Origin: Gemmatimonadota bacterium
GTDB taxonomy: Bacteria > JAAXHH01
Length of the DNA: 64,000 bases
Reading direction: 5' to 3'
Assembly (NCBI GenBank): GCA_009837395.1
Contig: VXTP01000015.1
Span: forward strand, 62,001-126,000
The notes beneath the pieces are model-generated. The model saw only the letters and a program-made list of their open reading frames with translations, searched no databases and had not been told where the DNA came from. The number at the start of each line of letters is the position of its first letter. Positions within the stretch are counted from its first letter, which is position 1. The translations under genes and the position numbers were made by a program. This document shows positions 1-64,000 of this stretch, piece by piece.

Positions 1-3000
1 GGCCTGCAGATCTACAGCAAGGGGAATGAAGAAGAATGGACGGTCCATGTAGAAGGGCGCATCGCTTCGGGCGCCCCCGATCCGGGAGACGGCCAGTCCG
101 GCCAGGCTGACCAGGCTGGCCAGGTTGACCGGCAGGTCGACCTGGAAACGCTGAAAGACGGTCTCTCGCCCGTGGACGTCGCGGGCTACTACCGCCACCG
201 GGCGAGTACGGGGGTCGATCTCGGTCCCAGCTTCCGCACGCTCGGCAACGCATGGTCCCGGCCGGGCGAGGCGGTGGCGGAGGTCTCTATAACGGAACCC
301 CACGACAGGGATGGGCTTGACGTGCATCCCCTCGTCCTCGACGGATGCTTCCAGGTCATGGGCGTTGCGCGGAACGTGGCGGAGACCGAAGGCGGAGCGA
401 CCTATCTGCCCTTCGGCTGGGAGCGGATGTGGCTGGCGGGGCCGCTGCCGGACCGGGTGGTCTGTCACGTGCTGCTTGGCGAATCCTCCCGCGGCGCCGA
501 AGCCCACCCGGACGAGACGCCGGAAGTACTGAGCGGCGAAATGCGGATTTACGATCCGAACGGCGCCCTGGTCGGCCGCCTGAGCGGATACACGGTGAAA
601 CGGGCGACCCGGGCAGCCCTGCTGGCGGCGGTCGAGGGCGTGAACGACCTGCTGTACGAGGTCGTATGGCGCGAGCGCCCCCTGGCCCCGGGAATCGAAG
701 CGGCGGACTTCTTCCCGAGTCCTTCGGAGATCGCGGACAACGCACAGTCGTTTACGGGCTACCTGACAGACGCCGGCGTGGATCCGGAGAACCGGAACGC
801 CCTGCTGGCGGACCTGGAGCGATGGTCGCGGTCCCGCGCACTCGCGTCGCTGGAGGAACTGGGATGGCAACGTGAGAAAGGCGCGGTGGTGGACCCCGAC
901 GATCTCAGGCAGGCGCTGGGTGTCCTGCCCGAACACACCCGACTCTTTCGCCGGCTTTTCGAGATGCTCGCCAGGTCCGGCGTAATGGAGGAGCGGGACG
1001 ACGGATTCCGCGTGGTTGTGGGACCGGAGGATCCGCTCCCCGACCATATGCCTGGCGACCTCGAGGCGTTCGCAGGCTGGATGAAGGACAGGTATGACCA
1101 GGGCCAGATCGAGATCGGGCTGTTCCTTCGGTCCGGCCTCGCCCTGGCGGAGGTGCTTCGCGGAAAAGAGGACCCCCTGACCCTCCTGTTCAGCAGTGGA
1201 GAACCGACGGCTGGCGATCTTTATCTGAAAGCGCCCGTCGCGCGGGCCGCGAACAGGATGCTCACGGAGGCGGTGCAGGCCCTCGTGTCCAAACTGCCGG
1301 AAGGACGGCGCCTCAGGGTGATCGAAGTCGGGGCCGGCACGGGGTCCGCGACCGCGTCCGTGTTGCCCGAGCTTCCGGAGGGCCGGTTCGTGTATACCTA
1401 CACGGATATTTCCGCGGGCTTCTTCTCCGAGGCGGAAGCCCGGTTCGGCGACCGTGGCGGAGCCATCGACTATCGCCCGCTGGATATCGAAAAGGACCCG
1501 ATCGAGCAGGGATTCGAGCCGCACGGTTACGACCTGCTGATCGCGTCGAACGTATTGCACGCGACACGGTACCTGACAGAAACCCTCGGTCACTGCAGGG
1601 ATTTGCTCGCGCCGTCCGGCCAACTGATCGCGCTCGAGAACCTCAGCGGACTGGGTTGGATGGACCTGACCTTCGGACAGCTCGACGGCTGGTGGCGGTT
1701 CGCCGACGATTACCGGCCCCACCACGCGCTGGCAGGGCCCGACGTATGGAAGCAGGCCCTCGGCGACGCGGGATTCGCGGAAGCGGAAGTGCTGGGACCC
1801 GACGGACCCGACGGACCGGATGGAACAGGCACACCAGACGGACCAGGCGGGCCGGATACATCGAACGCGTCCACGATCCTGGACAAAGGCGTGATCGTGG
1901 CCCAGGGACCAGCGAAGGTGTCCGAGTCTGCCGGCACGTGGATCCTCACCGAGGACCGGGCGGGACGCGCGGTGGAACTCGCGTCCGCGCTGGCGGAGCG
2001 GAACCAGACGGTCTACCTGGTGCGGGACGGCGACGCAGCGGACGACCAGCCCGCCGCCACCGACCCGGGTATCGTCAGGACCACCGCGGAATGGGGGCAA
2101 CGCGAATCGTGGCGAACGCTGATCGAAGGCCTGCCGCAGGACGTACCCTTCGGCGGCGTCGTACATCTGGCTGGCCTGGACGGCCCCGGCGCGCAGGCCG
2201 CCACGGTAGAACTGGCCGCGGAAGTGCAGCGCGCCGGAGCCTGTGCCCTCGCACTCGTGCAGGGACTGATCGATACCGATTCGACCCCGGCCAGGGGCGT
2301 CTGGTTCATCACCCGGGGGTCCCAGGTACTGGAACGGGAACTCGGTGGTGAACTGGCGGGCGCCGCCCTTTGGGGCTTCGGCAAGGGGGTGGCCCGCGAA
2401 GCGCCCCATCTGCAACCACGGATGCTGGATCTGGACCCCGCGGAGCTCGCACCGGATCCCGGTCTCGTCAATGAACTCATGTACCCGGACGATGAGAACC
2501 ACATCGTCTACCGGCGGGAAGGCCGCAAGGTGGCACGGCTGGTTCGCATGGGAGACGGATCCGACCGCCTGGACTTTCCGGAAGACCAGGAATGGGTGCT
2601 GGCGCCCGACCCTGCGGGCGTGTTCGACCAACCCTTTGTACAGCCGCTCCCACCGCGCCCGCTCGAACCCCGGGAAGTCCGGGTCGCCGTCGAGGCGGCC
2701 GGGCTCAATTTCTGGGATGTATTCCGGTCCCTCGGTTTCATCGAAGAGGGGCTCCTGGGCCGGGAGATGTGCGGCGTGATTACCGAGGTGGGCGACGAAG
2801 TATCGTCCGTCTCCGTGGGCGATCACATAGTGGGACTGGGCTTCGGCGCCTTCGCGCCGCTCATGATCACCCATGGGGACCTCGTAGCGCCCGCACCGGA
2901 GGGGTTCTCCGTCTCCGGGCTCGCCACGGTGCCCAGCGCCTTCGTATCCGCCGCGCTTTCCTTCGAATACTCCGGACTCGAGGCGGGAGAAAAAGTGCTC

Positions 3001-6000
3001 ATTCACGCCGGCGCCGGCGGGGTGGGCCTGGCGGCCGTCCAGCTGGTTCAGGCCGCGGGGGCCGAGGTCCATGCCACGGCAAGCGCCCCGAAACAGGCCT
3101 ATCTCCGTTCGCTGGGCGTTGAACACATTTACGACAGCCGCACGACGGCATTCGGAGCGGAGATCCTCGAAGCCACGGATGGAGAAGGTGTGGACGTGGT
3201 CCTGAACAGCCTGACGGGCGAGGGGTTCATCGACGCCAGCCTGTCCTGTCTCAAGCCCGATGGCCGATTCGTGGAAATGGCCCGGCGCGACATCCTGACC
3301 GGGGACGAGATGGCCGCGCTCCGTCCCGACGTGGCCTACGACATCCTGGAGCTGGATGTACTGAAGAAGACGGATCCCGCCTGGGTCGGCCGCGTCCTCA
3401 GAGGTATCATGGAGCGCCTGGTTTCGGGAGAACTCAAACCCATCATCCACAGCCGCTGGCCCCTGGCCGAAGCGGGCGCCGCCCTGTCCTTCATGCGGTC
3501 CGCCCGTCATCTCGGAAAGATCGTCGTTACGCCGCCCCCGCTGGTCACAGGCCGATTGAAGAAGGACCGCACCTACCTGGTGACGGGGGGACTGGGCGGC
3601 ATCGGTTGCGCGGTGGCCGGCTGGCTCGCGGACCGCGGCGCCGGCACGATCGTGCTTAACGGCCGTCGCCAGCCGGACGCGGAAGCCGAAGAAGCCATAC
3701 AGGAACTCCGGGAGCGGGGTGTGGCGGTACAGGTGGAACTGGCGGACGTGACGGACCTGGACGCGGTGGACGCTATGCTCGAGCGCATGGACCGGGATCT
3801 CCCGCCCCTGGGCGGGGTGATCCACAGTGTGGGCGTGCTGTCGGACGGCGCGCTGGGGAACCAGCGCTGGGAGAACTTCGAGACCGTGTTGCGGCCCAAG
3901 ATTCTGGGCGCCTGGCATCTGCACCAGGCGACCCGGGACCGGGACCTGGATCTGTTCGTGCTCTTCTCGAGCCGGGTCGGCGTCATGGGCAACCCGGGCC
4001 AGGCGAACCACGCCATGGCCAACGCGTTCCTGGACCAGTTGGCCGGCCACCGACGGGCGTTGGGGCTTCCGGGACAGGCCATTGCCTGGGGCGCCTGGTC
4101 GGAGATCGGCGAGGCGGCGGAGCAGAAGGATCGGATCGAAAGCCAGCGCGCGGCCCTCGGCGGCCGCTGGTTTACCCCGCAGCAGGGCCTGAGGGCGCTG
4201 GACCGGCTGGTCCGGCAGGACGGGACTCATTCCGTGGTCATGGCGATGGACTGGGCCGTGTTCGAAGAAGCAGCGGAAAGCCGGCCGCCCCTGCTCGAGG
4301 ACCTGCTTGCGGCAGCCCAGGAGGCGGCGGAAGAGGCGCCGGAATCCTCCTCGGACGACGTCCTGACCCGCCTGCGGAACACACCTTCCGCGGAGCGGGA
4401 GAACGTGTTGGTTTCCTTCCTGCAAGGGGAAGTGCAGTCGGTGCTTCGGTTGTCGTCCACCCCCGCGCCTACCGTGGGGTTTTTCGACCTCGGCATGGAT
4501 TCACTGATGGCGGTCGAACTGAGGAACCGGTTGAATCGCGCCCTTGCGGGCAGCTACACGGCGCCCAATACCCTGGTTTTCGACTATCCGGATATCTCGT
4601 CTCTCGCCACCCACCTGATGGACGAGATCGGCGACGCGGAATTGGAAGGCGGCGATCCTGAATCCGGCGGCGGCAGTGGAAGCGAAGCCGCGGGTTCGGA
4701 AGCGCCTGCCGGATCCGGCCGCTTTGCCATCGCCTCTCCGGATGCGCCTACCAGGCAGGAGAGCAGTGCCACTGCCGCCCATGAGGCCGTCGCCCCGGAT
4801 GCGCCCACCGGGCCCGCAAGCGGTGCCGTTTCCCGGACCGAAAACGAGGGCATTGCCATCATCGGCATGGCGTGCCGTTTCCCCGGCGCGCCGGACCTGG
4901 ACGCCTTCTGGAGCATGCTGGAAGAAGGTACGGATGCCGTCACAGACGTGCGTCCCGACACCGGTTCGGCGAGTGTATCGCCGGATGGGCCGGACCAGGG
5001 CGACGAAGGTTGGCGTCGCGCAGGGTTCATAGACGACATAGACCAGTTCGATGCGAGGTTCTTCAGGGTATCGCCACTGGAAGCGCGCAGCATGGATCCC
5101 CAGCAGCGGCTCCTGCTGGAGACGAGTTGGCACGCGATCGATGACGCGGGAATCAATCCCGACGGGCTTCGAGGTTCCCGTACGGGCGTGTACACGGGCA
5201 TAGCTTCCAGCGAGTACCGCGATCTGATGCAGAGCCGTGGCGGCGGGGTCAATTTCCTGGGTACCGCAAGAAGCCTGGCCGTAAGCCGGATATCCTTCCT
5301 GTTGGGTCTGGAAGGTCCCTCGGTACCCATGGAACTGAATTGCGCTTCTGCGCTGTTCGCCGTTCACCAGGCCGTGGCCAGCCTCCGTCTCGGAGAAGTA
5401 GACCTGGCCCTGGCCGGCGGCGTGAACACGGTGTTGTCCCCCGATATCACGGCGGAAATGGCCTACCTGGGCATGCTGTCCAATCAAGGCCGTTGCTACG
5501 CCTTCGACGCCAAAGCGGACGGTTTCGTGCGCGGCGAAGGCTGCGGCGTGGTCGTGTTGAAACGATTAAGCGATGCGCAGGCGGACGGCGATCGCATCTG
5601 GGGCGTGATCCGGGGTACCGCGACCAATCAGAACGGCGCGACCGCGGGTCCTACGGTGCCCAACGGCCCCGCACAGGAACGCGTGATCGAAGACGCGCTG
5701 GCGCAGGCGGGCATCATTCCCGCGGAAGTGGACTACCTGGAAGCCCATGGCGCCGGTTCGGCGCTGGGCGACACGATCGAGGTGCAGGCGGCCGCCGCGG
5801 TTTACGGCAGGGGACGGGCGCCGGACCAGCCGCTCCTGGTCGGGTCGGTGAAGACCAATATCGGCCATCTCGAGTCCGCTGCCGGTCTCGCCGGACTGAT
5901 CAAGGTGGTCATGGCGATTCGCCACAGGCGCATTCCGAAGCAACTGCACTTCGAAAAGCCGAACCCGAACGTGGAATGGGACCGCCTTCCCGTGCGGGTG

Positions 6001-7452
6001 GCCTCCGAAGCGGTGCACTGGCCGGCCCATCCCGACCGGCCGCATCGCGCGGCGGTCAGTGCCTTCGGCATATCCGGGGCGAACGCCCACGTGGTGGTCG
6101 AAGGCTACATGATGCACGACGACGCGCAATCGGCGGAAACGGCGATCGAAGCGGCCGGCGCCCGGCAGACCGTCGCGGTGAAACTGCCTTCGGGCCTCCC
6201 GGAACCGCAACGGGACAGCGCGCGTCCCGAGGCGCGGACGAGCCGCCTCCTGCCGCTCTCGGGCAAAAACCCGGCGGCACTCAGGGAACTGGCCGATTGT
6301 TACCTGTCCTGGCTGGATCGAAATCTCGCGGCCGGTACGGGCGCGGAATCGAAAGAGGAGTTCCTGGCGGATATGGCCTGGACCGCGAGTATGGGTAGAA
6401 GCCATTTCAATTGCCGGAACGGGGTGGTGTTCCGCAATGTCGCGACGCTCCGCGAAGGACTGGAGGAACTCTCGTCGAATGAGGCCCGTTTGGATGCTGC
6501 CGAGTCGAACTCGATCAATGTGGCCGCGGCCGCGCCGAAGGTGGCCTTCGTATATGATGGATGGGACGTCGGTTGGCGGGATATTGCCAAGGGCCTGTAT
6601 GATTCGGAACCCGTGGTGCGAGGCGTCCTGGATCACTGTGATGCGCTGTACCGCGGCGAAACGGAAACCTCCCTGCTCGATCCCCTGTTCGACGGGGAAG
6701 GGACGGAGTGTCCGATCGACGATCCGGCCTGGACGGACCCGGCGGCCTATGCGCTTCAGTGCGCGATTACCGCCCTGTGGTCCAGCCTGGATGTACGGCC
6801 CTCGGCAGTCTGTGGCCGCAACGCCGGAGAGATCGCAGCCGCGCAGGCCGCCGGAGCGTTCACGCTCGACGAGGGACTCCGCATCGCACTGGCGCACGGT
6901 GAGATCGCCAGGACCATGAATATGGGGCGCGATGTATCGGCAGCCGCAGAAGCATCGAAGGTCAGGCTGGATGGGATATCCGTATCGACGCCGTCACTGA
7001 CGATCGTCAGCGGCGCTACGGGAGAAAGGTTGGGGTCGGCGGAGATGGCGGACCTGGACCGCTGGATCCATCGGACAGTCGAAGGCGAGGGATCGCTCGC
7101 CAGCCAGGGATCGAGCCAGGGATCGGGCGCTTCGGCGCGAAGCCTGGCCGATCTTGCCGTGGATACGCTGATTGAGATTGGTCCGATATCGAGGTTTGCG
7201 GCGGGTATAACCGAAGCATGGCCGGAGAAGCCGGCGGATGAAGCCGCCGCGGCTCCCACCTTGTTCGGCGGCCTCGCTCATGCTGCCGATGAAATCGACG
7301 GGGAGGAGGGAGACGGATTCCTTCAAGCGGTGAAGACCGCCTACGAAATCGGATTGCCGGTTTCACCGGGCGGACTGTTCGCGGGCGAGTCACGCCGAAG
7401 ACGCGCCTTGCCCGGGTATCCGTTCCAGCGCATGAGTTTCTGGATCCGCTAA
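1..7452 (+). CDS. Type I polyketide synthase, 3' part (DH-MT-ER-KR-ACP-KS-degenerate AT)
   Basis: The frame is open from base 1, so the gene starts outside the window and 2483 codons are visible. Domains in order: end of DH (GxxxGPxF and HPLVLDG near residues 70-110), C-methyltransferase (VGAGTGS, about 440), enoylreductase (LNFWDVF about 900; HAGAGGVGL about 1000), ketoreductase (GGLGGIG about 1200; Ser1324), ACP (GMDSLMAVE, about 1500), KS (about 1615-2035; Cys1781, His1916, His1956) and a C-terminal AT-like region ending in a YPFQRMSFWI linker. DH-MT-ER-KR-ACP is the order of highly reducing PKSs. Two active sites deviate: the KR tyrosine position is His1337 (13 residues after Ser1324, Asn1341 retained), and the AT nucleophile motif reads GRNAGE with Asn2274 for Ser. 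No release domain is present. A complete KS-AT presumably precedes the window. The product is unknown, probably a methylated reduced polyketide or lipid. Confidence 0.93.
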   Translation, partial: GLQIYSKGNEEEWTVHVEGRIASGAPDPGDGQSGQADQAGQVDRQVDLETLKDGLSPVDVAGYYRHRASTGVDLGPSFRTLGNAWSRPGEAVAEVSITEPHDRDGLDVHPLVLDGCFQVMGVARNVAETEGGATYLPFGWERMWLAGPLPDRVVCHVLLGESSRGAEAHPDETPEVLSGEMRIYDPNGALVGRLSGYTVKRATRAALLAAVEGVNDLLYEVVWRERPLAPGIEAADFFPSPSEIADNAQSFTGYLTDAGVDPENRNALLADLERWSRSRALASLEELGWQREKGAVVDPDDLRQALGVLPEHTRLFRRLFEMLARSGVMEERDDGFRVVVGPEDPLPDHMPGDLEAFAGWMKDRYDQGQIEIGLFLRSGLALAEVLRGKEDPLTLLFSSGEPTAGDLYLKAPVARAANRMLTEAVQALVSKLPEGRRLRVIEVGAGTGSATASVLPELPEGRFVYTYTDISAGFFSEAEARFGDRGGAIDYRPLDIEKDPIEQGFEPHGYDLLIASNVLHATRYLTETLGHCRDLLAPSGQLIALENLSGLGWMDLTFGQLDGWWRFADDYRPHHALAGPDVWKQALGDAGFAEAEVLGPDGPDGPDGTGTPDGPGGPDTSNASTILDKGVIVAQGPAKVSESAGTWILTEDRAGRAVELASALAERNQTVYLVRDGDAADDQPAATDPGIVRTTAEWGQRESWRTLIEGLPQDVPFGGVVHLAGLDGPGAQAATVELAAEVQRAGACALALVQGLIDTDSTPARGVWFITRGSQVLERELGGELAGAALWGFGKGVAREAPHLQPRMLDLDPAELAPDPGLVNELMYPDDENHIVYRREGRKVARLVRMGDGSDRLDFPEDQEWVLAPDPAGVFDQPFVQPLPPRPLEPREVRVAVEAAGLNFWDVFRSLGFIEEGLLGREMCGVITEVGDEVSSVSVGDHIVGLGFGAFAPLMITHGDLVAPAPEGFSVSGLATVPSAFVSAALSFEYSGLEAGEKVLIHAGAGGVGLAAVQLVQAAGAEVHATASAPKQAYLRSLGVEHIYDSRTTAFGAEILEATDGEGVDVVLNSLTGEGFIDASLSCLKPDGRFVEMARRDILTGDEMAALRPDVAYDILELDVLKKTDPAWVGRVLRGIMERLVSGELKPIIHSRWPLAEAGAALSFMRSARHLGKIVVTPPPLVTGRLKKDRTYLVTGGLGGIGCAVAGWLADRGAGTIVLNGRRQPDAEAEEAIQELRERGVAVQVELADVTDLDAVDAMLERMDRDLPPLGGVIHSVGVLSDGALGNQRWENFETVLRPKILGAWHLHQATRDRDLDLFVLFSSRVGVMGNPGQANHAMANAFLDQLAGHRRALGLPGQAIAWGAWSEIGEAAEQKDRIESQRAALGGRWFTPQQGLRALDRLVRQDGTHSVVMAMDWAVFEEAAESRPPLLEDLLAAAQEAAEEAPESSSDDVLTRLRNTPSAERENVLVSFLQGEVQSVLRLSSTPAPTVGFFDLGMDSLMAVELRNRLNRALAGSYTAPNTLVFDYPDISSLATHLMDEIGDAELEGGDPESGGGSGSEAAGSEAPAGSGRFAIASPDAPTRQESSATAAHEAVAPDAPTGPASGAVSRTENEGIAIIGMACRFPGAPDLDAFWSMLEEGTDAVTDVRPDTGSASVSPDGPDQGDEGWRRAGFIDDIDQFDARFFRVSPLEARSMDPQQRLLLETSWHAIDDAGINPDGLRGSRTGVYTGIASSEYRDLMQSRGGGVNFLGTARSLAVSRISFLLGLEGPSVPMELNCASALFAVHQAVASLRLGEVDLALAGGVNTVLSPDITAEMAYLGMLSNQGRCYAFDAKADGFVRGEGCGVVVLKRLSDAQADGDRIWGVIRGTATNQNGATAGPTVPNGPAQERVIEDALAQAGIIPAEVDYLEAHGAGSALGDTIEVQAAAAVYGRGRAPDQPLLVGSVKTNIGHLESAAGLAGLIKVVMAIRHRRIPKQLHFEKPNPNVEWDRLPVRVASEAVHWPAHPDRPHRAAVSAFGISGANAHVVVEGYMMHDDAQSAETAIEAAGARQTVAVKLPSGLPEPQRDSARPEARTSRLLPLSGKNPAALRELADCYLSWLDRNLAAGTGAESKEEFLADMAWTASMGRSHFNCRNGVVFRNVATLREGLEELSSNEARLDAAESNSINVAAAAPKVAFVYDGWDVGWRDIAKGLYDSEPVVRGVLDHCDALYRGETETSLLDPLFDGEGTECPIDDPAWTDPAAYALQCAITALWSSLDVRPSAVCGRNAGEIAAAQAAGAFTLDEGLRIALAHGEIARTMNMGRDVSAAAEASKVRLDGISVSTPSLTIVSGATGERLGSAEMADLDRWIHRTVEGEGSLASQGSSQGSGASARSLADLAVDTLIEIGPISRFAAGITEAWPEKPADEAAAAPTLFGGLAHAADEIDGEEGDGFLQAVKTAYEIGLPVSPGGLFAGESRRRRALPGYPFQRMSFWIR
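91..135 (+). repeat. 9-bp minisatellite, family member A
   Basis: Five 9-bp units (ggccagtcc, ggccaggct, gaccaggct, ggccaggtt, gaccggcag) lie in frame in the PKS DH domain and encode a Gly/Gln/Ala/Asp-rich loop. The GGYCAG core recurs in five other genes of the window. Confidence 0.8.
1795..1857 (+). repeat. 9-bp tandem repeat encoding Gly-Pro-Asp triplets
   Basis: Seven degenerate 9-bp units based on ggacccgac encode a Gly-Pro-Asp-rich linker after the methyltransferase domain. The period matches the GGYCAG family but the core differs, so membership is uncertain. Confidence 0.7.
7102..7125 (+). repeat. 12-bp tandem duplication in the AT-like region
   Basis: Two perfect copies of agccagggatcg encode a Ser-Gln-Gly-Ser repeat inside the degenerate AT, consistent with relaxed constraint there. 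Confidence 0.75.
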
Positions 7453-7533
7453 GCGCCGACGGTCCGGTCGGCGGCGCCAATCGCACGAAACCCGACTGCG
7501 CCAACAGCCGACGACTGCACCAGACGCACGAAA

Positions 7534-7569
7534 CCCGTCTGCACGTTCGTTGGCGATGCTGCAGACGGG
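7534..7569. terminator. Hairpin between convergent PKS and ACP genes
   Basis: A perfect 10-bp inverted repeat (cccgtctgca at 7534-7543, tgcagacggg at 7560-7569) with a 16-nt loop lies about 80 bp after the PKS stop and 65 bp after the ACP stop. The position suits a bidirectional terminator. There is no strong T-tract, so this is moderate evidence. Confidence 0.5.
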
Positions 7570-7578
7570 CTGGTATTT

Positions 7579-7622
7579 CGCGCGACGGTCTGAACGCGCG
7601 ACAGTCTAAACGCGCGACCGTC
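7579..7622. repeat. 16-bp tandem repeat, 2.75 copies
   Basis: cgcgcgacggtctgaa, cgcgcgacagtctaaa and a partial third copy cgcgcgaccgtc lie between the hairpin and the ACP stop codon. No function is evident. Confidence 0.75.
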
Positions 7623-7633
7623 GTATGGAATGC

Positions 7634-7876
7634 TCAGGCAGCGGCGTCCAGGCGGCTGACGAGTTCCTGCACCGTCTTGACGTCAACACAGTCCTGAGGG
7701 GAGAATTCCATGTTGAATTCCTCGGCGACAAGCTTCGCGAACGCAAGAATGTCCACGGAGGAAACGCCGGCCTCAGTAAGGCTGATGTTGAGATCATCCG
7801 GCAGTGCGATGGGTTGTCCGTCGACTTCCAGGTTGTCCTGGACGAGCTTCCTGATACGATCAGCGGTCGAAGCCAT
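7634..7876 (-). CDS. Stand-alone acyl carrier protein
   Basis: An 80-residue protein, the usual size for a discrete ACP. The carrier serine sits in GVSSVDILAF, followed by the helix LVAEEFNMEF, matching the 4'-phosphopantetheine site of ACP/PCP domains; cofactor attachment by a phosphopantetheinyl transferase is inferred. The ATG is preceded by aaggaaag about 8 nt upstream. The gene converges on the PKS and has its own promoter-like sequence. The PKS ends in KS-AT without a following ACP, so this protein may carry the chain handled by that terminal KS; this is inference. A carrier for another pathway is the alternative. Confidence 0.88.
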   Translation of the reverse strand: MASTADRIRKLVQDNLEVDGQPIALPDDLNISLTEAGVSSVDILAFAKLVAEEFNMEFSPQDCVDVKTVQELVSRLDAAA

Positions 7877-7911
7877 GGATGTCTTCCTTTCCTTAAATAA
7901 GCGAACAGTTA

Positions 7912-7968
7912 CAGTTGATTAGAATTGCGAATATTTAGTATAACGGATTGCGATACCGAAATCAACTG
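7912..7968. promoter_or_regulatory. Inverted repeat around the ACP promoter, possible operator
   Basis: A 9-bp perfect inverted repeat (cagttgatt 7912-7920, aatcaactg 7960-7968) brackets the ACP promoter. Inside it, attgcga occurs twice (7924-7930 and 7947-7953), 23 bp apart. The region separates the divergent ACP and permease genes, so a regulator bound here could affect both. Confidence 0.35.
7937..7965 (-). promoter_or_regulatory. Sigma70-like promoter for the ACP gene
   Basis: Read on the minus strand: -35 TTGATT (7965-7960), a 17-nt spacer, then -10 TATACT (7942-7937, five of six matches to consensus). It lies about 60 bp upstream of the ACP start codon. Confidence 0.55.
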
Positions 7969-8024
7969 AACTTTTGGAAAATCTTACGGACAGCACGCAG
8001 TCCTCAGCCGGGAGAATCGTCCTT

Positions 8025-9803
8025 ATGAGTTCTGGTGGATCCGTCGTCCGTTCAGGCTTGCGGTTTCAACCGGATGAACCGCCTCCGACGATGCTCGCGC
8101 TCGGCCTGGGACTGCAGCTGGCCTTGTTGAACATCGCCGCGGTCATGATTATCCCGATGATCGTCATGCGGGCCGCCGGACAGACGGAGGACACCGTCGC
8201 GTGGGCCGTATTCGCCTCGGTCGCGATCTGCGGCGCGACCACGATGCTGCAGGTCCTTCGCTTCGGCAGGATCGGATCGGGCCATCTCCTGGTCATGGGC
8301 ACGTCGGCGGCGTACATATCGATCTGTATCGAAGCGTTGGCCGGCGGCGGATCGGCCCTGCTCGCCGTGCTCGTCGTCGTGTCCTCCCTGGTTCCGATCG
8401 CCCTTTCGTGGCGGCTTTCGCTGTTCCAGCGCATCCTCACGCCCACGGTCGCGGGCACCGTGATCATGTTGATTCCCGTCACGGTGATGCCTGTGATGGG
8501 CGATATGTTGTCGTCGACGCCGAATGGGCAATTGTCACTCGGCGCCGTCCTCAGCGCCGCGGCCACCGTGGCCGTCATTTCCGGCTTAACGCTCAAGGGT
8601 TCAGCGAAGTTGCGGCTCTGGGCGCCGATCATCGGCGTGGCCGCCGGCTCCGTAGTCGGCAGTTACTTCGGTCTTTTCGACGTGGATAGAATCGCGGAGG
8701 CGGACTGGATCAACCTGCCCGCATTCCTGTGGCCGGGGTTCGACGTGGGTTTCGGGGGCGATTTCTGGGTGCTGCTTCCCGGCTTTCTGCTGGTGGCGGT
8801 GGTCGTCTCGCTCCGTACGATCAGCAGTTGCGTCGCCATTCAGCGTATATCATGGCGACAGACCAGGGCGGTCGATTTCAGATCGATTCAGGGCGCCATG
8901 ACCGTCGACGGCGTGGGATCTTTCCTCTCCGGACTCGCAGGGACCGTGCCGGGCACGACCTACACGACCAGCGTACCGCTTATCGAACTCACCGGCGTAG
9001 CCGCCCGGACCGTGGGCCTTTTCACCGGCGCCGCTTTCGTAGTGCTCGTGTTCCTGCCCAAGGTGTTCGCCCTGGTCCTTGCGATTCCGGATCCGGTCTT
9101 CGCGGCATTCTTCATCGTGCTGTTGGCGATGCTTTTTATCGTGGGTCTCAAGATCGTCATCCAGGACGGCCTCGACAAGAACAAAGGCTTCATCGTGGGC
9201 GCCGCTTTCCTGGTGGGATTCAGCCTGCAGTTTGAACTGATCTACCCGGAATTCGTCTCGCAGTTCGCGGGGGGCCTGTTCCGGAACGGCATGACCGCGG
9301 GGGGCCTGGTGGCTATTCTCCTCAACCTGGCGCTCAGTGCCACCGGACACCGACGCTACCGGATGGAGACGGCACTGGACACATCCGCCCTGGCTGAAAT
9401 CCGATCGTTCCTCGGGGACTTCGCCTCCCGGTCCGGCTGGGACGCGGCCATGGCCGGACGCCTCGACGCCGTCGCCGAAGAGACCCTGCTGACGCTCATC
9501 CGGCAAAAAGAGCCCGAAAAGCCCGGAGTGCCCGGACAACGAAATGGGAGTAATCTACGGCTCGTAGTATCCAGGGAAGAAGGCGGGGCGGTACTGGAGT
9601 TTGTCGTCACACCGAAAGGCGAGAACATCCAGGACAGGCTCGCTACGTTACCCGACGATACCGACGAAACTTCTATCGAACAGGAAGTCTCTCTCCGGCT
9701 TCTGCGGCACCTCGCGTCTTCGGTCCGCCACCAACAGTACCACGACACGGATATCGTCACCGTTCACGTCAAGGCCACGACGACGGCAGATCCTACCGAT
9801 TGA
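8025..9803 (+). CDS. NCS2 (xanthine/uracil-type) permease with extra C-terminal soluble domain
   Basis: A 592-residue protein. Residues about 25-440 hold many hydrophobic segments and an NCS2-like signature in GTVPGTTYTTSVPLIELTG, so it probably transports a nucleobase or related compound by ion symport across the inner membrane. After the last membrane segment there is a soluble domain of about 140 residues (from HRRYRMETALD) whose helix-strand pattern resembles GHKL/RsbW-type ATPases, although I do not see clear N-box or G-box residues. NCS2 permeases normally end near 450 residues. I chose ATG 8025 (gggag 10 nt upstream) over an in-frame TTG at 7974 without a Shine-Dalgarno. The substrate is unknown. 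Confidence 0.8.
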   Translation: MSSGGSVVRSGLRFQPDEPPPTMLALGLGLQLALLNIAAVMIIPMIVMRAAGQTEDTVAWAVFASVAICGATTMLQVLRFGRIGSGHLLVMGTSAAYISICIEALAGGGSALLAVLVVVSSLVPIALSWRLSLFQRILTPTVAGTVIMLIPVTVMPVMGDMLSSTPNGQLSLGAVLSAAATVAVISGLTLKGSAKLRLWAPIIGVAAGSVVGSYFGLFDVDRIAEADWINLPAFLWPGFDVGFGGDFWVLLPGFLLVAVVVSLRTISSCVAIQRISWRQTRAVDFRSIQGAMTVDGVGSFLSGLAGTVPGTTYTTSVPLIELTGVAARTVGLFTGAAFVVLVFLPKVFALVLAIPDPVFAAFFIVLLAMLFIVGLKIVIQDGLDKNKGFIVGAAFLVGFSLQFELIYPEFVSQFAGGLFRNGMTAGGLVAILLNLALSATGHRRYRMETALDTSALAEIRSFLGDFASRSGWDAAMAGRLDAVAEETLLTLIRQKEPEKPGVPGQRNGSNLRLVVSREEGGAVLEFVVTPKGENIQDRLATLPDDTDETSIEQEVSLRLLRHLASSVRHQQYHDTDIVTVHVKATTTADPTD

Positions 9804-9818
9804 CACGATCCGGACGTC

Positions 9819-10760
9819 TCAGGCCGAATGCGCCAGGCTATTGTTTACGAGGAATTCCCGGAGCAGTGTTACACATTCTTCCGGTTGTTCCAGCGGGAAG
9901 AAATGCGTCGTCTCGGGCAGGAAGTCGTAGTCGACCGTCACCATGTCGCGCAGGTCCATGGTCGGCAGGTAGGAATAGGGGAGGGTGGGGTCTGCCCCGA
10001 TAACCTTCGTCGGGCATTCGAGCTCGTCAAAGTCCACAAGCACCGAATAACTTCTAGAATAATCGATGATCTGGGCCTCGTATTCCCGCGGACAGCGCAG
10101 TTCGAAACCGTCCCCGCTATCGGTCCGCCGCAGCGTCGTCTTCGCCATGAGTTCGCGCACCCCGGGGACGACACGGACGAAACCGGGCGAGTAGCTGAGT
10201 AGCTCCACGAAGTCCTCTTCCGTCTGGAACAGATGCCCGCGGCGTCTCGTGGCAGCGGCGACCTGTTCCGCGGCCGCGTCGAATTCGACCTGGCTGACTC
10301 CAGGCTTGCAGAGGGGCGGATCGAAGAGGATCAGACCGGCGAAATCAACCGCCGGGCCCGACGAAATCAGATCCTTGAAGGTGGAGATGGTCAGCAATGT
10401 GATCAATGCCGAAACGGAGTGGTAGACGCCGACTTTCGGCTTTTGCCCGTATTGATCGTCGATGGCCTCGAGGATCAGGCGCTGGTCGTGGATCAACGTC
10501 GGCACATCGTGCTTCTGCTGATCGCCGACGGTATTCCAGCCGTGATTCCGCTGGTCATACAGGATCAGATCGTAGTCTTCGATGAGGAGAGACCAGAAGG
10601 GGTAGTAAAGGTCTATGGCGAGTCCGTTGCCGTGACTCAGGACGAGGCGCGGACCTTGCGGATTCCCGTGCCTGCGCAGCACGGTTACGGACTCGTCGTC
10701 CAGGCGGACTTCACACGATGCTTGGGGATCGGGTACGATCCAGGTTTTGTCTTCAGTCAT
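9819..10760 (-). CDS. Alpha/beta-fold hydrolase
   Basis: A 313-residue cytoplasmic protein with the alpha/beta hydrolase layout: HGNG oxyanion-hole motif near residue 43, LYDQRNHG after strand 4, a nucleophile elbow that reads YHSVSA (Ser near residue 114) in place of GxSxG, and a C-terminal THFFPLE supplying the catalytic His. An acid residue probably lies in the DFDELECPTKVIGAD stretch. The elbow deviates by having Ser-Ala where Gly is usual, so activity is likely but not certain. The gene converges on the permease gene with 15 bp between stops. It could be an esterase, lipase or C-C hydrolase; the substrate is unknown. Confidence 0.8.
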   Translation of the reverse strand: MTEDKTWIVPDPQASCEVRLDDESVTVLRRHGNPQGPRLVLSHGNGLAIDLYYPFWSLLIEDYDLILYDQRNHGWNTVGDQQKHDVPTLIHDQRLILEAIDDQYGQKPKVGVYHSVSALITLLTISTFKDLISSGPAVDFAGLILFDPPLCKPGVSQVEFDAAAEQVAAATRRRGHLFQTEEDFVELLSYSPGFVRVVPGVRELMAKTTLRRTDSGDGFELRCPREYEAQIIDYSRSYSVLVDFDELECPTKVIGADPTLPYSYLPTMDLRDMVTVDYDFLPETTHFFPLEQPEECVTLLREFLVNNSLAHSA

Positions 10761-10964
10761 TTAGCCTAAAACCTGCCCTTCCGCCGATGCCTTGAATCAA
10801 CCCCTTCGAAATTCAAAAACCAATGGACCTGGGTGTGGACGTAAACGTATCTCTCGCTTCGCTGCTCGTCAAGCGTTTAAACTCTATACTTTGAATACTT
10901 ACTCGTAAGACAAATTCCCAGTACGCGAAGCGATTATCGCCCGACGCGGCTACGGAAACCATGA

Positions 10965-13900
10965 TCAGAAGCTCATGCGTGCAAGGAGGCCGATGCGATG
11001 GTCGGATGCGCCATGCCGGTCGACCCGCGCGCCGGAAAGCTCCAGGGATCCCATGCGCGAACCGAGGTCCGCGGCGCCTATGCGGGCGCCCAGCCGTAAC
11101 TGACGGCGTTCATCCCCGTCGAGGTACAGGTCGCCGAAGGGGGTGACGAGCACGCCCGTGGGCGACGAAGCGAGACCGTATCCCACCTCGGCCCGCATGG
11201 AACGGGCGCGGCTGCCGCCGCGCAAGGTGGAGGCGGCCAGGGGCCGTTCGCGCCACATCGTGCCGGAGTCCGTGGTTCCGGCGCCCATGCGCGGCGCCAC
11301 GGACATCGAAAGACCCCGGCCGTCCGCATTCGGCCTCAGATAAGCGACGAGCGAAACGCCGTTCTCTCGGTATCCCTCGGCCGAATGGACTGCAAGGAAA
11401 CGACCCCGGGCATTGAGGCCGACGCGGCCGCCGGTCAGGCGGAGTCCGCCGGAGACCTCGAGGCCCTGTCCGGTCTGGCCGTCGCCACCGTCGTAGCGTC
11501 CGGCCACCTGCGCGTAGGGCGTTACTGTGGTTCCACCCGCGAGAGCGGTCGAACGCGACCCTTCCAGGCCGACGCGTATCCGCTGCACGCCGGTCGCAAT
11601 GTCGCTCAGCGCGGCCGATTCACTGTCGGAGGTGGAAAGGCGGAGCAATCCCGCGTCGCCCACCAGGTCGAGCCCCAGACCGCCCGAGGAGGCCAGCCGG
11701 GACCGTGCGCCCAGCATGCCCATGCGCATGGACAGGTCGCTTGTGCCATCTTCCACCTCGACTTCGCCGGTGCCGAGTCCCACGATCGACCACACTTCCG
11801 TGAACCCGGTGGGGCAGGTCCAGTGCAGGTACGGCAGCACCGCGTTAAGGCGAGATTCCAGGCTGCCGCTTGCCACGGTAACGTCGTAGTCGGACTGGCC
11901 CATCGTGCGCGAAAGGGCGATGCCCGCCAGCCAGCTGCGCCCCGTGGCCACGTCAAACCCGAGAAACGCCGTTTTGAGGTCTCCGTCATAGCTGGCGTCA
12001 ACACTGGGCTCACCCTGGAAGTTCTGCAGGTCGCCCGCGCCCCAGACGGACCATCTGAGCCCCCCGCTGCCGTTTTGATCCTCCAGCGCGTAGGAGAACG
12101 AACTCGTCCGCAGCAGGTAGTCGCCGCTTGCGCCACGGCGGCGTTCCGCGCCCTGGAGCAAGGCCATCTCCCTCGATGCGGTCTGCCGGCCGTGGCCGGT
12201 CAGTCCGGCCAGCGCCGTGATGCCCGATGCGAGTCCGTCGATCCTGCGGCCTCCCACGGTGATCTCCCGTCCACCACCCGCGGTAAACCTGCCGCCTATG
12301 GTGGCGGAGACGCCGGACAGCATGCTCCGTCCCATGGCCGCCAGGATGTTCGTGTAGGCCTCCCGTTCCGCCGCGACGGCCGTGACGGTCACGCTGACGG
12401 CCAGACTCGCCTCGCCCGCCGCGTTACGGGCCGAGACAGTGACCGTGGCGCCGCCTTTTCGCACCCCCGTTACCGTCAGCGCGGCGCCCGACATGACCGC
12501 TTCGACGACGCCGTTGTCCGTCGAGATCGCCGAATAACTCAGATCCGTGCCGCTGAACAGCGTACCCGCGTTGACCGTCTCGTCGTCTCCCGCCTCCAGC
12601 GTAACCGCGGGCGGGGTGCCGATCGTAGCGGGAGCATCATAGGAATCGGTTACCGAAATCGTGGCGGAATCGAGGTCCACATCTCCGCTGCGGGCGGTAA
12701 TGACAATCGTCTCGCCCCCTGATTCGTAAACCGTGTCGTCCGCGACCGTAAACGTCAGTTCCGTCGACCCCTCCGTCGCCCCGGCGGGTATCGTGATGAC
12801 CAGATCACCCGTGACGCTGTAATCGTCGGCGGTGGCCGTGCCGGACAGAGAAAGGTCGATCACCGACGCTACCCTAATCGGCGCGCTGGACTGCGTGGCC
12901 GTCACCGTCACTGTCTGGGCCCCGCCATCCTCGGTCAACGTGGAGGGAGATACGGTCAGGACGATCTCCGGCGGACCATCGGGTGCAGGATCGTAAAGCC
13001 CCGACCCGATGATGACGTCGATCGGGAGGACGCTTCCATCTGCCCTCGGGAATTCATCTTTGAACCGGCGGGCGTATCCCAACTTGGGGATGTCCGCGCT
13101 GTCGGTGTCGTCCGTGGGGTCGTCGAAGTAATACTCCACGAAGCCGCCTTCCGGGTTGCTTTTCGCCGCTTCGATGACCTGTGGCAGAATGAGTTCTCCG
13201 GTCACGACGTCCCGCACGGTCGCTACCAGGGGCCTTAGCTCGAATCGGTCCGGAAACGCCCCATGAACCAGGATCGTGTTGCTGTTGAGGTCCAGAACGT
13301 AGAGGTACACGGAACCGTGTCGCCAGGGTCCGTTCGGATCTCTCAGGGCAACCCTGGATTTCGTGGAAGAGGCGCGACCTTCAGTCTGGAAGAGATTGAG
13401 AAAGTACTTCCCCGCTTCACCGACAAAGGCCTTCAGGGTTTCCCGGTCCACCACCTCGCTGGCGGTAATGGCCGGGTCGCCGTAATCGATGACTTCTTCA
13501 TCCAGGTGCGTTTCGTTCAGGTTGAATCCCGCGAGCAGCAGGACCGGGACGCCAAGATGCTCCGAGAAGTAGCTGCCGGCATGGCCGGAGGCATCGGGCA
13601 CACCAAAGCGGGCCCCATCGAATGCGCCGTCCGGTTCCTGCGACAAGAGGTTGTTGAGGGCGGCTAATGCGGGTACTCGGATGGCGGGATCGGTCGATTG
13701 CAGCTTGGCCAGATCGGCAGGCGTGACGCCCAGCGCAGTCAGGATCGCGGTATAGATCGAGGCTTTGATGCGCCGTCCCGACAAGGCCATTTGCTTCGCG
13801 TGAACGTACACCCTGCGATCGAGCGTCAGTTGTACGAGGTAGGTGGAGCCGGAACGGTAAGGCCCCCCTTCCTGCCTGATGAGACACAGATTGTACAGGT

Positions 13901-15230
13901 AAACGCCGTCTCCTATTTCCACATTCAACCGTTCCCTGGCGGCCAGCGTGAAATCCCTCAGGCTGGCGCTGCCGTCTTCCACCTGTTGGGCCGTCACAGC
14001 CGGGTCCGGCGAAGGAACAACGCCGTCGGGAAGGGGACAGGGTGCGACAATCTCGGGCGCGCGTCCATAAAACCCCGACCCGATGATGACGTCGATCGGG
14101 AGGACGCTTCCGTCTGGCCTCGGGAGTTCACCTGTGAACCTGCGGGCGTATCCCACCTTGGGGACGTCGGCACTGTCGGTGTCGTCAGAGGGATCGTCGA
14201 AGTAATACTCCACGAAACCGCCTTCCGGGTTGCTTTTCGCCGCTTCGATGACCTGCGGCAGAATGAGTTCTCCCGTCACGACGTCCCGCACGGTCGCTAC
14301 CAGGGGCCTTAGCTCGAACCGGTCCGGAAACGCACCATGAACCAGGATCGTGTTGCTGGTGAGGTCCAGAACGTAGAGGTACACGGAGCCGTGTCGCCAG
14401 GGCCCGTTCGGATCTCTCAGGGCCACCCTGGATCTCGTGGATGAGGCGCGACCCTCGGTCTGGAAGAGGTTGAGATAATACTCCCCTGCTTCCCCGACGA
14501 AGGCCTTCAGGGTTTCCCGGTCCACCACCTCACTGGCGGTAATGGCCGGGTCGCCGTAATCGATGGCTTCTTCGTCCAGGTGCGTTTCGTTCAGGTCGAA
14601 TCCCGCGAGCAGCAAGGTCGGGACGCCAAGATGCTCTGAAAAGTAGCTGCCGGCATGGCCGGAGGCGCCAGGTGCACCGAACCTGGTCCCATCGAATGCG
14701 CCGTCCGGTTCTTGCGACAAGAGGTTGTTGAGGGCGGCTAATGCGGGTACTCGGATGGCAGGATCGGTCGATTGCAGTTTGGCCAGATCGGCTGGCGTGA
14801 CGCCCAGCGCAGTCAGGATCGCGGTATAGATCGAGGCTTTGATGCGCCGTCCCGACAAGGCCATTTGCTTCGCGTGAACGTACACCCTGCGATCGAGCGT
14901 CAGTTGTACGAGGTAGGTGGAGCCGGAACGGTAAGGCCCCCCTTCCTGCCTGATGAGACACAGATTGTACAGGTAAACGCCGTCTCCTATTTCCACATTC
15001 AACCGTTCCCTGGCGGCCAGCGTGAAATCCCTCAGGCTGGCGCTGCCGTCTTCCACCTGTTGGGCCGTCACAGCCGGGTCCGGCGGAGGAGCAACGCCTT
15101 CGGGGAGTGGACAGGATACCTGAGTTTGCGCGTGCGCCGGGCAAACATCGGTCAAGACGCCGTAGAGCACGAGCACGCCAAACACAACAACGAGTAAATT
15201 CAGGGTCTTCCCAATGACATGCTGCGTCAT
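10965..15230 (-). CDS. Autotransporter-like protein with tandem Cache-like repeats, Calx-beta and Ig-like domains
   Basis: 1421 residues. The start is the ATG at 15230, preceded by aaggagg; a longer TTG frame has no signal sequence at its end. The order is: signal peptide ending AHAQ, then two 358-residue repeats. Each repeat holds Cache-like modules (LYVLDLNSNTILVHG, GFVEYYF, IDVIIGSGLY). A Calx-beta-type domain (LTEDGGAQTVTVTA) and an Ig-like domain (VTVSARNAAGEASLAVSV) follow. The last 400 residues alternate polar and apolar and end in LLARMSF, as outer-membrane barrels do. Known use of Cache domains is ligand sensing in chemoreceptors and kinases; here they would be displayed at the surface, which is inference. 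I see no kinase or receptor partner nearby. Confidence 0.85.
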   Translation of the reverse strand: MTQHVIGKTLNLLVVVFGVLVLYGVLTDVCPAHAQTQVSCPLPEGVAPPPDPAVTAQQVEDGSASLRDFTLAARERLNVEIGDGVYLYNLCLIRQEGGPYRSGSTYLVQLTLDRRVYVHAKQMALSGRRIKASIYTAILTALGVTPADLAKLQSTDPAIRVPALAALNNLLSQEPDGAFDGTRFGAPGASGHAGSYFSEHLGVPTLLLAGFDLNETHLDEEAIDYGDPAITASEVVDRETLKAFVGEAGEYYLNLFQTEGRASSTRSRVALRDPNGPWRHGSVYLYVLDLTSNTILVHGAFPDRFELRPLVATVRDVVTGELILPQVIEAAKSNPEGGFVEYYFDDPSDDTDSADVPKVGYARRFTGELPRPDGSVLPIDVIIGSGFYGRAPEIVAPCPLPDGVVPSPDPAVTAQQVEDGSASLRDFTLAARERLNVEIGDGVYLYNLCLIRQEGGPYRSGSTYLVQLTLDRRVYVHAKQMALSGRRIKASIYTAILTALGVTPADLAKLQSTDPAIRVPALAALNNLLSQEPDGAFDGARFGVPDASGHAGSYFSEHLGVPVLLLAGFNLNETHLDEEVIDYGDPAITASEVVDRETLKAFVGEAGKYFLNLFQTEGRASSTKSRVALRDPNGPWRHGSVYLYVLDLNSNTILVHGAFPDRFELRPLVATVRDVVTGELILPQVIEAAKSNPEGGFVEYYFDDPTDDTDSADIPKLGYARRFKDEFPRADGSVLPIDVIIGSGLYDPAPDGPPEIVLTVSPSTLTEDGGAQTVTVTATQSSAPIRVASVIDLSLSGTATADDYSVTGDLVITIPAGATEGSTELTFTVADDTVYESGGETIVITARSGDVDLDSATISVTDSYDAPATIGTPPAVTLEAGDDETVNAGTLFSGTDLSYSAISTDNGVVEAVMSGAALTVTGVRKGGATVTVSARNAAGEASLAVSVTVTAVAAEREAYTNILAAMGRSMLSGVSATIGGRFTAGGGREITVGGRRIDGLASGITALAGLTGHGRQTASREMALLQGAERRRGASGDYLLRTSSFSYALEDQNGSGGLRWSVWGAGDLQNFQGEPSVDASYDGDLKTAFLGFDVATGRSWLAGIALSRTMGQSDYDVTVASGSLESRLNAVLPYLHWTCPTGFTEVWSIVGLGTGEVEVEDGTSDLSMRMGMLGARSRLASSGGLGLDLVGDAGLLRLSTSDSESAALSDIATGVQRIRVGLEGSRSTALAGGTTVTPYAQVAGRYDGGDGQTGQGLEVSGGLRLTGGRVGLNARGRFLAVHSAEGYRENGVSLVAYLRPNADGRGLSMSVAPRMGAGTTDSGTMWRERPLAASTLRGGSRARSMRAEVGYGLASSPTGVLVTPFGDLYLDGDERRQLRLGARIGAADLGSRMGSLELSGARVDRHGASDHRIGLLARMSF
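12966..14039 (-). repeat. 1074-bp direct repeat, copy 2
   Basis: In-frame duplicate (358 codons) of 14040-15113, encoding the second Cache-like repeat. Between 13720 and 14011 I saw no difference from the other copy. A 118-bp stretch from 13261 differs at 7 positions. Confidence 0.9.
14040..15113 (-). repeat. 1074-bp direct repeat, copy 1
   Basis: N-terminal copy of the duplicated Cache-like unit, offset exactly 1074 bp from copy 2. Both start at a CPLP motif and end after GSGxY. Confidence 0.9.
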
Positions 15231-15342
15231 CGGAGGCCTCCTTCGCGAGGTGGTAGTGTGAGGCAGTAATACACCGCGGTTTGCGTAACTTATCAACCCG
15301 GTTGTCCGGTCAAGGCTATGATTCGAATCTTCTCAAAGGACG

Positions 15343-15375
15343 ATCATGTTGAAATAGTATCATGTTGAAAATAGT
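15343..15375. repeat. 16/17-bp tandem repeat upstream of the autotransporter
   Basis: atcatgttgaaatagt is followed directly by atcatgttgaaaatagt, about 110 bp upstream of the autotransporter start in an AT-rich stretch. It could be a double binding site or part of the promoter. I cannot place -10 and -35 boxes with confidence. Confidence 0.5.
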
Positions 15376-15482
15376 TTTGTTACTAAAGTTCGCAAGATGT
15401 TTTCCGGTCGGGGGTGGGTCTTGGACAAAACGCTTTTACACGGTTCGGCCGGGCCTGGACGCACGGGGTCCCTACCAGACCG

Positions 15483-16598
15483 CTACCCGCCCGTAAGCAC
15501 CTCCCGGCACCGATCCGCCACGATCCGCTCCTGGCCGTCCTGCAGGTTATGGGGATTGATGGAGAAACCCTCCTCGCCCCGTTCCTGCACAATGATCCTG
15601 GGGTGGCCGTCGAGCAGGGCCTTCACCGCGTCGCTCCCCGTCAGGCCGGCTTCCGGGCCGACGGCGACCCTGAGCTGGGGCACGGTGTAGGTCTCTTCCG
15701 GATCGAGCCGGCTGAGGGAAACGTGGGGTATTCCGTCGAGTTCGTTTTCGATGTACCGCACCTTTTCTTCCCAGGCCGCCGCGTCCGCCGCGTGGTCCCG
15801 GTTCAGATAGATCTCGAGGGCCTTGATGAAGGCGAAAATCTCCTCCCGGCTGACCTTCATGGGCCGGCCGACCGTGGCGAAGGGCGTCCCGTTCACCGCG
15901 CAGGCGCTGATCAGATCCTTCCGCCCGATGATGAGGCCCGTCGACTGGGGACCCTGGAGACTCTTGCCGCCGCTGAATATGACCAGGTCGGCGCCGGCTT
16001 CCGTGAACCGGGTCAGCGTGGACACCGGCGGACATTCCGAGGCGGCGTCGACGATGACGGGCACGTCGACGGCATGGGCCATGGCCACGGCCTGTTCCAG
16101 GGGGACGGCGTTGTCGTCCTTGAAGTTCTTGCCCAGGTAGAAGACCGCCGCCGTGCGCGTGCCGTCGCCGATGGCCGCCCGCATGGCCTCTACGGGCGGG
16201 CCGTCCGAGTCGTCCAGCTCGATCAGCTTCGCGCCGGTCAGCCGGATGGCCTGGTCGTAAGCGATCCGATGCGTTTTCTGGACGACCACTTCGTCACGCA
16301 TCCCGGTCGTGTCCGGTAGCTGGCGGATCCGCTCCGGGTCGGTCCCGGTCATGCAGGACGCCGTGGTGATGACCAGGCCGCAGGCGGCGCTGGCGGTGAC
16401 GTAGGCCGCTTCCACGCTGAGCATTCGGGCGACCTTCTCCCCGGCTTTCTCGTGCAGTTCGTCCAGGATACAGAACTCGCGGGAAGCCACGCGCATGGTC
16501 TCCATGATTTCCGGATCCAGAAGGGCGCCCCCGTAACGCGTGGCCGTACCGATGGCGTTGATGACCGGACGCACGCCGATGTCTTCATAGATGCCCAT
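15483..16598 (-). CDS. SelA-like PLP-dependent enzyme (DgaE/YhfS type)
   Basis: 371 residues from ATG 16598, which gives the family-typical beginning MGIYEDIGVRPVINA; an in-frame GTG at 16685 would add 29 residues without similarity. The PLP lysine is expected at Lys212 in FSGGKSLQGPQ, and VIVDAASECPP supplies the cofactor-binding Asp. The fold is that of the selenocysteine synthase/aminotransferase class V branch. Members without a SelB/SelD context are mostly lyases or racemases of amino acids or amino sugars, for example glucosaminate-6-phosphate ammonia-lyase. No selenium genes are nearby, so a lyase role is more likely. The gene is divergent from the dioxygenase at 16752. Confidence 0.8.
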   Translation of the reverse strand: MGIYEDIGVRPVINAIGTATRYGGALLDPEIMETMRVASREFCILDELHEKAGEKVARMLSVEAAYVTASAACGLVITTASCMTGTDPERIRQLPDTTGMRDEVVVQKTHRIAYDQAIRLTGAKLIELDDSDGPPVEAMRAAIGDGTRTAAVFYLGKNFKDDNAVPLEQAVAMAHAVDVPVIVDAASECPPVSTLTRFTEAGADLVIFSGGKSLQGPQSTGLIIGRKDLISACAVNGTPFATVGRPMKVSREEIFAFIKALEIYLNRDHAADAAAWEEKVRYIENELDGIPHVSLSRLDPEETYTVPQLRVAVGPEAGLTGSDAVKALLDGHPRIIVQERGEEGFSINPHNLQDGQERIVADRCREVLTGG

Positions 16599-16751
16599 GG
16601 CTTCGAACCCTTTCGCAATGGCCGCAATGCATGTGTCCGGTCGGAAAACCCTTGTCCCGCCGGCAGATTGCACTGCATATTTCACTGTTGTCCCAAGAAA
16701 AGTTTATATAGGAAATAGACGCCGCGCAGACCCATAATCAAGGAATAAAAC

Positions 16752-17663
16752 ATGCAGTACGATGCATCCCGGCGGACTTTCGACTGCGAGCCTACACTTA
16801 CGGACTCGGACGTCCTGCGCTTCTGCCGGGAAGGATACCTGCATTTCGAGGGCGTCGTCCCCGACGAGATCAACCGGCGGACGCGCGATTACCTGAACGG
16901 GAAGATTCCCGCCAACCCGAGCTACATGCCCTCCGGCATGACCGCAGACGACCTGGTCCGTATCCGGAATTCCCATGAACCGAGCTCGATCCTGCTCGAA
17001 GACTGGTTCATCGAGCACGTCCTGCTCAACCCCGTGCTGGCGGGGACGCTTCGCTCGCTCCTCGGCCGTCACGTGGGTATGCCGGTGCTGGTCAGCGACC
17101 ACCGGGTCGAATGCCCGGAGGGTCCCCAGGGGTGGCATCACGACGCCGATCACCTCTTCGGACCGGAGGTCCATTTCGTCGAGGTGTTCTATTTCCCCCA
17201 GGACACCCCCGATGAGATGGGACCCACCGAAGTCACACCCGGCTCCCACATCCGGACGACCCGCCGAACGCAGGAGGAGAACGGCGTCTTGTGTTCGGGT
17301 CCCGCCGGCACCATCGGCCTGCATTCGCAGAGCATCCTCCATCGCCGCGGCACGTCCACGGCAACCGGCGTGCGGCACATGCTGAAGTACAGCTACTGGC
17401 GCACAGTGCCTCCCGCGAGGGACTGGATCGCCGAACCGGATTTCGACTTCAGGCACGCCGATTACGGGGGACACGGATCCGCCCGTTACGTGGCCCACAT
17501 GTTCTACTGGCTCTGCGGCAAAGGCGATGAATTCCGCTTGATCGGCGGCCAGGCGTGGCCCTGGAAATCCACCAACCAGATCGGACCCTCCTATGGTTAC
17601 GGACGTACGGAGGGCTATCTCCCCGACTGGCGTGGGAACAACGACGACGATTATGCCCGGTAG
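16752..17663 (+). CDS. Phytanoyl-CoA dioxygenase-family Fe(II)/2-oxoglutarate oxygenase, HxD type
   Basis: 303 residues with aaggaa 7 nt before the ATG. The iron facial triad is visible: His129 and Asp131 in GWHHDADH, and a distal His197 in SILHRRG. WHHDADHLFG and TEVTPGSH are typical PhyH-family surroundings. It probably hydroxylates a small molecule in the cytoplasm using O2 and 2-oxoglutarate; the substrate is unknown. Its stop lies inside the start region of the downstream kinase-aminotransferase fusion (11-bp overlap), so the two are almost certainly translated together. That neighbour suggests an amino-acid or amine substrate. Compare the HxG paralogue at 20853. Confidence 0.88.
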   Translation: MQYDASRRTFDCEPTLTDSDVLRFCREGYLHFEGVVPDEINRRTRDYLNGKIPANPSYMPSGMTADDLVRIRNSHEPSSILLEDWFIEHVLLNPVLAGTLRSLLGRHVGMPVLVSDHRVECPEGPQGWHHDADHLFGPEVHFVEVFYFPQDTPDEMGPTEVTPGSHIRTTRRTQEENGVLCSGPAGTIGLHSQSILHRRGTSTATGVRHMLKYSYWRTVPPARDWIAEPDFDFRHADYGGHGSARYVAHMFYWLCGKGDEFRLIGGQAWPWKSTNQIGPSYGYGRTEGYLPDWRGNNDDDYAR

Positions 17664-20600
17664 CAGTTCCCCTTTGTCCGCCATCTCCGAAAACCGGCCC
17701 CGATTCAGTCCTGAAGAGGCCGGCGAACTCGCCCGTTCCCTGTATGGCGTTAACGGCACGTTGCACGCGTTGCCGAGCGAGCGCGATCAAAACTTCCGAG
17801 TGACAGCCGGCAACGGCGAGGCGTTCGTCCTCAAGATCTCCGGCGCGGGCGAGCGGCGCGCCATACTCGACCTCCAGCACGCCGCCCTGGAACACCTGTC
17901 CGCGCAGTACAAAGAAGCCGCCTGGCCCCGGGTTTGCCGCACGAGGGACGGCGAGGCCATCACCCGGGTCGATGGACGCGATGGACTACGTCACCTGGTC
18001 CGGATGCTGACCTACGTCGACGGACGGCCCCTTTGCGACGTCAAGCCGCACAGTCCCGGCCTGCTGAATCACCTCGGCGCCTTCCTCGGACAGCTGACCC
18101 GCGCATTCGCCGGTTTCTCCCACAGGGAAAAGCAGCCGGACCTCATCTGGAACATGGACAACGGACCGGACATCGTGCGCCGGTACGCCGGTCTGATCCC
18201 CGATGCAGGGCGGCGCGACCTGGTCATGGGTTTCTGCGAAGCGTACGAACAGGCCGTCGGGCCCTGGCTCGACACCCTTCCGCGCCAGTTCATCCATAAC
18301 GACGCCAACGACCAGAATGTCCTGGTCCGCCGGGCCAGCCGGGCCAGCCGGACCAGCCGGGTCAGCCAGGCCCACCCCGAAGACCCGGCTCCGAGCGAAC
18401 TGGAAGTGGCCGGCCTGATCGACTTCGGCGACATGGTTCATTCCTGCGCGCTCTTCGAACCGGCCGTCGCCGCCGCCTATGTCATGCTCGGCAAGTCAGA
18501 CCCCCTCGCGGCGGCCGCCCACGTCGCGGCCGGATACCATGCCGAGCACCCGTTGACGGAACTGGAACTGAAGCTGTTGTACCACTGCGCCGTGATGCGG
18601 CTCTGCATGAGCGTGGCCATCTCGGCCCACCAGCAGGTCGCCGAACCGGAGAACGCCTACCTGTCCGTCAGCGAGAAGCACGCCTGGGACCTCCTCGAAA
18701 AACTCGAGGACGTCCCCCCATCCTTCGCGGAATACCTGTTCCGGGACGCCTGCGGACTGCCGCCCTGTCCGCAGACCCCGGGCATCGAAGCGTACCTTTC
18801 ATCGAAGCGCGGCGCCTTCGCACCGGTCATGGGTCCCGATGTGGACCTCTCCACCGCCCTGGTATTCGATCTCAGCGTGAGCAGCGCTGACCGGGCCCTG
18901 CTAGGAGGTTCCATCGGCGTGGACGACCTTGCCAGGGAGGTTTTCCGGCGCATGGAGGAAACCGGGGCCGAGGCGGGGATCGGCCGGTACGACGAGGCAC
19001 GGCAGGTCTACACCGCCGGGCAGTTCGGCCTGGACTCCGATGAAATGCCGGAACGCCGGACCATCCACCTGGGCATGGATGTCTTCCTGCCCGCCGGATC
19101 GCCGGTCTTCGCGCCGATGGAGGGAAAGGTCCACAGCTTCAGGAACAACACGCAGCCGCTGGACTACGGCCCCTGCATCATACTGGAACATGCTGCGGAA
19201 GCACCGGAAGGCACGGCCGGTTCGGAAGGCACGGCCGGTTCGGAAGGTCCGGCCGGTTCGGCCCCGGCGTTCTATACGCTGTACGGGCATCTGAGCGTCG
19301 AGTCGCTCAACGGGCTTTTCGAGGGCAAGCGGATCGAAAAAGGGGAACAATTCGCAACGCTCGGCGACACTTCGGTAAACGGCGGGTGGCCGCCCCACCT
19401 CCATTTTCAGGTCGTCACCGACATGCTGGGCAAGAAGGGTGATTTCCCCGGCGTGGGCGGACCGGGCCAGCGGAACGTCTGGCGCAGCCTGTCCCCGGAC
19501 CCGAACGCCATACTCGGCGTGCCCGCCGGAGCGTTCCCGCCGGACCAGCGGACGGGGCGGGAGGTCCTGTCGTCCCGCCGCGAGCACATCGGCAGGTCCT
19601 TGAGCGTCTCCTACCGGCGTCCCCTGAAGATCGTCCGGGGCCACATGCAGTACCTGTACGACGAGGAGGGCCGCGCTTTCCTCGACGCCGTGAACAACGT
19701 GCCCCACGTGGGACACAGCCATCCCCGGGTGGTCGCCGCGAGCCACCGGCAGATGGCGGTGCTGAACACCAATACCCGCTACCTGCACGACAACCTCGTG
19801 GACTACGCCGAACGCCTCTGCGCGAAGCTGCCCGAACCGCTCCGCGTGTGTTTCTTCGTGAATTCCGGGAGCGAGGCCAATGACCTTGCCCTCCGCCTGG
19901 CGCGGACCTGGTCTGGACAGAGGGACCTGCTCATCCTCGACGGCGCCTACCACGGCAACCTGACGTCCCTGGTCGACATCAGCCCGTACAAGTTCGACGG
20001 TCCGGGCGGCGAAGGCGCGCCGCCCCATGTCCACAAGGTGCCGCTGCCCGACCCCTACCGCGGGCCGTACAAGGGCTATTCGCTGGAAACAGGCGCGCGG
20101 TATGCAGAGCACGTACGCGAACGGATCGATGCGCTCGCGGAACGGGACCGCGGCATCAGCGCGTTCATCGCCGAGTCCCTGCCCGGTTGCGGCGGGCAGA
20201 TCGTGCTGCCGGACGGCTATTTCAAAGAGGCATTTGGGCGGGTGCGCGCAGCGGGCGGGGTGTGCATCGCCGACGAGGTGCAGGTGGGATTCGGACGCGT
20301 GGGTTCGCACTTCTGGGGATTCGAGACCCAGGATGCGGTTCCGGACATCGTCACCCTGGGAAAACCGATCGGGAACGGCCACCCGTTGGGTGCGGTGGTT
20401 ACCACCCCCGAGATCGCGGGCGCTTTCGACAACGGCATGGAGTATTTCAACACCTTCGGCGGGAACCCGGTCTCCTGCGCCATCGGCCTGGCGGTGCTGG
20501 ATGTCATCGAGGAAGAAGGGCTACAGGCCAATGCCCTGGAGGTGGGCGGCTACCTGCTGGAAGGGCTTCGCGCCCTGGCGCCGGACCGCCCGATCATCGG

Positions 20601-20856
20601 CGACGTCCGCGGCATGGGGCTCTACGTGGGCGTGGAACTCGTGCTGGACCGCGACACGCTGGAACCGGGCGGCCACCAGGCCTCGTACGTGGCCAACCGG
20701 ATGCGGGATCACGGGGTGCTGATCAGTACCGACGGCCCCCTGCACAACGTCCTGAAGATCAAGCCTCCCCTGGTCTTCACCCGCGAAAACGCCGACTATC
20801 TCCTGCACTGCCTCGGCAAGGTGCTGGAGGAGGACTACCTGCGGTTCCCGCTCTAG
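17653..20856 (+). CDS. APH-type kinase / M23 peptidase-like / class III aminotransferase fusion
   Basis: 1067 residues from ATG 17653, overlapping the preceding stop by 11 bp; an ATG at 17593 would add 20 unlikely residues. Residues 1-330 are an aminoglycoside-phosphotransferase-like kinase (His215-Asn-Asp217...Asn for HxDxxxxN, then LIDFGD). Residues about 440-620 are an M23/LytM domain with zinc ligands HLGMD (His472, Asp476) and HLH (His582, His584). Residues about 640-1067 are a class III aminotransferase with PLP Lys904 in TLGKPIG. No signal peptide is seen, so it is cytosolic. Related separate enzymes are hydroxylysine kinase and 5-phosphohydroxylysine or phosphoethanolamine phospho-lyase. 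The antiquitin-like ALDH nearby favours hydroxylysine. The role of the M23 domain is unknown. Confidence 0.9.
18331..18372 (+). repeat. 9-bp minisatellite, family member C
   Basis: Units cgggccagc, cgggccagc, cggaccagc, cgggtcagc plus a partial copy, in the kinase domain between the HNDANDQN motif and the DFG motif. The same core is read in another frame here (Arg-Ala-Ser) than in the Gly-Gln-Pro copies elsewhere. Confidence 0.8.
19206..19259 (+). repeat. 18-bp minisatellite, three units
   Basis: Three units of ggaaggcacggccggttc, the third with one change, encode a Gly/Ser/Ala-rich insert within the M23 domain just before FYTLYGHL. Confidence 0.8.
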
Positions 20857-21722
20857 AGCATCACGCCCCCCACCAGATTGTTCCCCACGTAGACGCCGCG
20901 GTAGAGCGTCTGGCGCAGGGGCGGCATGGAGGCGAGCAGCTCCGGATGGGGATCCCAGTTGTGCCACCTGGAGCCGACGGAGTTGTAGCAGCTGAAAATG
21001 GCGACGCGCGGATACTTCTCGCTGACCCACGGCCTTCCGCTGTGCGTCAGGGCCTCGGTGAAGAACATCAGCGATCCAGCCGGACAGGTATATGTATCCC
21101 AGATCGGCGAGTCCGGCGACTGGATGGAGGACGGCGTGGGAAAGACGGACTTGTGGCTGCCGGTTACCAGAAGCGTGCCGTTCCCCTCCTCCACCGGGTT
21201 CAACTCCCAGACCACCCGGGTCAGCGCGGAGTTGGCCTTCCCGGGAATGCAGCGGTAGAGATGGGAGTCGCCGGGGAGCCGCAGCATGCCGTTCCCGTTG
21301 TGGGGCCCGAACTCGCCGTCGCCGGCTTCCCGGTAGAACAGAGTGGCCGATTCCTGCCTGAAACCGTAGCAGATCTGGTTGGACAGGCCGGGATAGGCCA
21401 GGAATTCGTTCATGAACCCCACCACCATCGGATGGTCCGTCAGGCTCTGCAGCGGACCGCCGATCGCCGACCGCTCCCGTTCGGGTATGGATTCCGGATC
21501 GTGGTGCAGTTGCAGGCCGAACGCCCGCATCTCTGCGCATTCGGCTTCGGAGAGCACGCCGGGGATCAAGAGCCAGCCGTCCTTGTCGAACAGGTACTTC
21601 TGTTCGTCTGTCGGCGGGACCACGTCCAGGCCGTCGGCGTTTACCCTGGTCAGATCGGCCTGGGTTTCATCCAGGCGCGCGCCCAGGTTCTTGTCGATGA
21701 TAAACGCTCCGTTGGATGACAT
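20853..21722 (-). CDS. Phytanoyl-CoA dioxygenase-like protein with HxG iron motif
   Basis: 289 residues with a strong gggagg 8 nt before the ATG. The PhyH fold is recognisable (FDKDGWLLIPGVLS, TLLVTGSHK, AGSLMFFTEALTHSG). The first iron ligand is His141 in FGPHNGNG and the distal one His227; the acidic ligand expected two residues after His141 is Gly143. In Fe/2-oxoglutarate halogenases (SyrB2 HxA; WelO5 and BesD HxG) this substitution opens a site for chloride, so halogenation is a hypothesis. A subgroup with another metal arrangement, or an inactive protein, are alternatives. It is last in a minus-strand run starting at 31009, and its stop shares the CTAG of the convergent fusion gene. Confidence 0.83.
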   Translation of the reverse strand: MSSNGAFIIDKNLGARLDETQADLTRVNADGLDVVPPTDEQKYLFDKDGWLLIPGVLSEAECAEMRAFGLQLHHDPESIPERERSAIGGPLQSLTDHPMVVGFMNEFLAYPGLSNQICYGFRQESATLFYREAGDGEFGPHNGNGMLRLPGDSHLYRCIPGKANSALTRVVWELNPVEEGNGTLLVTGSHKSVFPTPSSIQSPDSPIWDTYTCPAGSLMFFTEALTHSGRPWVSEKYPRVAIFSCYNSVGSRWHNWDPHPELLASMPPLRQTLYRGVYVGNNLVGGVML

Positions 21723-21813
21723 GGGTGTACCTCCCTGTGGTCATGCTCCGTTTTTGTGGTCGTGCTAAGGTCCTGTGATCGTTCGCCGGTCCTGTGGTCG
21801 AATTCACGCGCGG

Positions 21814-23352
21814 TCATTCGCCGTCCGTACCGCCGGTGTCGAACTCGATCCCCTGGGCCAGCGGGAGATCCGTGGACCAGTTGACGGTATTGGTCTGGCG
21901 GCGCATGTAGGCTTTCCAGGCGTCCGAGCCCGATTCCCGGCCGCCGCCCGTTTCCTTCTCGCCCCCGAATGCTCCGCCGATTTCGGCGCCCGACGTGCCG
22001 ATGTTCACGTTCGCGATGCCGCAGTCCGATCCCGTCGCGGAGAGAAAGCGCTCCGCCTCGCGCAGGCTGTCGGTGAAGATGGCGCTGGAAAGACCCTGGG
22101 GCACGTCGTTATGGAGGCCAATGGCCTCGTCCAGAGTTTCATACTCCAGGATATACAGGATCGGCGCGAAGGTCTCCCGTTTCACGATGTCCGACTGGGC
22201 GGGCATGCGGATGATGGTCGGTTCGACAAAGTGCGGTCCCAGGTCCGGACGGTGTTTCCCCCCGGTGACCACCTCGCCGCCCTCGGCCTTCGCCTGCTCT
22301 ATGGCCTGCATCATGTCGTCCACTGCGTCGGCCGTGACCAGCGGTCCCATGAGCGTACCGTCGTCGATAGGGTCTCCCATGGGCACCTGCGCGTAGGCGC
22401 GGGCCAATCGATCGATCAGCGTCTTCGTCAAGCTCCTGTGCCCGATGATGCGGCGCGTCGAGGTGCACCGCTGTCCCGCCGTCCCCACGGCGCCGAACAC
22501 GATGCCGGGCACGGCCAGCTCGAGGTCGGCGTTTTCGGTGACGACGATCGCGTTGTTGCCGCCCAGTTCCAGTATGCTGCGGCCGAACCGGGAAGCGACC
22601 CGTGAGGCCACGGTCCTGCCCGTCGCGGTCGAACCCGTGAAGGATACGAGCGGTATGCGTTCGTCATCGAGGATGAGATTGCCCACGTCGCTGCCGCGGC
22701 CGATGGCCAGGTTGAACACGCCGTCCACGCCATGGTCGGCCATGACCCGGTTGCACAGGTGTTGCGTGGCCACGGCCGTCAGCGGCGTCTGCCCGCTCGG
22801 TTTCCATACGGTGACGTCGCCGCATACCGAAGCCAGGGAAGCGTTCCACGACCAGACGGCCACGGGGAAATTGAAGGCGGTGATGATGCCGATCACGCCC
22901 AGGGGGTGCCACTGCTCGCTCATGCGGTGACTCGGTCGTTCGCTCGCGATGGTCAGGCCATACAACTGGCGCGAAAGGCCCACGGTGAAATCACAGATGT
23001 CGATCATCTCCTGGACTTCGCCCATGCCCTCCACGCGGATCTTGCCCATCTCCAGGGAGACGAGTTCGCCCAGCGGTTCCTTGTACTCCCGCAGGATGTT
23101 GCCCAGGTCCCTTACCATGTCCCCCCGCTTCGGCGCGGGCAGCGTTCGCCAGGTATCGAAGGTGGCGCGGGCGTGTTCGATCACCCGGTCATAGACCTCG
23201 GGCGTCGCCTGCCGCACGCCCGCGATCGGATCGCCGGTCGTGGGGTTGTACGACGTCAGGATGGGTCCCTCCCCGTGTATCCAGCCGTCCATCCCCGTAC
23301 AGGCTCCGGCGTTCAAAGCCTCGATATTCAGTTTCTCAAGCAGTGCCCTCAT
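21814..23352 (-). CDS. Aldehyde dehydrogenase, antiquitin (ALDH7) type
   Basis: 512 residues from ATG 23352; the frame runs on upstream but that part is antisense-like and lacks similarity. Catalytic Cys296 lies in GQRCTSTRR and the general-base Glu in LELGGNN. The C-terminal signature NIGTSGAEIGGAFGGEK with GGGRESGSDAWKAYMRR is characteristic of ALDH7A1/AmaB, which oxidises alpha-aminoadipate semialdehyde (piperideine-6-carboxylate) to alpha-aminoadipate with NAD. That semialdehyde is the product of 5-phosphohydroxylysine phospho-lyase, the predicted activity of the fusion protein at 17653. The gene lies 91 bp before the HxG dioxygenase in the same direction. ALDH class is secure; substrate is inferred from subfamily and context. 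Confidence 0.92.
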   Translation of the reverse strand: MRALLEKLNIEALNAGACTGMDGWIHGEGPILTSYNPTTGDPIAGVRQATPEVYDRVIEHARATFDTWRTLPAPKRGDMVRDLGNILREYKEPLGELVSLEMGKIRVEGMGEVQEMIDICDFTVGLSRQLYGLTIASERPSHRMSEQWHPLGVIGIITAFNFPVAVWSWNASLASVCGDVTVWKPSGQTPLTAVATQHLCNRVMADHGVDGVFNLAIGRGSDVGNLILDDERIPLVSFTGSTATGRTVASRVASRFGRSILELGGNNAIVVTENADLELAVPGIVFGAVGTAGQRCTSTRRIIGHRSLTKTLIDRLARAYAQVPMGDPIDDGTLMGPLVTADAVDDMMQAIEQAKAEGGEVVTGGKHRPDLGPHFVEPTIIRMPAQSDIVKRETFAPILYILEYETLDEAIGLHNDVPQGLSSAIFTDSLREAERFLSATGSDCGIANVNIGTSGAEIGGAFGGEKETGGGRESGSDAWKAYMRRQTNTVNWSTDLPLAQGIEFDTGGTDGE

Positions 23353-23407
23353 CTTCGATGCTCCAGTTTGATCTGTGTTAGAAGAAATCCTCGGCGTCGC
23401 GCCTGGC

Positions 23408-24271
23408 TCACACGAAATCCTCGGCGTCCCGGTCCAGCCGCCTGATCTTCCCCATGTACGCCGTGACGCGCCGGTCGGTTTCGTGAGGATAGTCGAAATC
23501 CAACCCGTCGGCGACGGTGACGGCAAGACGCCGGAACAGCCGGGTCGCATTGAACAGGGCATCCCAGTTCTGATCCAGGTCCGCTCCCGAATACGTGGAT
23601 TCGATTTCCGCCCATGTCCCGGGGTCCAGGTAACGCTTGAACCAGCGGCCGTGTTTGTTGGTCGTAACCGACCAGTTGTATTTCATGCCGATGTGCCATT
23701 CGATGACTTTTTCAAGAAAAGGGGAATGGACCTTTCTGTTCATGTGCTTTGCCCAGTAGAGTTCATCGCGCCACAGGGCCTTGGCCACGTAGATGATGTC
23801 CCACCAGAAATCGGCCACCAGTTCGTCGTATTCGTCCTTCGAAGGTCTTTGAACGTGATAGGCGCTGTGATAGGGCAGTATGGGGTCATGTACGATACGG
23901 TCCTTGTCCAGCAGCACCCGGTAAGGTTCGGGCTCTCCGTTGAGGTCGTGCATGGATTCGGCGTCCGCAACGCCCCAGTCGATCCGTACGCCATCGTCAT
24001 AGATCACCATGCGTCCCACCACACTGCCGTCATCAAACAAGGTTGGCATGGGCGGCGAGCGCGTCATCACGGATCCGAACGCTTCCAGCCAGTTATCGTC
24101 CCGTTTGTAGGGTTCCAGGTCCCTGACGTACACGATCACGTCGTAATCCGACAACAGGTCGACCGTGTCGTTTCCATCGACCCGGCCACTCGACAGGACC
24201 AGTCCTCTGATCTGATCGTCCGCTTCCGCCCAGCGTTGTATCTCATCGAAGACTTCCGACGCCTTGCGCAT
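23408..24271 (-). CDS. ANT(6)/streptomycin adenylyltransferase-like nucleotidyltransferase
   Basis: 287 residues from ATG 24271, with ggag 7 nt upstream. The N-terminus has the nucleotidyltransferase pattern: SSGRV near residue 28, then SDYDVIVYV with the metal-binding Asp pair near residues 42-44 and IDWGV near residue 98. The helical C-terminus (YWAKHMNRKV, WHIGMKYNWS, RLFRRLAVTVAD) matches the aminoglycoside 6-adenylyltransferase family, whose known members transfer AMP to streptomycin. Chromosomal relatives often have unknown substrates, so resistance should not be assumed. Neighbours are an FG-GAP protein (68 bp gap) and the antiquitin-type ALDH (55 bp gap), both in the same direction. 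Confidence 0.8.
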   Translation of the reverse strand: MRKASEVFDEIQRWAEADDQIRGLVLSSGRVDGNDTVDLLSDYDVIVYVRDLEPYKRDDNWLEAFGSVMTRSPPMPTLFDDGSVVGRMVIYDDGVRIDWGVADAESMHDLNGEPEPYRVLLDKDRIVHDPILPYHSAYHVQRPSKDEYDELVADFWWDIIYVAKALWRDELYWAKHMNRKVHSPFLEKVIEWHIGMKYNWSVTTNKHGRWFKRYLDPGTWAEIESTYSGADLDQNWDALFNATRLFRRLAVTVADGLDFDYPHETDRRVTAYMGKIRRLDRDAEDFV

Positions 24272-24339
24272 ACCTGTGCTCCGTTGATCCATCCGCCGAC
24301 CCGCGGTCCCCCTTGTCGAAGGACGAGGCGGCCGGTCCT

Positions 24340-27090
24340 TCAACCCGTTTCCAGCCGCACTTTCGAGACCCTCGGGGTGCTTCCCCCGTTTTTCGCGCCC
24401 AGCGCGAGCCGGTACTGTACCCACGGTCCCGCGCCCTTGTCCCGTACCGGCTGGGGTGTTTCGTACCAGGTGCCCGCTCCCCCGGCGCCATGCCAGGCCG
24501 ATCGTGCCAGCGCCTCCTCCGAGTCCGCCCACCGGACCTGGGCGTGCACCCAGGTGCCCGGGCCGCGTTCCGCTTCCCAGTCTATGGCGGTCACGGCCTG
24601 CCCATGGGGTATCTCGTGGGGCGCCGAGACATAGTATTCTTCCGGACCCGCGTCCAGGATGTTTCCCGTCTGCACGGCGGTCATGCCGTGGGGGCCTGTC
24701 GTGGGCAGCCGGGTGACCCTCCTGGCGTCGAACCCGTCGGGACCGTTCCACCAGACGGCGGAATGGCCGACGTGGTCGCCCTCGACCTTGTGATAGGCGA
24801 TGGCGAGGTCGACGCGGCCGTCTCCGTCGAAATCCGCCGCCACGCAGCCCGAGGCGGAATGGGTGAACAGCCGGGTGCGGTCGTCGGCCGAGAATCCCCG
24901 GCCGGCACGATTCCAGTAGATGTAGGAATCGATGTCCCGCACGCGGTTGTCGTGGTAGGAGCAGACGAAGAGATCGAGCAGGCCATTCCCGTTGAAGTCC
25001 ATGATGGACATGGCGTTCACCGCGTTGGACGGCAGGAGGGTGCGGCGGTCCTCGCGTAGCCCGTCGGGACCGTTCCAGTAGATGTGCACGAAAGAGTCGT
25101 GGGGCGCTCCCATCGACGGCTCGTGTCCGCCGATGACCAGGTCGGGATACCCGTTCCCGCTGAGGTCCGCCGCCCGGGCGCAGGCGCCGTGCCACACGGA
25201 AAGCGCCTGGCACCGGTCCATGCTGAAGCCTTCCGGTCCGCCCCAAAGGATGAAACTGTAGTCGTCGGCGATCTGCGGCACGACCAGGTCGAGCCAGCCG
25301 TCGCCGTCCAGGTCGACGAGGAAGATCCAGCGCGGATCCTTGTACACGACGCCCTCGTATTCGAGCCGGATGCGCTCCGTTCGGCCGGAGTCGAAGCCGT
25401 CTTGTCCGCCGTAGAAGATGACGATATCCGGATTATCGAATCCGCAGAAGACGAGGTCCAGGTATCCGTCCCGATCCAGGTCCGCGCAGCAGACCCCGTG
25501 GGCCCGCACGGTCGGCAGGCGCACGTCCGGTTCGGTCCCGAAACGCCCTTCCTCGTTGTAGTACACGTAGGACCCCGGATCATGGCGGACCGAGTTCTCG
25601 GAGGCGTTGGCCAGGATCAGGTCGGGCAGCCCGTCGTCGTTCAGGTCGCATCGGAGCGCTTCCACCGCGCCCCACCCCGGCACTTCCTGGCGGCGTTCCG
25701 CCTTGAATCCGTCGGGACCGCCGTGATAGATGAAGACGGGGAGGTCGCCCTTCAGGTTCCGGCTGAACTGGTTGATGAAAACGGCCTGCGGAAGAGGATC
25801 GTCCGAGGAGCGGGCGATCAGCACCCGCCGGGCGTCATGGGTCTCGAGGACGCGCGACGGAGACAGCCCGTCCCGGCCCCAGCAGTACGCCAGGGATTCC
25901 GACGTATAGCTCTCCGGCGTATGGGTCTGGCAGATCACGATTTCGGACCGGCCGTCCCCGTCCAGGTCCCCGACGGCTGCATCGCAGGCGTAGCGGCTGG
26001 GGATCGCCGTGCGGTTTCGATTGCTGTACCCGCCTTCGTCCCCGTCGTGGTACAGCCACGAACATTCCTCCCCGCCGTGGCGGTCCCGGCAGGCCACGAC
26101 GAGGCCGCATCGACCGTCGCCGGCCAGGTCGCCCGCGGCGGCGGCGAAGGCGTTCCGGCAGGAAAGCCGGACCGGCGTCCCGGCCGCCCGTTCCCCTTCG
26201 AAGGGAACGAGATAGATCGCATCGGTCCGTGCGACGAATACATGAGGCGCACCCCGGATCCGGAGCACGGAGACCAGCGGTACGGCGGGATCGACCTCCT
26301 CGGGATAGCCATCGAGGTCCTGGTCCGCCTGGTCGGCCTGGTCCGCCTGGTCCGGTCTTCCGGGCAGATCCACATCGACGGGGACGTCCGAAGACCGCTC
26401 CGGCACGATTCCGTCCGGGCCGCCCCAGTACACCTGGACATTCCCCCGGGCGGTCCGGACGACCAGGTCGGCGTACCCGTCGCCGTCCAGATCGCAGGAC
26501 GCGGCCTGGTCCGCTTCGATGTCCAGGTCCCGGTAGCCGTTCGGTTCGAACCCCAGCGCCGTCTGGCGGAACAGCCGCAGCCCGCCGCCGGTTACGAAGG
26601 CCAGGTCCGGCCTGCCGTCGCCGTCGAAATCCCCCGCGGTCACCGAAGTGCAGCAGGGCGCGGGCAGGTACTGCACACGCCCTTCGCCGAGTCCGTCCGG
26701 GCCACCGTAGTACAGGAACGCGTTGAGATCCCGCCGGATGCCGTTGTAGAACATGCCGACCACCAGGTCGTCGAATCCATCCCCGTTCAGATCGGCGACG
26801 ACACCCGTTCTGGCCCCGTCGGACGGCAGGAACCGGGAAGTGGTCCGTCCGAGTACGTCATGATACAGGGTGACCGGGGGTTTTTCACCGTGGTTCTGGC
26901 TGTTGCAGAAGACGAGGTCGACGTGGCCGTCCCGGTCCAGGTCGAACTGGTGGATGCGTTGCAGCACCCCCGCCCGCGACACATAGAGATTCTGGCCGCC
27001 ATTGCCGAAGGCGCCGCGGCGGAAGGCCTCGAAACCCCGGGTTATCCATGGCGATGAGACGGAAGTGGAAGGAGGGGAGGGCATGGCCAT
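24340..27090 (-). CDS. FG-GAP/VCBS-repeat beta-propeller protein
   Basis: 916 residues made almost entirely of FG-GAP-type repeats. Calcium-binding loops such as DLDRDGHVDL, DLNGDGFDDL, DFDGDGRPDL and DLDGDGYADL recur about every 50-60 residues, with YGGPDG turns between them, predicting one or two beta-propellers that bind calcium. Unlike most family members I see no signal peptide at either candidate start (27090 or 27084), so its location is unclear; a missed upstream start is possible. There is no catalytic motif. The C-terminal 100 residues (WVHAQVRWADSEEA...) look like a separate beta-sandwich. It sits between the Bax1 nuclease gene and the nucleotidyltransferase gene in the same direction. 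Confidence 0.85.
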   Translation of the reverse strand: MAMPSPPSTSVSSPWITRGFEAFRRGAFGNGGQNLYVSRAGVLQRIHQFDLDRDGHVDLVFCNSQNHGEKPPVTLYHDVLGRTTSRFLPSDGARTGVVADLNGDGFDDLVVGMFYNGIRRDLNAFLYYGGPDGLGEGRVQYLPAPCCTSVTAGDFDGDGRPDLAFVTGGGLRLFRQTALGFEPNGYRDLDIEADQAASCDLDGDGYADLVVRTARGNVQVYWGGPDGIVPERSSDVPVDVDLPGRPDQADQADQADQDLDGYPEEVDPAVPLVSVLRIRGAPHVFVARTDAIYLVPFEGERAAGTPVRLSCRNAFAAAAGDLAGDGRCGLVVACRDRHGGEECSWLYHDGDEGGYSNRNRTAIPSRYACDAAVGDLDGDGRSEIVICQTHTPESYTSESLAYCWGRDGLSPSRVLETHDARRVLIARSSDDPLPQAVFINQFSRNLKGDLPVFIYHGGPDGFKAERRQEVPGWGAVEALRCDLNDDGLPDLILANASENSVRHDPGSYVYYNEEGRFGTEPDVRLPTVRAHGVCCADLDRDGYLDLVFCGFDNPDIVIFYGGQDGFDSGRTERIRLEYEGVVYKDPRWIFLVDLDGDGWLDLVVPQIADDYSFILWGGPEGFSMDRCQALSVWHGACARAADLSGNGYPDLVIGGHEPSMGAPHDSFVHIYWNGPDGLREDRRTLLPSNAVNAMSIMDFNGNGLLDLFVCSYHDNRVRDIDSYIYWNRAGRGFSADDRTRLFTHSASGCVAADFDGDGRVDLAIAYHKVEGDHVGHSAVWWNGPDGFDARRVTRLPTTGPHGMTAVQTGNILDAGPEEYYVSAPHEIPHGQAVTAIDWEAERGPGTWVHAQVRWADSEEALARSAWHGAGGAGTWYETPQPVRDKGAGPWVQYRLALGAKNGGSTPRVSKVRLETG
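26320..26355 (-). repeat. 9-bp minisatellite, family member D
   Basis: Four units; read along the gene they are gaccaggcg, gaccaggcc and variants, encoding an Asp-Gln-Ala repeat in a loop of the FG-GAP protein. Confidence 0.8.
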
Positions 27091-27137
27091 AACCTATGGC
27101 ATGGCGGACAGTCAAATCAACCCATTTATGCCGCTTC

Positions 27138-28391
27138 TCAGTGATCGAACAGGTCCAGCGTCGCCGGAGATTCTCCGGAGGACTCCGCCGTCATGGCGTC
27201 GAGGATTCCGAGGATGTCGCGGGCCACGGGCGTCCGCCGGAACCGGTACACCTCACCCGGCAAGCCCGACGAGGATTCGTCGTTCACGGCGAGATCGTCG
27301 GAAATCGCCAGGATCAGGTTGGGAGGGCCGTGGCGCCGGAGAAGGTCCAGACGCGTCCGGACCGCCGCGGAACGCCAGAAACCGAGGAAATCCAGGTACA
27401 CTTTCGTCCCTGCGGCCGGATGGGTAAAGACGTAGTCGGGGACCAGTACGCCCCGGCCTCCGAGATCGATGATTTCCGACCCGGCCGCCATGCGCCAGAC
27501 CGTTTTCAGCCGGCCGAACCTCTCTTCGAACCAGGCCACCTCCTCGGGTATCCACTGGCCCGTGGAAGGGCCGATGGGTTTGAGTCCCGTTTCGGGCGTG
27601 AGCCTGAACACGCCTTCCCGGCGCCTGGCGCCCCAGGTGATGGATGCGGCGATCCGCCAGTTCCCACAGTGCAGGACCGCGGGCAGGAACTGGGCGATCT
27701 GCAGTCCGTAACGCTGGGAGGACTTGAAGAGCGCCATGGGGCCGTCGATATGAATGTGGTACGCCCCCGGACCGGTCTGCCGGATCTCGTGGAGCAGTCG
27801 GAAGAACTTCAGCTTCCGGAAAAGATCGCGGTAACGGGCCGGAGTCTCGCCCTCGACGTGCAAATCGAGCTCCGTAGCGCGAAACAGGACGGCCTGGGCC
27901 AGGGCGACATTGTACCTGCCCAGGAGCCACGACGGGGTGCAGGACTTGAAAGTCTCGAGCCGCTCGGCCGCCTTGAGATCGGCATAGAAGGCCCCGTCGA
28001 CCTCCTTTGCTTCGATGCCGGCCGATTTCGCCGCCTCGGCCAGAACGGCCTCCCGGTCGATGCGGACCTGGTCCGTGTTCCGGTAAGCCGCCGCCGCCGA
28101 TTCGAAGATCCTGCTTCGCAGTTCCACCGGGTCGACGGGCGAAGCGGCCGCGAACGTACAGCGATCCTTCAACAGCTTGCTCAGGCCGCGGTGAAAAAGG
28201 AATTCCGTTCCCGCACCCGTGATATCCGCGAGTTCTTCGTCGAGTTCCTGCCGGGATCCGCCTACATGGCCGTCGAAGGCGCGGGTCAGCGTTTCGGCCA
28301 CGCCCAGGTGGTCCCCGCTCGCTTCGTCGATGTAGGGAAGCTGGATCTGTCCTTTGCGGAACCGGACGCGGAGCAGGTCGCCCGTCAGCAT
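27138..28391 (-). CDS. Bax1-type nuclease (DUF790), partner of XPB
   Basis: 417 residues starting inside the end of the XPB gene (7-bp overlap). The N-terminus MLTGDLLRVRFRKGQIQLPYI and the C-terminal PD-(D/E)xK-like core (PDYVFTHP, then KVYLDFLGFW, with Asp in place of the usual Glu) match the DUF790/Bax1 family. Archaeal Bax1 binds the XPB helicase and cuts DNA at bubble or fork structures, in a pathway thought to resemble nucleotide excision repair. The overlap with an XPB helicase gene strongly supports a helicase-nuclease complex here. Whether the Asp variant is active cannot be told from sequence. Confidence 0.88.
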   Translation of the reverse strand: MLTGDLLRVRFRKGQIQLPYIDEASGDHLGVAETLTRAFDGHVGGSRQELDEELADITGAGTEFLFHRGLSKLLKDRCTFAAASPVDPVELRSRIFESAAAAYRNTDQVRIDREAVLAEAAKSAGIEAKEVDGAFYADLKAAERLETFKSCTPSWLLGRYNVALAQAVLFRATELDLHVEGETPARYRDLFRKLKFFRLLHEIRQTGPGAYHIHIDGPMALFKSSQRYGLQIAQFLPAVLHCGNWRIAASITWGARRREGVFRLTPETGLKPIGPSTGQWIPEEVAWFEERFGRLKTVWRMAAGSEIIDLGGRGVLVPDYVFTHPAAGTKVYLDFLGFWRSAAVRTRLDLLRRHGPPNLILAISDDLAVNDESSSGLPGEVYRFRRTPVARDILGILDAMTAESSGESPATLDLFDH

Positions 28392-29782
28392 GTCGCGTTC
28401 TCCTGTGCCGGCGGTTTCCGGTAGGCGCTGTGCTGCCTTCGCCGGGTACTCGCGTATTCCTCGCCCGTCTGCTCGGCCACCAGTTCGTAGAGCAATGCGT
28501 GCTTCCCCTCCACACGGCGCAGGATCCGGCCGAGACGCTGCACATGCTCTCTCACGCTGCCGGTGCCGGAAAGTACCACGGCGACGTTGGCTTCGGGGAC
28601 GTCGACCCCTTCGTTCAGCACGCGGGACGTGACCAGGAAGGGGTATCTGCCCGCGTTGAACGCCGCCAGGATGTCCTGGCGCTCCTTGACCTTAGTCTGG
28701 TGCGTGATGGCGGGGACGAGGAACCGTCGCGAGATCCGGTATACCGTTTCGTTGTCGCTGGTGAAAATGAGCATGCGGTCGCGGCGGTGCTGGCGGATCA
28801 GCCGTTCCAGGACGCGCAACTTGGCCTGCGACCCCTGGGCGATGGCCTTCTGGGTCCGGTAGGCCGTGAAAGCCCTCCGTCCCTCCTCGCTACGCGACGT
28901 CGCCGCCAGGAAACGCACCCATCCGCCGGGGCCGGACAGGGCGATCCGCTGGCTGTCCAGGAACGCCCGGTAGGTGTTTCTCGCCTCCTGGTACTCCGCC
29001 CGCTCTTCCGGCGAAAGACGCACGCTGATCTTTATGGTCTCGTATCCGGAAAGGTATTCCCCGCTCAGCGAACGGATCTCCTGGCGGTAGACCGTATCGC
29101 CGATCGCGTCCCGCAGGAGGTGTTCCGCCCCGTCCTCCCGTTCGAGCGTTGCGGTCAATCCGAGCCGGTAGGGCGCCAGGGACAGGTCCGCGGTCATCAG
29201 GTAGGAGGGACCGGGCAGGTGGTGGCATTCGTCGAAGACCACGAGTCCGAACTGATGGCCGAACCGGTCCATGTGCAGGTACGCGGAATCGTAGGTGGAC
29301 ACGGAGACGGGCTCGATGTCGTAGTATCCTCCGCCGATCAGCCCGACTTCGGTGTCGAACTGGCTGGAAATCACGCCATACCACTGCTGCATCAGGTCGA
29401 TGGTCGGCACGACGACCAGCGTGCCGCGCTGGACGCGGGCCATGCACATGAGCGCGACGAAAGTCTTGCCCGCGCCGGTCGGCAGTACGACGATGCCCCG
29501 TCCGCCCGACTTCCACCAGGCGTCCACGGCCTCCTGCTGGTAGGGAAAGGGGGACCGGTCCGACTGGAAGGACAAGTCCAGCTTCCCGTAGGACCTGGCG
29601 TCGTCCTGATGGGGGATGTCCCGGTCGTTGAGCCGGGTGATGATCTCGCGGTAATGCCGCGCCGGAGCACGGTACAGCGACACGCGGCGGTCGAACGCGC
29701 AGCCGGGCAGGGACAACGCGTCCACCTGGTCCCGGTCGCCGTGCACCAGGATGGTCCCGCGGTCGAATTCGAGTCTGAGCAT
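28385..29782 (-). CDS. XPB-family DNA helicase (archaeal/bacterial type)
   Basis: 465 residues, the length of the minimal archaeal XPB. An N-terminal damage-recognition-like region comes first, then Walker A PTGAGKT near residue 100, motif II FDECHH, motif III LTATLEREDG containing the RED motif specific to XPB, and helicase domain 2 with LIFTSDNETV, LNEGVDVPEANVAVVLSG and QRLGRILR (motif VI). XPB opens DNA around lesions or promoters using ATP. Its 3' end overlaps the Bax1 gene by 7 bp and its start lies 9 bp after the class V aminotransferase stop, so the three are probably co-transcribed. XPB-Bax1 pairs are mainly known from archaea and occur in scattered bacteria. Confidence 0.92.
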   Translation of the reverse strand: MLRLEFDRGTILVHGDRDQVDALSLPGCAFDRRVSLYRAPARHYREIITRLNDRDIPHQDDARSYGKLDLSFQSDRSPFPYQQEAVDAWWKSGGRGIVVLPTGAGKTFVALMCMARVQRGTLVVVPTIDLMQQWYGVISSQFDTEVGLIGGGYYDIEPVSVSTYDSAYLHMDRFGHQFGLVVFDECHHLPGPSYLMTADLSLAPYRLGLTATLEREDGAEHLLRDAIGDTVYRQEIRSLSGEYLSGYETIKISVRLSPEERAEYQEARNTYRAFLDSQRIALSGPGGWVRFLAATSRSEEGRRAFTAYRTQKAIAQGSQAKLRVLERLIRQHRRDRMLIFTSDNETVYRISRRFLVPAITHQTKVKERQDILAAFNAGRYPFLVTSRVLNEGVDVPEANVAVVLSGTGSVREHVQRLGRILRRVEGKHALLYELVAEQTGEEYASTRRRQHSAYRKPPAQENATC

Positions 29783-29791
29783 GAGTTCGGG

Positions 29792-31009
29792 TTATTCCCG
29801 TTCTTCGAACAGCTCGTCCCGCCGGGTGGCGAGCACCTCCTTCAACGCGTCGATGAACCGGTCGATATCCTCGTAACTGTCGTAGAAGTGGGTGGATATG
29901 CGGAAGACGGGCAGATGGCCGGCCCGTGTGCCGGCGATCTGTATGCGATACTCCTTCCACATGAGCTCTACGACTTTGCTGAGATCGCAGCCGTCTATGG
30001 TGAAGGAAGTCAGGAATCCGGACATCTCGGGTCCGGGGGGCACGGTCATGCGGGCGCCTTCGATCTCCGTCGTGATCAGTTCGCGCAGGTACCGGGCCAA
30101 ACCCAGGCAATAAGGCCTGATCCGGTTTTCCCATCCGATGCCCCGTTGAAAATCGATGGCGGCGCCCAGTCCGGCGAAGTGCGTCGTGTCGTGGGTCCCC
30201 GTCACGTCGAACCGGCGTGCGTGGGTCGCAGGGAAGGTATTGTACCCCAGGATGGGCGCCGGCAGCGCGCTCAGATAGGGATCCGCGACATAGCAGATGC
30301 CCGTCCCCTTGGGCGCCAGCAACCACTTGTGCGTACTGCTGGCATAGAAATCGCACCCCCAGGCTTCGATATCGACCGGCACCATGCCGACCGCGTGGGC
30401 GCCGTCCACCACGGCCACGGCACCGTGGCTGTGGGCCAGGGCGGTCAGCTCGCCGACAGGCGCGACAAGACCGGTGGTGCAGTAGACGTGGGAGAAGACC
30501 ATGACCTGGGTACGCGGCGTGATATGGGCGGCGAAGGCGTCGACGATCTTTCCCGGTGAATCGGGCGGTGTCGGCAGGGGGACCTTCCGGATCAGCACGT
30601 GCTGCGTCTTCGCCATATGCTCCCACATGCGTTGGACGGAAGGGTATTCCTGGTCGCTCATCAATACCTCGCCGCCGGGCTGCAGGGGCAGTCCGCGAGC
30701 GGGGACGTTCATGCCCATCGTGGTGTTGAGCACCAGGGCCATGTTTTTCGCGGAAGCCCCGGTAAAATCGGCGACTTTTTCGCGGGCCGTCTCGACCAGG
30801 GGTCCCATGAGCCTGCCGCCCTGGTTGCGTAGCGGGTTCGCCTCCACCTGGCGCAGCCACTCGATCACCTGCTCGATGACCGGTCTCGCCGATGGTCCCA
30901 CCGAGCCGCCCTGGAGAAAGGTCACGCCGTCCTCGAGGTAGAACTGGCGCCGGATATCCGCCCAGAATGCTCGCTCTTCATCGGTAATGGGTTTGTCGCG
31001 TGCGGCCAT
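29792..31009 (-). CDS. Class V aminotransferase-fold PLP enzyme (isopenicillin N epimerase/cysteine desulfurase-like)
   Basis: 405 residues. PLP lysine Lys228 in ASSTHKWLLAPKGTG and the cofactor Asp in AVVDGAHAVGMVP define the class V fold; LNTTMGMN near residue 95 is the phosphate-binding region. The overall pattern (FLQGGSVGPSARPV, VTGTHDTTHFAGLGAAIDF) matches the isopenicillin-N-epimerase-like branch rather than IscS, and no cysteine-loop of a desulfurase is obvious. The reaction could be epimerisation, beta-lyase or aminotransfer. The gene heads a tightly spaced minus-strand series with XPB and Bax1 and is divergent from the sulfatase gene; the 262-bp gap between them should hold both promoters, but I see no convincing boxes. 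Confidence 0.82.
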   Translation of the reverse strand: MAARDKPITDEERAFWADIRRQFYLEDGVTFLQGGSVGPSARPVIEQVIEWLRQVEANPLRNQGGRLMGPLVETAREKVADFTGASAKNMALVLNTTMGMNVPARGLPLQPGGEVLMSDQEYPSVQRMWEHMAKTQHVLIRKVPLPTPPDSPGKIVDAFAAHITPRTQVMVFSHVYCTTGLVAPVGELTALAHSHGAVAVVDGAHAVGMVPVDIEAWGCDFYASSTHKWLLAPKGTGICYVADPYLSALPAPILGYNTFPATHARRFDVTGTHDTTHFAGLGAAIDFQRGIGWENRIRPYCLGLARYLRELITTEIEGARMTVPPGPEMSGFLTSFTIDGCDLSKVVELMWKEYRIQIAGTRAGHLPVFRISTHFYDSYEDIDRFIDALKEVLATRRDELFEERE

Positions 31010-31271
31010 GGGGCGCTTGCCTCCTTTGACGGGATCCCGAGGTCTCGAATACCGACGGTCCTGCCCTGCATGAAATGTGGAGGAGACCGCCCCAATGTCA
31101 AGGGGATTAACGGCTTAACGGAAGTCGTATACCGTGGTCAAATACCGTGATGCGAGGAGGGCTTCCGATCTTGACAGCAGACACGGGACACGTAAGTTAT
31201 GAATCCCATCCGCCCGGCTCATTGCCGGACTCCGCGTTATCCAGGAGCGCGTCATCCAGGAGCAGAAAACC

Positions 31272-32729
31272 ATGTCCCGTCCGAACGTCATTTTCATCAT
31301 GGCGGACCAGATGCGCGGCGACTGCATGAGCTGCGACGGCCATCCGGTGGTGGAAACGCCCAACCTGGACCACCTGGCCGCACGGGGCGCGCGGTTTCCC
31401 CACGCCTACACGGCGGTCCCTTCCTGCATTCCCGCCCGGTCGACCGTGATGACCGGCATGGACCAGTGGCATACGGGCGTTCTCGGCATGGGCCGGGGGC
31501 AGGGACCGATACCCAACGACTTCCCCCATACCCTGGCCGGCACGCTGGCGGACGCGGGATATGCCACTCACCTGGTCGGGAAGGGCCACTTCACGCCGCA
31601 GCGCGCGGACATGGGCTTTCAATCGTCCGAACTGGACGAGTCCGGCCGCCTGATCGCCCAGGGCCTGCGGGACGAGTACCGCCGGTGGTTCGACCGGGAG
31701 AAGAAGCGCGACATCTCGCCGGACGATCACGGGGTCAACTGGAACTCGTGGATCGGGCGTCCCTGGCATACGGAGGAATACCTCCATCCGACGGCATGGA
31801 CCATGAGCCGGGCGATCCATTACATCGCGCGGCGCGACCGCGCGAAACCCTTCTTCCTCAACGTCAGCTTCGCCCGGCCCCATTCGCCCTACGTGCCGCC
31901 CGCATGGTACTTCAACCTGTACCACGACCGGGAAACCCCGGCGCCGTACATCGGGGACTGGGCGGTCATGCACGACGTGCCCTTCGACGCCACGGACGTG
32001 AACGCCTGGCACGGGAAGCAGTCGGCCACGCGCATCCATCGCGGCCGGGCCGGGTACTACGGGGAGATTTCCTTCATCGACACGCAGATCGGCCGGCTCA
32101 AGAACTGGATGGAGCGGCACGATCCGGCGGCCTGGTCCAACACCTGGGTCATCTTCACGTCCGACCACGGCGACATGGTGGGCGACCATCATCTCTGGCG
32201 CAAGACCTACGCCTACGAGGGCAGCGCGAGGATTCCGTTGATCGTATGTCCCCCGGCTGCCTGGAGCGAAGAGATCAAGGCTACTGTTCCGGACGGCGTG
32301 GCCGAACTCCGCGACATCATGCCCACGATCCTGGACGCGGCCGGCGTGGACGTGCCGCCCACGGTGACAGGACAAAGCCTCCTCTCATTGATGCGGGGCG
32401 CAACCGAAGGCTGGCGAGACTACCTGCACGGCGAACACTGCTGGTGCTACGCGCCTGAACAGGAGATGCAGTACGTGACGGACGGCCACCGGAAGTTCGT
32501 CTGGCTGCCGCGAATAGACGAGAAACAGTTTTTCGACCTGGACGAGGATCCCGGCGAGTGCCGCAACCTGGTGGGCGATCCGGCCTATGAAAAAGAAAAA
32601 GAAACGTGGGAGGGGTATCTCGTGTCGGAGCTCGAGGCGCGAGACTGCGGATGGGTCGTGAACGGCCGGCTGCACTGCCCGGACGGACCTCTGGTATCCC
32701 CTTACAAGGACCTCCGGTACCAGGGTTGA
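31272..32729 (+). CDS. Sulfatase (formylglycine-dependent)
   Basis: 485 residues; aggag lies 8 nt before the ATG. The sulfatase signature C-x-P-x-R is present with Cys52 in VPSCIPARSTVMTG, the residue converted to formylglycine by a separate maturase. Metal ligands are seen in FIMADQMRGD near the N-terminus and FTSDHGDMVGDH near residue 300. No signal peptide is found, so the enzyme is probably cytoplasmic, unlike many polysaccharide sulfatases. It hydrolyses a sulfate or phosphonate ester; the substrate is unknown. It is followed by a TauD-like gene two genes downstream, which hints at sulfur-compound use, but this is weak inference. Confidence 0.9.
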   Translation: MSRPNVIFIMADQMRGDCMSCDGHPVVETPNLDHLAARGARFPHAYTAVPSCIPARSTVMTGMDQWHTGVLGMGRGQGPIPNDFPHTLAGTLADAGYATHLVGKGHFTPQRADMGFQSSELDESGRLIAQGLRDEYRRWFDREKKRDISPDDHGVNWNSWIGRPWHTEEYLHPTAWTMSRAIHYIARRDRAKPFFLNVSFARPHSPYVPPAWYFNLYHDRETPAPYIGDWAVMHDVPFDATDVNAWHGKQSATRIHRGRAGYYGEISFIDTQIGRLKNWMERHDPAAWSNTWVIFTSDHGDMVGDHHLWRKTYAYEGSARIPLIVCPPAAWSEEIKATVPDGVAELRDIMPTILDAAGVDVPPTVTGQSLLSLMRGATEGWRDYLHGEHCWCYAPEQEMQYVTDGHRKFVWLPRIDEKQFFDLDEDPGECRNLVGDPAYEKEKETWEGYLVSELEARDCGWVVNGRLHCPDGPLVSPYKDLRYQG

Positions 32730-32798
32730 GCCGTGGCGGAAGAAGACGAAGGCCGCCAGCAAAACAGCCGGTAGAATCAGTATTCCCGCGATTTTCAT
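32385..32798 (-). CDS. Possible small membrane/secreted ORF or gene remnant, antisense to the sulfatase end
   Basis: On the minus strand an aggagg ribosome site sits 5 nt before ATG 32798, followed by a hydrophobic, signal-like start (MKIAGILILPAVLLAAFVFF). The first 23 codons lie between genes, but the rest of the 137-codon frame runs antisense through the sulfatase 3' end and looks like shadow sequence. It may be a real short gene, or a start left behind when a gene was lost. Confidence 0.25.
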   Translation of the reverse strand: MKIAGILILPAVLLAAFVFFRHGSTLVPEVLVRGYQRSVRAVQPAVHDPSAVSRLELRHEIPLPRFFFFFIGRIAHQVAALAGILVQVEKLFLVYSRQPDELPVAVRHVLHLLFRRVAPAVFAVQVVSPAFGCAPHQ

Positions 32799-32922
32799 GA
32801 TGTCCTCCTGCGATCGGGCAGCGATACACTAATCGTCCTTGACTGAGCATTGCCGAGGTGATACACAATAGTCAGTCAGCACGGCATTACGTATTCTCGA
32901 ACACTACGTGAGGGAACACACT

Positions 32923-34011
32923 TTGGACGAGATCGGAACGCGCAAGGAAGACCTGGATACCCCGGTGCTCTGGGTAGACCTGGATCGTCTTGAAAACAAC
33001 ATTCGTACGGTGGGACAACGGCTGAAGGAAGCCGGCGTGGACTGGCGCCCGCACATCAAGGGGGTCAAGATTCCGGCTATTGCCCACAGGCTATTGAAGG
33101 CCGGCGCCATTGGCGTCACCTGCGCCAAACTCGGCGAGGCCGAGGTCATGGCCTCGGGCGGCGTCGAGGACATCCTCATCGCCAACCAGGTGGTCGGCCC
33201 GCCGAAATATATCCGCCTGGCCCATCTCTGCAGGCAGGCGGACGTGAAGGTCGCCGTCGACAGCGACGCCACGCTGGAGGACCTGGGCCGCACCGCGATG
33301 GAAACCGGTGTCGAGGTCGGCGTGCTCGTCGAACTGAACACGGGCATGGAACGCGCCGGCGTCCGGCCCGGCAAACCGGTCGTCGAACTTGCCCGGAAGG
33401 TCCACCAGACCCCCGGCCTGCGGTTCCGGGGGGTAATGGCCTGGGAGGGGCATGCCTGCGTGGACGAAGGTTCCGACTGGAAACACGGAGAAATCAAGCG
33501 GGCCGTGGGAGATCTCGTGGACTCCGCGCAGCGTTGCAGGGCCGCGGGACTGCCCTGCGACATCGTGAGCGGCGGCGGGAGCGGCACGCTGTCGGTCACC
33601 CCCGATCTGAAAGGGATCACGGAGATCCAGGCGGGCGGCGCGATCTTCAACGACGTGATGTACACCCTGTGGGGGGTTCGGACCGACCCCGCCATCTTCG
33701 TGCACGTGACGGTCACCAGCCGCCCCGAACCGGATCGGTTGATCGTGGACGCCGGGTTCAAGACGGTGCCCGCGTGGTTCGGCATGCCCATGCCGGTGGG
33801 CGTCGACGACGTGGAGAGCGTGCGCATGTCCGCGGAACACGGGACCGTGACCTTCACCGGTCCGAACCACGAGATCGCCGTCGGGGACAAACTCGACCTC
33901 ATGGTGGCCTACACCGACGTCACCCTGTTCCTCCACGACCACCTCTACGGGATCCGCAACGGGGTCGTCGAGACGGTCTGGCCTATCCTCGGCCGCGGAA
34001 AACTGCGCTGA
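32923..34011 (+). CDS. D-threonine aldolase/D-serine dehydratase-like PLP enzyme
   Basis: About 362 residues. I prefer TTG 32923 because gaggga lies 8 nt upstream; GTG 32908 (five residues longer) has no Shine-Dalgarno. The N-terminal alanine-racemase-like TIM barrel begins DTPVLWVDLDRLENN, with the PLP lysine in RPHIKGVK near residue 46 and GGGSGT for phosphate binding. The C-terminal D-ser-dehydratase-type domain has the metal-binding H-x-C-like region replaced by GPNHEIAVGDKL. Family members cleave D-threonine or D-3-hydroxyaspartate, or dehydrate D-serine, and need a divalent metal. It precedes the TauD-like gene by 19 bp in the same direction. Confidence 0.85.
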   Translation: MDEIGTRKEDLDTPVLWVDLDRLENNIRTVGQRLKEAGVDWRPHIKGVKIPAIAHRLLKAGAIGVTCAKLGEAEVMASGGVEDILIANQVVGPPKYIRLAHLCRQADVKVAVDSDATLEDLGRTAMETGVEVGVLVELNTGMERAGVRPGKPVVELARKVHQTPGLRFRGVMAWEGHACVDEGSDWKHGEIKRAVGDLVDSAQRCRAAGLPCDIVSGGGSGTLSVTPDLKGITEIQAGGAIFNDVMYTLWGVRTDPAIFVHVTVTSRPEPDRLIVDAGFKTVPAWFGMPMPVGVDDVESVRMSAEHGTVTFTGPNHEIAVGDKLDLMVAYTDVTLFLHDHLYGIRNGVVETVWPILGRGKLR

Positions 34012-34030
34012 GCCAGGAAACGCTTCCGGC

Positions 34031-34921
34031 ATGACTGAAACGTCCAGATACACTTCACTGACCCCGTCCGGTTTCGGGTCCGAACTTGGGGAAGTGGACC
34101 TCGCACGGCTCGATGAAGCGATGGTCAAGGAGGCCGTGGACGCTTTTCACGAGGCAGGCGGACTGGTGGTCCTCCGTAACCAGGGACATATCGACCCCGC
34201 CCGTCTCCGCCGTTTCGTGACCCGGTTCGGAACGCCCGAGGGCAACGAGAAGTATGATCCGGCCTTCCTGGTTTCGGGGTTCCCCGACATCCTGCGCATC
34301 GGGAACGCGAAGGAGAACGAAAAGTACACCGCGCTTTTCATCCAGGCGGACCCGCCGCCGCTGCTGTGGCACATGGACGATTCCTTCCGCCATCCCCAGC
34401 CGATCGGATCCTGCCTGTTCTGCGTCCGCACGCCCCCCGAGGGCGGGGAAACGGGCTTCGCCGGCATGACCGCGGCCTATGAGGACCTGCCGGACGACGT
34501 CAAAGCACGCATCGATTCCATCCGGACCGTCCATTCCTACAACCATCTCAACGAGCTGCTCAGGAAGAAGAACCCGCACCGGCCGCCGCTTAGCGAAGCA
34601 CTACGGGCACAGTTTCCCCCGATCGTCCGGCCCCTGGTCGCGCGGCATCCGGAGACCGGACGGAAGTCCCTCTACCTGCCCCTTTGCCACATCGAATCCG
34701 TCGAAGGGATGTCGCCCGCGGAGGGATCGGCGCTGCTGAACGACCTGCAGGTCCACGCGACCGGAGAAGATTACACTTACATGCACCGCTGGCGTCCGGG
34801 CGACCTGGTGGTCTGGGACAACCGGTGCACGCTGCACGCTCCGACGCCCTTTGACGACACGCGTTACGAACGGCTCATGTACCGGCTTACCTTCAGCGGG
34901 CGCCAGATTGCCGGGTTCTGA
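34031..34921 (+). CDS. TauD/TfdA-family Fe(II)/2-oxoglutarate dioxygenase
   Basis: 296 residues with aggaaa about 10 nt before the ATG. The triad is complete: His114 and Asp116 in LLWHMDDSF, and His269 in CTLHAPTPF, with a 2-oxoglutarate-binding Arg in RLMYRLTFSGR. PPEGGETGFAGM and RPLVARHPETGRKSLYL are typical of the TauD group, which oxygenates taurine, 2,4-D or similar acids and releases sulfite or alcohol. The substrate is unknown. It is 19 bp after the aldolase-like gene and 32 bp before RtcB. With the sulfatase upstream, an organosulfur substrate is possible but unproven. Confidence 0.9.
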   Translation: MTETSRYTSLTPSGFGSELGEVDLARLDEAMVKEAVDAFHEAGGLVVLRNQGHIDPARLRRFVTRFGTPEGNEKYDPAFLVSGFPDILRIGNAKENEKYTALFIQADPPPLLWHMDDSFRHPQPIGSCLFCVRTPPEGGETGFAGMTAAYEDLPDDVKARIDSIRTVHSYNHLNELLRKKNPHRPPLSEALRAQFPPIVRPLVARHPETGRKSLYLPLCHIESVEGMSPAEGSALLNDLQVHATGEDYTYMHRWRPGDLVVWDNRCTLHAPTPFDDTRYERLMYRLTFSGRQIAGF

Positions 34922-34953
34922 CCGGCCGGGGCCAGGAAGAGGACGAGACCGCT

Positions 34954-36183
34954 TTGGCGAATCGCATACCCTACCGGCAGTGGGGACGGGATCTGGACGC
35001 GCAGTCGATCCAGCAGATGGAGCGGGCCTGCGCGCTTCCCGTGGCCGTGGCCGCCGCGCTGATGCCGGACGCCCACGTGGGTTACGGCCTGCCCATCGGC
35101 GGCGTGCTGGCCACGGACAACGCGGTCATTCCCTACGCCGTGGGCGTCGACATCGCCTGCCGGATGAAGCTGACGGTCCTGGACCTGCCGCTGGGGACGT
35201 TGCGGCACGACCGGGGTACGGACCGTCTGAAGAAGGCCATCTCGGCGGAGACGCGCTTCGGCCTGGGAGCCCGTTTCAAGAAGCCCCGGCACCACCCGGT
35301 CCTCGACCGGAACTGGTCCGTCTCACCCGTAACCCGAAAAGCGAAGGACAAAGCCTGGAGCCAGCTGGGCACCAGCGGGAGCGGCAACCATTTCGTCGAA
35401 TTCGGCGAACTGAACCTGAAGGAGCCGTTGAAAGGGCTCGATACCGGCACCTACCTCGCCCTGCTTTCCCACAGCGGAAGCCGGGGGACCGGCGCCATGG
35501 TTGCCTCCCATTACAGCAGGCTGGCCATGTCCCTGCGCCCCGAGCTGTCCCGGGAACAGCGGCATCTGGCCTGGCTGGACCTGGACACCGAGCCGGGGCA
35601 GGAATACTGGGCGGCCATGGAGCTCATGGGCCATTATGCGGAGGCCAACCACGCATGTATACACCGGCACATGGCCGGCCACCTCGGTGCGGAAGTGTTG
35701 CTGGACCTGGAGAACCACCACAATTTCGCGTGGAAAGAAAAGATCTCCGTCCCCGGCCAGCACGTCCAGCACGGCCAGCACGGTCAACCCGGCCGTAGAC
35801 CGGACCGGAAAGCGATCGTACACCGGAAGGGCGCCACGCCGGCAGGCCCGGGCGTACTGGGCATCATTCCCGGCTCGATGGCGAGCCCGGCCTTCGTGGT
35901 CCGCGGGAAGGGAAACCGGGACGCCATGAACTCCGCCGCCCACGGCGCCGGCCGCGTGATGAGCCGGAAACGGGCGATCCGGAGCCTGGACTGGCAGGAC
36001 GCCAACCGGCTGCTCCGGGAGAAAGGCGTCACGCTCATGTCTGCCGGTCTCGACGAAGTCCCCTTCGTATACAAGAATATCGAAGCAGTGATGGCGGCGC
36101 AGACCGACCTGGTGGAGGTGGTGGCCCGCTTCGAACCCAGGCTGGTGAAGATGGCGCCGGCCGGCGAGCGTCCGGAGGACTGA
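34954..36183 (+). CDS. rtcB: RtcB-family RNA ligase
   Basis: 409 residues from a TTG start with gagga upstream. RtcB motifs are visible: MPDAHVGYGLPIGGV, GVDIACRM (metal-binding Asp and Cys; the usual form is GVDIGCGM), LGTSGSGNHFVEFG, SHSGSRGTG, NHHNF, HRKGATPAG and SAAHGAGR, whose His330 is expected to accept GMP. RtcB joins 2',3'-cyclic phosphate and 5'-OH RNA ends with GTP and manganese, in RNA repair. The GxC variant is shared by some RtcB paralogues, so canonical ligation is likely but not certain. A 9-bp minisatellite inserts a Gln/His/Gly-rich loop just before HRKGATP. The gene has no archease neighbour. Confidence 0.9.
   Translation: MANRIPYRQWGRDLDAQSIQQMERACALPVAVAAALMPDAHVGYGLPIGGVLATDNAVIPYAVGVDIACRMKLTVLDLPLGTLRHDRGTDRLKKAISAETRFGLGARFKKPRHHPVLDRNWSVSPVTRKAKDKAWSQLGTSGSGNHFVEFGELNLKEPLKGLDTGTYLALLSHSGSRGTGAMVASHYSRLAMSLRPELSREQRHLAWLDLDTEPGQEYWAAMELMGHYAEANHACIHRHMAGHLGAEVLLDLENHHNFAWKEKISVPGQHVQHGQHGQPGRRPDRKAIVHRKGATPAGPGVLGIIPGSMASPAFVVRGKGNRDAMNSAAHGAGRVMSRKRAIRSLDWQDANRLLREKGVTLMSAGLDEVPFVYKNIEAVMAAQTDLVEVVARFEPRLVKMAPAGERPED
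35755..35790 (+). repeat. 9-bp minisatellite, family member E
   Basis: Units ggccagcac, gtccagcac, ggccagcac, ggtcaaccc encode a Gly-Gln-His repeat in rtcB, between NHHNFAWKEK and HRKGATP where RtcB proteins usually have a short linker. Confidence 0.85.
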
Positions 36184-36184
36184 G

Positions 36185-37345
36185 ATGATGAAAATATCGA
36201 ACGTCGAAGCATTCGCGGTACGAATCCCGAGAGAAGCCGGCCAGGAATTGCGTGAAAGCGGCTCCGGTGCGTCTTCCACCTATTTCATCCCGGAAAACAG
36301 GCATGCCTTCAAGTCCGACAGTCACGAGACCCTGGTGGTGCGCATAACGACCGAAGAGGGCCTGGTCGGATACGGCGAAGGGCAAAGTCCCATCTTGCCC
36401 GATACGACACGGACCATCGTGGAAGACCTGTGCCGTCCCGTTCTGATCGGCGCGGACCCCTTCGACGTGGAGTGTCTGTGGCAGCAACTCTTCGACGGCA
36501 TGCGGGAAAGGGGACATCCGACCGGTTTCTACGTCGACGCCCTCGCCGCGTGCGACATCGCCCTGTGGGACCTGAAAGGAAAGGCGCTGGACCTGCCGGT
36601 CCATAAACTGCTCGGGGGAAGGTTCAGGGACCGGGTCGAAGTTTACTCAGGATGCGCCGGCCGCGACCCCGCCTCCGCGGCGGACCGGGCCGAAAGACTC
36701 GTGGCCGCGGGCTACCGCGGACTGAAACTGTCCCCGTCAAGAGACCGCGCCGGTACCGTCGCCTTCGCCAGGGCCGTCCGCGAGCGCGTCGGTCCGGACA
36801 TCTCCGTCATGGTGGATGTGCATACCGAGTTCGACGTGGCCGAGGCGATCAGGCTGGGCCGGGAACTGGAGGCACTGGACATTTACTGGCTGGAAGCGCC
36901 TACCCTCCCCGAAGACCTGGCAGGGCATGCAGAGGTGGCCCGGGCGCTGGACATGCACGTCGCCAACGGCGAGTGGTACCGCACCCGGTTCGAGATGAAA
37001 GAAGCCTTCGACCGGAGGACCTGCGACGTGGTCATGCCGGATATCGGGCGTACGGGGCTGACCGAGGGGAAACGCATCGCCGTGCTCGCGGAGACCTACA
37101 ACATCCCCGTGTCACCCCACATAGGAGGAGGCGGGGTGCTTGCCACCGCCGCGACCATCCAGCTGTCCGCGGCCATCCCCAACTTCCTGATCATGGAACA
37201 CGGCCACGAATCCTTTCCCACGCGGTACCGCTACGCGCTGGAAGCCCCGCAACCCCAAGGTGGCGCTTTTCCGGTGACGGACGATCCCGGTCTGGGCGTC
37301 CGGATCGACGATGAAGCACTGGAAGGTTTTTCAAGTCCCGCATAG
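36185..37345 (+). CDS. Mandelate racemase/muconate lactonizing enzyme-family protein
   Basis: 386 residues; ggagg 6 nt upstream and the start almost touches the rtcB stop, so translation is coupled. Enolase-superfamily features: capping N-domain (HETLVVRITTEEGLVGYGEG), barrel Lys in YRGLKLSPS, metal ligands Asp in VMVDVHTEFD, Glu in YWLEAPTLPED and Glu in VANGEWY, then DVVMPDIGRTG and SPHIGGGG with the catalytic His. The Lys and His bases and three acidic ligands indicate an active sugar-acid dehydratase or racemase; the substrate cannot be read from sequence. It is last in the plus-strand series that starts at 32923. Confidence 0.9.
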   Translation: MMKISNVEAFAVRIPREAGQELRESGSGASSTYFIPENRHAFKSDSHETLVVRITTEEGLVGYGEGQSPILPDTTRTIVEDLCRPVLIGADPFDVECLWQQLFDGMRERGHPTGFYVDALAACDIALWDLKGKALDLPVHKLLGGRFRDRVEVYSGCAGRDPASAADRAERLVAAGYRGLKLSPSRDRAGTVAFARAVRERVGPDISVMVDVHTEFDVAEAIRLGRELEALDIYWLEAPTLPEDLAGHAEVARALDMHVANGEWYRTRFEMKEAFDRRTCDVVMPDIGRTGLTEGKRIAVLAETYNIPVSPHIGGGGVLATAATIQLSAAIPNFLIMEHGHESFPTRYRYALEAPQPQGGAFPVTDDPGLGVRIDDEALEGFSSPA

Positions 37346-37407
37346 CGCGCGCCACGCCATTCGAGCCACGGCGATTACAGAAAGATGAAGCGCGGAAATC
37401 GAATTAA

Positions 37408-39120
37408 TCAGTCCAGGGCGGACTTGAGCCAGTCCCAGAGGCCGCGGCTGCGCGGCTGATCCGCCGCGTCACGATCCGTATCCCTGAAATACCCGTTCAT
37501 CCATGTCAGGTTGGACCAGACCTCCATGCCGAGGCGGTTGGGCTGGAGCGTAGGGCTGTGGAAATCGGGTTTCCACAGGCGGTGCTCAACGGGAAACCAG
37601 AGGAAAATGCCGCCCACGTCCTCCACGAGCCTGCGTTCGGCGGCGTGGTAAATGGCGTACCTTTCCTCGGGCGGCCCCATGAACTCGTTGCCCTCGTGTA
37701 TCAGCCGTTCGAAGGTGTCGTCGTGCCAGGCGTGGCGCCCCCTGGACCGCCAGAGTCCAAGCAGGTTGGCCGGATCCGGGAAGTCCTGGCTGTAGGCCAC
37801 CAGGGCCAGCGTCACCTCGTGGTTGTTGAGGCCGTCGGTGAACACCTTACGTTCGATGACCCTGACCCCGACCCGTACGTTCAGCGCTTCGGCGATCATC
37901 GCCTGGATGGCCTCCGCGGGCAAGCGGGTGGCCTGGTAGTCGTGGGTGCGGATCCAGATGTCGACCTGGGGAAAGCCCTTGCCGTCGGGGTATCCGGCTT
38001 CGGTCAGCAACTGCCTGGCCCGTTCGGGATCGTAGGGCAGCAGATCGCGGAAGACCTCCGGTTTCGCGCCGGGGAAACCGGGCGCCAGCATGCTGTAGGC
38101 CGCCACGCCCACGTCCTTCAGGGCGGAGTCCATCAGGGCCGTGCGGTCGATGGAGTGGGCGAAGGCCTGCCGGACGCGCAGGTCGTCGAAAGGCGGATTG
38201 TACGTATCCATAGTCATGTAGAACGTGACGAAGTTGACCATGGAATGCAGTTCGTGGCTGAGCACCGGGTCGCTCTTGACCCGGCCGAGCGCCGCCTGTC
38301 CGTTCAGGAGAATCATGTCCACCTCTTCGGCCGTATAGGCCGAGAGCATGAGCGGCACGGCCGACTGGGAGAACACCCGGATGATCACCTGGTCGAGCAG
38401 GGGCGGCATCGACCCCCGGTACATCGGATTGGCGTCCAGGATGATGATCTCGTTCTTGCGCCATTCCGTAACTTTGAACGGACCGGACGAAATATGGGTC
38501 TCCGCCCGGGTGGACCACTCTTCGCCGTACTTGGCCACCGCGTGCTCCGGCGAAGCCCAGCTCATGATGAGGTTGAAGGGCAAGTACGGGACGGGCTGCT
38601 CGGTATGGACGGCCAGCGTCGTATCGTCTATCGCCTCCACGCCCAGCGAATCCACGGGAAGCCGCCGGCCGACCACGTCACTCCAGTTCTTGATGATGCG
38701 GTAGTGCCATTCGAAGTCGTAGGCATTGTCCGGATCCGCTCCCCGGCGGAAGGTAAAGACGTAGTCATGGGCGGTGAAGGGCCGGCCGTCGTCCCATTGC
38801 ATTCCGGACCGCAGGTGGAAGAGCCACGTATTGCCGTCCGGCGTCGCCTCCCAGGACTTCGCGGCAGCCGGCACCAGGTCGTAGTTGTGGTCCTGGCGGA
38901 CAAGCGGCTCGGAGATGAGGTTGGTGGCCGGGCTGCGCTTGTAAATGGTCTTGAACCACTCCATGTACGTCCCGTCCATCTCGAAGAACCGCAGCCTCTG
39001 ACGCTCCGGCGGCGCCGCGTCTTCGGGCATCTCGACGCCGATGGAGTTGACCCGCTGGGCGGAGAGTTCCGGGGCAGAAAGAAATGCGAATAAAAAGAGG
39101 AATGCGGCGATTCGTCGCAT
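37408..39120 (-). CDS. Extracellular peptide/solute-binding protein (SBP family 5)
   Basis: 570 residues from ATG 39120, which starts a signal peptide (MRRIAAFLFLFAFLSAPELSAQ); the frame extends upstream but without signal features. The family-5 pattern is clear: SEPLVRQDHNYDLVPAAAKSWE, WLFHLRSGMQWDDGRPFTAHDYVFT, SGPFKVTEW, VRQAFAHSIDR and PYDPERARQLLTEAGYP. Such proteins bind oligopeptides, nickel or opines in the periplasm and deliver them to an ABC importer. No permease or ATPase gene lies within the window, so this one is an orphan or works with a distant transporter. chrA is upstream in the same direction, 128 bp away. Confidence 0.9.
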   Translation of the reverse strand: MRRIAAFLFLFAFLSAPELSAQRVNSIGVEMPEDAAPPERQRLRFFEMDGTYMEWFKTIYKRSPATNLISEPLVRQDHNYDLVPAAAKSWEATPDGNTWLFHLRSGMQWDDGRPFTAHDYVFTFRRGADPDNAYDFEWHYRIIKNWSDVVGRRLPVDSLGVEAIDDTTLAVHTEQPVPYLPFNLIMSWASPEHAVAKYGEEWSTRAETHISSGPFKVTEWRKNEIIILDANPMYRGSMPPLLDQVIIRVFSQSAVPLMLSAYTAEEVDMILLNGQAALGRVKSDPVLSHELHSMVNFVTFYMTMDTYNPPFDDLRVRQAFAHSIDRTALMDSALKDVGVAAYSMLAPGFPGAKPEVFRDLLPYDPERARQLLTEAGYPDGKGFPQVDIWIRTHDYQATRLPAEAIQAMIAEALNVRVGVRVIERKVFTDGLNNHEVTLALVAYSQDFPDPANLLGLWRSRGRHAWHDDTFERLIHEGNEFMGPPEERYAIYHAAERRLVEDVGGIFLWFPVEHRLWKPDFHSPTLQPNRLGMEVWSNLTWMNGYFRDTDRDAADQPRSRGLWDWLKSALD

Positions 39121-39248
39121 GGTCTGATACGAAGACACGTAGTGGATTTGTCCGGCCAGGGTGAACAGTTCCGGCAAAGATGGATTGACCCTCAAGTAAT
39201 ATCTCAATTTAACCGATATAGACAAGGAATACCGGCCTCGTTATCCCA

Positions 39249-40394
39249 TCACCCCAGGACGGCTTGCAGCATCCCTGCCGCTGCAAAGAACGCGACCAGC
39301 GCCAGGATCGGCAGACGCAACACCCTGAGCAGGAAAAACCCGACAATGGCGAGCGCGAGATCCAGGGACGAAAATACGGCGTTTACGAACACGGGCTGGT
39401 AGAGCGCGGCCAGCAGGAGTCCGACCACCGACGCGTTGACCCCCGCCACCGCGCCCGCGGCGCCCGGCTTTCGCGCCAGGGTCTCCCAGGTGTCGTGGAA
39501 GGACAGGATCAACAGGAATCCCGGCAGAAAAATCCCGAGGACCGCGATCAACGCGCCTGTCAGCGCGTGTTCCGGGCTCATACCGGCGCCCAGGAACGCG
39601 GACATGGCGAACATGGGGCCTGGTATGGCCTGGGCGGCGGCGTAGCCGAGTAGGAAACGATCGATGGGAAGCGCGTCGCCCACGGTTTGCTGGAGCAGCG
39701 GCAAAACGACGTGTCCGCCGCCGAATACCAGGCTGCCGGCCTGGTAGAACCGGGAGAGTAGATCGAGGTCCGGCGACAGGCTTGCCAGCAGCGGAAGACC
39801 GATGAGGAGCAGGAAGAAGAGCGTCAGCGGCAGCCAGGAGAAGTGAAGCCGGCCTCCGGGCGATGCCTCCGGCGCGCGCAGAAAGCGCCAGCCGGCCAGC
39901 GCGCCTGCCGCCAGGACCGCGAACTGGGTCGCCATCAAAGGGGCGACCAGAAGGGCCGACGCGGTCAGTATGCACAATGCCCCGGTGAGCCGGCGCCGGC
40001 AGAAGGTGGCGTACATGCCCAGCACGGCGTCGGCGACCACGACCACGGCCAGCAGTTTCAATCCCTTGACGAATCCGCCGAACCAGACCGTGTCCGTCAC
40101 CGTGCTCTCGGCGATGGCAAGCAGGTACAGGAGCACGAAGGACGGCAGCGTGAACCCCAGGAACACGGCGACGCCGCCGGCGACGCCCGCCCGCTGGTAC
40201 CCGATGGCAAAGCCGACCTGGCTGGAAGAGGGTCCGGGAAGAAACTGGCTCAGGGCCACGAGCCGGCCGTAGGCAGCTTCGTCAAGCCACTTCAGCCGGT
40301 CCACGAAGGCGGTCCGGAAGTACCCCAGGTGGGCGACGGGACCGCCGAAGCTGATGCATCCCAGGGCCAGGAATCGCCAGAAGAGTTCCCACAT
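39249..40394 (-). CDS. chrA: Chromate transporter family protein (ChrA)
   Basis: 381 residues, the long two-domain form of the CHR family. The N-half begins LFWRFLALGCISFGGPVAHLGYF and holds FLPGPSSSQV; the C-half repeats the pattern with GSLVFGGGHVVLPLL and AQAIPGPMF. About ten to twelve hydrophobic segments are visible. Characterised members export chromate, exchanging or mistaking it for sulfate, and give chromate resistance. It sits 84 bp downstream of pyruvate phosphate dikinase in the same direction; I see no regulator of the ChrB type. Confidence 0.92.
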   Translation of the reverse strand: MWELFWRFLALGCISFGGPVAHLGYFRTAFVDRLKWLDEAAYGRLVALSQFLPGPSSSQVGFAIGYQRAGVAGGVAVFLGFTLPSFVLLYLLAIAESTVTDTVWFGGFVKGLKLLAVVVVADAVLGMYATFCRRRLTGALCILTASALLVAPLMATQFAVLAAGALAGWRFLRAPEASPGGRLHFSWLPLTLFFLLLIGLPLLASLSPDLDLLSRFYQAGSLVFGGGHVVLPLLQQTVGDALPIDRFLLGYAAAQAIPGPMFAMSAFLGAGMSPEHALTGALIAVLGIFLPGFLLILSFHDTWETLARKPGAAGAVAGVNASVVGLLLAALYQPVFVNAVFSSLDLALAIVGFFLLRVLRLPILALVAFFAAAGMLQAVLG

Positions 40395-40478
40395 GATTCA
40401 GGGTGTCCCGCGGCATGGCGCCGCTTATGTCCCCGCGCGGGCAATGAAGGTTCTGAAGAGGGCCCCGAACCAGGCGTC

Positions 40479-43181
<2,703 letters not shown>

Positions 43182-43298
43182 AACGCTACCGTGCTCCTTT
43201 ACTCCGTTCTGCTACTTTTTTCAGTCCCGTCTACAGGTCTTTTCGCCCAAAAACACAGGGCGGTAGCATAACGCCGCGAAGCAACCGTGTCAACCGAT

Positions 43299-44042
43299 TT
43301 ACCCGTCTTCTGTATCCCGGCGCTGGCGAAAGACCTCGTACAACACGAGGGCCGCCGCCACGGACGCGTTGAGCGAATCCACGTGCCCGGCGACGGGAAG
43401 CCGCACCACCTCGTCGCAGTTGCGCCGGACCAGGGGCCTCAGCCCCTTGCCCTCGCCGCCGATGACGAGTGCCACGGGGACGGTATAGTCCATTTTGCTG
43501 AAAAGCGAAGGACCGTCCGCCGCGAGGCCCACGAGCCAGACGCCCGCTTCACGAAGTGCCTGCATGGCGTGGTTCATGTTCGCCACCCGCGCGACCGGAA
43601 CGTGCTCGCTGGCCCCGGCCGAAGCCTTGACCGCGGCGGCAGTTAATCCCGCCGCGTTTCGACGGGGTATCACGACGCCGTCGACGCGGACCGCATCGGC
43701 GGTGCGAATGATGGCGCCCAGGTTGTGGGGATCCTGTATGCCGTCCAGCAGGACGAGGAAGGGGGGAGATTCGGACCTCCCGGCCGAGGCCAGGATATCC
43801 GCCATTTCGGCGTACTGATGGCCGGCCACCGTGGCGACGACCCCCTGGTGCCTGCCATCGGTCAGACGGTCCAGCCGACGGCGTTCGGTGAACTGGAACA
43901 CGACGCCCTGTTTCCGGGCGAGGTCAAGGATGTCGGCCACGTCCTGGCGCGCAACTCCTTCGGCGATGTAAATCCGGTTGAGGCTCCGGCCCGACTGCAG
44001 GGCCGCCCTGACCGGGTTCCGTCCGTAGATGACTTCAGACAT
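43299..44042 (-). CDS. rlmB: 23S rRNA (guanosine-2'-O-)-methyltransferase RlmB / TrmH family
   Basis: 247 residues, normal for RlmB. An N-terminal substrate-binding domain starts MSEVIYGRNPVRAAL, and the SPOUT domain carries the three family motifs: NLGAIIRTADA with the catalytic Asn and Arg, LVIGGEGKGL, and LNASVAAALVLYEVFRQR, which form the trefoil knot and bind S-adenosylmethionine. RlmB methylates the ribose of G2251 in 23S rRNA; the closely related TrmH group acts on tRNA, so the exact site is inferred. It is the first gene of the minus-strand series and is divergent from the flippase gene. Confidence 0.93.
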   Translation of the reverse strand: MSEVIYGRNPVRAALQSGRSLNRIYIAEGVARQDVADILDLARKQGVVFQFTERRRLDRLTDGRHQGVVATVAGHQYAEMADILASAGRSESPPFLVLLDGIQDPHNLGAIIRTADAVRVDGVVIPRRNAAGLTAAAVKASAGASEHVPVARVANMNHAMQALREAGVWLVGLAADGPSLFSKMDYTVPVALVIGGEGKGLRPLVRRNCDEVVRLPVAGHVDSLNASVAAALVLYEVFRQRRDTEDG

Positions 44043-44209
44043 GGCTTCGTCCGTTCATGAGGGATATTTGAACATCCCGCTCGGTACCCGGTCAAGATAA
44101 GGTACCGGCGCCGCCGCAACGAACCTTTTTCACCCGGCGGCGTTCAATACCGAAGTCCGGCTGTGCCTACGCGACAAGGATTCCGGCGGTCGAGCCCACC
44201 CGTAATTGC

Positions 44210-44238
44210 TTGACGTCCCGGGCGGCCGCCGGTACCAT
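44210..44238 (+). promoter_or_regulatory. Sigma70-like promoter for the flippase gene
   Basis: -35 TTGACG (44210-44215), 17-nt spacer, -10 TACCAT (44233-44238), 75 bp before the flippase ATG, in the divergent region shared with rlmB. Match quality is moderate. Confidence 0.4.
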
Positions 44239-44312
44239 ATCGGTGCTCAGCGCCTGGCTTCCGCCCCCTCCCGAGGCGGTGAGAACCCTGACCGCCCGCA
44301 AACTCAGAATCC

Positions 44313-45779
44313 ATGTTCCAAGGCCTCAAAAGACTCACCACCCATTCGGCGATCTACGGTCTCAGCGACGTGCTGGGCAGGTCCATGGCCTACCTGCTGG
44401 TACCGGTGTATACCCATGTCATGCCCGTGGAAGAATTCGGCTACTACGGGCTCGTATATACCTTTATCGCGCTGGCGAACGTCGTCTTCCTCTACGGCAT
44501 GGATTCGGCCTTTCTCAGGTACTACGTGCTCGAGGAGGACCGCAAGCGGGATACGCTGAGCACCGGCTATCTCACCATGCTGCTCACGTCAGCCGGGCTC
44601 GCCGTGATCATCGTCCTGTTCTCCGCCAGGATCGCGCCCCTGATCGCCGTCTCCGCTTCCCTGACTTCGTACGTCCAGCTGGCCGCCGCCGTCCTGGCGC
44701 TCGATGCCCTGAACGCCATTCCCTTCGCGCGGCTGCGAGGAGAGGGCAAGGCCGCGACGTTCGCCTCCCTCAAATTGATGAAGGTCATGATCGAACTGGG
44801 GGGAAACTGCTATCTCGTCGTCGTGCTCGATATGGGGCTGCAAGGCATACTGATCAGCAACATCGCGGGGTCCGGGATCGTTTTCCTCATCCTGGCGGGC
44901 ATTACCCTGCGGCACATGTCCTTATCCTGGTCTCGAGGTACCATGGGCCGGCTCCTGGGATTCGGCCTGCCCTACGTGCCCGCCGGCGCCTGCATCATCA
45001 TCATCGAAACCATCGACCGCCTCATGCTGGAACGGATGGCCGGCACGGAGACCCTCGGCATCTACCATGCTGCCCGCAAGCTGGGCGTCGGCATGCTCAT
45101 CTTCGTCACCATGTTCAGGCAGGCCTGGCAGCCCTTCTTCCTTGAGACCTCCAGGGAGGAAAACCCCAGGCCGCTGTTCGCCCGCGTGCTGACCTACTTC
45201 CTGGCCATCGCGGGCGGCGTCTTCCTGGCCCTTTCCTTCCTCATCGACGACCTGGTCCGCATCTCCATCGGAGGCTATACTCTGATCGAGGCGTCATACT
45301 GGGAAGGGATCGACGTGGTACCGATCCTGCTCGCGGCGTACGTGTTGTATGGGATATACGTCAACCTCACCGTGGGCGTCTACCTGGAGAAGAAGACCAT
45401 CCTGCTACCCTTCATCACGGCCGCATCGGCCCTGGTCTGCATCCTGACGAACCTCTGGCTCATCCCGGAATTCGGCATGTACGGGGCGGCTACGGCGTCG
45501 GCGGCCGCCTACGCGGTGATGGTGGCCGGGTTGTATCTCGTGGGCCGGAGGTATTACCCGATACCCTACGAATACATCCGCCTGCTCAAGGTAGTCTTCG
45601 CGTGTGGAGTGCTGTTCGCGGTGCGCGAACTAACCGGAATCGCCTGGCCCGGGGAGATCGCCTGGCCCGGGGAGATCGCTCTGATCGCGGCCTACCCGGC
45701 GGTCCTGTGGGCGATGAGATTCTTCAACGCCGGAGAAATGGCGTTCGCGAGACGATACCTGCGCCCTCGCGGATCGTGA
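44313..45779 (+). CDS. Polysaccharide/lipid-linked oligosaccharide flippase (Wzx-like, MOP superfamily)
   Basis: 488 residues with about 12-14 hydrophobic segments and the usual family start (KRLTTHSAIYGLSDVLGRSMAYLLVPVYTHVM, with MPVEEFGYYGLVYT). Family members flip lipid-linked sugar repeat units across the inner membrane for O-antigen, capsule or similar polymers. No glycosyltransferase genes are adjacent, so the polymer is unknown. The ATG has no good Shine-Dalgarno. The last 56 bp overlap the end of the convergent CRTAC1 gene, and a perfect 18-bp duplication lies near the C-terminus. Confidence 0.88.
   Translation: MFQGLKRLTTHSAIYGLSDVLGRSMAYLLVPVYTHVMPVEEFGYYGLVYTFIALANVVFLYGMDSAFLRYYVLEEDRKRDTLSTGYLTMLLTSAGLAVIIVLFSARIAPLIAVSASLTSYVQLAAAVLALDALNAIPFARLRGEGKAATFASLKLMKVMIELGGNCYLVVVLDMGLQGILISNIAGSGIVFLILAGITLRHMSLSWSRGTMGRLLGFGLPYVPAGACIIIIETIDRLMLERMAGTETLGIYHAARKLGVGMLIFVTMFRQAWQPFFLETSREENPRPLFARVLTYFLAIAGGVFLALSFLIDDLVRISIGGYTLIEASYWEGIDVVPILLAAYVLYGIYVNLTVGVYLEKKTILLPFITAASALVCILTNLWLIPEFGMYGAATASAAAYAVMVAGLYLVGRRYYPIPYEYIRLLKVVFACGVLFAVRELTGIAWPGEIAWPGEIALIAAYPAVLWAMRFFNAGEMAFARRYLRPRGS
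45639..45674 (+). repeat. Perfect 18-bp tandem duplication
   Basis: Two identical copies of atcgcctggcccggggag encode a duplicated IAWPGE hexapeptide in a loop of the flippase. The lack of any difference suggests a recent event. Confidence 0.85.
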
Positions 45780-47526
45780 TGAGCTGGCCGCCCTCTACGC
45801 CGGTTGCGACGTCTCTCGCGCCGCCGGGCCAGTCCACGATGACCGAGTCCGCCCCGGCGTATGCGCCGAGCCCGAAGTGAGCCCTGAGATCGTTGGCCGC
45901 CAGGTAACTGTAGGCGCTTCGAATCTCCCGCGACTGTCGCACGGCATCCGTGACCACGGTTACGTGCGCGCCAATGCCGTTTCGATTGCTCCGGACGCCC
46001 TCGGTGGCGACGAGCAGGCTGGCGGGACCGGGCTGACCGGGCTGATCGCCGTTTCCGCCGCCTTCTCCGGCCCCAATTACGCCGGCCGCACCGCCTGCAC
46101 TTCGCCCGTTAATCCCGTCGTTCCGCAGCAGCAGCGGGACGTCATTCACCGTGGTGACCAGCACGTCGACGTCGCCGTCGTTGTCCACGTCCCCGAAGGC
46201 CGCGCCGCGGTGCACGCGCTCTACCTGGAAGGGTGGGCCCGCTTCAGGGCTGACGTCGGTGAACACGCCGCCCCCCTCGTTCCGGAACAGCTGATTGGTC
46301 TGCGCGTAGGCTATCGTCGAATCGAACAGGGAGATGTTGTCGATCACGTGGCCGTTCGCCGCGAAGATGTCCAGCCACCCATCGTGGTCGAAATCCTTGA
46401 AGGCCGTACCGAAACCCAGGAACAGGAGCGTGGGATTGCCCACACCTGCGCCGAAAGTCGTTTCGGTGAAGGTGCCGTTCCCGTTGTTCCGGTGCAGCGA
46501 GTTGGGTTCCAGGGAGAAATTGGTCACGTAGAAATCCGGCGACCCGTTCCGGTCGTAGTCTCCCATATCCACCCCCATGCCCGCCCGGGCGACGCCGTCT
46601 TCGCCATAGGCCACGCCCGCCAGCAGGGCCATGTCGGTAAACGTGCCGTCGCCATTGTTCCGGTACAGGAAATCCGGCGTCAGGTCGTTGGCCACGAAGA
46701 TATCCGTCCATCCGTCGCCGTCGTAGTCGCCTCCCACGACCCCGAGGCCCTTGCCGTCCGGATTCGAGATACCCGACTCCACGGAGACGTCGGAAAACGA
46801 ACCATCGCCGTTGTTCCGATACAGCAGATCGGCCGCTCCCTCGTAGATGTCGGGTCCGCAGTAGGACTGGATGCCGTCCCGGGAGCAGCGCCTGTTGGCC
46901 TCGAAGTCGAATTCGACGTACGCACACACGTAGAGGTCCAGGTGCCCGTCCCGGTCGTAGTCCAGGAACGCCGCGCTGGTGGAGAACGTGGGGTTAGCGG
47001 GTACCGTCAGATTCGCACGGGCGGTCACGTCCCTGAATGTCCCGTCCCCTTCGTTCCGGTAGAGGATGTTCGCCCCGTAGTTCGTGACGAACAGGTCGTC
47101 GTCGCCGTCGTTGTCGTAATCCGCGACGGCCAGGCCCATCCCGTAACCCCCCTCGTTGCCCACGCCGGCCTGGCCGGTCACGTCCGTGAAGGATCCGTCG
47201 CCGTTGTTGCGATAGAGGACACTGGACAGGGGCTGGTCGGGCACGAAGCCCGGTATGGACGCGCCGTTGAGCAGGTAGACGTCGAGGTCGCCGTCGCCGT
47301 CATAGTCGATGAACCCGCCGCCGGACGCCACCGTTTCGAGGAAATAGTACCGGCCCGATTTGCCGTTGGTGTGCCGGAACGTGATCCCGGCCGAAGGCGC
47401 GATGTCCGTGAACTGCACGACCGGCCGTTCCGCATCAGGTCGATGATCGGGCTGGCCAGGCTGGCCAGGCTGACCGCAGGAAGGGGAAAGGAAAAGGAAG
47501 GAGAGAAGTACCAGCGCCCATTTCAA
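45724..47526 (-). CDS. CRTAC1-family lipoprotein (FG-GAP repeats plus ASPIC/UnbV domain)
   Basis: About 600 residues from TTG 47526, which overlaps the previous stop in a TTGA junction and yields a lipoprotein signal (MKWALVLLSFLFLSPSC, lipobox Cys17). FG-GAP/VCBS calcium loops follow (DYDGDGDLDVY, DYDNDGDDDLF, DYDRDGHLDLY, DFDHDGWLDIF and others), then the C-terminal ASPIC/UnbV domain (SNRNGIGAHVTV, HFGLGAYAGADSVIVDWPGG). Such proteins are cell-surface or periplasmic; their function is largely unknown, possibly carbohydrate or protein binding. It is last in the minus-strand block from the TonB receptor. Minisatellites sit right after the lipid-modified Cys and at the start of the ASPIC domain. 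Confidence 0.88.
   Translation of the reverse strand: MKWALVLLSFLFLSPSCGQPGQPGQPDHRPDAERPVVQFTDIAPSAGITFRHTNGKSGRYYFLETVASGGGFIDYDGDGDLDVYLLNGASIPGFVPDQPLSSVLYRNNGDGSFTDVTGQAGVGNEGGYGMGLAVADYDNDGDDDLFVTNYGANILYRNEGDGTFRDVTARANLTVPANPTFSTSAAFLDYDRDGHLDLYVCAYVEFDFEANRRCSRDGIQSYCGPDIYEGAADLLYRNNGDGSFSDVSVESGISNPDGKGLGVVGGDYDGDGWTDIFVANDLTPDFLYRNNGDGTFTDMALLAGVAYGEDGVARAGMGVDMGDYDRNGSPDFYVTNFSLEPNSLHRNNGNGTFTETTFGAGVGNPTLLFLGFGTAFKDFDHDGWLDIFAANGHVIDNISLFDSTIAYAQTNQLFRNEGGGVFTDVSPEAGPPFQVERVHRGAAFGDVDNDGDVDVLVTTVNDVPLLLRNDGINGRSAGGAAGVIGAGEGGGNGDQPGQPGPASLLVATEGVRSNRNGIGAHVTVVTDAVRQSREIRSAYSYLAANDLRAHFGLGAYAGADSVIVDWPGGARDVATGVEGGQLITIREGAGIVSRTPFLRR
46024..46050 (-). repeat. 9-bp minisatellite, family member F
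   Basis: About three units; along the gene ggcgatcag, cccggtcag, cccggtccc, encoding Asp-Gln-Pro-Gly-Gln-Pro-Gly-Pro at the start of the ASPIC domain, where relatives have a short LLRNDGGN-x-NWL turn. Confidence 0.75.
47449..47475 (-). repeat. 9-bp minisatellite, family member G
   Basis: Three units; along the gene ggtcagcct, ggccagcct, ggccagccc, encoding Gly-Gln-Pro repeats immediately after the lipobox cysteine of the CRTAC1 lipoprotein. Confidence 0.85.
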
Positions 47527-48074
47527 CGGCGTTTTCTCATGAGTACGACGGTCAAGGCCACGAGAGCAAGCACACCCAGGCTGACCCCGGCGACGAGAAA
47601 GCCCGATATCGGTTCCCTGACCAACGGAACCTCGAAGGCGACACTCGCCTTCTGCTCGCCGCGCACCGCAAACTCCACCTCGACGTGATGTACGCCTGGA
47701 ACGCGCCGGGTCCACATGATCGGACGGTCGATGGCCTCGGCTTCGGCGCTGTGGTAATGCGTGTATACGTTGCCCTGCGGATCCGTGATCCCGATCCGGA
47801 GGACGCCCGCGTAGTATTCGCCCGACGACCTGCGCTGGACGTAGGTCACGAACCGCGCGTCGCCGCCGAGATCATAGGCCTTGAAGGTCAGCGTGTACCC
47901 GGCGTCCATCTCCCGCGCTTCATCGACGACGGCCTGTTCGGAGAAGGTATATCCGACGAACGTGCCGCCCGCCACCTGATCGTCACTGGGCGCCCCGTTG
48001 CAGCCGGGGGCCGTAACCGCCAACGAGAACGCCGCCGCGAACGCCAGCAACAAGCCTGTCAAGTTACCCCGCAC
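47523..48074 (-). CDS. Membrane-anchored extracytoplasmic protein of unknown function
   Basis: 183 residues from GTG 48074, with gaggag 8 nt upstream; start and preceding stop share one base (TAGTG). It has an N-terminal signal ending near APGCNG (possible lipobox), a beta-rich middle (RFVTYVQRRSSGEYYAGVLRIGITDPQGNVYTH, abbreviated by positions 74-106), and a C-terminal membrane helix followed by MRKRR. The layout resembles a periplasmic or surface immunoglobulin-like domain tethered by its C-terminus. I do not recognise the family. Its tight coupling to the propeller lipoprotein upstream and CRTAC1 downstream suggests that all three work in one complex. Confidence 0.78.
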   Translation of the reverse strand: MRGNLTGLLLAFAAAFSLAVTAPGCNGAPSDDQVAGGTFVGYTFSEQAVVDEAREMDAGYTLTFKAYDLGGDARFVTYVQRRSSGEYYAGVLRIGITDPQGNVYTHYHSAEAEAIDRPIMWTRRVPGVHHVEVEFAVRGEQKASVAFEVPLVREPISGFLVAGVSLGVLALVALTVVLMRKRR

Positions 48075-49201
48075 TAGTTGTACTCCTCAGGAAAAACAAA
48101 GTGGTACCGGACGACCCGGTCCTCTTCCAATTCCGCGAAATAGATCCGGCCCTGCCGGTCCACGTGCATGGGAACGCCGACCACGTCGAACTGCGCCGTC
48201 ATTTCCCACTTTCCATCCGGCCGGAAGAAATCGAACCACCGATCCAGTTTCGTCATCTGCAGTCTGGGCATGCCTATCGCGTTGAGACCAACCTGTTCGA
48301 ATTCCTGGTACTGGATAGAATTGACGATCCGTCCGTCGGGCAGAACGGCCAGGCCGCCGGACAAGCCCACGGGCGGCGGCCGCCGCGTGGTCGTCCAGCG
48401 CGCCATGGGTTTCATATCGAAGGAAGTTGTCCTGTTGAACTCCAGTTCCAGTCCGTTTACCCGGTCGAACTTGCGGATCCAGTAGGGGTGTCTCGCGGAT
48501 ACGACCACGTATCCGTCCTCCGTCGTTTCCATGGCCGCGTCGGAATACGCGATGAATTCCTTGAGCGTTCCCGATCGCCGCAGGGTCTCCATCGGATTGT
48601 AGAACTTGGTGATCGGATCTCCTTCCGGACTGTATTTGTAGATGAGATCGTGCTGCGTAATGACGAAAATAAGCACGTTGCCCTCGGCATCGATGCGTAT
48701 GCGGCGAGGCTTCGTAACCTGCGTCGACCAGATGTCCGCGAAGGTGAGATCCGGATTGAATACCGTGACCCGGTCGAGTTCGAAGTCCAGCACGAACAGT
48801 CTGCCTTCATCATCCAGCGCCATGTCTACCGGAGACCTGAACTGCAGCGGTCCCACGCCTAAAGACCCTACGGCCGTCTGAAAGGCACCGGACTCGTCGA
48901 ATTTGGAAATCTGTTTCCGGTCCGAATCGGCAATATAGATGTTGCCGCTTCGATCCGTGGTGATCCCGAATACCGAAGCAAAGGACCGGCCCTCGCCTCC
49001 TTCGATCACCAGGTCTTCTTCGAGCGTGACGTCAGCCGTCTGATCGGGTGCATGACGGACCGGGGCGTCGCTGATGACCCTGGATGCGCCCGCGACCACT
49101 TCCGTCCTCCCACGCCACATCCCGTCATCGTCTGCTTCCGAGCAACCCATCAGAAGTACCGCGGCCAGGAGCGGCAACGCTCCGGACTTGAACCCCTTCA
49201 T
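48074..49201 (-). CDS. Six-bladed beta-propeller (NHL-like) lipoprotein
   Basis: 375 residues from ATG 49201, with aaggag 6 nt upstream; the frame extends 111 codons further but that part is antisense to the TPR gene's own coding frame. A lipoprotein signal ends in VLLMGCSEAD. NHL-type blades follow: VFGITTDRSGNIYIADSDRKQISKFD, with DMALDDEGRLFVLDFELDRVTVF and HVDRQGRIYFAELEEDRVVRYHF (each quoted in part). Propellers of this type are found in FCB lipoproteins with unknown ligands. It follows the TPR gene by 25 bp and overlaps the next gene by one base. Confidence 0.85.
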   Translation of the reverse strand: MKGFKSGALPLLAAVLLMGCSEADDDGMWRGRTEVVAGASRVISDAPVRHAPDQTADVTLEEDLVIEGGEGRSFASVFGITTDRSGNIYIADSDRKQISKFDESGAFQTAVGSLGVGPLQFRSPVDMALDDEGRLFVLDFELDRVTVFNPDLTFADIWSTQVTKPRRIRIDAEGNVLIFVITQHDLIYKYSPEGDPITKFYNPMETLRRSGTLKEFIAYSDAAMETTEDGYVVVSARHPYWIRKFDRVNGLELEFNRTTSFDMKPMARWTTTRRPPPVGLSGGLAVLPDGRIVNSIQYQEFEQVGLNAIGMPRLQMTKLDRWFDFFRPDGKWEMTAQFDVVGVPMHVDRQGRIYFAELEEDRVVRYHFVFPEEYN

Positions 49202-49226
49202 CCGCTTCTCCTTCCGGTACGTCCAT

Positions 49227-50843
49227 TCATGTTCCGTCCCTTTCCTGCCTGATCTGCTCCCATCGCTGCTGCAATACCTCATTCTCCGGCTCGATGCGGA
49301 CGGCATTCCCCATCGCCTCATCGGCCCCGCTGTAATCTCCTCTCGCGTTCCGCACGATGGCCAGCGTTTCGTAGGCGACGGCGGTAGGCGCGATCTCGAC
49401 CGCCTTGCCGGCCAGTTCGAGGGCACGGTCCAGGTCCTCCCCGTGCCGGGCGATGAGCCAGGCCAGGTTCGTATAGGCCTCCACATAGTTCGAATCCAGC
49501 AGGATCGCCTGCTGGTACGCGTCGCGGGCCTCATCGAACCGGCCCAGCTCCACGTAGGCCACGCCCATGTTGTTGAAGGCGTGAACGAAACGGGGCGACA
49601 GTTCCGTCGCTATCCTGAAGGCCCGCACGGCGTCCTCGAACCGCCCCAGGCGGGTCAAGGCCGTAGCCATGTTGTAATGCACCTCCGCCACCCGGGGATT
49701 CAGCCGTACCATGGATTCCGCCTGCGACAACGCTTCCCTGTACTCGTTGAGCTGCTGAAACGTATCGAGAAATCGCCGGGCGTCGTCCTGTCTACCCATG
49801 GCGTTCAGGGTGTTTCCGATGGCAAGATAGGGTTCGGGATACGCCCGATCGAGTTCGACCGCCCGTGAGAACGCTTCCAGGGCTTCTTCATGCAGTTGGG
49901 CAGCCGCATAGGCCGTACCCCCATGGTAATTCAGGACAGGCGACTCGGGATCCATCTCCAGGGCTTCCCGGTACAGCGTAATCGCCTGTTCGGTCCGACC
50001 GGCCCGCAGCGAGGCCTGTGCAAGACCCGCGATGGCCTCCACCGATGCCTCATCGATGCGCAGCGCGTTCTCGTAGGACCGGACCGCGTCATCGACACGG
50101 CCTTCGCTCAACGCGATCACGCCGAGCTGGCAGTAGGCCTCCGCCATGCCGGCATCCACCTGCAATGCGGCGCGAAAGGCATCGCGCGCTTCCTGGAATT
50201 TCCGCTGATCCAGCAGCACGCGCCCCAAAGCGTACCGGGCGTCGACGTAATCCGGATCGATGGACAGGGCATTGGTATAGGAAATGGCGGCCTCATCCAC
50301 GGCACCCAGTTTCTCTTCCGTGGTCCCCCGGCCGTAGTGAAACAGGCTGTTGTCGGGGTCGCGGTCCGTCGCCTCGACGAAGGACTTGATCGACTCGACC
50401 AACCGGCCCGTGTACTGATAAGCCTGGCCCAGGTTGTAGTAAGGTTCGGCGCGATCGGGATCCATTTCCATGACGCGGTGGAACGCATCGATCGCCTCGT
50501 CGTACCGTTCCTGCTGGGCGTAAACCAGACCCAGGTTGAAATGGGCATCGGCGTCCCCGGGACGCAGTTCGGTGACGACCAGGAAAGCCGCTTCCGCCGT
50601 GTCCAGCTTTTCCAGCGCGACGGCCGCCAGGCCCAGGTTGAAGAAGTTGGCGGGTTCGCTCCTGTTCTCCTCGATCTGCCGACGGAAGTACATCACGTCT
50701 TCGAGCAGAAGGGATTCGTCCTCGGGCGACAGTTGCCTGAGCGCTTCATCCGGACGGGCGGTGGTGATGTTCGTGAGGTAGGGACCGGTGTCCGTAAGCA
50801 GAGGCGTGTAAAGCAGAAGGGCTGCGAGAAGGATATTGCGCAT
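49227..50843 (-). CDS. Secreted tetratricopeptide-repeat protein
   Basis: 538 residues with an N-terminal signal-like segment (MRNILLAALLLYTPLLTDT) and then about 13 TPR units of 34 residues from residue 60 to the end, for example NFFNLGLAAVALEKLDTAEAAF and AHFNLGLVYAQQERYDEAIDAF (partial quotes). TPR arrays bind other proteins, so this is probably a periplasmic scaffold. It starts 10 bp after the cytochrome stop and precedes the propeller lipoprotein by 25 bp, all in the same direction. No enzymatic domain is fused. The partner is not known; the multihaem cytochrome is the obvious candidate. Confidence 0.9.
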   Translation of the reverse strand: MRNILLAALLLYTPLLTDTGPYLTNITTARPDEALRQLSPEDESLLLEDVMYFRRQIEENRSEPANFFNLGLAAVALEKLDTAEAAFLVVTELRPGDADAHFNLGLVYAQQERYDEAIDAFHRVMEMDPDRAEPYYNLGQAYQYTGRLVESIKSFVEATDRDPDNSLFHYGRGTTEEKLGAVDEAAISYTNALSIDPDYVDARYALGRVLLDQRKFQEARDAFRAALQVDAGMAEAYCQLGVIALSEGRVDDAVRSYENALRIDEASVEAIAGLAQASLRAGRTEQAITLYREALEMDPESPVLNYHGGTAYAAAQLHEEALEAFSRAVELDRAYPEPYLAIGNTLNAMGRQDDARRFLDTFQQLNEYREALSQAESMVRLNPRVAEVHYNMATALTRLGRFEDAVRAFRIATELSPRFVHAFNNMGVAYVELGRFDEARDAYQQAILLDSNYVEAYTNLAWLIARHGEDLDRALELAGKAVEIAPTAVAYETLAIVRNARGDYSGADEAMGNAVRIEPENEVLQQRWEQIRQERDGT

Positions 50844-50853
50844 TCCGTACCCG

Positions 50854-52761
50854 TCAGTCGAAGTAGGATCTGAGACGATCGCGGAGACTCAGTCCTTTCG
50901 AAGGCGTGGAAACTTCCAGTTGTCCGACCGGCCTTACCGTGGTGACGTCCGAAGCCACGGCCATGTCTTTCTGCGTCCACTTCTTGAGATCGGCCAGCGG
51001 CTTGAACGCTCTTCTGTAAATCAGATCGGTATGGATATCCACGCGATCGACATCCGACGGGACTTCGAAAGAATACACGGAGCGATCCGCCTCGCGCGCC
51101 TTGATCCGCGTGTCTTCAACGATGCGGGTCGCCTGCCAGTCCATGACGTGGGTGTTGCCCGCGTCGTCACCGAAGACCAGGGCGAATCCCTTGCCCGGGT
51201 AACCCGCGTAGTTTCCTTCGGCCAGGTCGCCTTCGCCGCCGTAGGACGGTACGCGCTGGTCCCCCACGTAACGCAGGGTATCGCCGTTTGCCAGCACAGG
51301 CGTCACGAGCAACAGCATGTTCCGGATGGTGATCCCCGACGGGATGTGATGGCCGGTATTGACGTTGCGCACGTCCACGGTCACCGTCAGCAGTCCGCCT
51401 GAAACAACGGCGTCGATGGCCAGGGTGGCGGCGTTTGGCAGGAGCTCTTCCGTGGCCCCGGGGAACCCGTGCGTCTTAACGGTGGTCGGATCCCGGTACC
51501 CGATGGGTGTCCAGAACTTCTCCGCGTCGCCGTTTACGAATGAACCAAAGGTGAAACCGTCGGAATCGGGCTCCATGTGGCAGTCCTGGCACTCGATACC
51601 CATGGCGGAATAGGGACTCTCCTTCCATTCCCGGTACGTATCCATGAACGGAAGGCCGTGCTTGTTCTTGTGCTGGTGGCAGGCGGAGCAGTAGTCGCTG
51701 CTCGTGTATTGCGGATTGTAGCTCGCCACCATGGGCGAGGTGTTGACTGATCCCGGCAAGGGGGTGAAGTTTATGACGTCGTCATAGGGTCCGTAGACGA
51801 AGATCGGCGGGAACTTCCCCTTGATGAGCCGGGCCTGCCTCTCCTCCTCCATGGCCACCAGGTTCAGGGTGATCGATCCGTTCACGCCCGCATGGTCATT
51901 GACCTCCACGTGCTGAATCTTGTGGCAGAAATCGCAATGTATCCCCGCGGCGTCGACCGAACCGGCCAGCTTTTCGTACTCCATGCGTTCAAGCGTCTTG
52001 TAGTCCTGGACGGTCGGATAGGCCAGCGAACGGTTGTACACGACCTTCAGGTCGGTATGACCCGGCGCTTGCACGGCGGCCGACGGAGCGTGGCAATCGG
52101 CGCATTCTCCGGCTTCGTCGGGAAAATCCAGCCGGAAACCAGGTCCCACGTTTTCATTCCCCTCCGCGTCCGTACCGTCGTACAGGTTCAACGTCCACGG
52201 ATTGGTCACGCCTTTCGCGTGCTGGGAAGTACTCCACTGATCGTAGAGGTCTCGATGGCAGAGGTAACAGGTCGGTTCGAAATGGCAGAGGTTGCATCCC
52301 TCTTCGAAGCCCGTGTGGGATTGCGTGCGCAGACGTTCCAGCTCTTCAGGATCCTCGCGAAGATCGACCAGCGATTTGTGGGGGGTGATGAAATTGTAGG
52401 CGTCGTCTTTCTCTTCGGGTACTTTTTGCAATACGATCGTCGTATATGATGTTTTGGGATCCACCATGACCCCGCCGTTCAACCAGCCTTCTTTGCCTGC
52501 CGTTACCGCGTAATGCTGCACGGGGTCTTCAATGATGTTCAGGGTAAACCTTCCTTCGGAATCGGTAAGCACGAAATCCGGCTTTCCATGTTCTCGCACG
52601 CGGACACCCGGTATGGGATCTTTCCCATCGATGACGATGCCGCTCAACTGCAGGGCCTGGGCCCTGGCCTCCGGGCCGATCAACACTCCGGCGGCCGCGA
52701 TGCATCCGATCACGAAAACCCTCAGCAACTGCCTGTATCCGGTCAGTCCATTCAACTTCAT
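50854..52761 (-). CDS. Periplasmic multihaem c-type cytochrome with carboxypeptidase-regulatory-like domain
   Basis: 635 residues from ATG 52761 (signal peptide ending EARAQA); GTG 52782 would add seven residues. Residues about 38-115 form a carboxypeptidase-regulatory-like beta-sandwich (LSGIVIDGKDPIPGVRVREHG). Six CxxCH haem sites follow: CNLCH, CYLCH, CADCH, CDFCH, CSACH and CQDCH. The remaining 250 residues (from TLAIDAVVSGGLL) are beta-rich, with NTGHHIPSG, a pattern seen in NapC/NrfA-like and cytochrome c554-related proteins. It probably transfers electrons outside the inner membrane. No terminal reductase is adjacent. The order of genes suggests joint function with the TPR and CRTAC1 proteins. 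Confidence 0.9.
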   Translation of the reverse strand: MKLNGLTGYRQLLRVFVIGCIAAAGVLIGPEARAQALQLSGIVIDGKDPIPGVRVREHGKPDFVLTDSEGRFTLNIIEDPVQHYAVTAGKEGWLNGGVMVDPKTSYTTIVLQKVPEEKDDAYNFITPHKSLVDLREDPEELERLRTQSHTGFEEGCNLCHFEPTCYLCHRDLYDQWSTSQHAKGVTNPWTLNLYDGTDAEGNENVGPGFRLDFPDEAGECADCHAPSAAVQAPGHTDLKVVYNRSLAYPTVQDYKTLERMEYEKLAGSVDAAGIHCDFCHKIQHVEVNDHAGVNGSITLNLVAMEEERQARLIKGKFPPIFVYGPYDDVINFTPLPGSVNTSPMVASYNPQYTSSDYCSACHQHKNKHGLPFMDTYREWKESPYSAMGIECQDCHMEPDSDGFTFGSFVNGDAEKFWTPIGYRDPTTVKTHGFPGATEELLPNAATLAIDAVVSGGLLTVTVDVRNVNTGHHIPSGITIRNMLLLVTPVLANGDTLRYVGDQRVPSYGGEGDLAEGNYAGYPGKGFALVFGDDAGNTHVMDWQATRIVEDTRIKAREADRSVYSFEVPSDVDRVDIHTDLIYRRAFKPLADLKKWTQKDMAVASDVTTVRPVGQLEVSTPSKGLSLRDRLRSYFD

Positions 52762-52789
52762 TGAATTCCCCGATTCTCTCACAACATAA

Positions 52790-52823
52790 GAGAATCCCTC
52801 ATCGAACGGACTGAGGGATTCTC
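52790..52823 (-). terminator. Strong hairpin between porV-like and cytochrome genes
   Basis: A perfect 12-bp inverted repeat (gagaatccctca 52790-52801, tgagggattctc 52812-52823) with a 10-nt loop, 54 nt after the PorV stop. On the minus strand it is followed by TTATGTTGT. It ends only 28 nt before the cytochrome ATG, so partial termination or RNA processing is as likely as a full stop. Confidence 0.65.
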
Positions 52824-52876
52824 CTGGTGCTTCAAACGATAATGCTTACATCCATCGGTACTTCCTGGCTTGATGT

Positions 52877-53860
52877 TTAGAAGCCTACGCCGACGGACAC
52901 GCGATGCAGATCGTCCAGCAGTTCATACTGCGTATACGCGTAATCAACGTTGAGACTCAATTCACCCTGGCTGAACCGGAGACCGGCACCAGCGGAAACG
53001 CCTTCGTCCTGGCCGCCGCTGTATCCGGCTTTCCAGCCTACCCGGCCCGCGATGTAGTCATTCACCCACCACTCGATACCGAGATTGAGCACGGAATCGA
53101 ACTCGCGGAGCTTCCAGAGTTCGGCGCTGGTCATGATGCTGCCCACCGGCAGTTCGGTCGGTTCAATGGCAAAACCGATACGGAACGTCGTGGGCAACTG
53201 ATCGCGAGCGCTCGACTCTTCGATGAATTGCATGTCCGGACCGAAGTTCTGGAACGAGGCGCCAATACGGAAATTACGGAAATCCGTCGTATAGATGGTG
53301 CCCACGTCCACCGCAACCGCCGTGCTGGTATAGTCATCGTCTCCGGCGCCGCTCGTGCCTTCCGACACGTACTTCAGCGATCCGCCGACCGCGAAGGAAT
53401 CCGTCAGACGACGCGCGTAACTCGGACCGATGGCCAGGTCCGTCACGTTGAAGTTCTGGCCCTGGTTGGCGAATTGACCCGTCGGATCTCCAGAGGTGGT
53501 ATAGGGTATGTCGCCCGAAAGCAACGAATGCACACTCACACCCACCGCCCCGTTGTCGCCGAGATTCCAAACGAGACCTGCGCTGAACACGGTCATTTCC
53601 GCGAAATACGGTGCATAGGAAACGCCGACCGCGCCCCTGCCCTCGACGAACACCATGGTAGCCTGGTTCGTCAGTGCCGAGAACGCGCCCAGATCCGTAT
53701 AGGACGTGGCGGAGGATCCAACACCCGCGACACGGGCGCTAGCATCCAGCGTCAGAAACTTCGTCGCGGCGGTTCCACTTTTGGAAACCTGAGCATGTAC
53801 CGGTGCTGACAGTGCCAGCAGGAGTCCGGTGACCACGCCCCAGCGAAACAATACTTTCAT
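52877..53860 (-). CDS. PorV/PorQ-family outer-membrane barrel protein
   Basis: 327 residues from ATG 53860, with gggaggt 7 nt upstream. A signal peptide ends in PVHAQ; the mature part starts GTAATKFLTLDASARVAGVGSSATSY, with SALTNQATM, and ends in the barrel strand VSVGVGF. This start pattern is characteristic of PorV/PorQ-family proteins of the FCB group (the type IX secretion shuttle LptO/PorV is one). It is predicted to form a beta-barrel in the outer membrane that helps deliver or attach proteins with sorting domains. The gene upstream encodes exactly such a protein, so the pair is probably functional together. Confidence 0.88.
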   Translation of the reverse strand: MKVLFRWGVVTGLLLALSAPVHAQVSKSGTAATKFLTLDASARVAGVGSSATSYTDLGAFSALTNQATMVFVEGRGAVGVSYAPYFAEMTVFSAGLVWNLGDNGAVGVSVHSLLSGDIPYTTSGDPTGQFANQGQNFNVTDLAIGPSYARRLTDSFAVGGSLKYVSEGTSGAGDDDYTSTAVAVDVGTIYTTDFRNFRIGASFQNFGPDMQFIEESSARDQLPTTFRIGFAIEPTELPVGSIMTSAELWKLREFDSVLNLGIEWWVNDYIAGRVGWKAGYSGGQDEGVSAGAGLRFSQGELSLNVDYAYTQYELLDDLHRVSVGVGF

Positions 53861-53891
53861 TAGAAAACCTCCCTGAATCGGACCGCCCCGC

Positions 53892-53909
53892 GCCATGACC
53901 GGTCATGGC
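53892..53909. promoter_or_regulatory. 18-bp perfect palindrome
   Basis: gccatgaccggtcatggc is a perfect palindrome 26 nt after the sorted-protein stop and 31 bp before the PorV start. It could be a protein-binding site or a transcript hairpin separating the two genes. Confidence 0.4.
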
Positions 53910-53934
53910 CCATGGCGCAGGACGTAACCGCAGT

Positions 53935-56900
53935 TTACCGCCGGACGTAGAGTTTCAGTGTTTTCGCGTAGTCCACGCCACCGATCTCGGCTTCTACCAC
54001 GACAATATACAGACCGCTGGAAACCGGTACGTTGGAATCATTCTTCAGATCCCAATCCGTCACACCACCGATCGTCGTGGTCTGGTCACCCGGCACAGAG
54101 AACTGCTTCACCAGCAGGCCGGCCGCATCGAAGATCGTGATGCGGGACGGTACCGGAGCGTTGAAGAACTTGACGGTTTGCGACTTCGTTGCCAGATCCC
54201 ACTGGGCCTGGAAGACGAAGGGGTTGGGCGCGACCGTAATCAGATTCTCGAATTCGGCCACACCGCCCACAACCTCGTTACGGATCACGGTAGTCGGGAT
54301 AACGTCCTGTCCCGGTACCTGCGGTCCCACCGTCAAACCCCGGTACGGATACTGGCCGTGCCAGCGTCCGTCCGTACCGTTAGCGTTCATCGTGTAGAAA
54401 CTCTCGAGCCCGTTGATCGTACGGGTGATCACGCGCTGCGTAGAGCCCTGATCTGCCACGTAGTTATCGAAATCGTGCTGTTGCGCGCTTTCGTTATCCA
54501 CCGAGGCTACGTAGTACCAGTAGCTGAAACCGATCAGCACGGAACGATCTTCGAACATATAACCGCTCTTGCCGACCAGTCGGGGATCCGTGGGAATACC
54601 GCCGACACTGGTAATCTGCGCATCGCCGGATCCGATGGCATCCGGATAGCGATCCGAGAAGCTGGTGGCGATGGCCGTCGTAGCGCCCAGTGCATTGTTC
54701 GCTTCGACGATCTGTGCCGAACTCGGCTTGGTTTCGATGAAATCATCCTCGAAACCCGGCAGCCTGTTGCCAGCCGGATACGGGTTCGGATAGGAAACGG
54801 ATTCCGGCGGATTCAGGCTGTTGGTCTGATTACCGCCACCGCCGCCGAATTCAGCGATCTGGACATACGGACCGGAGAAGTTCGGCGCCGCGAAGCGCTT
54901 CACCAGGTCGTCGGCCACGAAGTCGTAAACCCGGCCGATGTTGTAATCGGCGCCGAGCGTCAGTCCTTCATGGATGAACCGGGCGTAGGGATGGCCCTGC
55001 TTCACCGCGGCACTCGTCGGATCGGTTACGTCCGTGACCGGTGCGGCGCCGTCGCTCAGACCGAGATTCGGCGGAATCACCGTACTGTTGTAACCGACAT
55101 CATGGGCTACTGTAGCGGTCGGGAACTGATCGATGAAACCGGAAGCGCGGTACACGCGGTACTTCGCAAAGTCCGCGGTGCCCCGGCCCGGATCGATAGC
55201 CGTTTCCGCATTGTTGGCCCACGCCAGCGCGATCGTACCGTTGGCGGTCGGGAAGACCGACAGGGTAGGAGGCGGAGGCGGGTGGAACAGCGTGCCGCTG
55301 GCTGCGCCGCGACCGAAGTTGATGGTCTGCGACATGACCGCGCCGTCGCCGTCCCGCATTACGGAACCATCGGCGTTGTACATGGGGATGGTCCGGTCAT
55401 TGGAGCCGTCCCAGTAGTACGTATTGTTCGCCATGTTGTACTTCCGCTGCATCCAAACGTCCATAGCGCGGAGATACACGTCATAAGCGCCGTCCTTGCC
55501 GGCGCCGATGAGGTCAACATGCCAGATGGTCAGGTCTTCGCCGGGCGCCTTGGTGTAGGGGCCCCAGCCCAGGGCGTTCCGGATGCAACCGGCGCCCGAG
55601 GTCTCTTCCTTCGTGTCGCTTCCGTTGTACGGATCGGGCACGATGCCCCTGAACACGCCGTCGAGATCGAAGAGCGTAAAACTGTCGTACTGACCAGACT
55701 GCACACCCTGAGCCGCACCGGGATTGCCGGGCTGGGTCAGGTTACGCGGGTCGCCCCACATTAAACCCATGCCCGCGGCCGATCCACCCGGCTGCGTCTT
55801 GGCGGTCCAGGTGCTGATATCGGTCGTTCTGCCGAGGGGCGAACCGCTGGTGAAGAGATCCGGATGCGGCGCACTGCTACCGCCCGGAACGTTGACCTTC
55901 TTGTTCTCGAGGTACTTGGTAAGCGAGCCCTCGTACCAGCCGAACACGCCTCTCAAGTCGGCGATCCACCATTCGTGGGTGTTGAACAGGCCGACGGACG
56001 GCGCATCGTAAATATCCAGCGCCGCGACGTTGTTCGTGTCACCAAGCGCATCGTCGTCGCCGGAACCTTCGAGGATCATCAGGGAGGCTTCGCCCACGTG
56101 CAACGGATTGAAGTTACCGTTGGTGGTATTCCACACGTAGGAATCGATACCCGGATGTCCAGGATTGTCCTCGTCGAACATGGTGACCAGGCCGGAGTAG
56201 AACCGGTCGCTGTAAGGCGCCTGGTTGTAACGGCCCGAGTTGATCAGCCCTTCCGGTACGGCGAGAGGCATCACGCGGCTGAACATGGCGGGCGGCTGCT
56301 TGTCGTCGCCACCGGTACCACCGCCGATCGCCCCGCCCGTCAGGAGGGGATTGTTCGTCCATGGAATATCGAAGTCGTAGTTGAAGATGATCAGGAAGTT
56401 CTTGACCGTGGCTCCGTTTAATTCCGGACTATTATCGGTATTCACATCCACATCGCCATGCGTGTTCAATACATGACGCAGCAGGATGAAGTCATTCGTA
56501 TGGCCATAGCCGTAGCTGAAGCTGTACGACTGACGCAGGATCCGAATACCGGCGTTCGTGTTGAAGGTGGCTTCCGTGATGAAGGGCTCGCGGTATCCAC
56601 CGGGGCCCACTGTGCCGCCACCAAAACCGGGGCTCTGCGAGCCGCCTTGATCGGACCAGAAGCCCGCGGGCGGATTCTCACGCTGGTGAGGCGGAGCCCG
56701 GTATACGTTGTTCGTACCGACGAAAGCACCTTCGGCCCGGCTTGCAGGCATACCGGCCACGGCGTCAGGCAGATAGGCCGTGATGCCGAAGGCCGACGCC
56801 CACAGCGGCGCGTCCAACCCGCCCGCCGGGAAAGTGTACGAAGGATAGCCCATCGTCGGACTCATGGAACGGCCGGACCCACGCCAACCCCAACCGGTGT

Positions 56901-57126
56901 AGGTATCGGTCAGTTCCGAATTCATGACGGCCATATAGGTCTGACCGCCGATATAGGCAGGCTGCCTTTCACCCACGCCAAGCTCGTGGGGAACCGGAAC
57001 TCCCTGAGCCGTCGCGGAGTTTGCCGGCGCGTCCGGCAAAGCCGTGAGATATGAAGCTGTCCCAAGGATTGCCGCCGAAGAAATCACCAACGCTCCGGCT
57101 GTTACGTATCGACGCCATTTCTTCAA
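53935..57126 (-). CDS. Large secreted protein with C-terminal sorting-like domain
   Basis: 1063 residues from TTG 57126; aaggagg lies 6 nt upstream and no ATG fits. The N-terminus MKKWRRYVTAGALVISSAAILG is a signal peptide. The long middle (about residues 40-650) is rich in Gly/Asn/Tyr and matches no family I know. A fibronectin-III-like segment (SVFPTANGTIALAWANNAET) follows. The C-terminal 90 residues (VAPNPFVFQAQW, SRITIFDAAGLLVKQF, DLKNDSNVPVSSGLYIVVVEA) look like a FlgD-like/type IX sorting domain, which is removed or anchored at the outer membrane. It follows the TonB receptor by 89 bp and precedes the PorV-like gene, so it may be the surface component of that set. Confidence 0.85.
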   Translation of the reverse strand: MKKWRRYVTAGALVISSAAILGTASYLTALPDAPANSATAQGVPVPHELGVGERQPAYIGGQTYMAVMNSELTDTYTGWGWRGSGRSMSPTMGYPSYTFPAGGLDAPLWASAFGITAYLPDAVAGMPASRAEGAFVGTNNVYRAPPHQRENPPAGFWSDQGGSQSPGFGGGTVGPGGYREPFITEATFNTNAGIRILRQSYSFSYGYGHTNDFILLRHVLNTHGDVDVNTDNSPELNGATVKNFLIIFNYDFDIPWTNNPLLTGGAIGGGTGGDDKQPPAMFSRVMPLAVPEGLINSGRYNQAPYSDRFYSGLVTMFDEDNPGHPGIDSYVWNTTNGNFNPLHVGEASLMILEGSGDDDALGDTNNVAALDIYDAPSVGLFNTHEWWIADLRGVFGWYEGSLTKYLENKKVNVPGGSSAPHPDLFTSGSPLGRTTDISTWTAKTQPGGSAAGMGLMWGDPRNLTQPGNPGAAQGVQSGQYDSFTLFDLDGVFRGIVPDPYNGSDTKEETSGAGCIRNALGWGPYTKAPGEDLTIWHVDLIGAGKDGAYDVYLRAMDVWMQRKYNMANNTYYWDGSNDRTIPMYNADGSVMRDGDGAVMSQTINFGRGAASGTLFHPPPPPTLSVFPTANGTIALAWANNAETAIDPGRGTADFAKYRVYRASGFIDQFPTATVAHDVGYNSTVIPPNLGLSDGAAPVTDVTDPTSAAVKQGHPYARFIHEGLTLGADYNIGRVYDFVADDLVKRFAAPNFSGPYVQIAEFGGGGGNQTNSLNPPESVSYPNPYPAGNRLPGFEDDFIETKPSSAQIVEANNALGATTAIATSFSDRYPDAIGSGDAQITSVGGIPTDPRLVGKSGYMFEDRSVLIGFSYWYYVASVDNESAQQHDFDNYVADQGSTQRVITRTINGLESFYTMNANGTDGRWHGQYPYRGLTVGPQVPGQDVIPTTVIRNEVVGGVAEFENLITVAPNPFVFQAQWDLATKSQTVKFFNAPVPSRITIFDAAGLLVKQFSVPGDQTTTIGGVTDWDLKNDSNVPVSSGLYIVVVEAEIGGVDYAKTLKLYVRR

Positions 57127-57144
57127 AATGAACCTCCTTATGCC

Positions 57145-57167
57145 GGCAACGTTCCGAGAACGCTGCC
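57145..57167 (-). promoter_or_regulatory. Hairpin in the leader of the sorted-protein gene
   Basis: ggcaacgtt (57145-57153) pairs with aacgctgcc (57159-57167) with one G-U/mismatch position and a 5-nt loop, just upstream of the aaggagg ribosome site. It may affect translation or mark a processing site; evidence is limited. Confidence 0.3.
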
Positions 57168-57215
57168 AACCTTGCGGGAAGACGCGCTTAACCTGCGCGC
57201 CTCCCCGCTTTGGAT

Positions 57216-60200
57216 TTACCATGCTAAGTTGAGACCTATCCAGATATCGCGTGGTCCGTTGCCCTGCGTACCGATACCACCTACCGGACCGCCTACGAGA
57301 CCCACGGGATCGCCGCGGCGTTGCCAGCGATCGCCGGCCGCGTTGTTAGAGGCGCTGGCGACGGTATAGATGTTCGCCCGGTCGAAGAGGTTGTTGACCT
57401 GGGTGAACACGCCGAGCCGCACATCGCCGAGATCGAAATTCTTCTGGGCGAACAGGTCGGTTGTCCAGGTCCAGGGCGAACGATGCGCAGCAGCAAGCAG
57501 ACCGAGCGGATCAATCGCCTGGTCGCTGGACGTGCGGTACTGGTTGCCGCTCTGCGCCTTGGTCAGGAATGAAGCGCTGATGCCATAGGGCAGCTCGAGC
57601 AGGAGGTTCGCGACAATACGATGACGTCGATCGTTAGCGGTGAACTCGCGGATGTAGGTATCCGGAGTCGGCGTCCCGTCCACGAAGTCGGAGAATACCA
57701 GCACCGTTTCGCCGCCGCGTTCGCGGACGGTTTGCGGCGTGGTCAGATCCGATGTAAAGGCCAGGGTGTAGTTGGCCCGTACCGAGAACCGGTTGGCCAT
57801 CTGGCGCCGTACCGACAACTCGAGTCCCCGTGCGTCCTGGGCAAACGTCGGAAGCAGGATGGAAACTTCGCGTTGCGATCCGCCGATGAAGGCTACGTCC
57901 GGTGCGAAGAGCCAGGTAAGCGGCTGGTTGTTCGCATCACGGAAATAACCGGTAACGTCCACGTAGTAACCGGGATAGAGCTCGGCCTGCAGACCCATCT
58001 CGTAGTTCGTGGACTTCTGGAACGGAAGGTCCGGATTGCCGTGGTTACGCTCGAACGGCGAGGTCTGAACCAGGCCCATGTACAGATGCTGCAACGGCGG
58101 GCGCTGGTTGAAGATGCCGTACGAGTAGTGCAGCGCGGCGCGGTCCGTGATCGGATGCGAGATACCGATGCGTGGCGCCAGACCCGTCTTCATCGACGGA
58201 TCCAACGTACGGTATTCCGGATCGTCGTGCTCCGGACCCGGACCTGAACGCGGACGGTACGGGTTGATCGCGTTGGCGTTGGCGTTGAAGATGTCCAGCC
58301 GCAGCCCTGCGTTCACCACGAGACTTCCGTACTCGATCCGATCCTGCATGTACGCGAAGTACTCGACCGGATACACGTGCGCCTGCCTGCCGGCGAGGGG
58401 CAGCGTGCTGGCGGTCGGGTCCAGATTCAGGTCGTTGAAGAGCGACACGGCGTTACCCCGGGCGGGGCCTCTCGTGCTCTCTTCATAGTCGTTCATCGTC
58501 ACGCCGAAACCGCCCTTGAACTGGTGGTTCGAGTTCACCTGGCTGGTAATGGCGAAGTTGATGTCCGTCTTGAAAGGCCGCACGCTCGAGTAGTTGCCGA
58601 AATCGATCGAAGAGTAAGCTTGGTCGCCGTACAGGATGTAGGGCACCTGCGTACCGGCGCCTTCCTCGAGTGCCGAGTAACCCACGGAGTTGATGAACGC
58701 GGAAGTAAGTGCCGGCAGTGGTTCCTTGCCGTACTTGGGATTATAGCGTTCGTTGTACTCGCGCAGGTGGCTGAAACGGATCTCGTAGAATGTCCGCGGA
58801 CTGAGCGTATGGGTATACGCCACGTTCAAGTGAAAACGGCCGTTGTAGTTCTGGTTGAGGCCATCGGCGTTGTACTTCCAGCCATAGGCCGTGCTCCGCT
58901 GACCCTTCTTGCTGAAGAAACCCTGGTCTTCGATGAGTCCGGACATGGACAGCTTCATGCTGGTCCGCGGCCGGTAGGTCATCTTCACGAAGGTGTTCAT
59001 CAGGCGGGAGTAGTCATTGGGATTGCGGCCCCAACTCTCGGTGAACCGGCCTGAAGCGAACCAGTTCAGCTTGTTGCCCAGCGGACCGCCCATGCCGAAG
59101 TCGATCTGGACCGGGCGCTTCTCCGTCCGGTTGTTCCGGGCAAACTGGTTGTACTTGTCCGGGTGGAACGAACGATCCACCGGTGCATCGCGGTTCACCG
59201 CGACACCGCTATTCGCCTGGGCTTCCGGCAGGCCGTCCGTCAGGTAGGACCAGAGGATGGCTTCGGGTTCGGGAATGACCCGATCGTAATCCCAATAATA
59301 GGTGTCGCGCTTATAGATGGCGGACCAGCTGTCCGGCGCGCCGGTCATGTCCAGCACGTCGAAGGGGTCCTGCATCCTGAGACCGTCGTCCGCGCGGGCG
59401 GGATCGCTGTTGAAGGCGTTCGTCTTGTCGATCGCGCCCTGGATGATCTCGCGCAGATCCTGCTCCGACCAGGAACCGGCCCGGTAGGCGTCGACGATAT
59501 CGAGATCGGGCGGCTTGGTCCAGTTGAGGCCTTTCTGGCCGAGCGTACGGTACTCGAAGTTACCGTTGTAACTGGAACCGCCTTCGCGGGTCACCACCGT
59601 CGTGATGCCAGCCAGCGCGTTCACGTACTCGGCGTTGAACGTACCCGTCTTGACCTGAAGCTCCTGGATCATGTAGGGGTTGATCGTAAACGCCTGGCCC
59701 GTGTTGTTCTGCTGCCCCGTCACCGTGGCACCGTCGATCGTGGTCTGCTGATCCTGGGGACGGCCGCCGCGAAGGTTGCCGGCGAAGCTGCCCGCGGTGG
59801 TCAGGACCACTTCGGCGATATTCACCACCGGCAGCGCCTGGATTTCCTCGGCCTGCACGATGGTCCGGGTGGAGGTCAGACTCTTCTCAACCAGGTCCCG
59901 GGTCGCCACGACTTCGACCGCCTCGGCGGACTCGAGAATCGTGGACTCCAGTTCGAAGTTGAGCGTCGTGGTGATATCGGCATCCACCTGCGTACCTATG
60001 GCACGCACCGGGACATAACCGATGACGTTCACCACCAGGGTGTAGGTGCCGGGCGGTACGTTGAGGATGAAGTACTCACCCATGTCGTTCGCCATCGCAC
60101 CCATAACCGTGCCCTCGACGCGGACACTGGCCGCAGGCAGCGGTTCCCGCGTCGCACTGTCGACCACGACACCGGAAATCTTACCCAGCGAAATCTGCGC

Positions 60201-60278
60201 CTGTGCTTCCGTCGAGATGCTGAGCACTAACGCGAAAGCGAATGCGAAGCGCAAAGCTCGTGAAATTGTTATAGACAT
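57216..60278 (-). CDS. TonB-dependent outer-membrane receptor with carboxypeptidase-regulatory-like N-terminus
   Basis: 1020 residues; gaggagtg lies 9 nt before the ATG. A signal peptide ends in STEAQAQ. Residues 33-115 are a CarboxypepD-reg-like domain (KISGVVVDSATREPLPAASVRV, quoted in part), then a plug domain (VVATRDLVEKSLTSTRTI, LRGGRPQDQQTTIDGATV near 160-190), then a barrel of about 700 residues ending in WIGLNLAW. It imports a large substrate through the outer membrane with energy from TonB. No SusD-like gene accompanies it, which separates it from classic Bacteroidetes glycan loci. It is the first gene of the 14.5-kb minus-strand block. Confidence 0.93.
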   Translation of the reverse strand: MSITISRALRFAFAFALVLSISTEAQAQISLGKISGVVVDSATREPLPAASVRVEGTVMGAMANDMGEYFILNVPPGTYTLVVNVIGYVPVRAIGTQVDADITTTLNFELESTILESAEAVEVVATRDLVEKSLTSTRTIVQAEEIQALPVVNIAEVVLTTAGSFAGNLRGGRPQDQQTTIDGATVTGQQNNTGQAFTINPYMIQELQVKTGTFNAEYVNALAGITTVVTREGGSSYNGNFEYRTLGQKGLNWTKPPDLDIVDAYRAGSWSEQDLREIIQGAIDKTNAFNSDPARADDGLRMQDPFDVLDMTGAPDSWSAIYKRDTYYWDYDRVIPEPEAILWSYLTDGLPEAQANSGVAVNRDAPVDRSFHPDKYNQFARNNRTEKRPVQIDFGMGGPLGNKLNWFASGRFTESWGRNPNDYSRLMNTFVKMTYRPRTSMKLSMSGLIEDQGFFSKKGQRSTAYGWKYNADGLNQNYNGRFHLNVAYTHTLSPRTFYEIRFSHLREYNERYNPKYGKEPLPALTSAFINSVGYSALEEGAGTQVPYILYGDQAYSSIDFGNYSSVRPFKTDINFAITSQVNSNHQFKGGFGVTMNDYEESTRGPARGNAVSLFNDLNLDPTASTLPLAGRQAHVYPVEYFAYMQDRIEYGSLVVNAGLRLDIFNANANAINPYRPRSGPGPEHDDPEYRTLDPSMKTGLAPRIGISHPITDRAALHYSYGIFNQRPPLQHLYMGLVQTSPFERNHGNPDLPFQKSTNYEMGLQAELYPGYYVDVTGYFRDANNQPLTWLFAPDVAFIGGSQREVSILLPTFAQDARGLELSVRRQMANRFSVRANYTLAFTSDLTTPQTVRERGGETVLVFSDFVDGTPTPDTYIREFTANDRRHRIVANLLLELPYGISASFLTKAQSGNQYRTSSDQAIDPLGLLAAAHRSPWTWTTDLFAQKNFDLGDVRLGVFTQVNNLFDRANIYTVASASNNAAGDRWQRRGDPVGLVGGPVGGIGTQGNGPRDIWIGLNLAW

Positions 60279-60974
60279 CTAATTCACTCCTCGTTTAACA
60301 GAGCCCTTCTGATTATTGTCAGCTTGCCCCGGCCTGCTGACGGTATCGTAATGTTGCAGACTCGACTTCAGATTCCAACTGTACTTCTTTCGACACTCAC
60401 CTCCCTCCAGCGATGGTATTGGGGCAATCGTATATAAATAAGTAATCTGAATACCTTAAAATAACTGAAACGACATACACAACGGCCGCGTGCAAGGGCA
60501 TGAACACGCGACGAAACATCGATTTTGAATGTCAGTGATCCGAGTACCTATCAAATGCAAACAACGTGCCAGATTTCGAGCCGCCCGACGGCGCGCACGG
60601 GTCCATGCCCGAAACCCCTTGGAACTCTAAGAGAAACAAGACCAAGGGCCGTATTTTGCCACCTGTATGGGGCCGTTCCGGATGACACGTAACACGAAAT
60701 AAATTTCATCCTTCGATATGGGCTGAAACGAATTGCACAACACGGCCCGAATCCATTACGCTATCGTACTCATCACAACCCCCGCGGACGCCGCCAAATC
60801 TTCCTTGACTTTGTACACGGCCCCGCATAAGGTGTTGCGCTGGTAATGGTTCGGCTGTGTTTGGTAGTGCGCCATTCAGCGAGTTATAAGTATATATCCG
60901 GTCCCGATCATAGTCAACATTTTATTTCATTTTATTCAAAAAACAGCATTGCCGTGTACAAAAACGGGTTCCCC
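60279..60974. other. Intergenic region between divergent TonB receptor and threonine synthase genes
   Basis: About 700 bp without a supported gene. 60421-60480 is an AT-rich island, the likeliest place for the TonB-operon promoter on the minus strand, but I cannot fix the boxes. A thrC promoter candidate is at 60805-60833. An in-frame extension of thrC upstream to 60846 looks non-coding. Confidence 0.6.
60805..60833 (+). promoter_or_regulatory. Possible promoter for thrC
   Basis: -35 TTGACT (60805-60810), 17-nt spacer, weak -10 TAAGGT (60828-60833). The -35 box is good and the -10 matches only three of six positions. Confidence 0.3.
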
Positions 60975-62296
<1,322 letters not shown>

Positions 62297-62300
<4 letters not shown>

Positions 62301-63847
62301 AAACGAAACCGACACCCGGCGCGGCCGTCTTTCCCACCGCCGCCGCCATGAAAGCGCCGTCCGCTCCCGCTGCCGGTATCCTGCTGTCGGTCCTGGTGCT
62401 GGCCCTGCTCGTGCTCGCCTGCGGCGGTCCCCTGCAGTTCCGTGGGGGGCCTTCCGGGCCGGAACGCAGCCTGGCGGAGGACATAGGCCGGATCCTGGAC
62501 CATCCGGACCTGGCCCCCATGTCCGTTGGCGTGAAGGTCGTTTCACCGGTCACGGGCCGGGTACTCTTCGCACGGCATTCCGAAGGGCTGTTCCATCCCG
62601 CGTCCAATACCAAGCTGTTCACCGCCCTGGGCGTCCTGCGGACCATGGGCCCCGACTACCGCTACCTGACGAGCGTCTTCGCGGACGGAGACGCCTATGC
62701 CGCAGACGACACGCTGCACACGTCGCTGTACCTGCTCGGGCGCGGGGACCCCATGCTGGAATCGGCGCACCTGGACAGCCTCGCCGGCCTGGTCGCCGGG
62801 TCGTACGGCGCACGGGTCATCGCGGGCGACATCGTCGTCGACGACGCCTACCTGGACCGCGTACCTTACGGCGAAGGGTGGATGTGGGACGACGTGCAGT
62901 ACAGTTACTCCGCCTCCCTGAACGCGCTCTCGGTAAACGGAAACAGCGTGAAGATCGGCATTTCGCCCGGGGCCGCCGTCGGCGCGCCCGTAACGGTCCG
63001 GGTCGATCCGCCGACGACGTCCGTATCCTTTGTCGTGGAGGCCCTGACGGCGGCGGCGGGGGATACCTCGTCCGCCGAACCGCTCAGGATCGAGCGGGAC
63101 TGGCCGTCGCGGTCCAACCGGATCACCATATCCGGCCGGGTCGCCATGAACGCGGGCGAGCGGGAGTACTTCCGGTCTGTCGAAACGCCCGGTCTGTACG
63201 CGGGGAAACTGTTCCGGGACAAGCTGCAGGCCCGCGGCGTTCGCGTGACGGGACCGGTCCGAAGGGGCGTCACGCCAACCCGCGCCCGGACGGTGGCGAC
63301 CTACCGTTCACCGCCGGTGACCGGGGCCCTGGCCCGCCTGCTCAAGTACAGCCACAACCTTACGGCGGAACTGCTCATCAAGACCATGGGACGCCACACG
63401 ACGGGCGAGCCGGGCTCGTCCGCCGACGGGCTGGCCGCCCTGCGTCAGGTCCTGGCGGACTATATCGGCCTGGACCCCGATGCCTACCGGTTCGCGGACG
63501 GTTCCGGGCTCTCGTGGTACAACTACGTATCGCCCGACCAGGTCGCGGCACTGCTGACGGCGGCGTACCACGACCCCGAAATCGGCGACGACTTCCGGGA
63601 GGCGCTGCCCGTCGCCGGGGTGGACGGAACCCTGGCCAACCGGATGAAGGATACGGCGGCCATGGGCAATCTCAGGGCGAAGACCGGCACGCTGACCGGC
63701 GTGAGCTGTCTGAGCGGCTACGTCCATACCCTGGACGGCGAGCCCCTGGTCTTCTCGATCATGATAAACAACTTCGTCGGCCCGGCGTCGACGGCGCGCC
63801 GGGCGCAGGATGCAATCGGCGTCCTGCTCGCGGGATTCAGCCGCTAG
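62297..63847 (+). CDS. dacB: D-alanyl-D-alanine carboxypeptidase/endopeptidase (PBP4, peptidase S13)
   Basis: 516 residues starting in the thrC stop (ATGA). A lipoprotein-like signal lies within the first 45 residues ([12 protein letters not shown]), so it is probably lipid-anchored in the periplasm; an alternative start at residue 18 is possible. Active-site motifs are complete: SxxK at Ser103-Lys106 ([10 protein letters not shown]), SxN in [10 protein letters not shown], and KTG at Lys462 (RAKTGTLTG), with LNALSVNGN typical of PBP4. It trims or cuts peptidoglycan peptides. The pairing with thrC has no clear metabolic reason and probably reflects co-transcription only. Confidence 0.93.
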
Positions 63848-63896
63848 TGACCTGTGTGTAACGCTGCATGTGACACTATTCGGGAAGGAACCTGAT

Positions 63897-64000
63897 ATGG
63901 CGAAGTCCAGGGATCCTCACGTGGAAGGCAAGGTCAACCGGGCGCACTACTCGAGCAAGACGGAACTGTCGGCGCGCCTGTTCGCCGTGCTGGACCTGAC
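63897..64000 (+). CDS. Unidentified protein, 5' end only
   Basis: ATG 63897 with ggaagga 7 nt upstream, then 34 codons open to the window edge (MAKSRDPHVEGKVN, HYSSKTELSARLFAVLD). The start is 49 bp after the DD-peptidase stop in the same direction. Too little is visible to name a family; the hydrophilic N-terminus has no signal peptide. Confidence 0.65.
   Translation, partial: MAKSRDPHVEGKVNRAHYSSKTELSARLFAVLDL

What the first reader, a model, noticed from the sequence alone, without database searches (positions are those of the whole stretch)
91..47475. A 9-bp minisatellite family (core GGYCAG) inserted in frame into at least six unrelated genes
Seen directly: tandem 9-bp units at 91-135 (PKS), 18331-18372 (kinase fusion), 26320-26355 (FG-GAP), 35755-35790 (rtcB), 46024-46050 and 47449-47475 (CRTAC1 lipoprotein) share GGCCAG, GACCAG or GGTCAG. 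In every case the motif lies in the same orientation relative to transcription. The reading frame differs (Gly-Gln-Pro in one gene, Arg-Ala-Ser in another), so the conserved object is the DNA, not the peptide. The reverse complement of the unit has no stop in any frame, so stop avoidance does not explain the orientation. Inference: a DNA-level process such as slippage at a preferred motif, or a very small mobile repeat, is seeding coding regions.
Basis: partly seen in the sequence, partly recalled or inferred. Interest (0 to 1): 0.75.

Follow-up and report, generated by a model that had tools for sequence, protein, structure and literature searches.

The report
Genus-wide nine-base repeats in genes
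A genus of uncultured bacteria keeps making short head-to-tail copies of a nine-base DNA word, mostly inside its genes, which lengthens loops of everyday proteins by three amino acids at a time; the likely mechanism is ordinary, but the liking for one DNA word is not explained.

Summary
The arrays are real and far above chance. They belong to a genus-wide excess of 9-bp (and 18-, 27-, 36-bp) tandem repeats: 30-94 period-9 arrays per Mb in samples of this genus, 0 in 400 kb of two sister genera, 3 in 616 kb of GC-rich outsiders. The shared DNA word is better written GRCCRGGCN than GGYCAG. It occurs in tandem at 23 loci in 1.09 Mb, against a mean of 1.1 (maximum 7) for 120 permuted words, and in 12/12 genomes of the genus but 0/4 others of the phylum. 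The claim 'always the same orientation' fails: both orientations and five of six codon phases are used. Orthologous sites show 0 to about 7 units in 9-bp steps, several with a one-unit allele. That supports local duplication and slippage at a preferred word, filtered by protein function, and argues against a tiny mobile element. MutS, MutL and the Pol I 5'-nuclease were found in nearly all genomes searched; no reverse transcriptase or IS4-type transposase common to the genus was found; DNA-structure tests were negative. Why this word is preferred is unexplained. I file it as a new variant of lineage-specific short-tandem-repeat proliferation.

The parts
90..135 (+). 9-bp array in a modular polyketide synthase gene (ORF 1-7452 +); encodes GQSGQADQAGQ; motif on sense strand; G007 carries 2 more units, G001 lacks it, three relatives have no anchor
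1795..1824 (+).
18329..18372 (+). 9-bp array in the APH kinase / M23 peptidase / class-III aminotransferase fusion gene (17593-20856 +); encodes [12 protein letters not shown]; motif antisense; the site is 36-90 bp long in five relatives, flanking margins included
19205..19261 (+). 18-bp array in the same fusion gene (EGTAGS repeats); 27-bp version in G002
26319..26354 (-). 9-bp array (GGACCAGGC) in the FG-GAP protein gene (24340-27090 -); encodes DQADQADQADQ; one unit in G001, four to six in the other five genomes
35754..35794 (+). 9-bp array in rtcB (34954-36183 +); encodes GQHVQHGQHGQP; 0 to about 7 units in relatives; overlaps a low-confidence loop (residues 271-281) of the predicted fold
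45639..45679 (+). 18-bp tandem duplication (IAWPGE twice) in ORF 44313-45779 +; single copy in G001; not of the GRCCRGGCN family
46024..46050 (-). 2.2-copy 9-bp array (GGTCAGCCC) in the CRTAC1-like lipoprotein gene (45724-47715 -); below the score cut-off of my array lists
47449..47475 (-). 2.6-copy 9-bp array in the same lipoprotein gene, read as GQPGQPGQP directly after a lipobox-like LSPSC; one unit in G001 and G002, two in G010, three in G000, G006, G007
   Evidence: the refined gene caller put the start downstream and called it non-coding

Best explanation
In this genus (nearest named genomes: Candidatus Latescibacterota), short tandem duplications of about 9 bp and more arise and persist often. 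A pre-existing copy of a preferred 9-bp word (GRCCRGGCN on one strand, NGCCYGGYC on the other) is duplicated in place, most likely by strand slippage during replication. Two copies make further slippage easy, so copy number then moves in 9-bp steps while units decay by point mutation. Within genes almost only lengths that are multiples of three survive, and probably mainly in loops and linkers where three extra residues per unit are tolerated. Shown: the excess, the genus specificity among the genomes held, the shared word, 9-bp steps at orthologous sites, single-unit alleles, use of several codon phases and both strands. Inferred: slippage as the enzymatic mechanism, the direction of change, and tolerance rather than benefit. 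Not explained: why this word is preferred.
For: Density: 7 arrays in 232 kb (G000, stretches not chosen for arrays) and 21 in 400 kb (G006, evenly spaced), against 0 in 200 kb each of G012 and G013 and 3 in 616 kb (40 loci) of GC>0.60 outsiders. With at least 2.4 copies required, period 9 stands out: 42 coding and 15 non-coding, against 1 and 5 for period 10 and 2 and 3 for period 12. Motif convergence 6.96 bits per array, against at most 4.95 for random genomic 9-mers and at most 4.54 for permuted units (30 draws each); 23 loci against a mean of 1.06, maximum 7, for 120 permuted words. Genus specificity: 12 of 12 in the genus, 0 of 4 elsewhere in the phylum. Orthologous sites: RtcB 0/1/2/4 units; window sites 47460 (1,1,2,3,3,3 units), 26336 (1 unit against 4-6), 20807 (1 unit in G010 against 5 in G002), 45658 (one 18-bp unit against two). 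In pairwise alignments gap lengths have local peaks at 9, 18, 27 and 36 (for example 76 at 9 against 59 at 8 and 35 at 10); 38% of the 76 nine-base gaps match an adjacent 9-mer at 7/9 or better, against 2% of 82 six-base gaps (the 15 pairwise comparisons are not independent, and one-base gaps are the commonest, 705). Within-array unit identity 6.64/9 against 5.06/9 between arrays (arrays were chosen for self-similarity). A G007 array of the word lies between two convergent gene calls. Coding arrays are almost all 3n long: 4 of 295 rows are not (rows overlap between multiples of a period, and orthologues of five relatives are included). The antisense phase that would encode Ser-Ala-Trp repeats holds 1 of 39 arrays.
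Against: Plain slippage does not predict one preferred word, and no DNA-structure test explains it: hairpin energy, same-strand complementarity, antiparallel self-complement and internal repetition were no better than in permuted units. mutS and mutL were found in all 11 genus genomes searched (G011 was not among them) and the Pol I 5'-nuclease in 11 of 12, so no slippage-prone defect was identified. The 0-to-1 step in rtcB is not an obvious neighbour duplication and its direction is not established. 62% of the 76 nine-base gaps did not pass the neighbour-duplicate cut-off. Codon-aligned genes show no peak at 3 codons (20, against 19 at 2 and 23 at 4).
Confidence: 0.66

Rival explanations
1. 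A very small mobile repeat: 9-bp units copied from one locus and inserted into others.
For: One word recurs at many unrelated loci. Array-masked coding DNA is also enriched in related words (CCGGTCCG 299 against 162 expected, CAGCCTGG 122 against 63). An insertion of one exact unit (GCGGACCAG) at window 25819 is seen in G007 and G002 but not in G000; in G002 the 9-mer upstream matches it at only 5 of 9 (by reading).
Against: Units are locus-specific: 0 of 500 shuffles reach the within-array identity (arrays were chosen for self-similarity, which helps this result). Single-unit alleles exist at the same places. For the 25819 insertion the 9-mer upstream in G007 matches at 7 of 9 (by reading), so a decayed local duplication is possible.
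Confidence: 0.07
2. Protein-level selection for tripeptide repeats (collagen-like Gly-X-Y or flexible linkers); the DNA word is a by-product of codon use.
For: Some arrays are in collagen-like proteins (L062, L221). Many encode Gly/Pro/Gln/Asp-rich peptides. The Trp-coding phase is nearly empty. Most arrays are in genes.
Against: The same word is read as PGG, TRR, DQA, VRL and GPP in different genes (phases, residues by translation of the word). Permuted words with the same letters are rarely repeated. A G007 array of the word lies between two convergent gene calls. Four of 19 perfect-fit arrays lay outside called genes, but this is weak: 47450 is coding by my reading, L022:12181 was called coding, and L220:13961 lies in a 647-codon open frame.
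Confidence: 0.12
3. Loss of a repair function (mismatch repair or flap processing) makes all short repeats unstable.
For: Tandem repeats of many lengths from 9 up are raised against G012. The MutS linker itself carries a 9-bp array in G000 and is 33-78 residues long in 9 genomes of the genus.
Against: MutS1 and MutL matches in all 11 genus genomes searched (MutS of G005 and G010 below the cut-off, as split or partial matches; G011, G012 and G013 not searched). The YQLSLF motif and C-terminal part of MutS are present in the 8 genus genomes read in frame and in G006. Pol I 5'-nuclease in 11 of 12. Linker length against array count gives rho 0.54, p=0.14, n=9. A general defect would not favour one word.
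Confidence: 0.08
4. Footprints of a transposon with a 9-bp target duplication and a palindromic target (CC-R-GG centre), later expanded by slippage.
For: Period 9 and the near-palindromic core resemble target duplications of IS4/Tn5/Tn10-type elements (recalled).
Against: DDE_Tnp_1 matches in 4 of 12 genus genomes, none in the other 8, G000 included. Self-comparison (300 bp or more, 80% or more) of 703 kb of G000 gave three repeat pairs, two of them local duplications and one dispersed 2-kb pair at 86%, which lies in an RHS-repeat gene and not in a transposase; 467 kb of G006 gave none. Draft assemblies can hide such copies, and other transposase families were not tested.
Confidence: 0.03
5. 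Chance, GC composition or assembly artefact.
For: GC-rich coding DNA favours such letters; most relatives are draft assemblies of many contigs.
Against: Triplet shuffles give 0.2 against 22. GC-rich outsiders have 3 in 616 kb. Independent assemblies agree on sites while differing in copy number, including assemblies of 7 and 9 contigs.
Confidence: 0.02

Closest known systems
Heptameric repeats of Xanthomonas (GGGAATC) and Nostoc (GGGGAYT), PMC4692102 (passages read)
   Same: One short word in tandem at many places across a genome, on both strands, in certain lineages
   Different: Unit 7 nt, G-quadruplex-forming and with a strong bias to non-coding DNA there; here unit 9 nt, mostly inside genes, and not favouring hairpins (G-quadruplex formation was not tested)
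Tandem repeats of Xylella fastidiosa, PMC1574315 (passages read)
   Same: Genome-wide set in which 6-9 bp motifs dominate, in coding and non-coding DNA
   Different: The passages read describe no single shared 9-bp word and no in-frame 9-bp steps at orthologous sites
De novo tandem repeats in the Burkholderia PenA beta-lactamase gene, PMC4169377 (passages read)
   Same: Duplications in loop-coding DNA; three of eleven are assigned to replication slippage between direct repeats
   Different: One gene under drug selection; the other eight are linked to same-strand complementary sequences, which are not enriched in the units here
Rickettsia palindromic elements inserted in frame in genes (recalled, not looked up)
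   Same: Repeats placed in frame in unrelated genes
   Different: Those are mobile elements of about 100-150 bp (recalled); here 9-bp units appear to grow in place

Membership tests
Slippage-driven short tandem repeats (VNTR / minisatellite) | Head-to-tail units with period-specific excess over shuffled sequence | tested here: met
Slippage-driven short tandem repeats (VNTR / minisatellite) | Copy number differs between relatives in whole units at orthologous sites | tested here: met
Slippage-driven short tandem repeats (VNTR / minisatellite) | Polymorphic within a species | not testable with these tools
   one genome per species is held
Lineage-specific single-word tandem repeats (heptamer type) | One word recurs at many loci and is absent from sister genera | tested here: met
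   two genera of the same family and two of the same order compared
Lineage-specific single-word tandem repeats (heptamer type) | Mostly in non-coding DNA | tested here: not met
   period-9 arrays: 51 coding, 20 called non-coding, several of the latter in real ORFs
Mobile in-frame repeat | Same element at unrelated loci, empty sites without a seed | tested here: not met
   units differ between arrays; single-unit alleles at 47460, 26336, 20807 and 45658; the rtcB 0-unit allele is a possible exception
Hairpin-stabilised expansion repeats | Units fold better than permuted units | tested here: not met
   42 distinct units, median percentile 0.61 where 0 is most stable

The most novel reading that the evidence does not exclude
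The genus has a motif-directed process, enzymatic or replicative, that duplicates a defined 9-nt DNA word (GRCCRGGCN) wherever it occurs, in any codon phase, and so steadily lengthens protein loops by three residues: a sequence-specific duplicator rather than general slippage.
Probability: 0.13. Interest if true: 0.82.

Novelty: new variant of a known kind. Interest (0 to 1): 0.5.

Why it matters
The nearest single-word repeat outbreak in the passages read (heptamers of Xanthomonas and Nostoc) is mostly in non-coding DNA. Here one bacterial genus shows a 9-bp word multiplying inside conserved genes, rtcB and mutS among them. Orthologous alleles from 0 to about 7 units are available in one genus, so birth, growth and decay of coding repeats can be read directly, and the use of codon phases helps to separate mutation from selection. 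If the word preference has a specific cause, it would be a new kind of sequence-directed mutation.

Tried and rejected
Hairpin stabilisation of slipped strands: not supported. Same-strand complementarity, antiparallel self-complement, internal direct repetition: no excess over permuted units. Mismatch-repair loss: mutS and mutL found in 11 of 11 genus genomes searched. Flap-nuclease loss: Pol I 5'-nuclease in 11 of 12 genus genomes (not found in G005, a draft in 520 contigs). Vsr nicking at CCWGG: Vsr in 7 of 12 genus genomes and 0 of 4 others, but not in G007 or G002, which are rich in arrays. Telomerase-like reverse transcriptase: RVT_1 in 6 of 12 genus genomes, not in G000. IS4-type footprints. 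Uptake-sequence-like abundance of single words: the ten words tried show no excess over a high-order Markov model, but some related words show nearly two-fold excess over synonymous-codon shuffles, so left open. Hidden lag-9 periodicity outside arrays: slight only.

The tool's own control for patterns (pattern read backwards) was set aside. It counts as high as, or higher than, the pattern itself in several genomes (27 against 16 in G000). GGRCCRGGC read backwards is a rotation of itself, and GGYCAG read backwards (GACYGG) is part of GACCGGGCT-type units of the same family, so these counts neither support nor weaken the motif. The permutation test was used instead.

My first gene caller called several coding arrays intergenic; of ten such open frames, Pfam showed TsaE, a HAD hydrolase, an aminotransferase, a permease and two collagen-like proteins in six and nothing in four. 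Searches use a better caller, which still miscalls some (47450 for one), so the non-coding counts are upper bounds. In one search two of the 11 MutS fragments (G006, G007) were translated in a wrong frame and are not used; one search recovers G006. Stretches L017-L036 lay on contigs, some around sites, already known to hold arrays; the densities I rely on come from L057-L076 and L219-L238. In one search, three of the 17 site clusters have no anchor in G000 (one of them repeats site 20807), and other sites lack anchors or have overlapping anchors in some genomes; no state was read from those.
Full report
WHAT IS THERE.

WHERE IT IS FROM. The window is G000:C42:62001-126000 of a 3.8-Mb draft genome. 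Of the 80 best named rtcB relatives, the six nearest (87-93% identical) are metagenome genomes, five called Candidatus Latescibacterota and one Gemmatimonadetes. Twelve genomes of the genus are held.

MORE THAN CHANCE. In 458 kb of this genome there are 22 exact lag-9 self-matches of 12 or more bases, against 0.2 after local triplet shuffling; 18, 27 and 36 also peak (sample partly chosen around arrays). Without that choice, densities are 30 per Mb (G000, 7 in 232 kb) and 52 per Mb (G006, 21 in 400 kb), against 0 in 200 kb of G012, 0 in 200 kb of G013 and 3 in 616 kb of 40 GC>0.60 loci from other taxa. Requiring 2.4 copies, period 9 gives 42 coding and 15 non-coding arrays in 1.09 Mb; no other period from 7 up exceeds 15 coding or 6 non-coding (both period 18). 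Periods 5 and 6 are numerous too (79 and 61), but at least as dense in the GC-rich outsiders (88 and 64 in 616 kb). The sister genus G013 has heptamer and octamer repeats and no period-9 array in its sample.

THE WORD. Phasing the units of 57 arrays (both strands, all rotations) gives C-C-R-G-G-C-N-G-R, that is GRCCRGGCN, at 6.96 bits per array; random genomic 9-mers reach 4.95 at most and permuted units 4.54 (30 draws each). Tandem copies of the word occur at 23 loci, against a mean of 1.06 and a maximum of 7 for 120 drawn from 560 cyclic permutation classes. Across the phylum as held (16 genomes) it is found in 12 of 12 of the genus (4 to 76 overlapping matches each) and 0 of 4 others. The looser GGYCAG pattern is found in 12 of 12 of the genus, 0 of 4 from the same family or order, and 2 of 23 more distant genomes.

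ORIENTATION AND PHASE. Phased to the motif, perfect fits are 9 sense, 6 antisense and 4 outside called genes; fits of 7 or better are 26, 13 and 9 (p=0.05 for sense against antisense), so a mild lean is possible and a fixed orientation is not. Codon phases among the 39 coding arrays are 7, 8 and 11 (sense: PGG, TRR, DQA) and 8, 4 and 1 (antisense: VRL, GPP, SAW; residues by translating the word). The Trp-coding phase is nearly empty, which suggests that proteins filter a process acting on DNA. One array of the word, in G007, lies between two convergent gene calls.

HOW IT GROWS. In RtcB the window has four GQx-like units, L079 two, L077 and L078 one, L080-L082 none, and the more distant relatives aligned lack the whole loop. 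Syntenic relatives have 0, 1, 6 and 7 (by length). The model puts it in a low-confidence loop, residues 271-281, between two strands (mean pLDDT 74.9, loop below 50). At window sites compared with five relatives, unit numbers change in 9-bp steps, and at 47460, 26336, 20807 and 45658 at least one genome keeps a single unit. Some arrays are seen in one relative only (G002 at 20807; G007 at 37387), so births may be recent. Pairwise DNA gaps have local peaks at 9, 18, 27 and 36 bases on top of a majority of short gaps. Codon-aligned genes show peaks at 6 and 9 codons (27 and 16) but none at 3 (20, against 19 at 2 and 23 at 4), with 1 codon the commonest (40) (23 genes, pairs not independent). Units within an array are more alike than between arrays.

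MECHANISM. The simplest account is local tandem duplication of a pre-existing word followed by slippage, with a filter for length 3n and for tolerated residues. No cause for the word preference was found. mutS and mutL were found in 11 of 11 genus genomes searched and the Pol I nuclease in 11 of 12. A 9-nt loop would in any case be expected to escape mismatch repair, which acts on loops of a few bases (recalled).

AGAINST KNOWN SYSTEMS. Heptamer repeats of certain Xanthomonas and Nostoc are the nearest kind (PMC4692102, passages); 6-9 bp repeats dominate in Xylella (PMC1574315, passages); de novo duplications, three of eleven assigned to slippage between direct repeats, are shown for a Burkholderia beta-lactamase (PMC4169377, passages). 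A survey of prokaryotes reports repeats of 4-11 nt units as in general normally represented (PMC4060949, passages). For Latescibacterota or Latescibacteria with 'tandem repeats', the searches gave no paper and one paper on Poribacteria (listing only); a paper on sponge-associated Latescibacterota has no occurrence of 'tandem' in its main text (PMC12993501, term search and passages). The listings showed no title or abstract start on a genus-wide 9-bp coding repeat. The library misses most subscription journals, so this is weak evidence of novelty.

VERDICT. A new variant of a known kind, with an unexplained word preference.

Noticed in passing
L028:9810-9919 (G000:C23:134810-134919): The MutS linker before the YQLSLF motif holds a DGA-type 9-bp array. 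The linker is 33-78 residues in nine genus genomes and 21 in G014; a link to array number is not significant (rho 0.54, p=0.14).
   Followed up: partly
L047-L056 (G013, same family): Another genus of the family carries 7- and 8-bp repeats (for example CAATCAC, AAATCACC) and no period-9 array in 200 kb, so the preferred period differs between genera.
   Followed up: no
G000 and G006 coding sequence, arrays masked: CCGGTCCG and CCGGACCG occur nearly twice as often as synonymous-codon shuffles predict (299 against 162, 283 against 155); they are not among the 16 top 8-mers listed for G012 or G013.
   Followed up: no
window 12994-15115: A 1048-bp tandem duplication, 94% identical, within the long minus-strand ORF 10965-15296.
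   Followed up: no
L017:2008-4015 and L065:3-1986: A dispersed 2-kb pair at 86% identity inside a long gene with a weak RHS-repeat match.
   Followed up: partly
window 17593-20856: One ORF joins an APH-type kinase, an M23 peptidase and a class-III aminotransferase; nearly full-length matches in 11 of 12 genus genomes, one with an internal stop codon.
   Followed up: no
G002, G006, G001, G010 orthologues of 45724-47715: The match over the lipoprotein ORF contains one TGA in each of these four genomes, so the start of the window ORF is probably set too far upstream.
   Followed up: no

Follow-up and report, generated by a model that had tools for sequence, protein, structure and literature searches.

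A Widespread TonB Receptor–Surface Protein–PorV Trio Adjoins a Lineage-Specific Six-Haem Cytochrome Gene Cluster in One Bacterial Phylum

Eight minus-strand genes of the window (the whole stretch of 64,000 nucleotides analysed here) keep their order and strand across three families of one phylum. With a probability of about 0.55, we read them as two functional modules that are kept adjacent in that phylum: an outer-membrane trio (TonB-dependent receptor, large surface protein, and PorV-family barrel), which would serve uptake, and a putative electron-transfer unit built around a six-haem cytochrome. Two juxtaposed modules are preferred to one machine because the trio occurs without the cytochrome, and the cytochrome family occurs without the trio. 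In the earlier note the locus was read as possibly a single undescribed surface system; its gene order does extend beyond one genome, but its halves occur apart in other lineages, which speaks against one machine. No description of the block was found in the open-access literature that we searched. What is new about the locus is the pairing of a widespread trio, itself without description in that literature, with a cytochrome that is specific to the lineage but belongs to a known family.

Gene Content, Start Sites, and Junctions

The block consists of eight open reading frames at 45724-60278, and all the protein families that had been assigned to them on first reading were recovered from the ORF list and domain matches (Table 1). 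A hydrophobic, signal-like N-terminal stretch could be recognised by eye in 8/8 of the proteins, in agreement with the previous count of six or more secretion signals. Additionally, a lipobox-type cysteine, kept in orthologues, is present in the propeller protein, the small protein, and the CRTAC1-type protein. Domain searches also bore out that neither SusD nor a recognised terminal reductase is present among the eight proteins.

Table 1. Features of the block and its flanks (positions are those of the window).
Feature	Position	Strand	Remarks
Flanking flippase	44313-45779	+	overlaps end of CRTAC1 gene
CRTAC1-type lipoprotein	45724..47526	-	FG-GAP propeller + ASPIC/UnbV; TTG start
Small protein	47523..48074	-	183 aa; lipobox Cys25, Ig-like beta-sandwich, C-terminal TM helix + RKRR
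NHL / 6-bladed beta-propeller lipoprotein	48074..49201	-	375 aa; start ATG 49201
Exported all-TPR protein	49227..50843	-	538 aa
Six-haem cytochrome	50854..52782	-	642 aa; GTG 52782 or ATG 52761; Cytochrome_C554-like
PorV/cytochrome stem-loop	52790..52823	-	12-bp, perfect; compensatory changes keep pairing
PorV-family outer-membrane beta-barrel	52877..53860	-	NF033709 182.8 bits; ATG start
Intercistronic hairpin upstream of PorV	53884..53924	-	perfect hairpin, arm at least 8, 13/16 orthologues
Large surface protein ('surf', 'sorted protein')	53935..57126	-	~1063 aa; TTG start; N-terminal signal/TM
Tandem intercistronic RNA stem-loops (two; 14 and 13 bp)	57142..57208	-	receptor/sorted-protein junction
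TonB-dependent receptor	57216..60278	-	1020 aa; CarboxypepD_reg + Plug; SusC-like N-terminus
Flanking threonine-synthase-like PALP enzyme	from 60846	+	

The genes had been described as joined by overlaps or short gaps. The 1-base junction between the propeller and small-protein genes (TAGTG) and the TTGA junction between the small-protein and CRTAC1 genes are genuine, but several other overlaps turned out to be artefacts of start-site choice. One of these is the apparent 7-base overlap between the receptor and surface-protein genes. Translation of the surface protein most likely begins at TTG 57126 and not at the start of the long open reading frame: the Shine-Dalgarno sequence AAGGAGG lies close upstream, one relative has ATG at the aligned site, and the 32 extra upstream codons of the long frame are poorly conserved and fold as RNA hairpins. 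Because the gene most likely starts there, the overlap is spurious, and its place is taken by an 89-base gap with RNA hairpins. The PorV start (ATG 53860) is preceded by AGGGAGG, and the starts of the propeller gene (ATG 49201) and the CRTAC1 gene (TTG 47526, overlapping the preceding stop) were corrected as well.

Elsewhere in the window we observed a further large FG-GAP repeat protein of 916 aa with an XAC2610 domain above the cut-off (24340-27090, minus strand). The plus strand carries a 2426-aa piece of a type I polyketide synthase (172-7452; DH, methyltransferase, ER, KR, ACP, KS, and partial AT) and a 1087-aa fusion of an APH-type phosphotransferase, an M23 peptidase, and a class III aminotransferase (17593-20856).

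Conservation within the Phylum

The host lineage comprises uncultured, widespread bacteria that are often sponge-associated. The phylum was sampled with 16 genomes from 5 genera and 3 families, whose NCBI labels are mostly Ca. Latescibacterota; the same label prevails among the contigs with the nearest loci, of which two are labelled Gemmatimonadetes and one Zixibacteriota. Both the cytochrome gene and the surface-protein gene were found in 16/16 genomes. Moreover, in every locus with a long enough contig, in all 3 families, the block was contiguous, on one strand, and unchanged in order. A search for the gene order in related genomes, as the earlier note had suggested, has thus found it well beyond a single genome. 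In one relative (G011, contig C198; L043:11415-14608) the surface-protein gene is split over two frames, by either a frameshift or an assembly error.

At the level of the order, identity to the orthologues of another relative, G015, was 65% for the surface protein, 68% for PorV, 59% for the cytochrome, 46% for the TPR protein, 51% for the propeller protein, 44% for the small protein, and 62% for the CRTAC1-type protein. As judged by this comparison of sequences, an order and strand shared across 3 families at 44-68% protein identity is beyond chance. The flanking flippase gene is also retained in G013 and G015 (56% identity in the latter), as is, within the genus, the threonine synthase gene; a conserved order by itself therefore says less about joint function than it might seem to. 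The two modules could be neighbours through inherited synteny alone.

RNA Hairpins between the Trio Genes

The gaps around the trio genes contain conserved RNA hairpins. The stem-loops at the receptor/surface-protein junction have a minimum free energy of -50.5 kcal/mol (z -8.8). Across 10 orthologues, 97.4% of their cells are paired and 18 both-side changes occur; no shuffle reached the covariation score. The surface-protein/PorV junction holds one strong stem, the sequences of which are unrelated between species. The PorV/cytochrome stem is 94.2% paired in 11 sequences, with both-side changes in 7 pairs, and its inverted repeat is present in the genome in a single copy, which rules out a genome-wide repeat as its source. 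A perfect hairpin (arm of 8 or more) at most 130 nt past the stop codon was found for the cytochrome gene in 1/16 loci, and for the TPR gene in 0/15.

None of the intercistronic hairpins matched an Rfam family. A terminator-like T-run follows the PorV/cytochrome stem in G014 and G015 only, and a plain terminator scan missed the conserved hairpins, owing to its loop limit of 8 and the weak T-run in the window. Most likely, the stems tune stability and read-through, and the outer-membrane trio is made in amounts different from those of the cytochrome module. The eight genes probably form two blocks of differently tuned expression, and the covarying hairpins predict that the trio genes are expressed at levels unlike those of the cytochrome genes.

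The Outer-Membrane Trio Recurs in Other Families with Changing Cargo

The receptor scored 45.2 bits against the SusC model TIGR04056 (cut-off 368.25). The barrel passed the PorV-family cut-off (NF033709, cut-off 90) but remained below that of the equivalog model (NF033710, 94.6 vs 250 bits). The large surface protein had been named a sorted protein. In domain searches it matched no Pfam family, nor any sorting-domain model above the cut-off, and the name fits only its last ~100 residues, which resemble sorting/FlgD-type C-terminal domains. Its AlphaFold model, built with 10 orthologues, was not usable (pLDDT 29), so gene position and the C-terminal domain are the only guides to its role.

A profile of the surface protein was searched against 384 genomes and found matches in 97. 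Outside the phylum, it matched other proteins chiefly over their last ~100 residues, and over ~50 residues around 620-670; many of the proteins that share the C-terminal domain are ~1000-1150 aa long, and they come from many other families. Sixteen loci of other families (L175-L190) were picked solely by their C-terminal match. The order of TonB receptor, C-terminal-domain protein, and PorV-family protein, all on one strand, was present in 15/16 of them, and the sixteenth stops at a contig end. The genes that follow the trio elsewhere vary: they encode a P460 cytochrome with an Ig-like domain, PIG-L, clostripain, CBM9, a subtilase (S8) with a sorting tail, and other proteins with FlgD_ig or sorting tails. 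On the evidence of gene order, the trio is a widespread, recurrent outer-membrane module with changing cargo.

Export of the surface protein to the cell surface by the SprA/PorV route is possible because the genome encodes the SprA/Sov translocon (TIGR04189, 663 bits in one frame, cut-off 200). A PorU sortase above the cut-off was not found in the genome, which is ~96% complete (NF033707, best 31.5 vs 420 bits, C-terminal domain only), and only three other proteins with FlgD_ig-type C-terminal domains are encoded in it; both results weaken the case for a complete type IX secretion system. The GldM/PorM profile had no match in the genome, but control genomes gave no match either.

The Six-Haem Cytochrome Belongs to the Penta-Haem Family

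The cytochrome comprises a CarboxypepD_reg-like N-terminal domain, five family haems with an extra CXXCH, and a beta-rich C-terminal part. Its six CXXCH motifs lie at residues 163 (the extra one), 172, 227, 283, 365, and 398. All the orthologous cytochromes in the loci of the phylum retain six motifs; the extra one is absent from a paralogue with a type IX (T9SS) tail (L055). The cytochrome matched the ExtKL model NF040886 with an E value of 5e-17 (61.5 bits, below the equivalog cut-off of 250) and, in a profile comparison, the T. tepidum penta-haem c552 (5ze8) with 5.2e-17; MccSep was matched as well. The alignment with 5ze8 runs in three co-linear stretches over the haem core and the C-terminal part. 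These matches indicate that the cytochrome is homologous to the ExtKL/penta-haem c552 family. In work on cable bacteria (PMC11976967), a single penta-haem family takes in ExtKL, Gsu2801, and c552, the last of which is cited there as related to the nanowire AvECN of archaea.

Relatives of the cytochrome are encoded in 123 loci of the whole collection. The best 80 of the 123 come from the phylum itself, Calditrichota, Acidobacteriota, Chloroflexi, Planctomycetota, Bacteroidales, and others. In the 68 loci of other phyla, no match to PorV, the sorted protein, or CRTAC1 was found near the cytochrome (0/68), and TonB gave one weak match of 24 bits (L123). The idea that the cytochrome has window-type partners in other phyla was rejected, as its neighbours there are VPS10/BNR, CarboxypepD_reg, beta-helix, and G8/CEMIP proteins, the last three in some of the loci. 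A VPS10/BNR beta-propeller of ~850-1150 aa adjoins the cytochrome in 18/73 loci examined, a pairing that extends over many phyla; examples within L068-L102 are L070:6482-9928, L078:1898-4429, and L069:11781-15245. T9SS tails occur on the cytochromes of L068 and L055 and on the propeller of L078. The pair of cytochrome and VPS10/BNR propeller may represent a widespread undescribed surface redox system.

Partners of the Cytochrome and a Second Cluster

The cytochrome, TPR protein, NHL propeller, Ig-like lipoprotein, and CRTAC1-type protein were not found as a set outside the phylum among the loci searched. However, a second cluster is present in G015 on contig C129 (L051:6495-13166), from which the trio is absent. 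There, the genes encode, in order, a membrane cytochrome (DUF4405 + C554, four haems), a six-haem cytochrome (58% identical), a CRTAC1-type protein, a TPR protein, and a Fer4_5 protein. That cytochrome, CRTAC1, and TPR genes cluster a second time, independently, is the strongest indication that their proteins may work together.

This cluster also bears on whether the eight genes form one integrated envelope machine, in which the receptor imports a substrate for periplasmic oxidation or reduction by the cytochrome, propeller, and TPR proteins, and all eight proteins are needed. The co-directional, contiguous arrangement across 3 families, the presence of cytochrome and surface-protein genes in every genome sampled, and the short PorV/cytochrome spacing (94-242 bases), which leaves little promoter room past the hairpin in the window, are all in its favour. 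We nevertheless regard such a machine as unlikely, since many families have the trio without the cytochrome, the G015 cluster has cytochrome, CRTAC1, and TPR genes without the trio, and the 68 loci of other phyla contain neither PorV nor sorted-protein matches and a single weak one to TonB.

Alternatively, the cytochrome and the propeller lipoproteins could form an extracellular or periplasmic unit that links quinone-linked membrane cytochromes to an external acceptor or donor, the trio being an unrelated syntenic neighbour. The family ties to ExtKL and to c552, described as related to AvECN (PMC11976967), point this way, as do the T9SS-tailed relatives, which imply a surface location in some lineages, the DUF4405 membrane cytochrome and Fer4_5 protein of the second cluster, and the conservation of the flanking flippase. 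The block, however, lacks an MtrB-type porin, and the cytochrome is its only multihaem protein. Moreover, the genome encodes a haem-copper oxidase, and an aerobic, heterotrophic way of life has been described for related sponge MAGs (PMC12993501); anaerobic respiration is therefore not the role to assume first. This explanation, too, seems improbable to us.

The small protein matched nothing in Pfam or PDB sequence searches. Its lipobox Cys25 is invariant among orthologues, and its model (pLDDT 76) combines an Ig-like sandwich with a C-terminal TM helix. The copper proteins CrdA/FetP were the nearest fold (E 8e-3 or worse), but this identification was rejected, as Ig-like sandwiches match many proteins. 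Together with the CrdA/FetP resemblance, the common scaffold role of TPR and propeller proteins would suit a module that is not itself redox-catalytic but matures or assembles the cytochrome, while the trio provides metal or haem. Beyond a generic TPR_CcmH match, though, the block contains no cytochrome-maturation-type domain, and the fold match is weak; we consider this explanation highly improbable.

Proposed Mechanism

In the mechanism that we infer for the two juxtaposed modules, the TonB receptor would take up a ligand with TonB energy. The surface protein, exported via SprA/PorV, would most likely sit outside the receptor as a ligand-binding partner, a stand-in for SusD that acts as a lid. 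The second module would be an electron-transfer unit exposed to the periplasm or at the surface, made up of the six-haem cytochrome, a TPR scaffold, two beta-propeller lipoproteins, and an Ig-like protein with both a lipid and a TM anchor, and the cytochrome would exchange electrons with a membrane partner, in either direction. This unit would be the payload of the trio here, as peptidases, PIG-L deacetylases, and P460 cytochrome would be elsewhere, and the ligand of the trio may be the redox substrate of the unit.

A bolder version, which we hold to be possible but doubtful, is that many phyla use the trio as a general substitute for SusCD, with a surface lid delivered by a dedicated PorV via SprA, and that here it is combined with a six-haem unit that reduces or oxidises the extracellular ligand during uptake. 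Should the trio import ligands in the manner of SusCD, with a lid exported in this way, one mechanism would apply to a gene set across many little-studied phyla. If, additionally, the haem module works with the trio, a redox-coupled uptake system would be present in every sampled genome of a widespread, often sponge-associated phylum.

Comparison with Known Systems

The block resembles the SusC/SusD loci of polysaccharide utilisation in its TonB receptor with a CarboxypepD_reg extension, the large adjacent gene for a surface partner, and the variable downstream cargo. In contrast to those loci, it has no SusD, its receptor falls far short of the SusC cut-off (~45 bits vs 368), and its partner protein carries an export-type C-terminal domain and is accompanied by a PorV barrel. 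Features shared with type IX secretion are a PorV-family barrel above the cut-off and SprA in the genome; the surface-protein C-terminus resembles sorting/FlgD_ig domains, but it matches no sorting-domain model above the cut-off, the PorV equivalog cut-off is missed, PorU is below its cut-off, and only three other FlgD_ig-type proteins are present.

The haem core and beta-rich C-terminal part of the cytochrome align with the penta-haem family (ExtKL, Gsu2801, T. tepidum c552, and the PHCs of cable bacteria). Unlike these, it carries a CarboxypepD_reg-like N-terminal domain and a sixth CXXCH, placed nine residues ahead of the first family haem; its partners also differ, with no ExtI-type porin adjacent. 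The block also differs from porin-cytochrome conduits (MtrCAB/Ext), as an MtrB-type porin is absent and the cytochrome is the sole haem protein. In clusters of hydrazine-synthase homologues, CRTAC1/FG-GAP genes adjoin genes for propeller and c554-type haem proteins (PMC12758564). The propeller proteins of the block, by contrast, carry no haem motif. We count those clusters as a precedent for CRTAC1 genes next to haem/propeller redox complexes.
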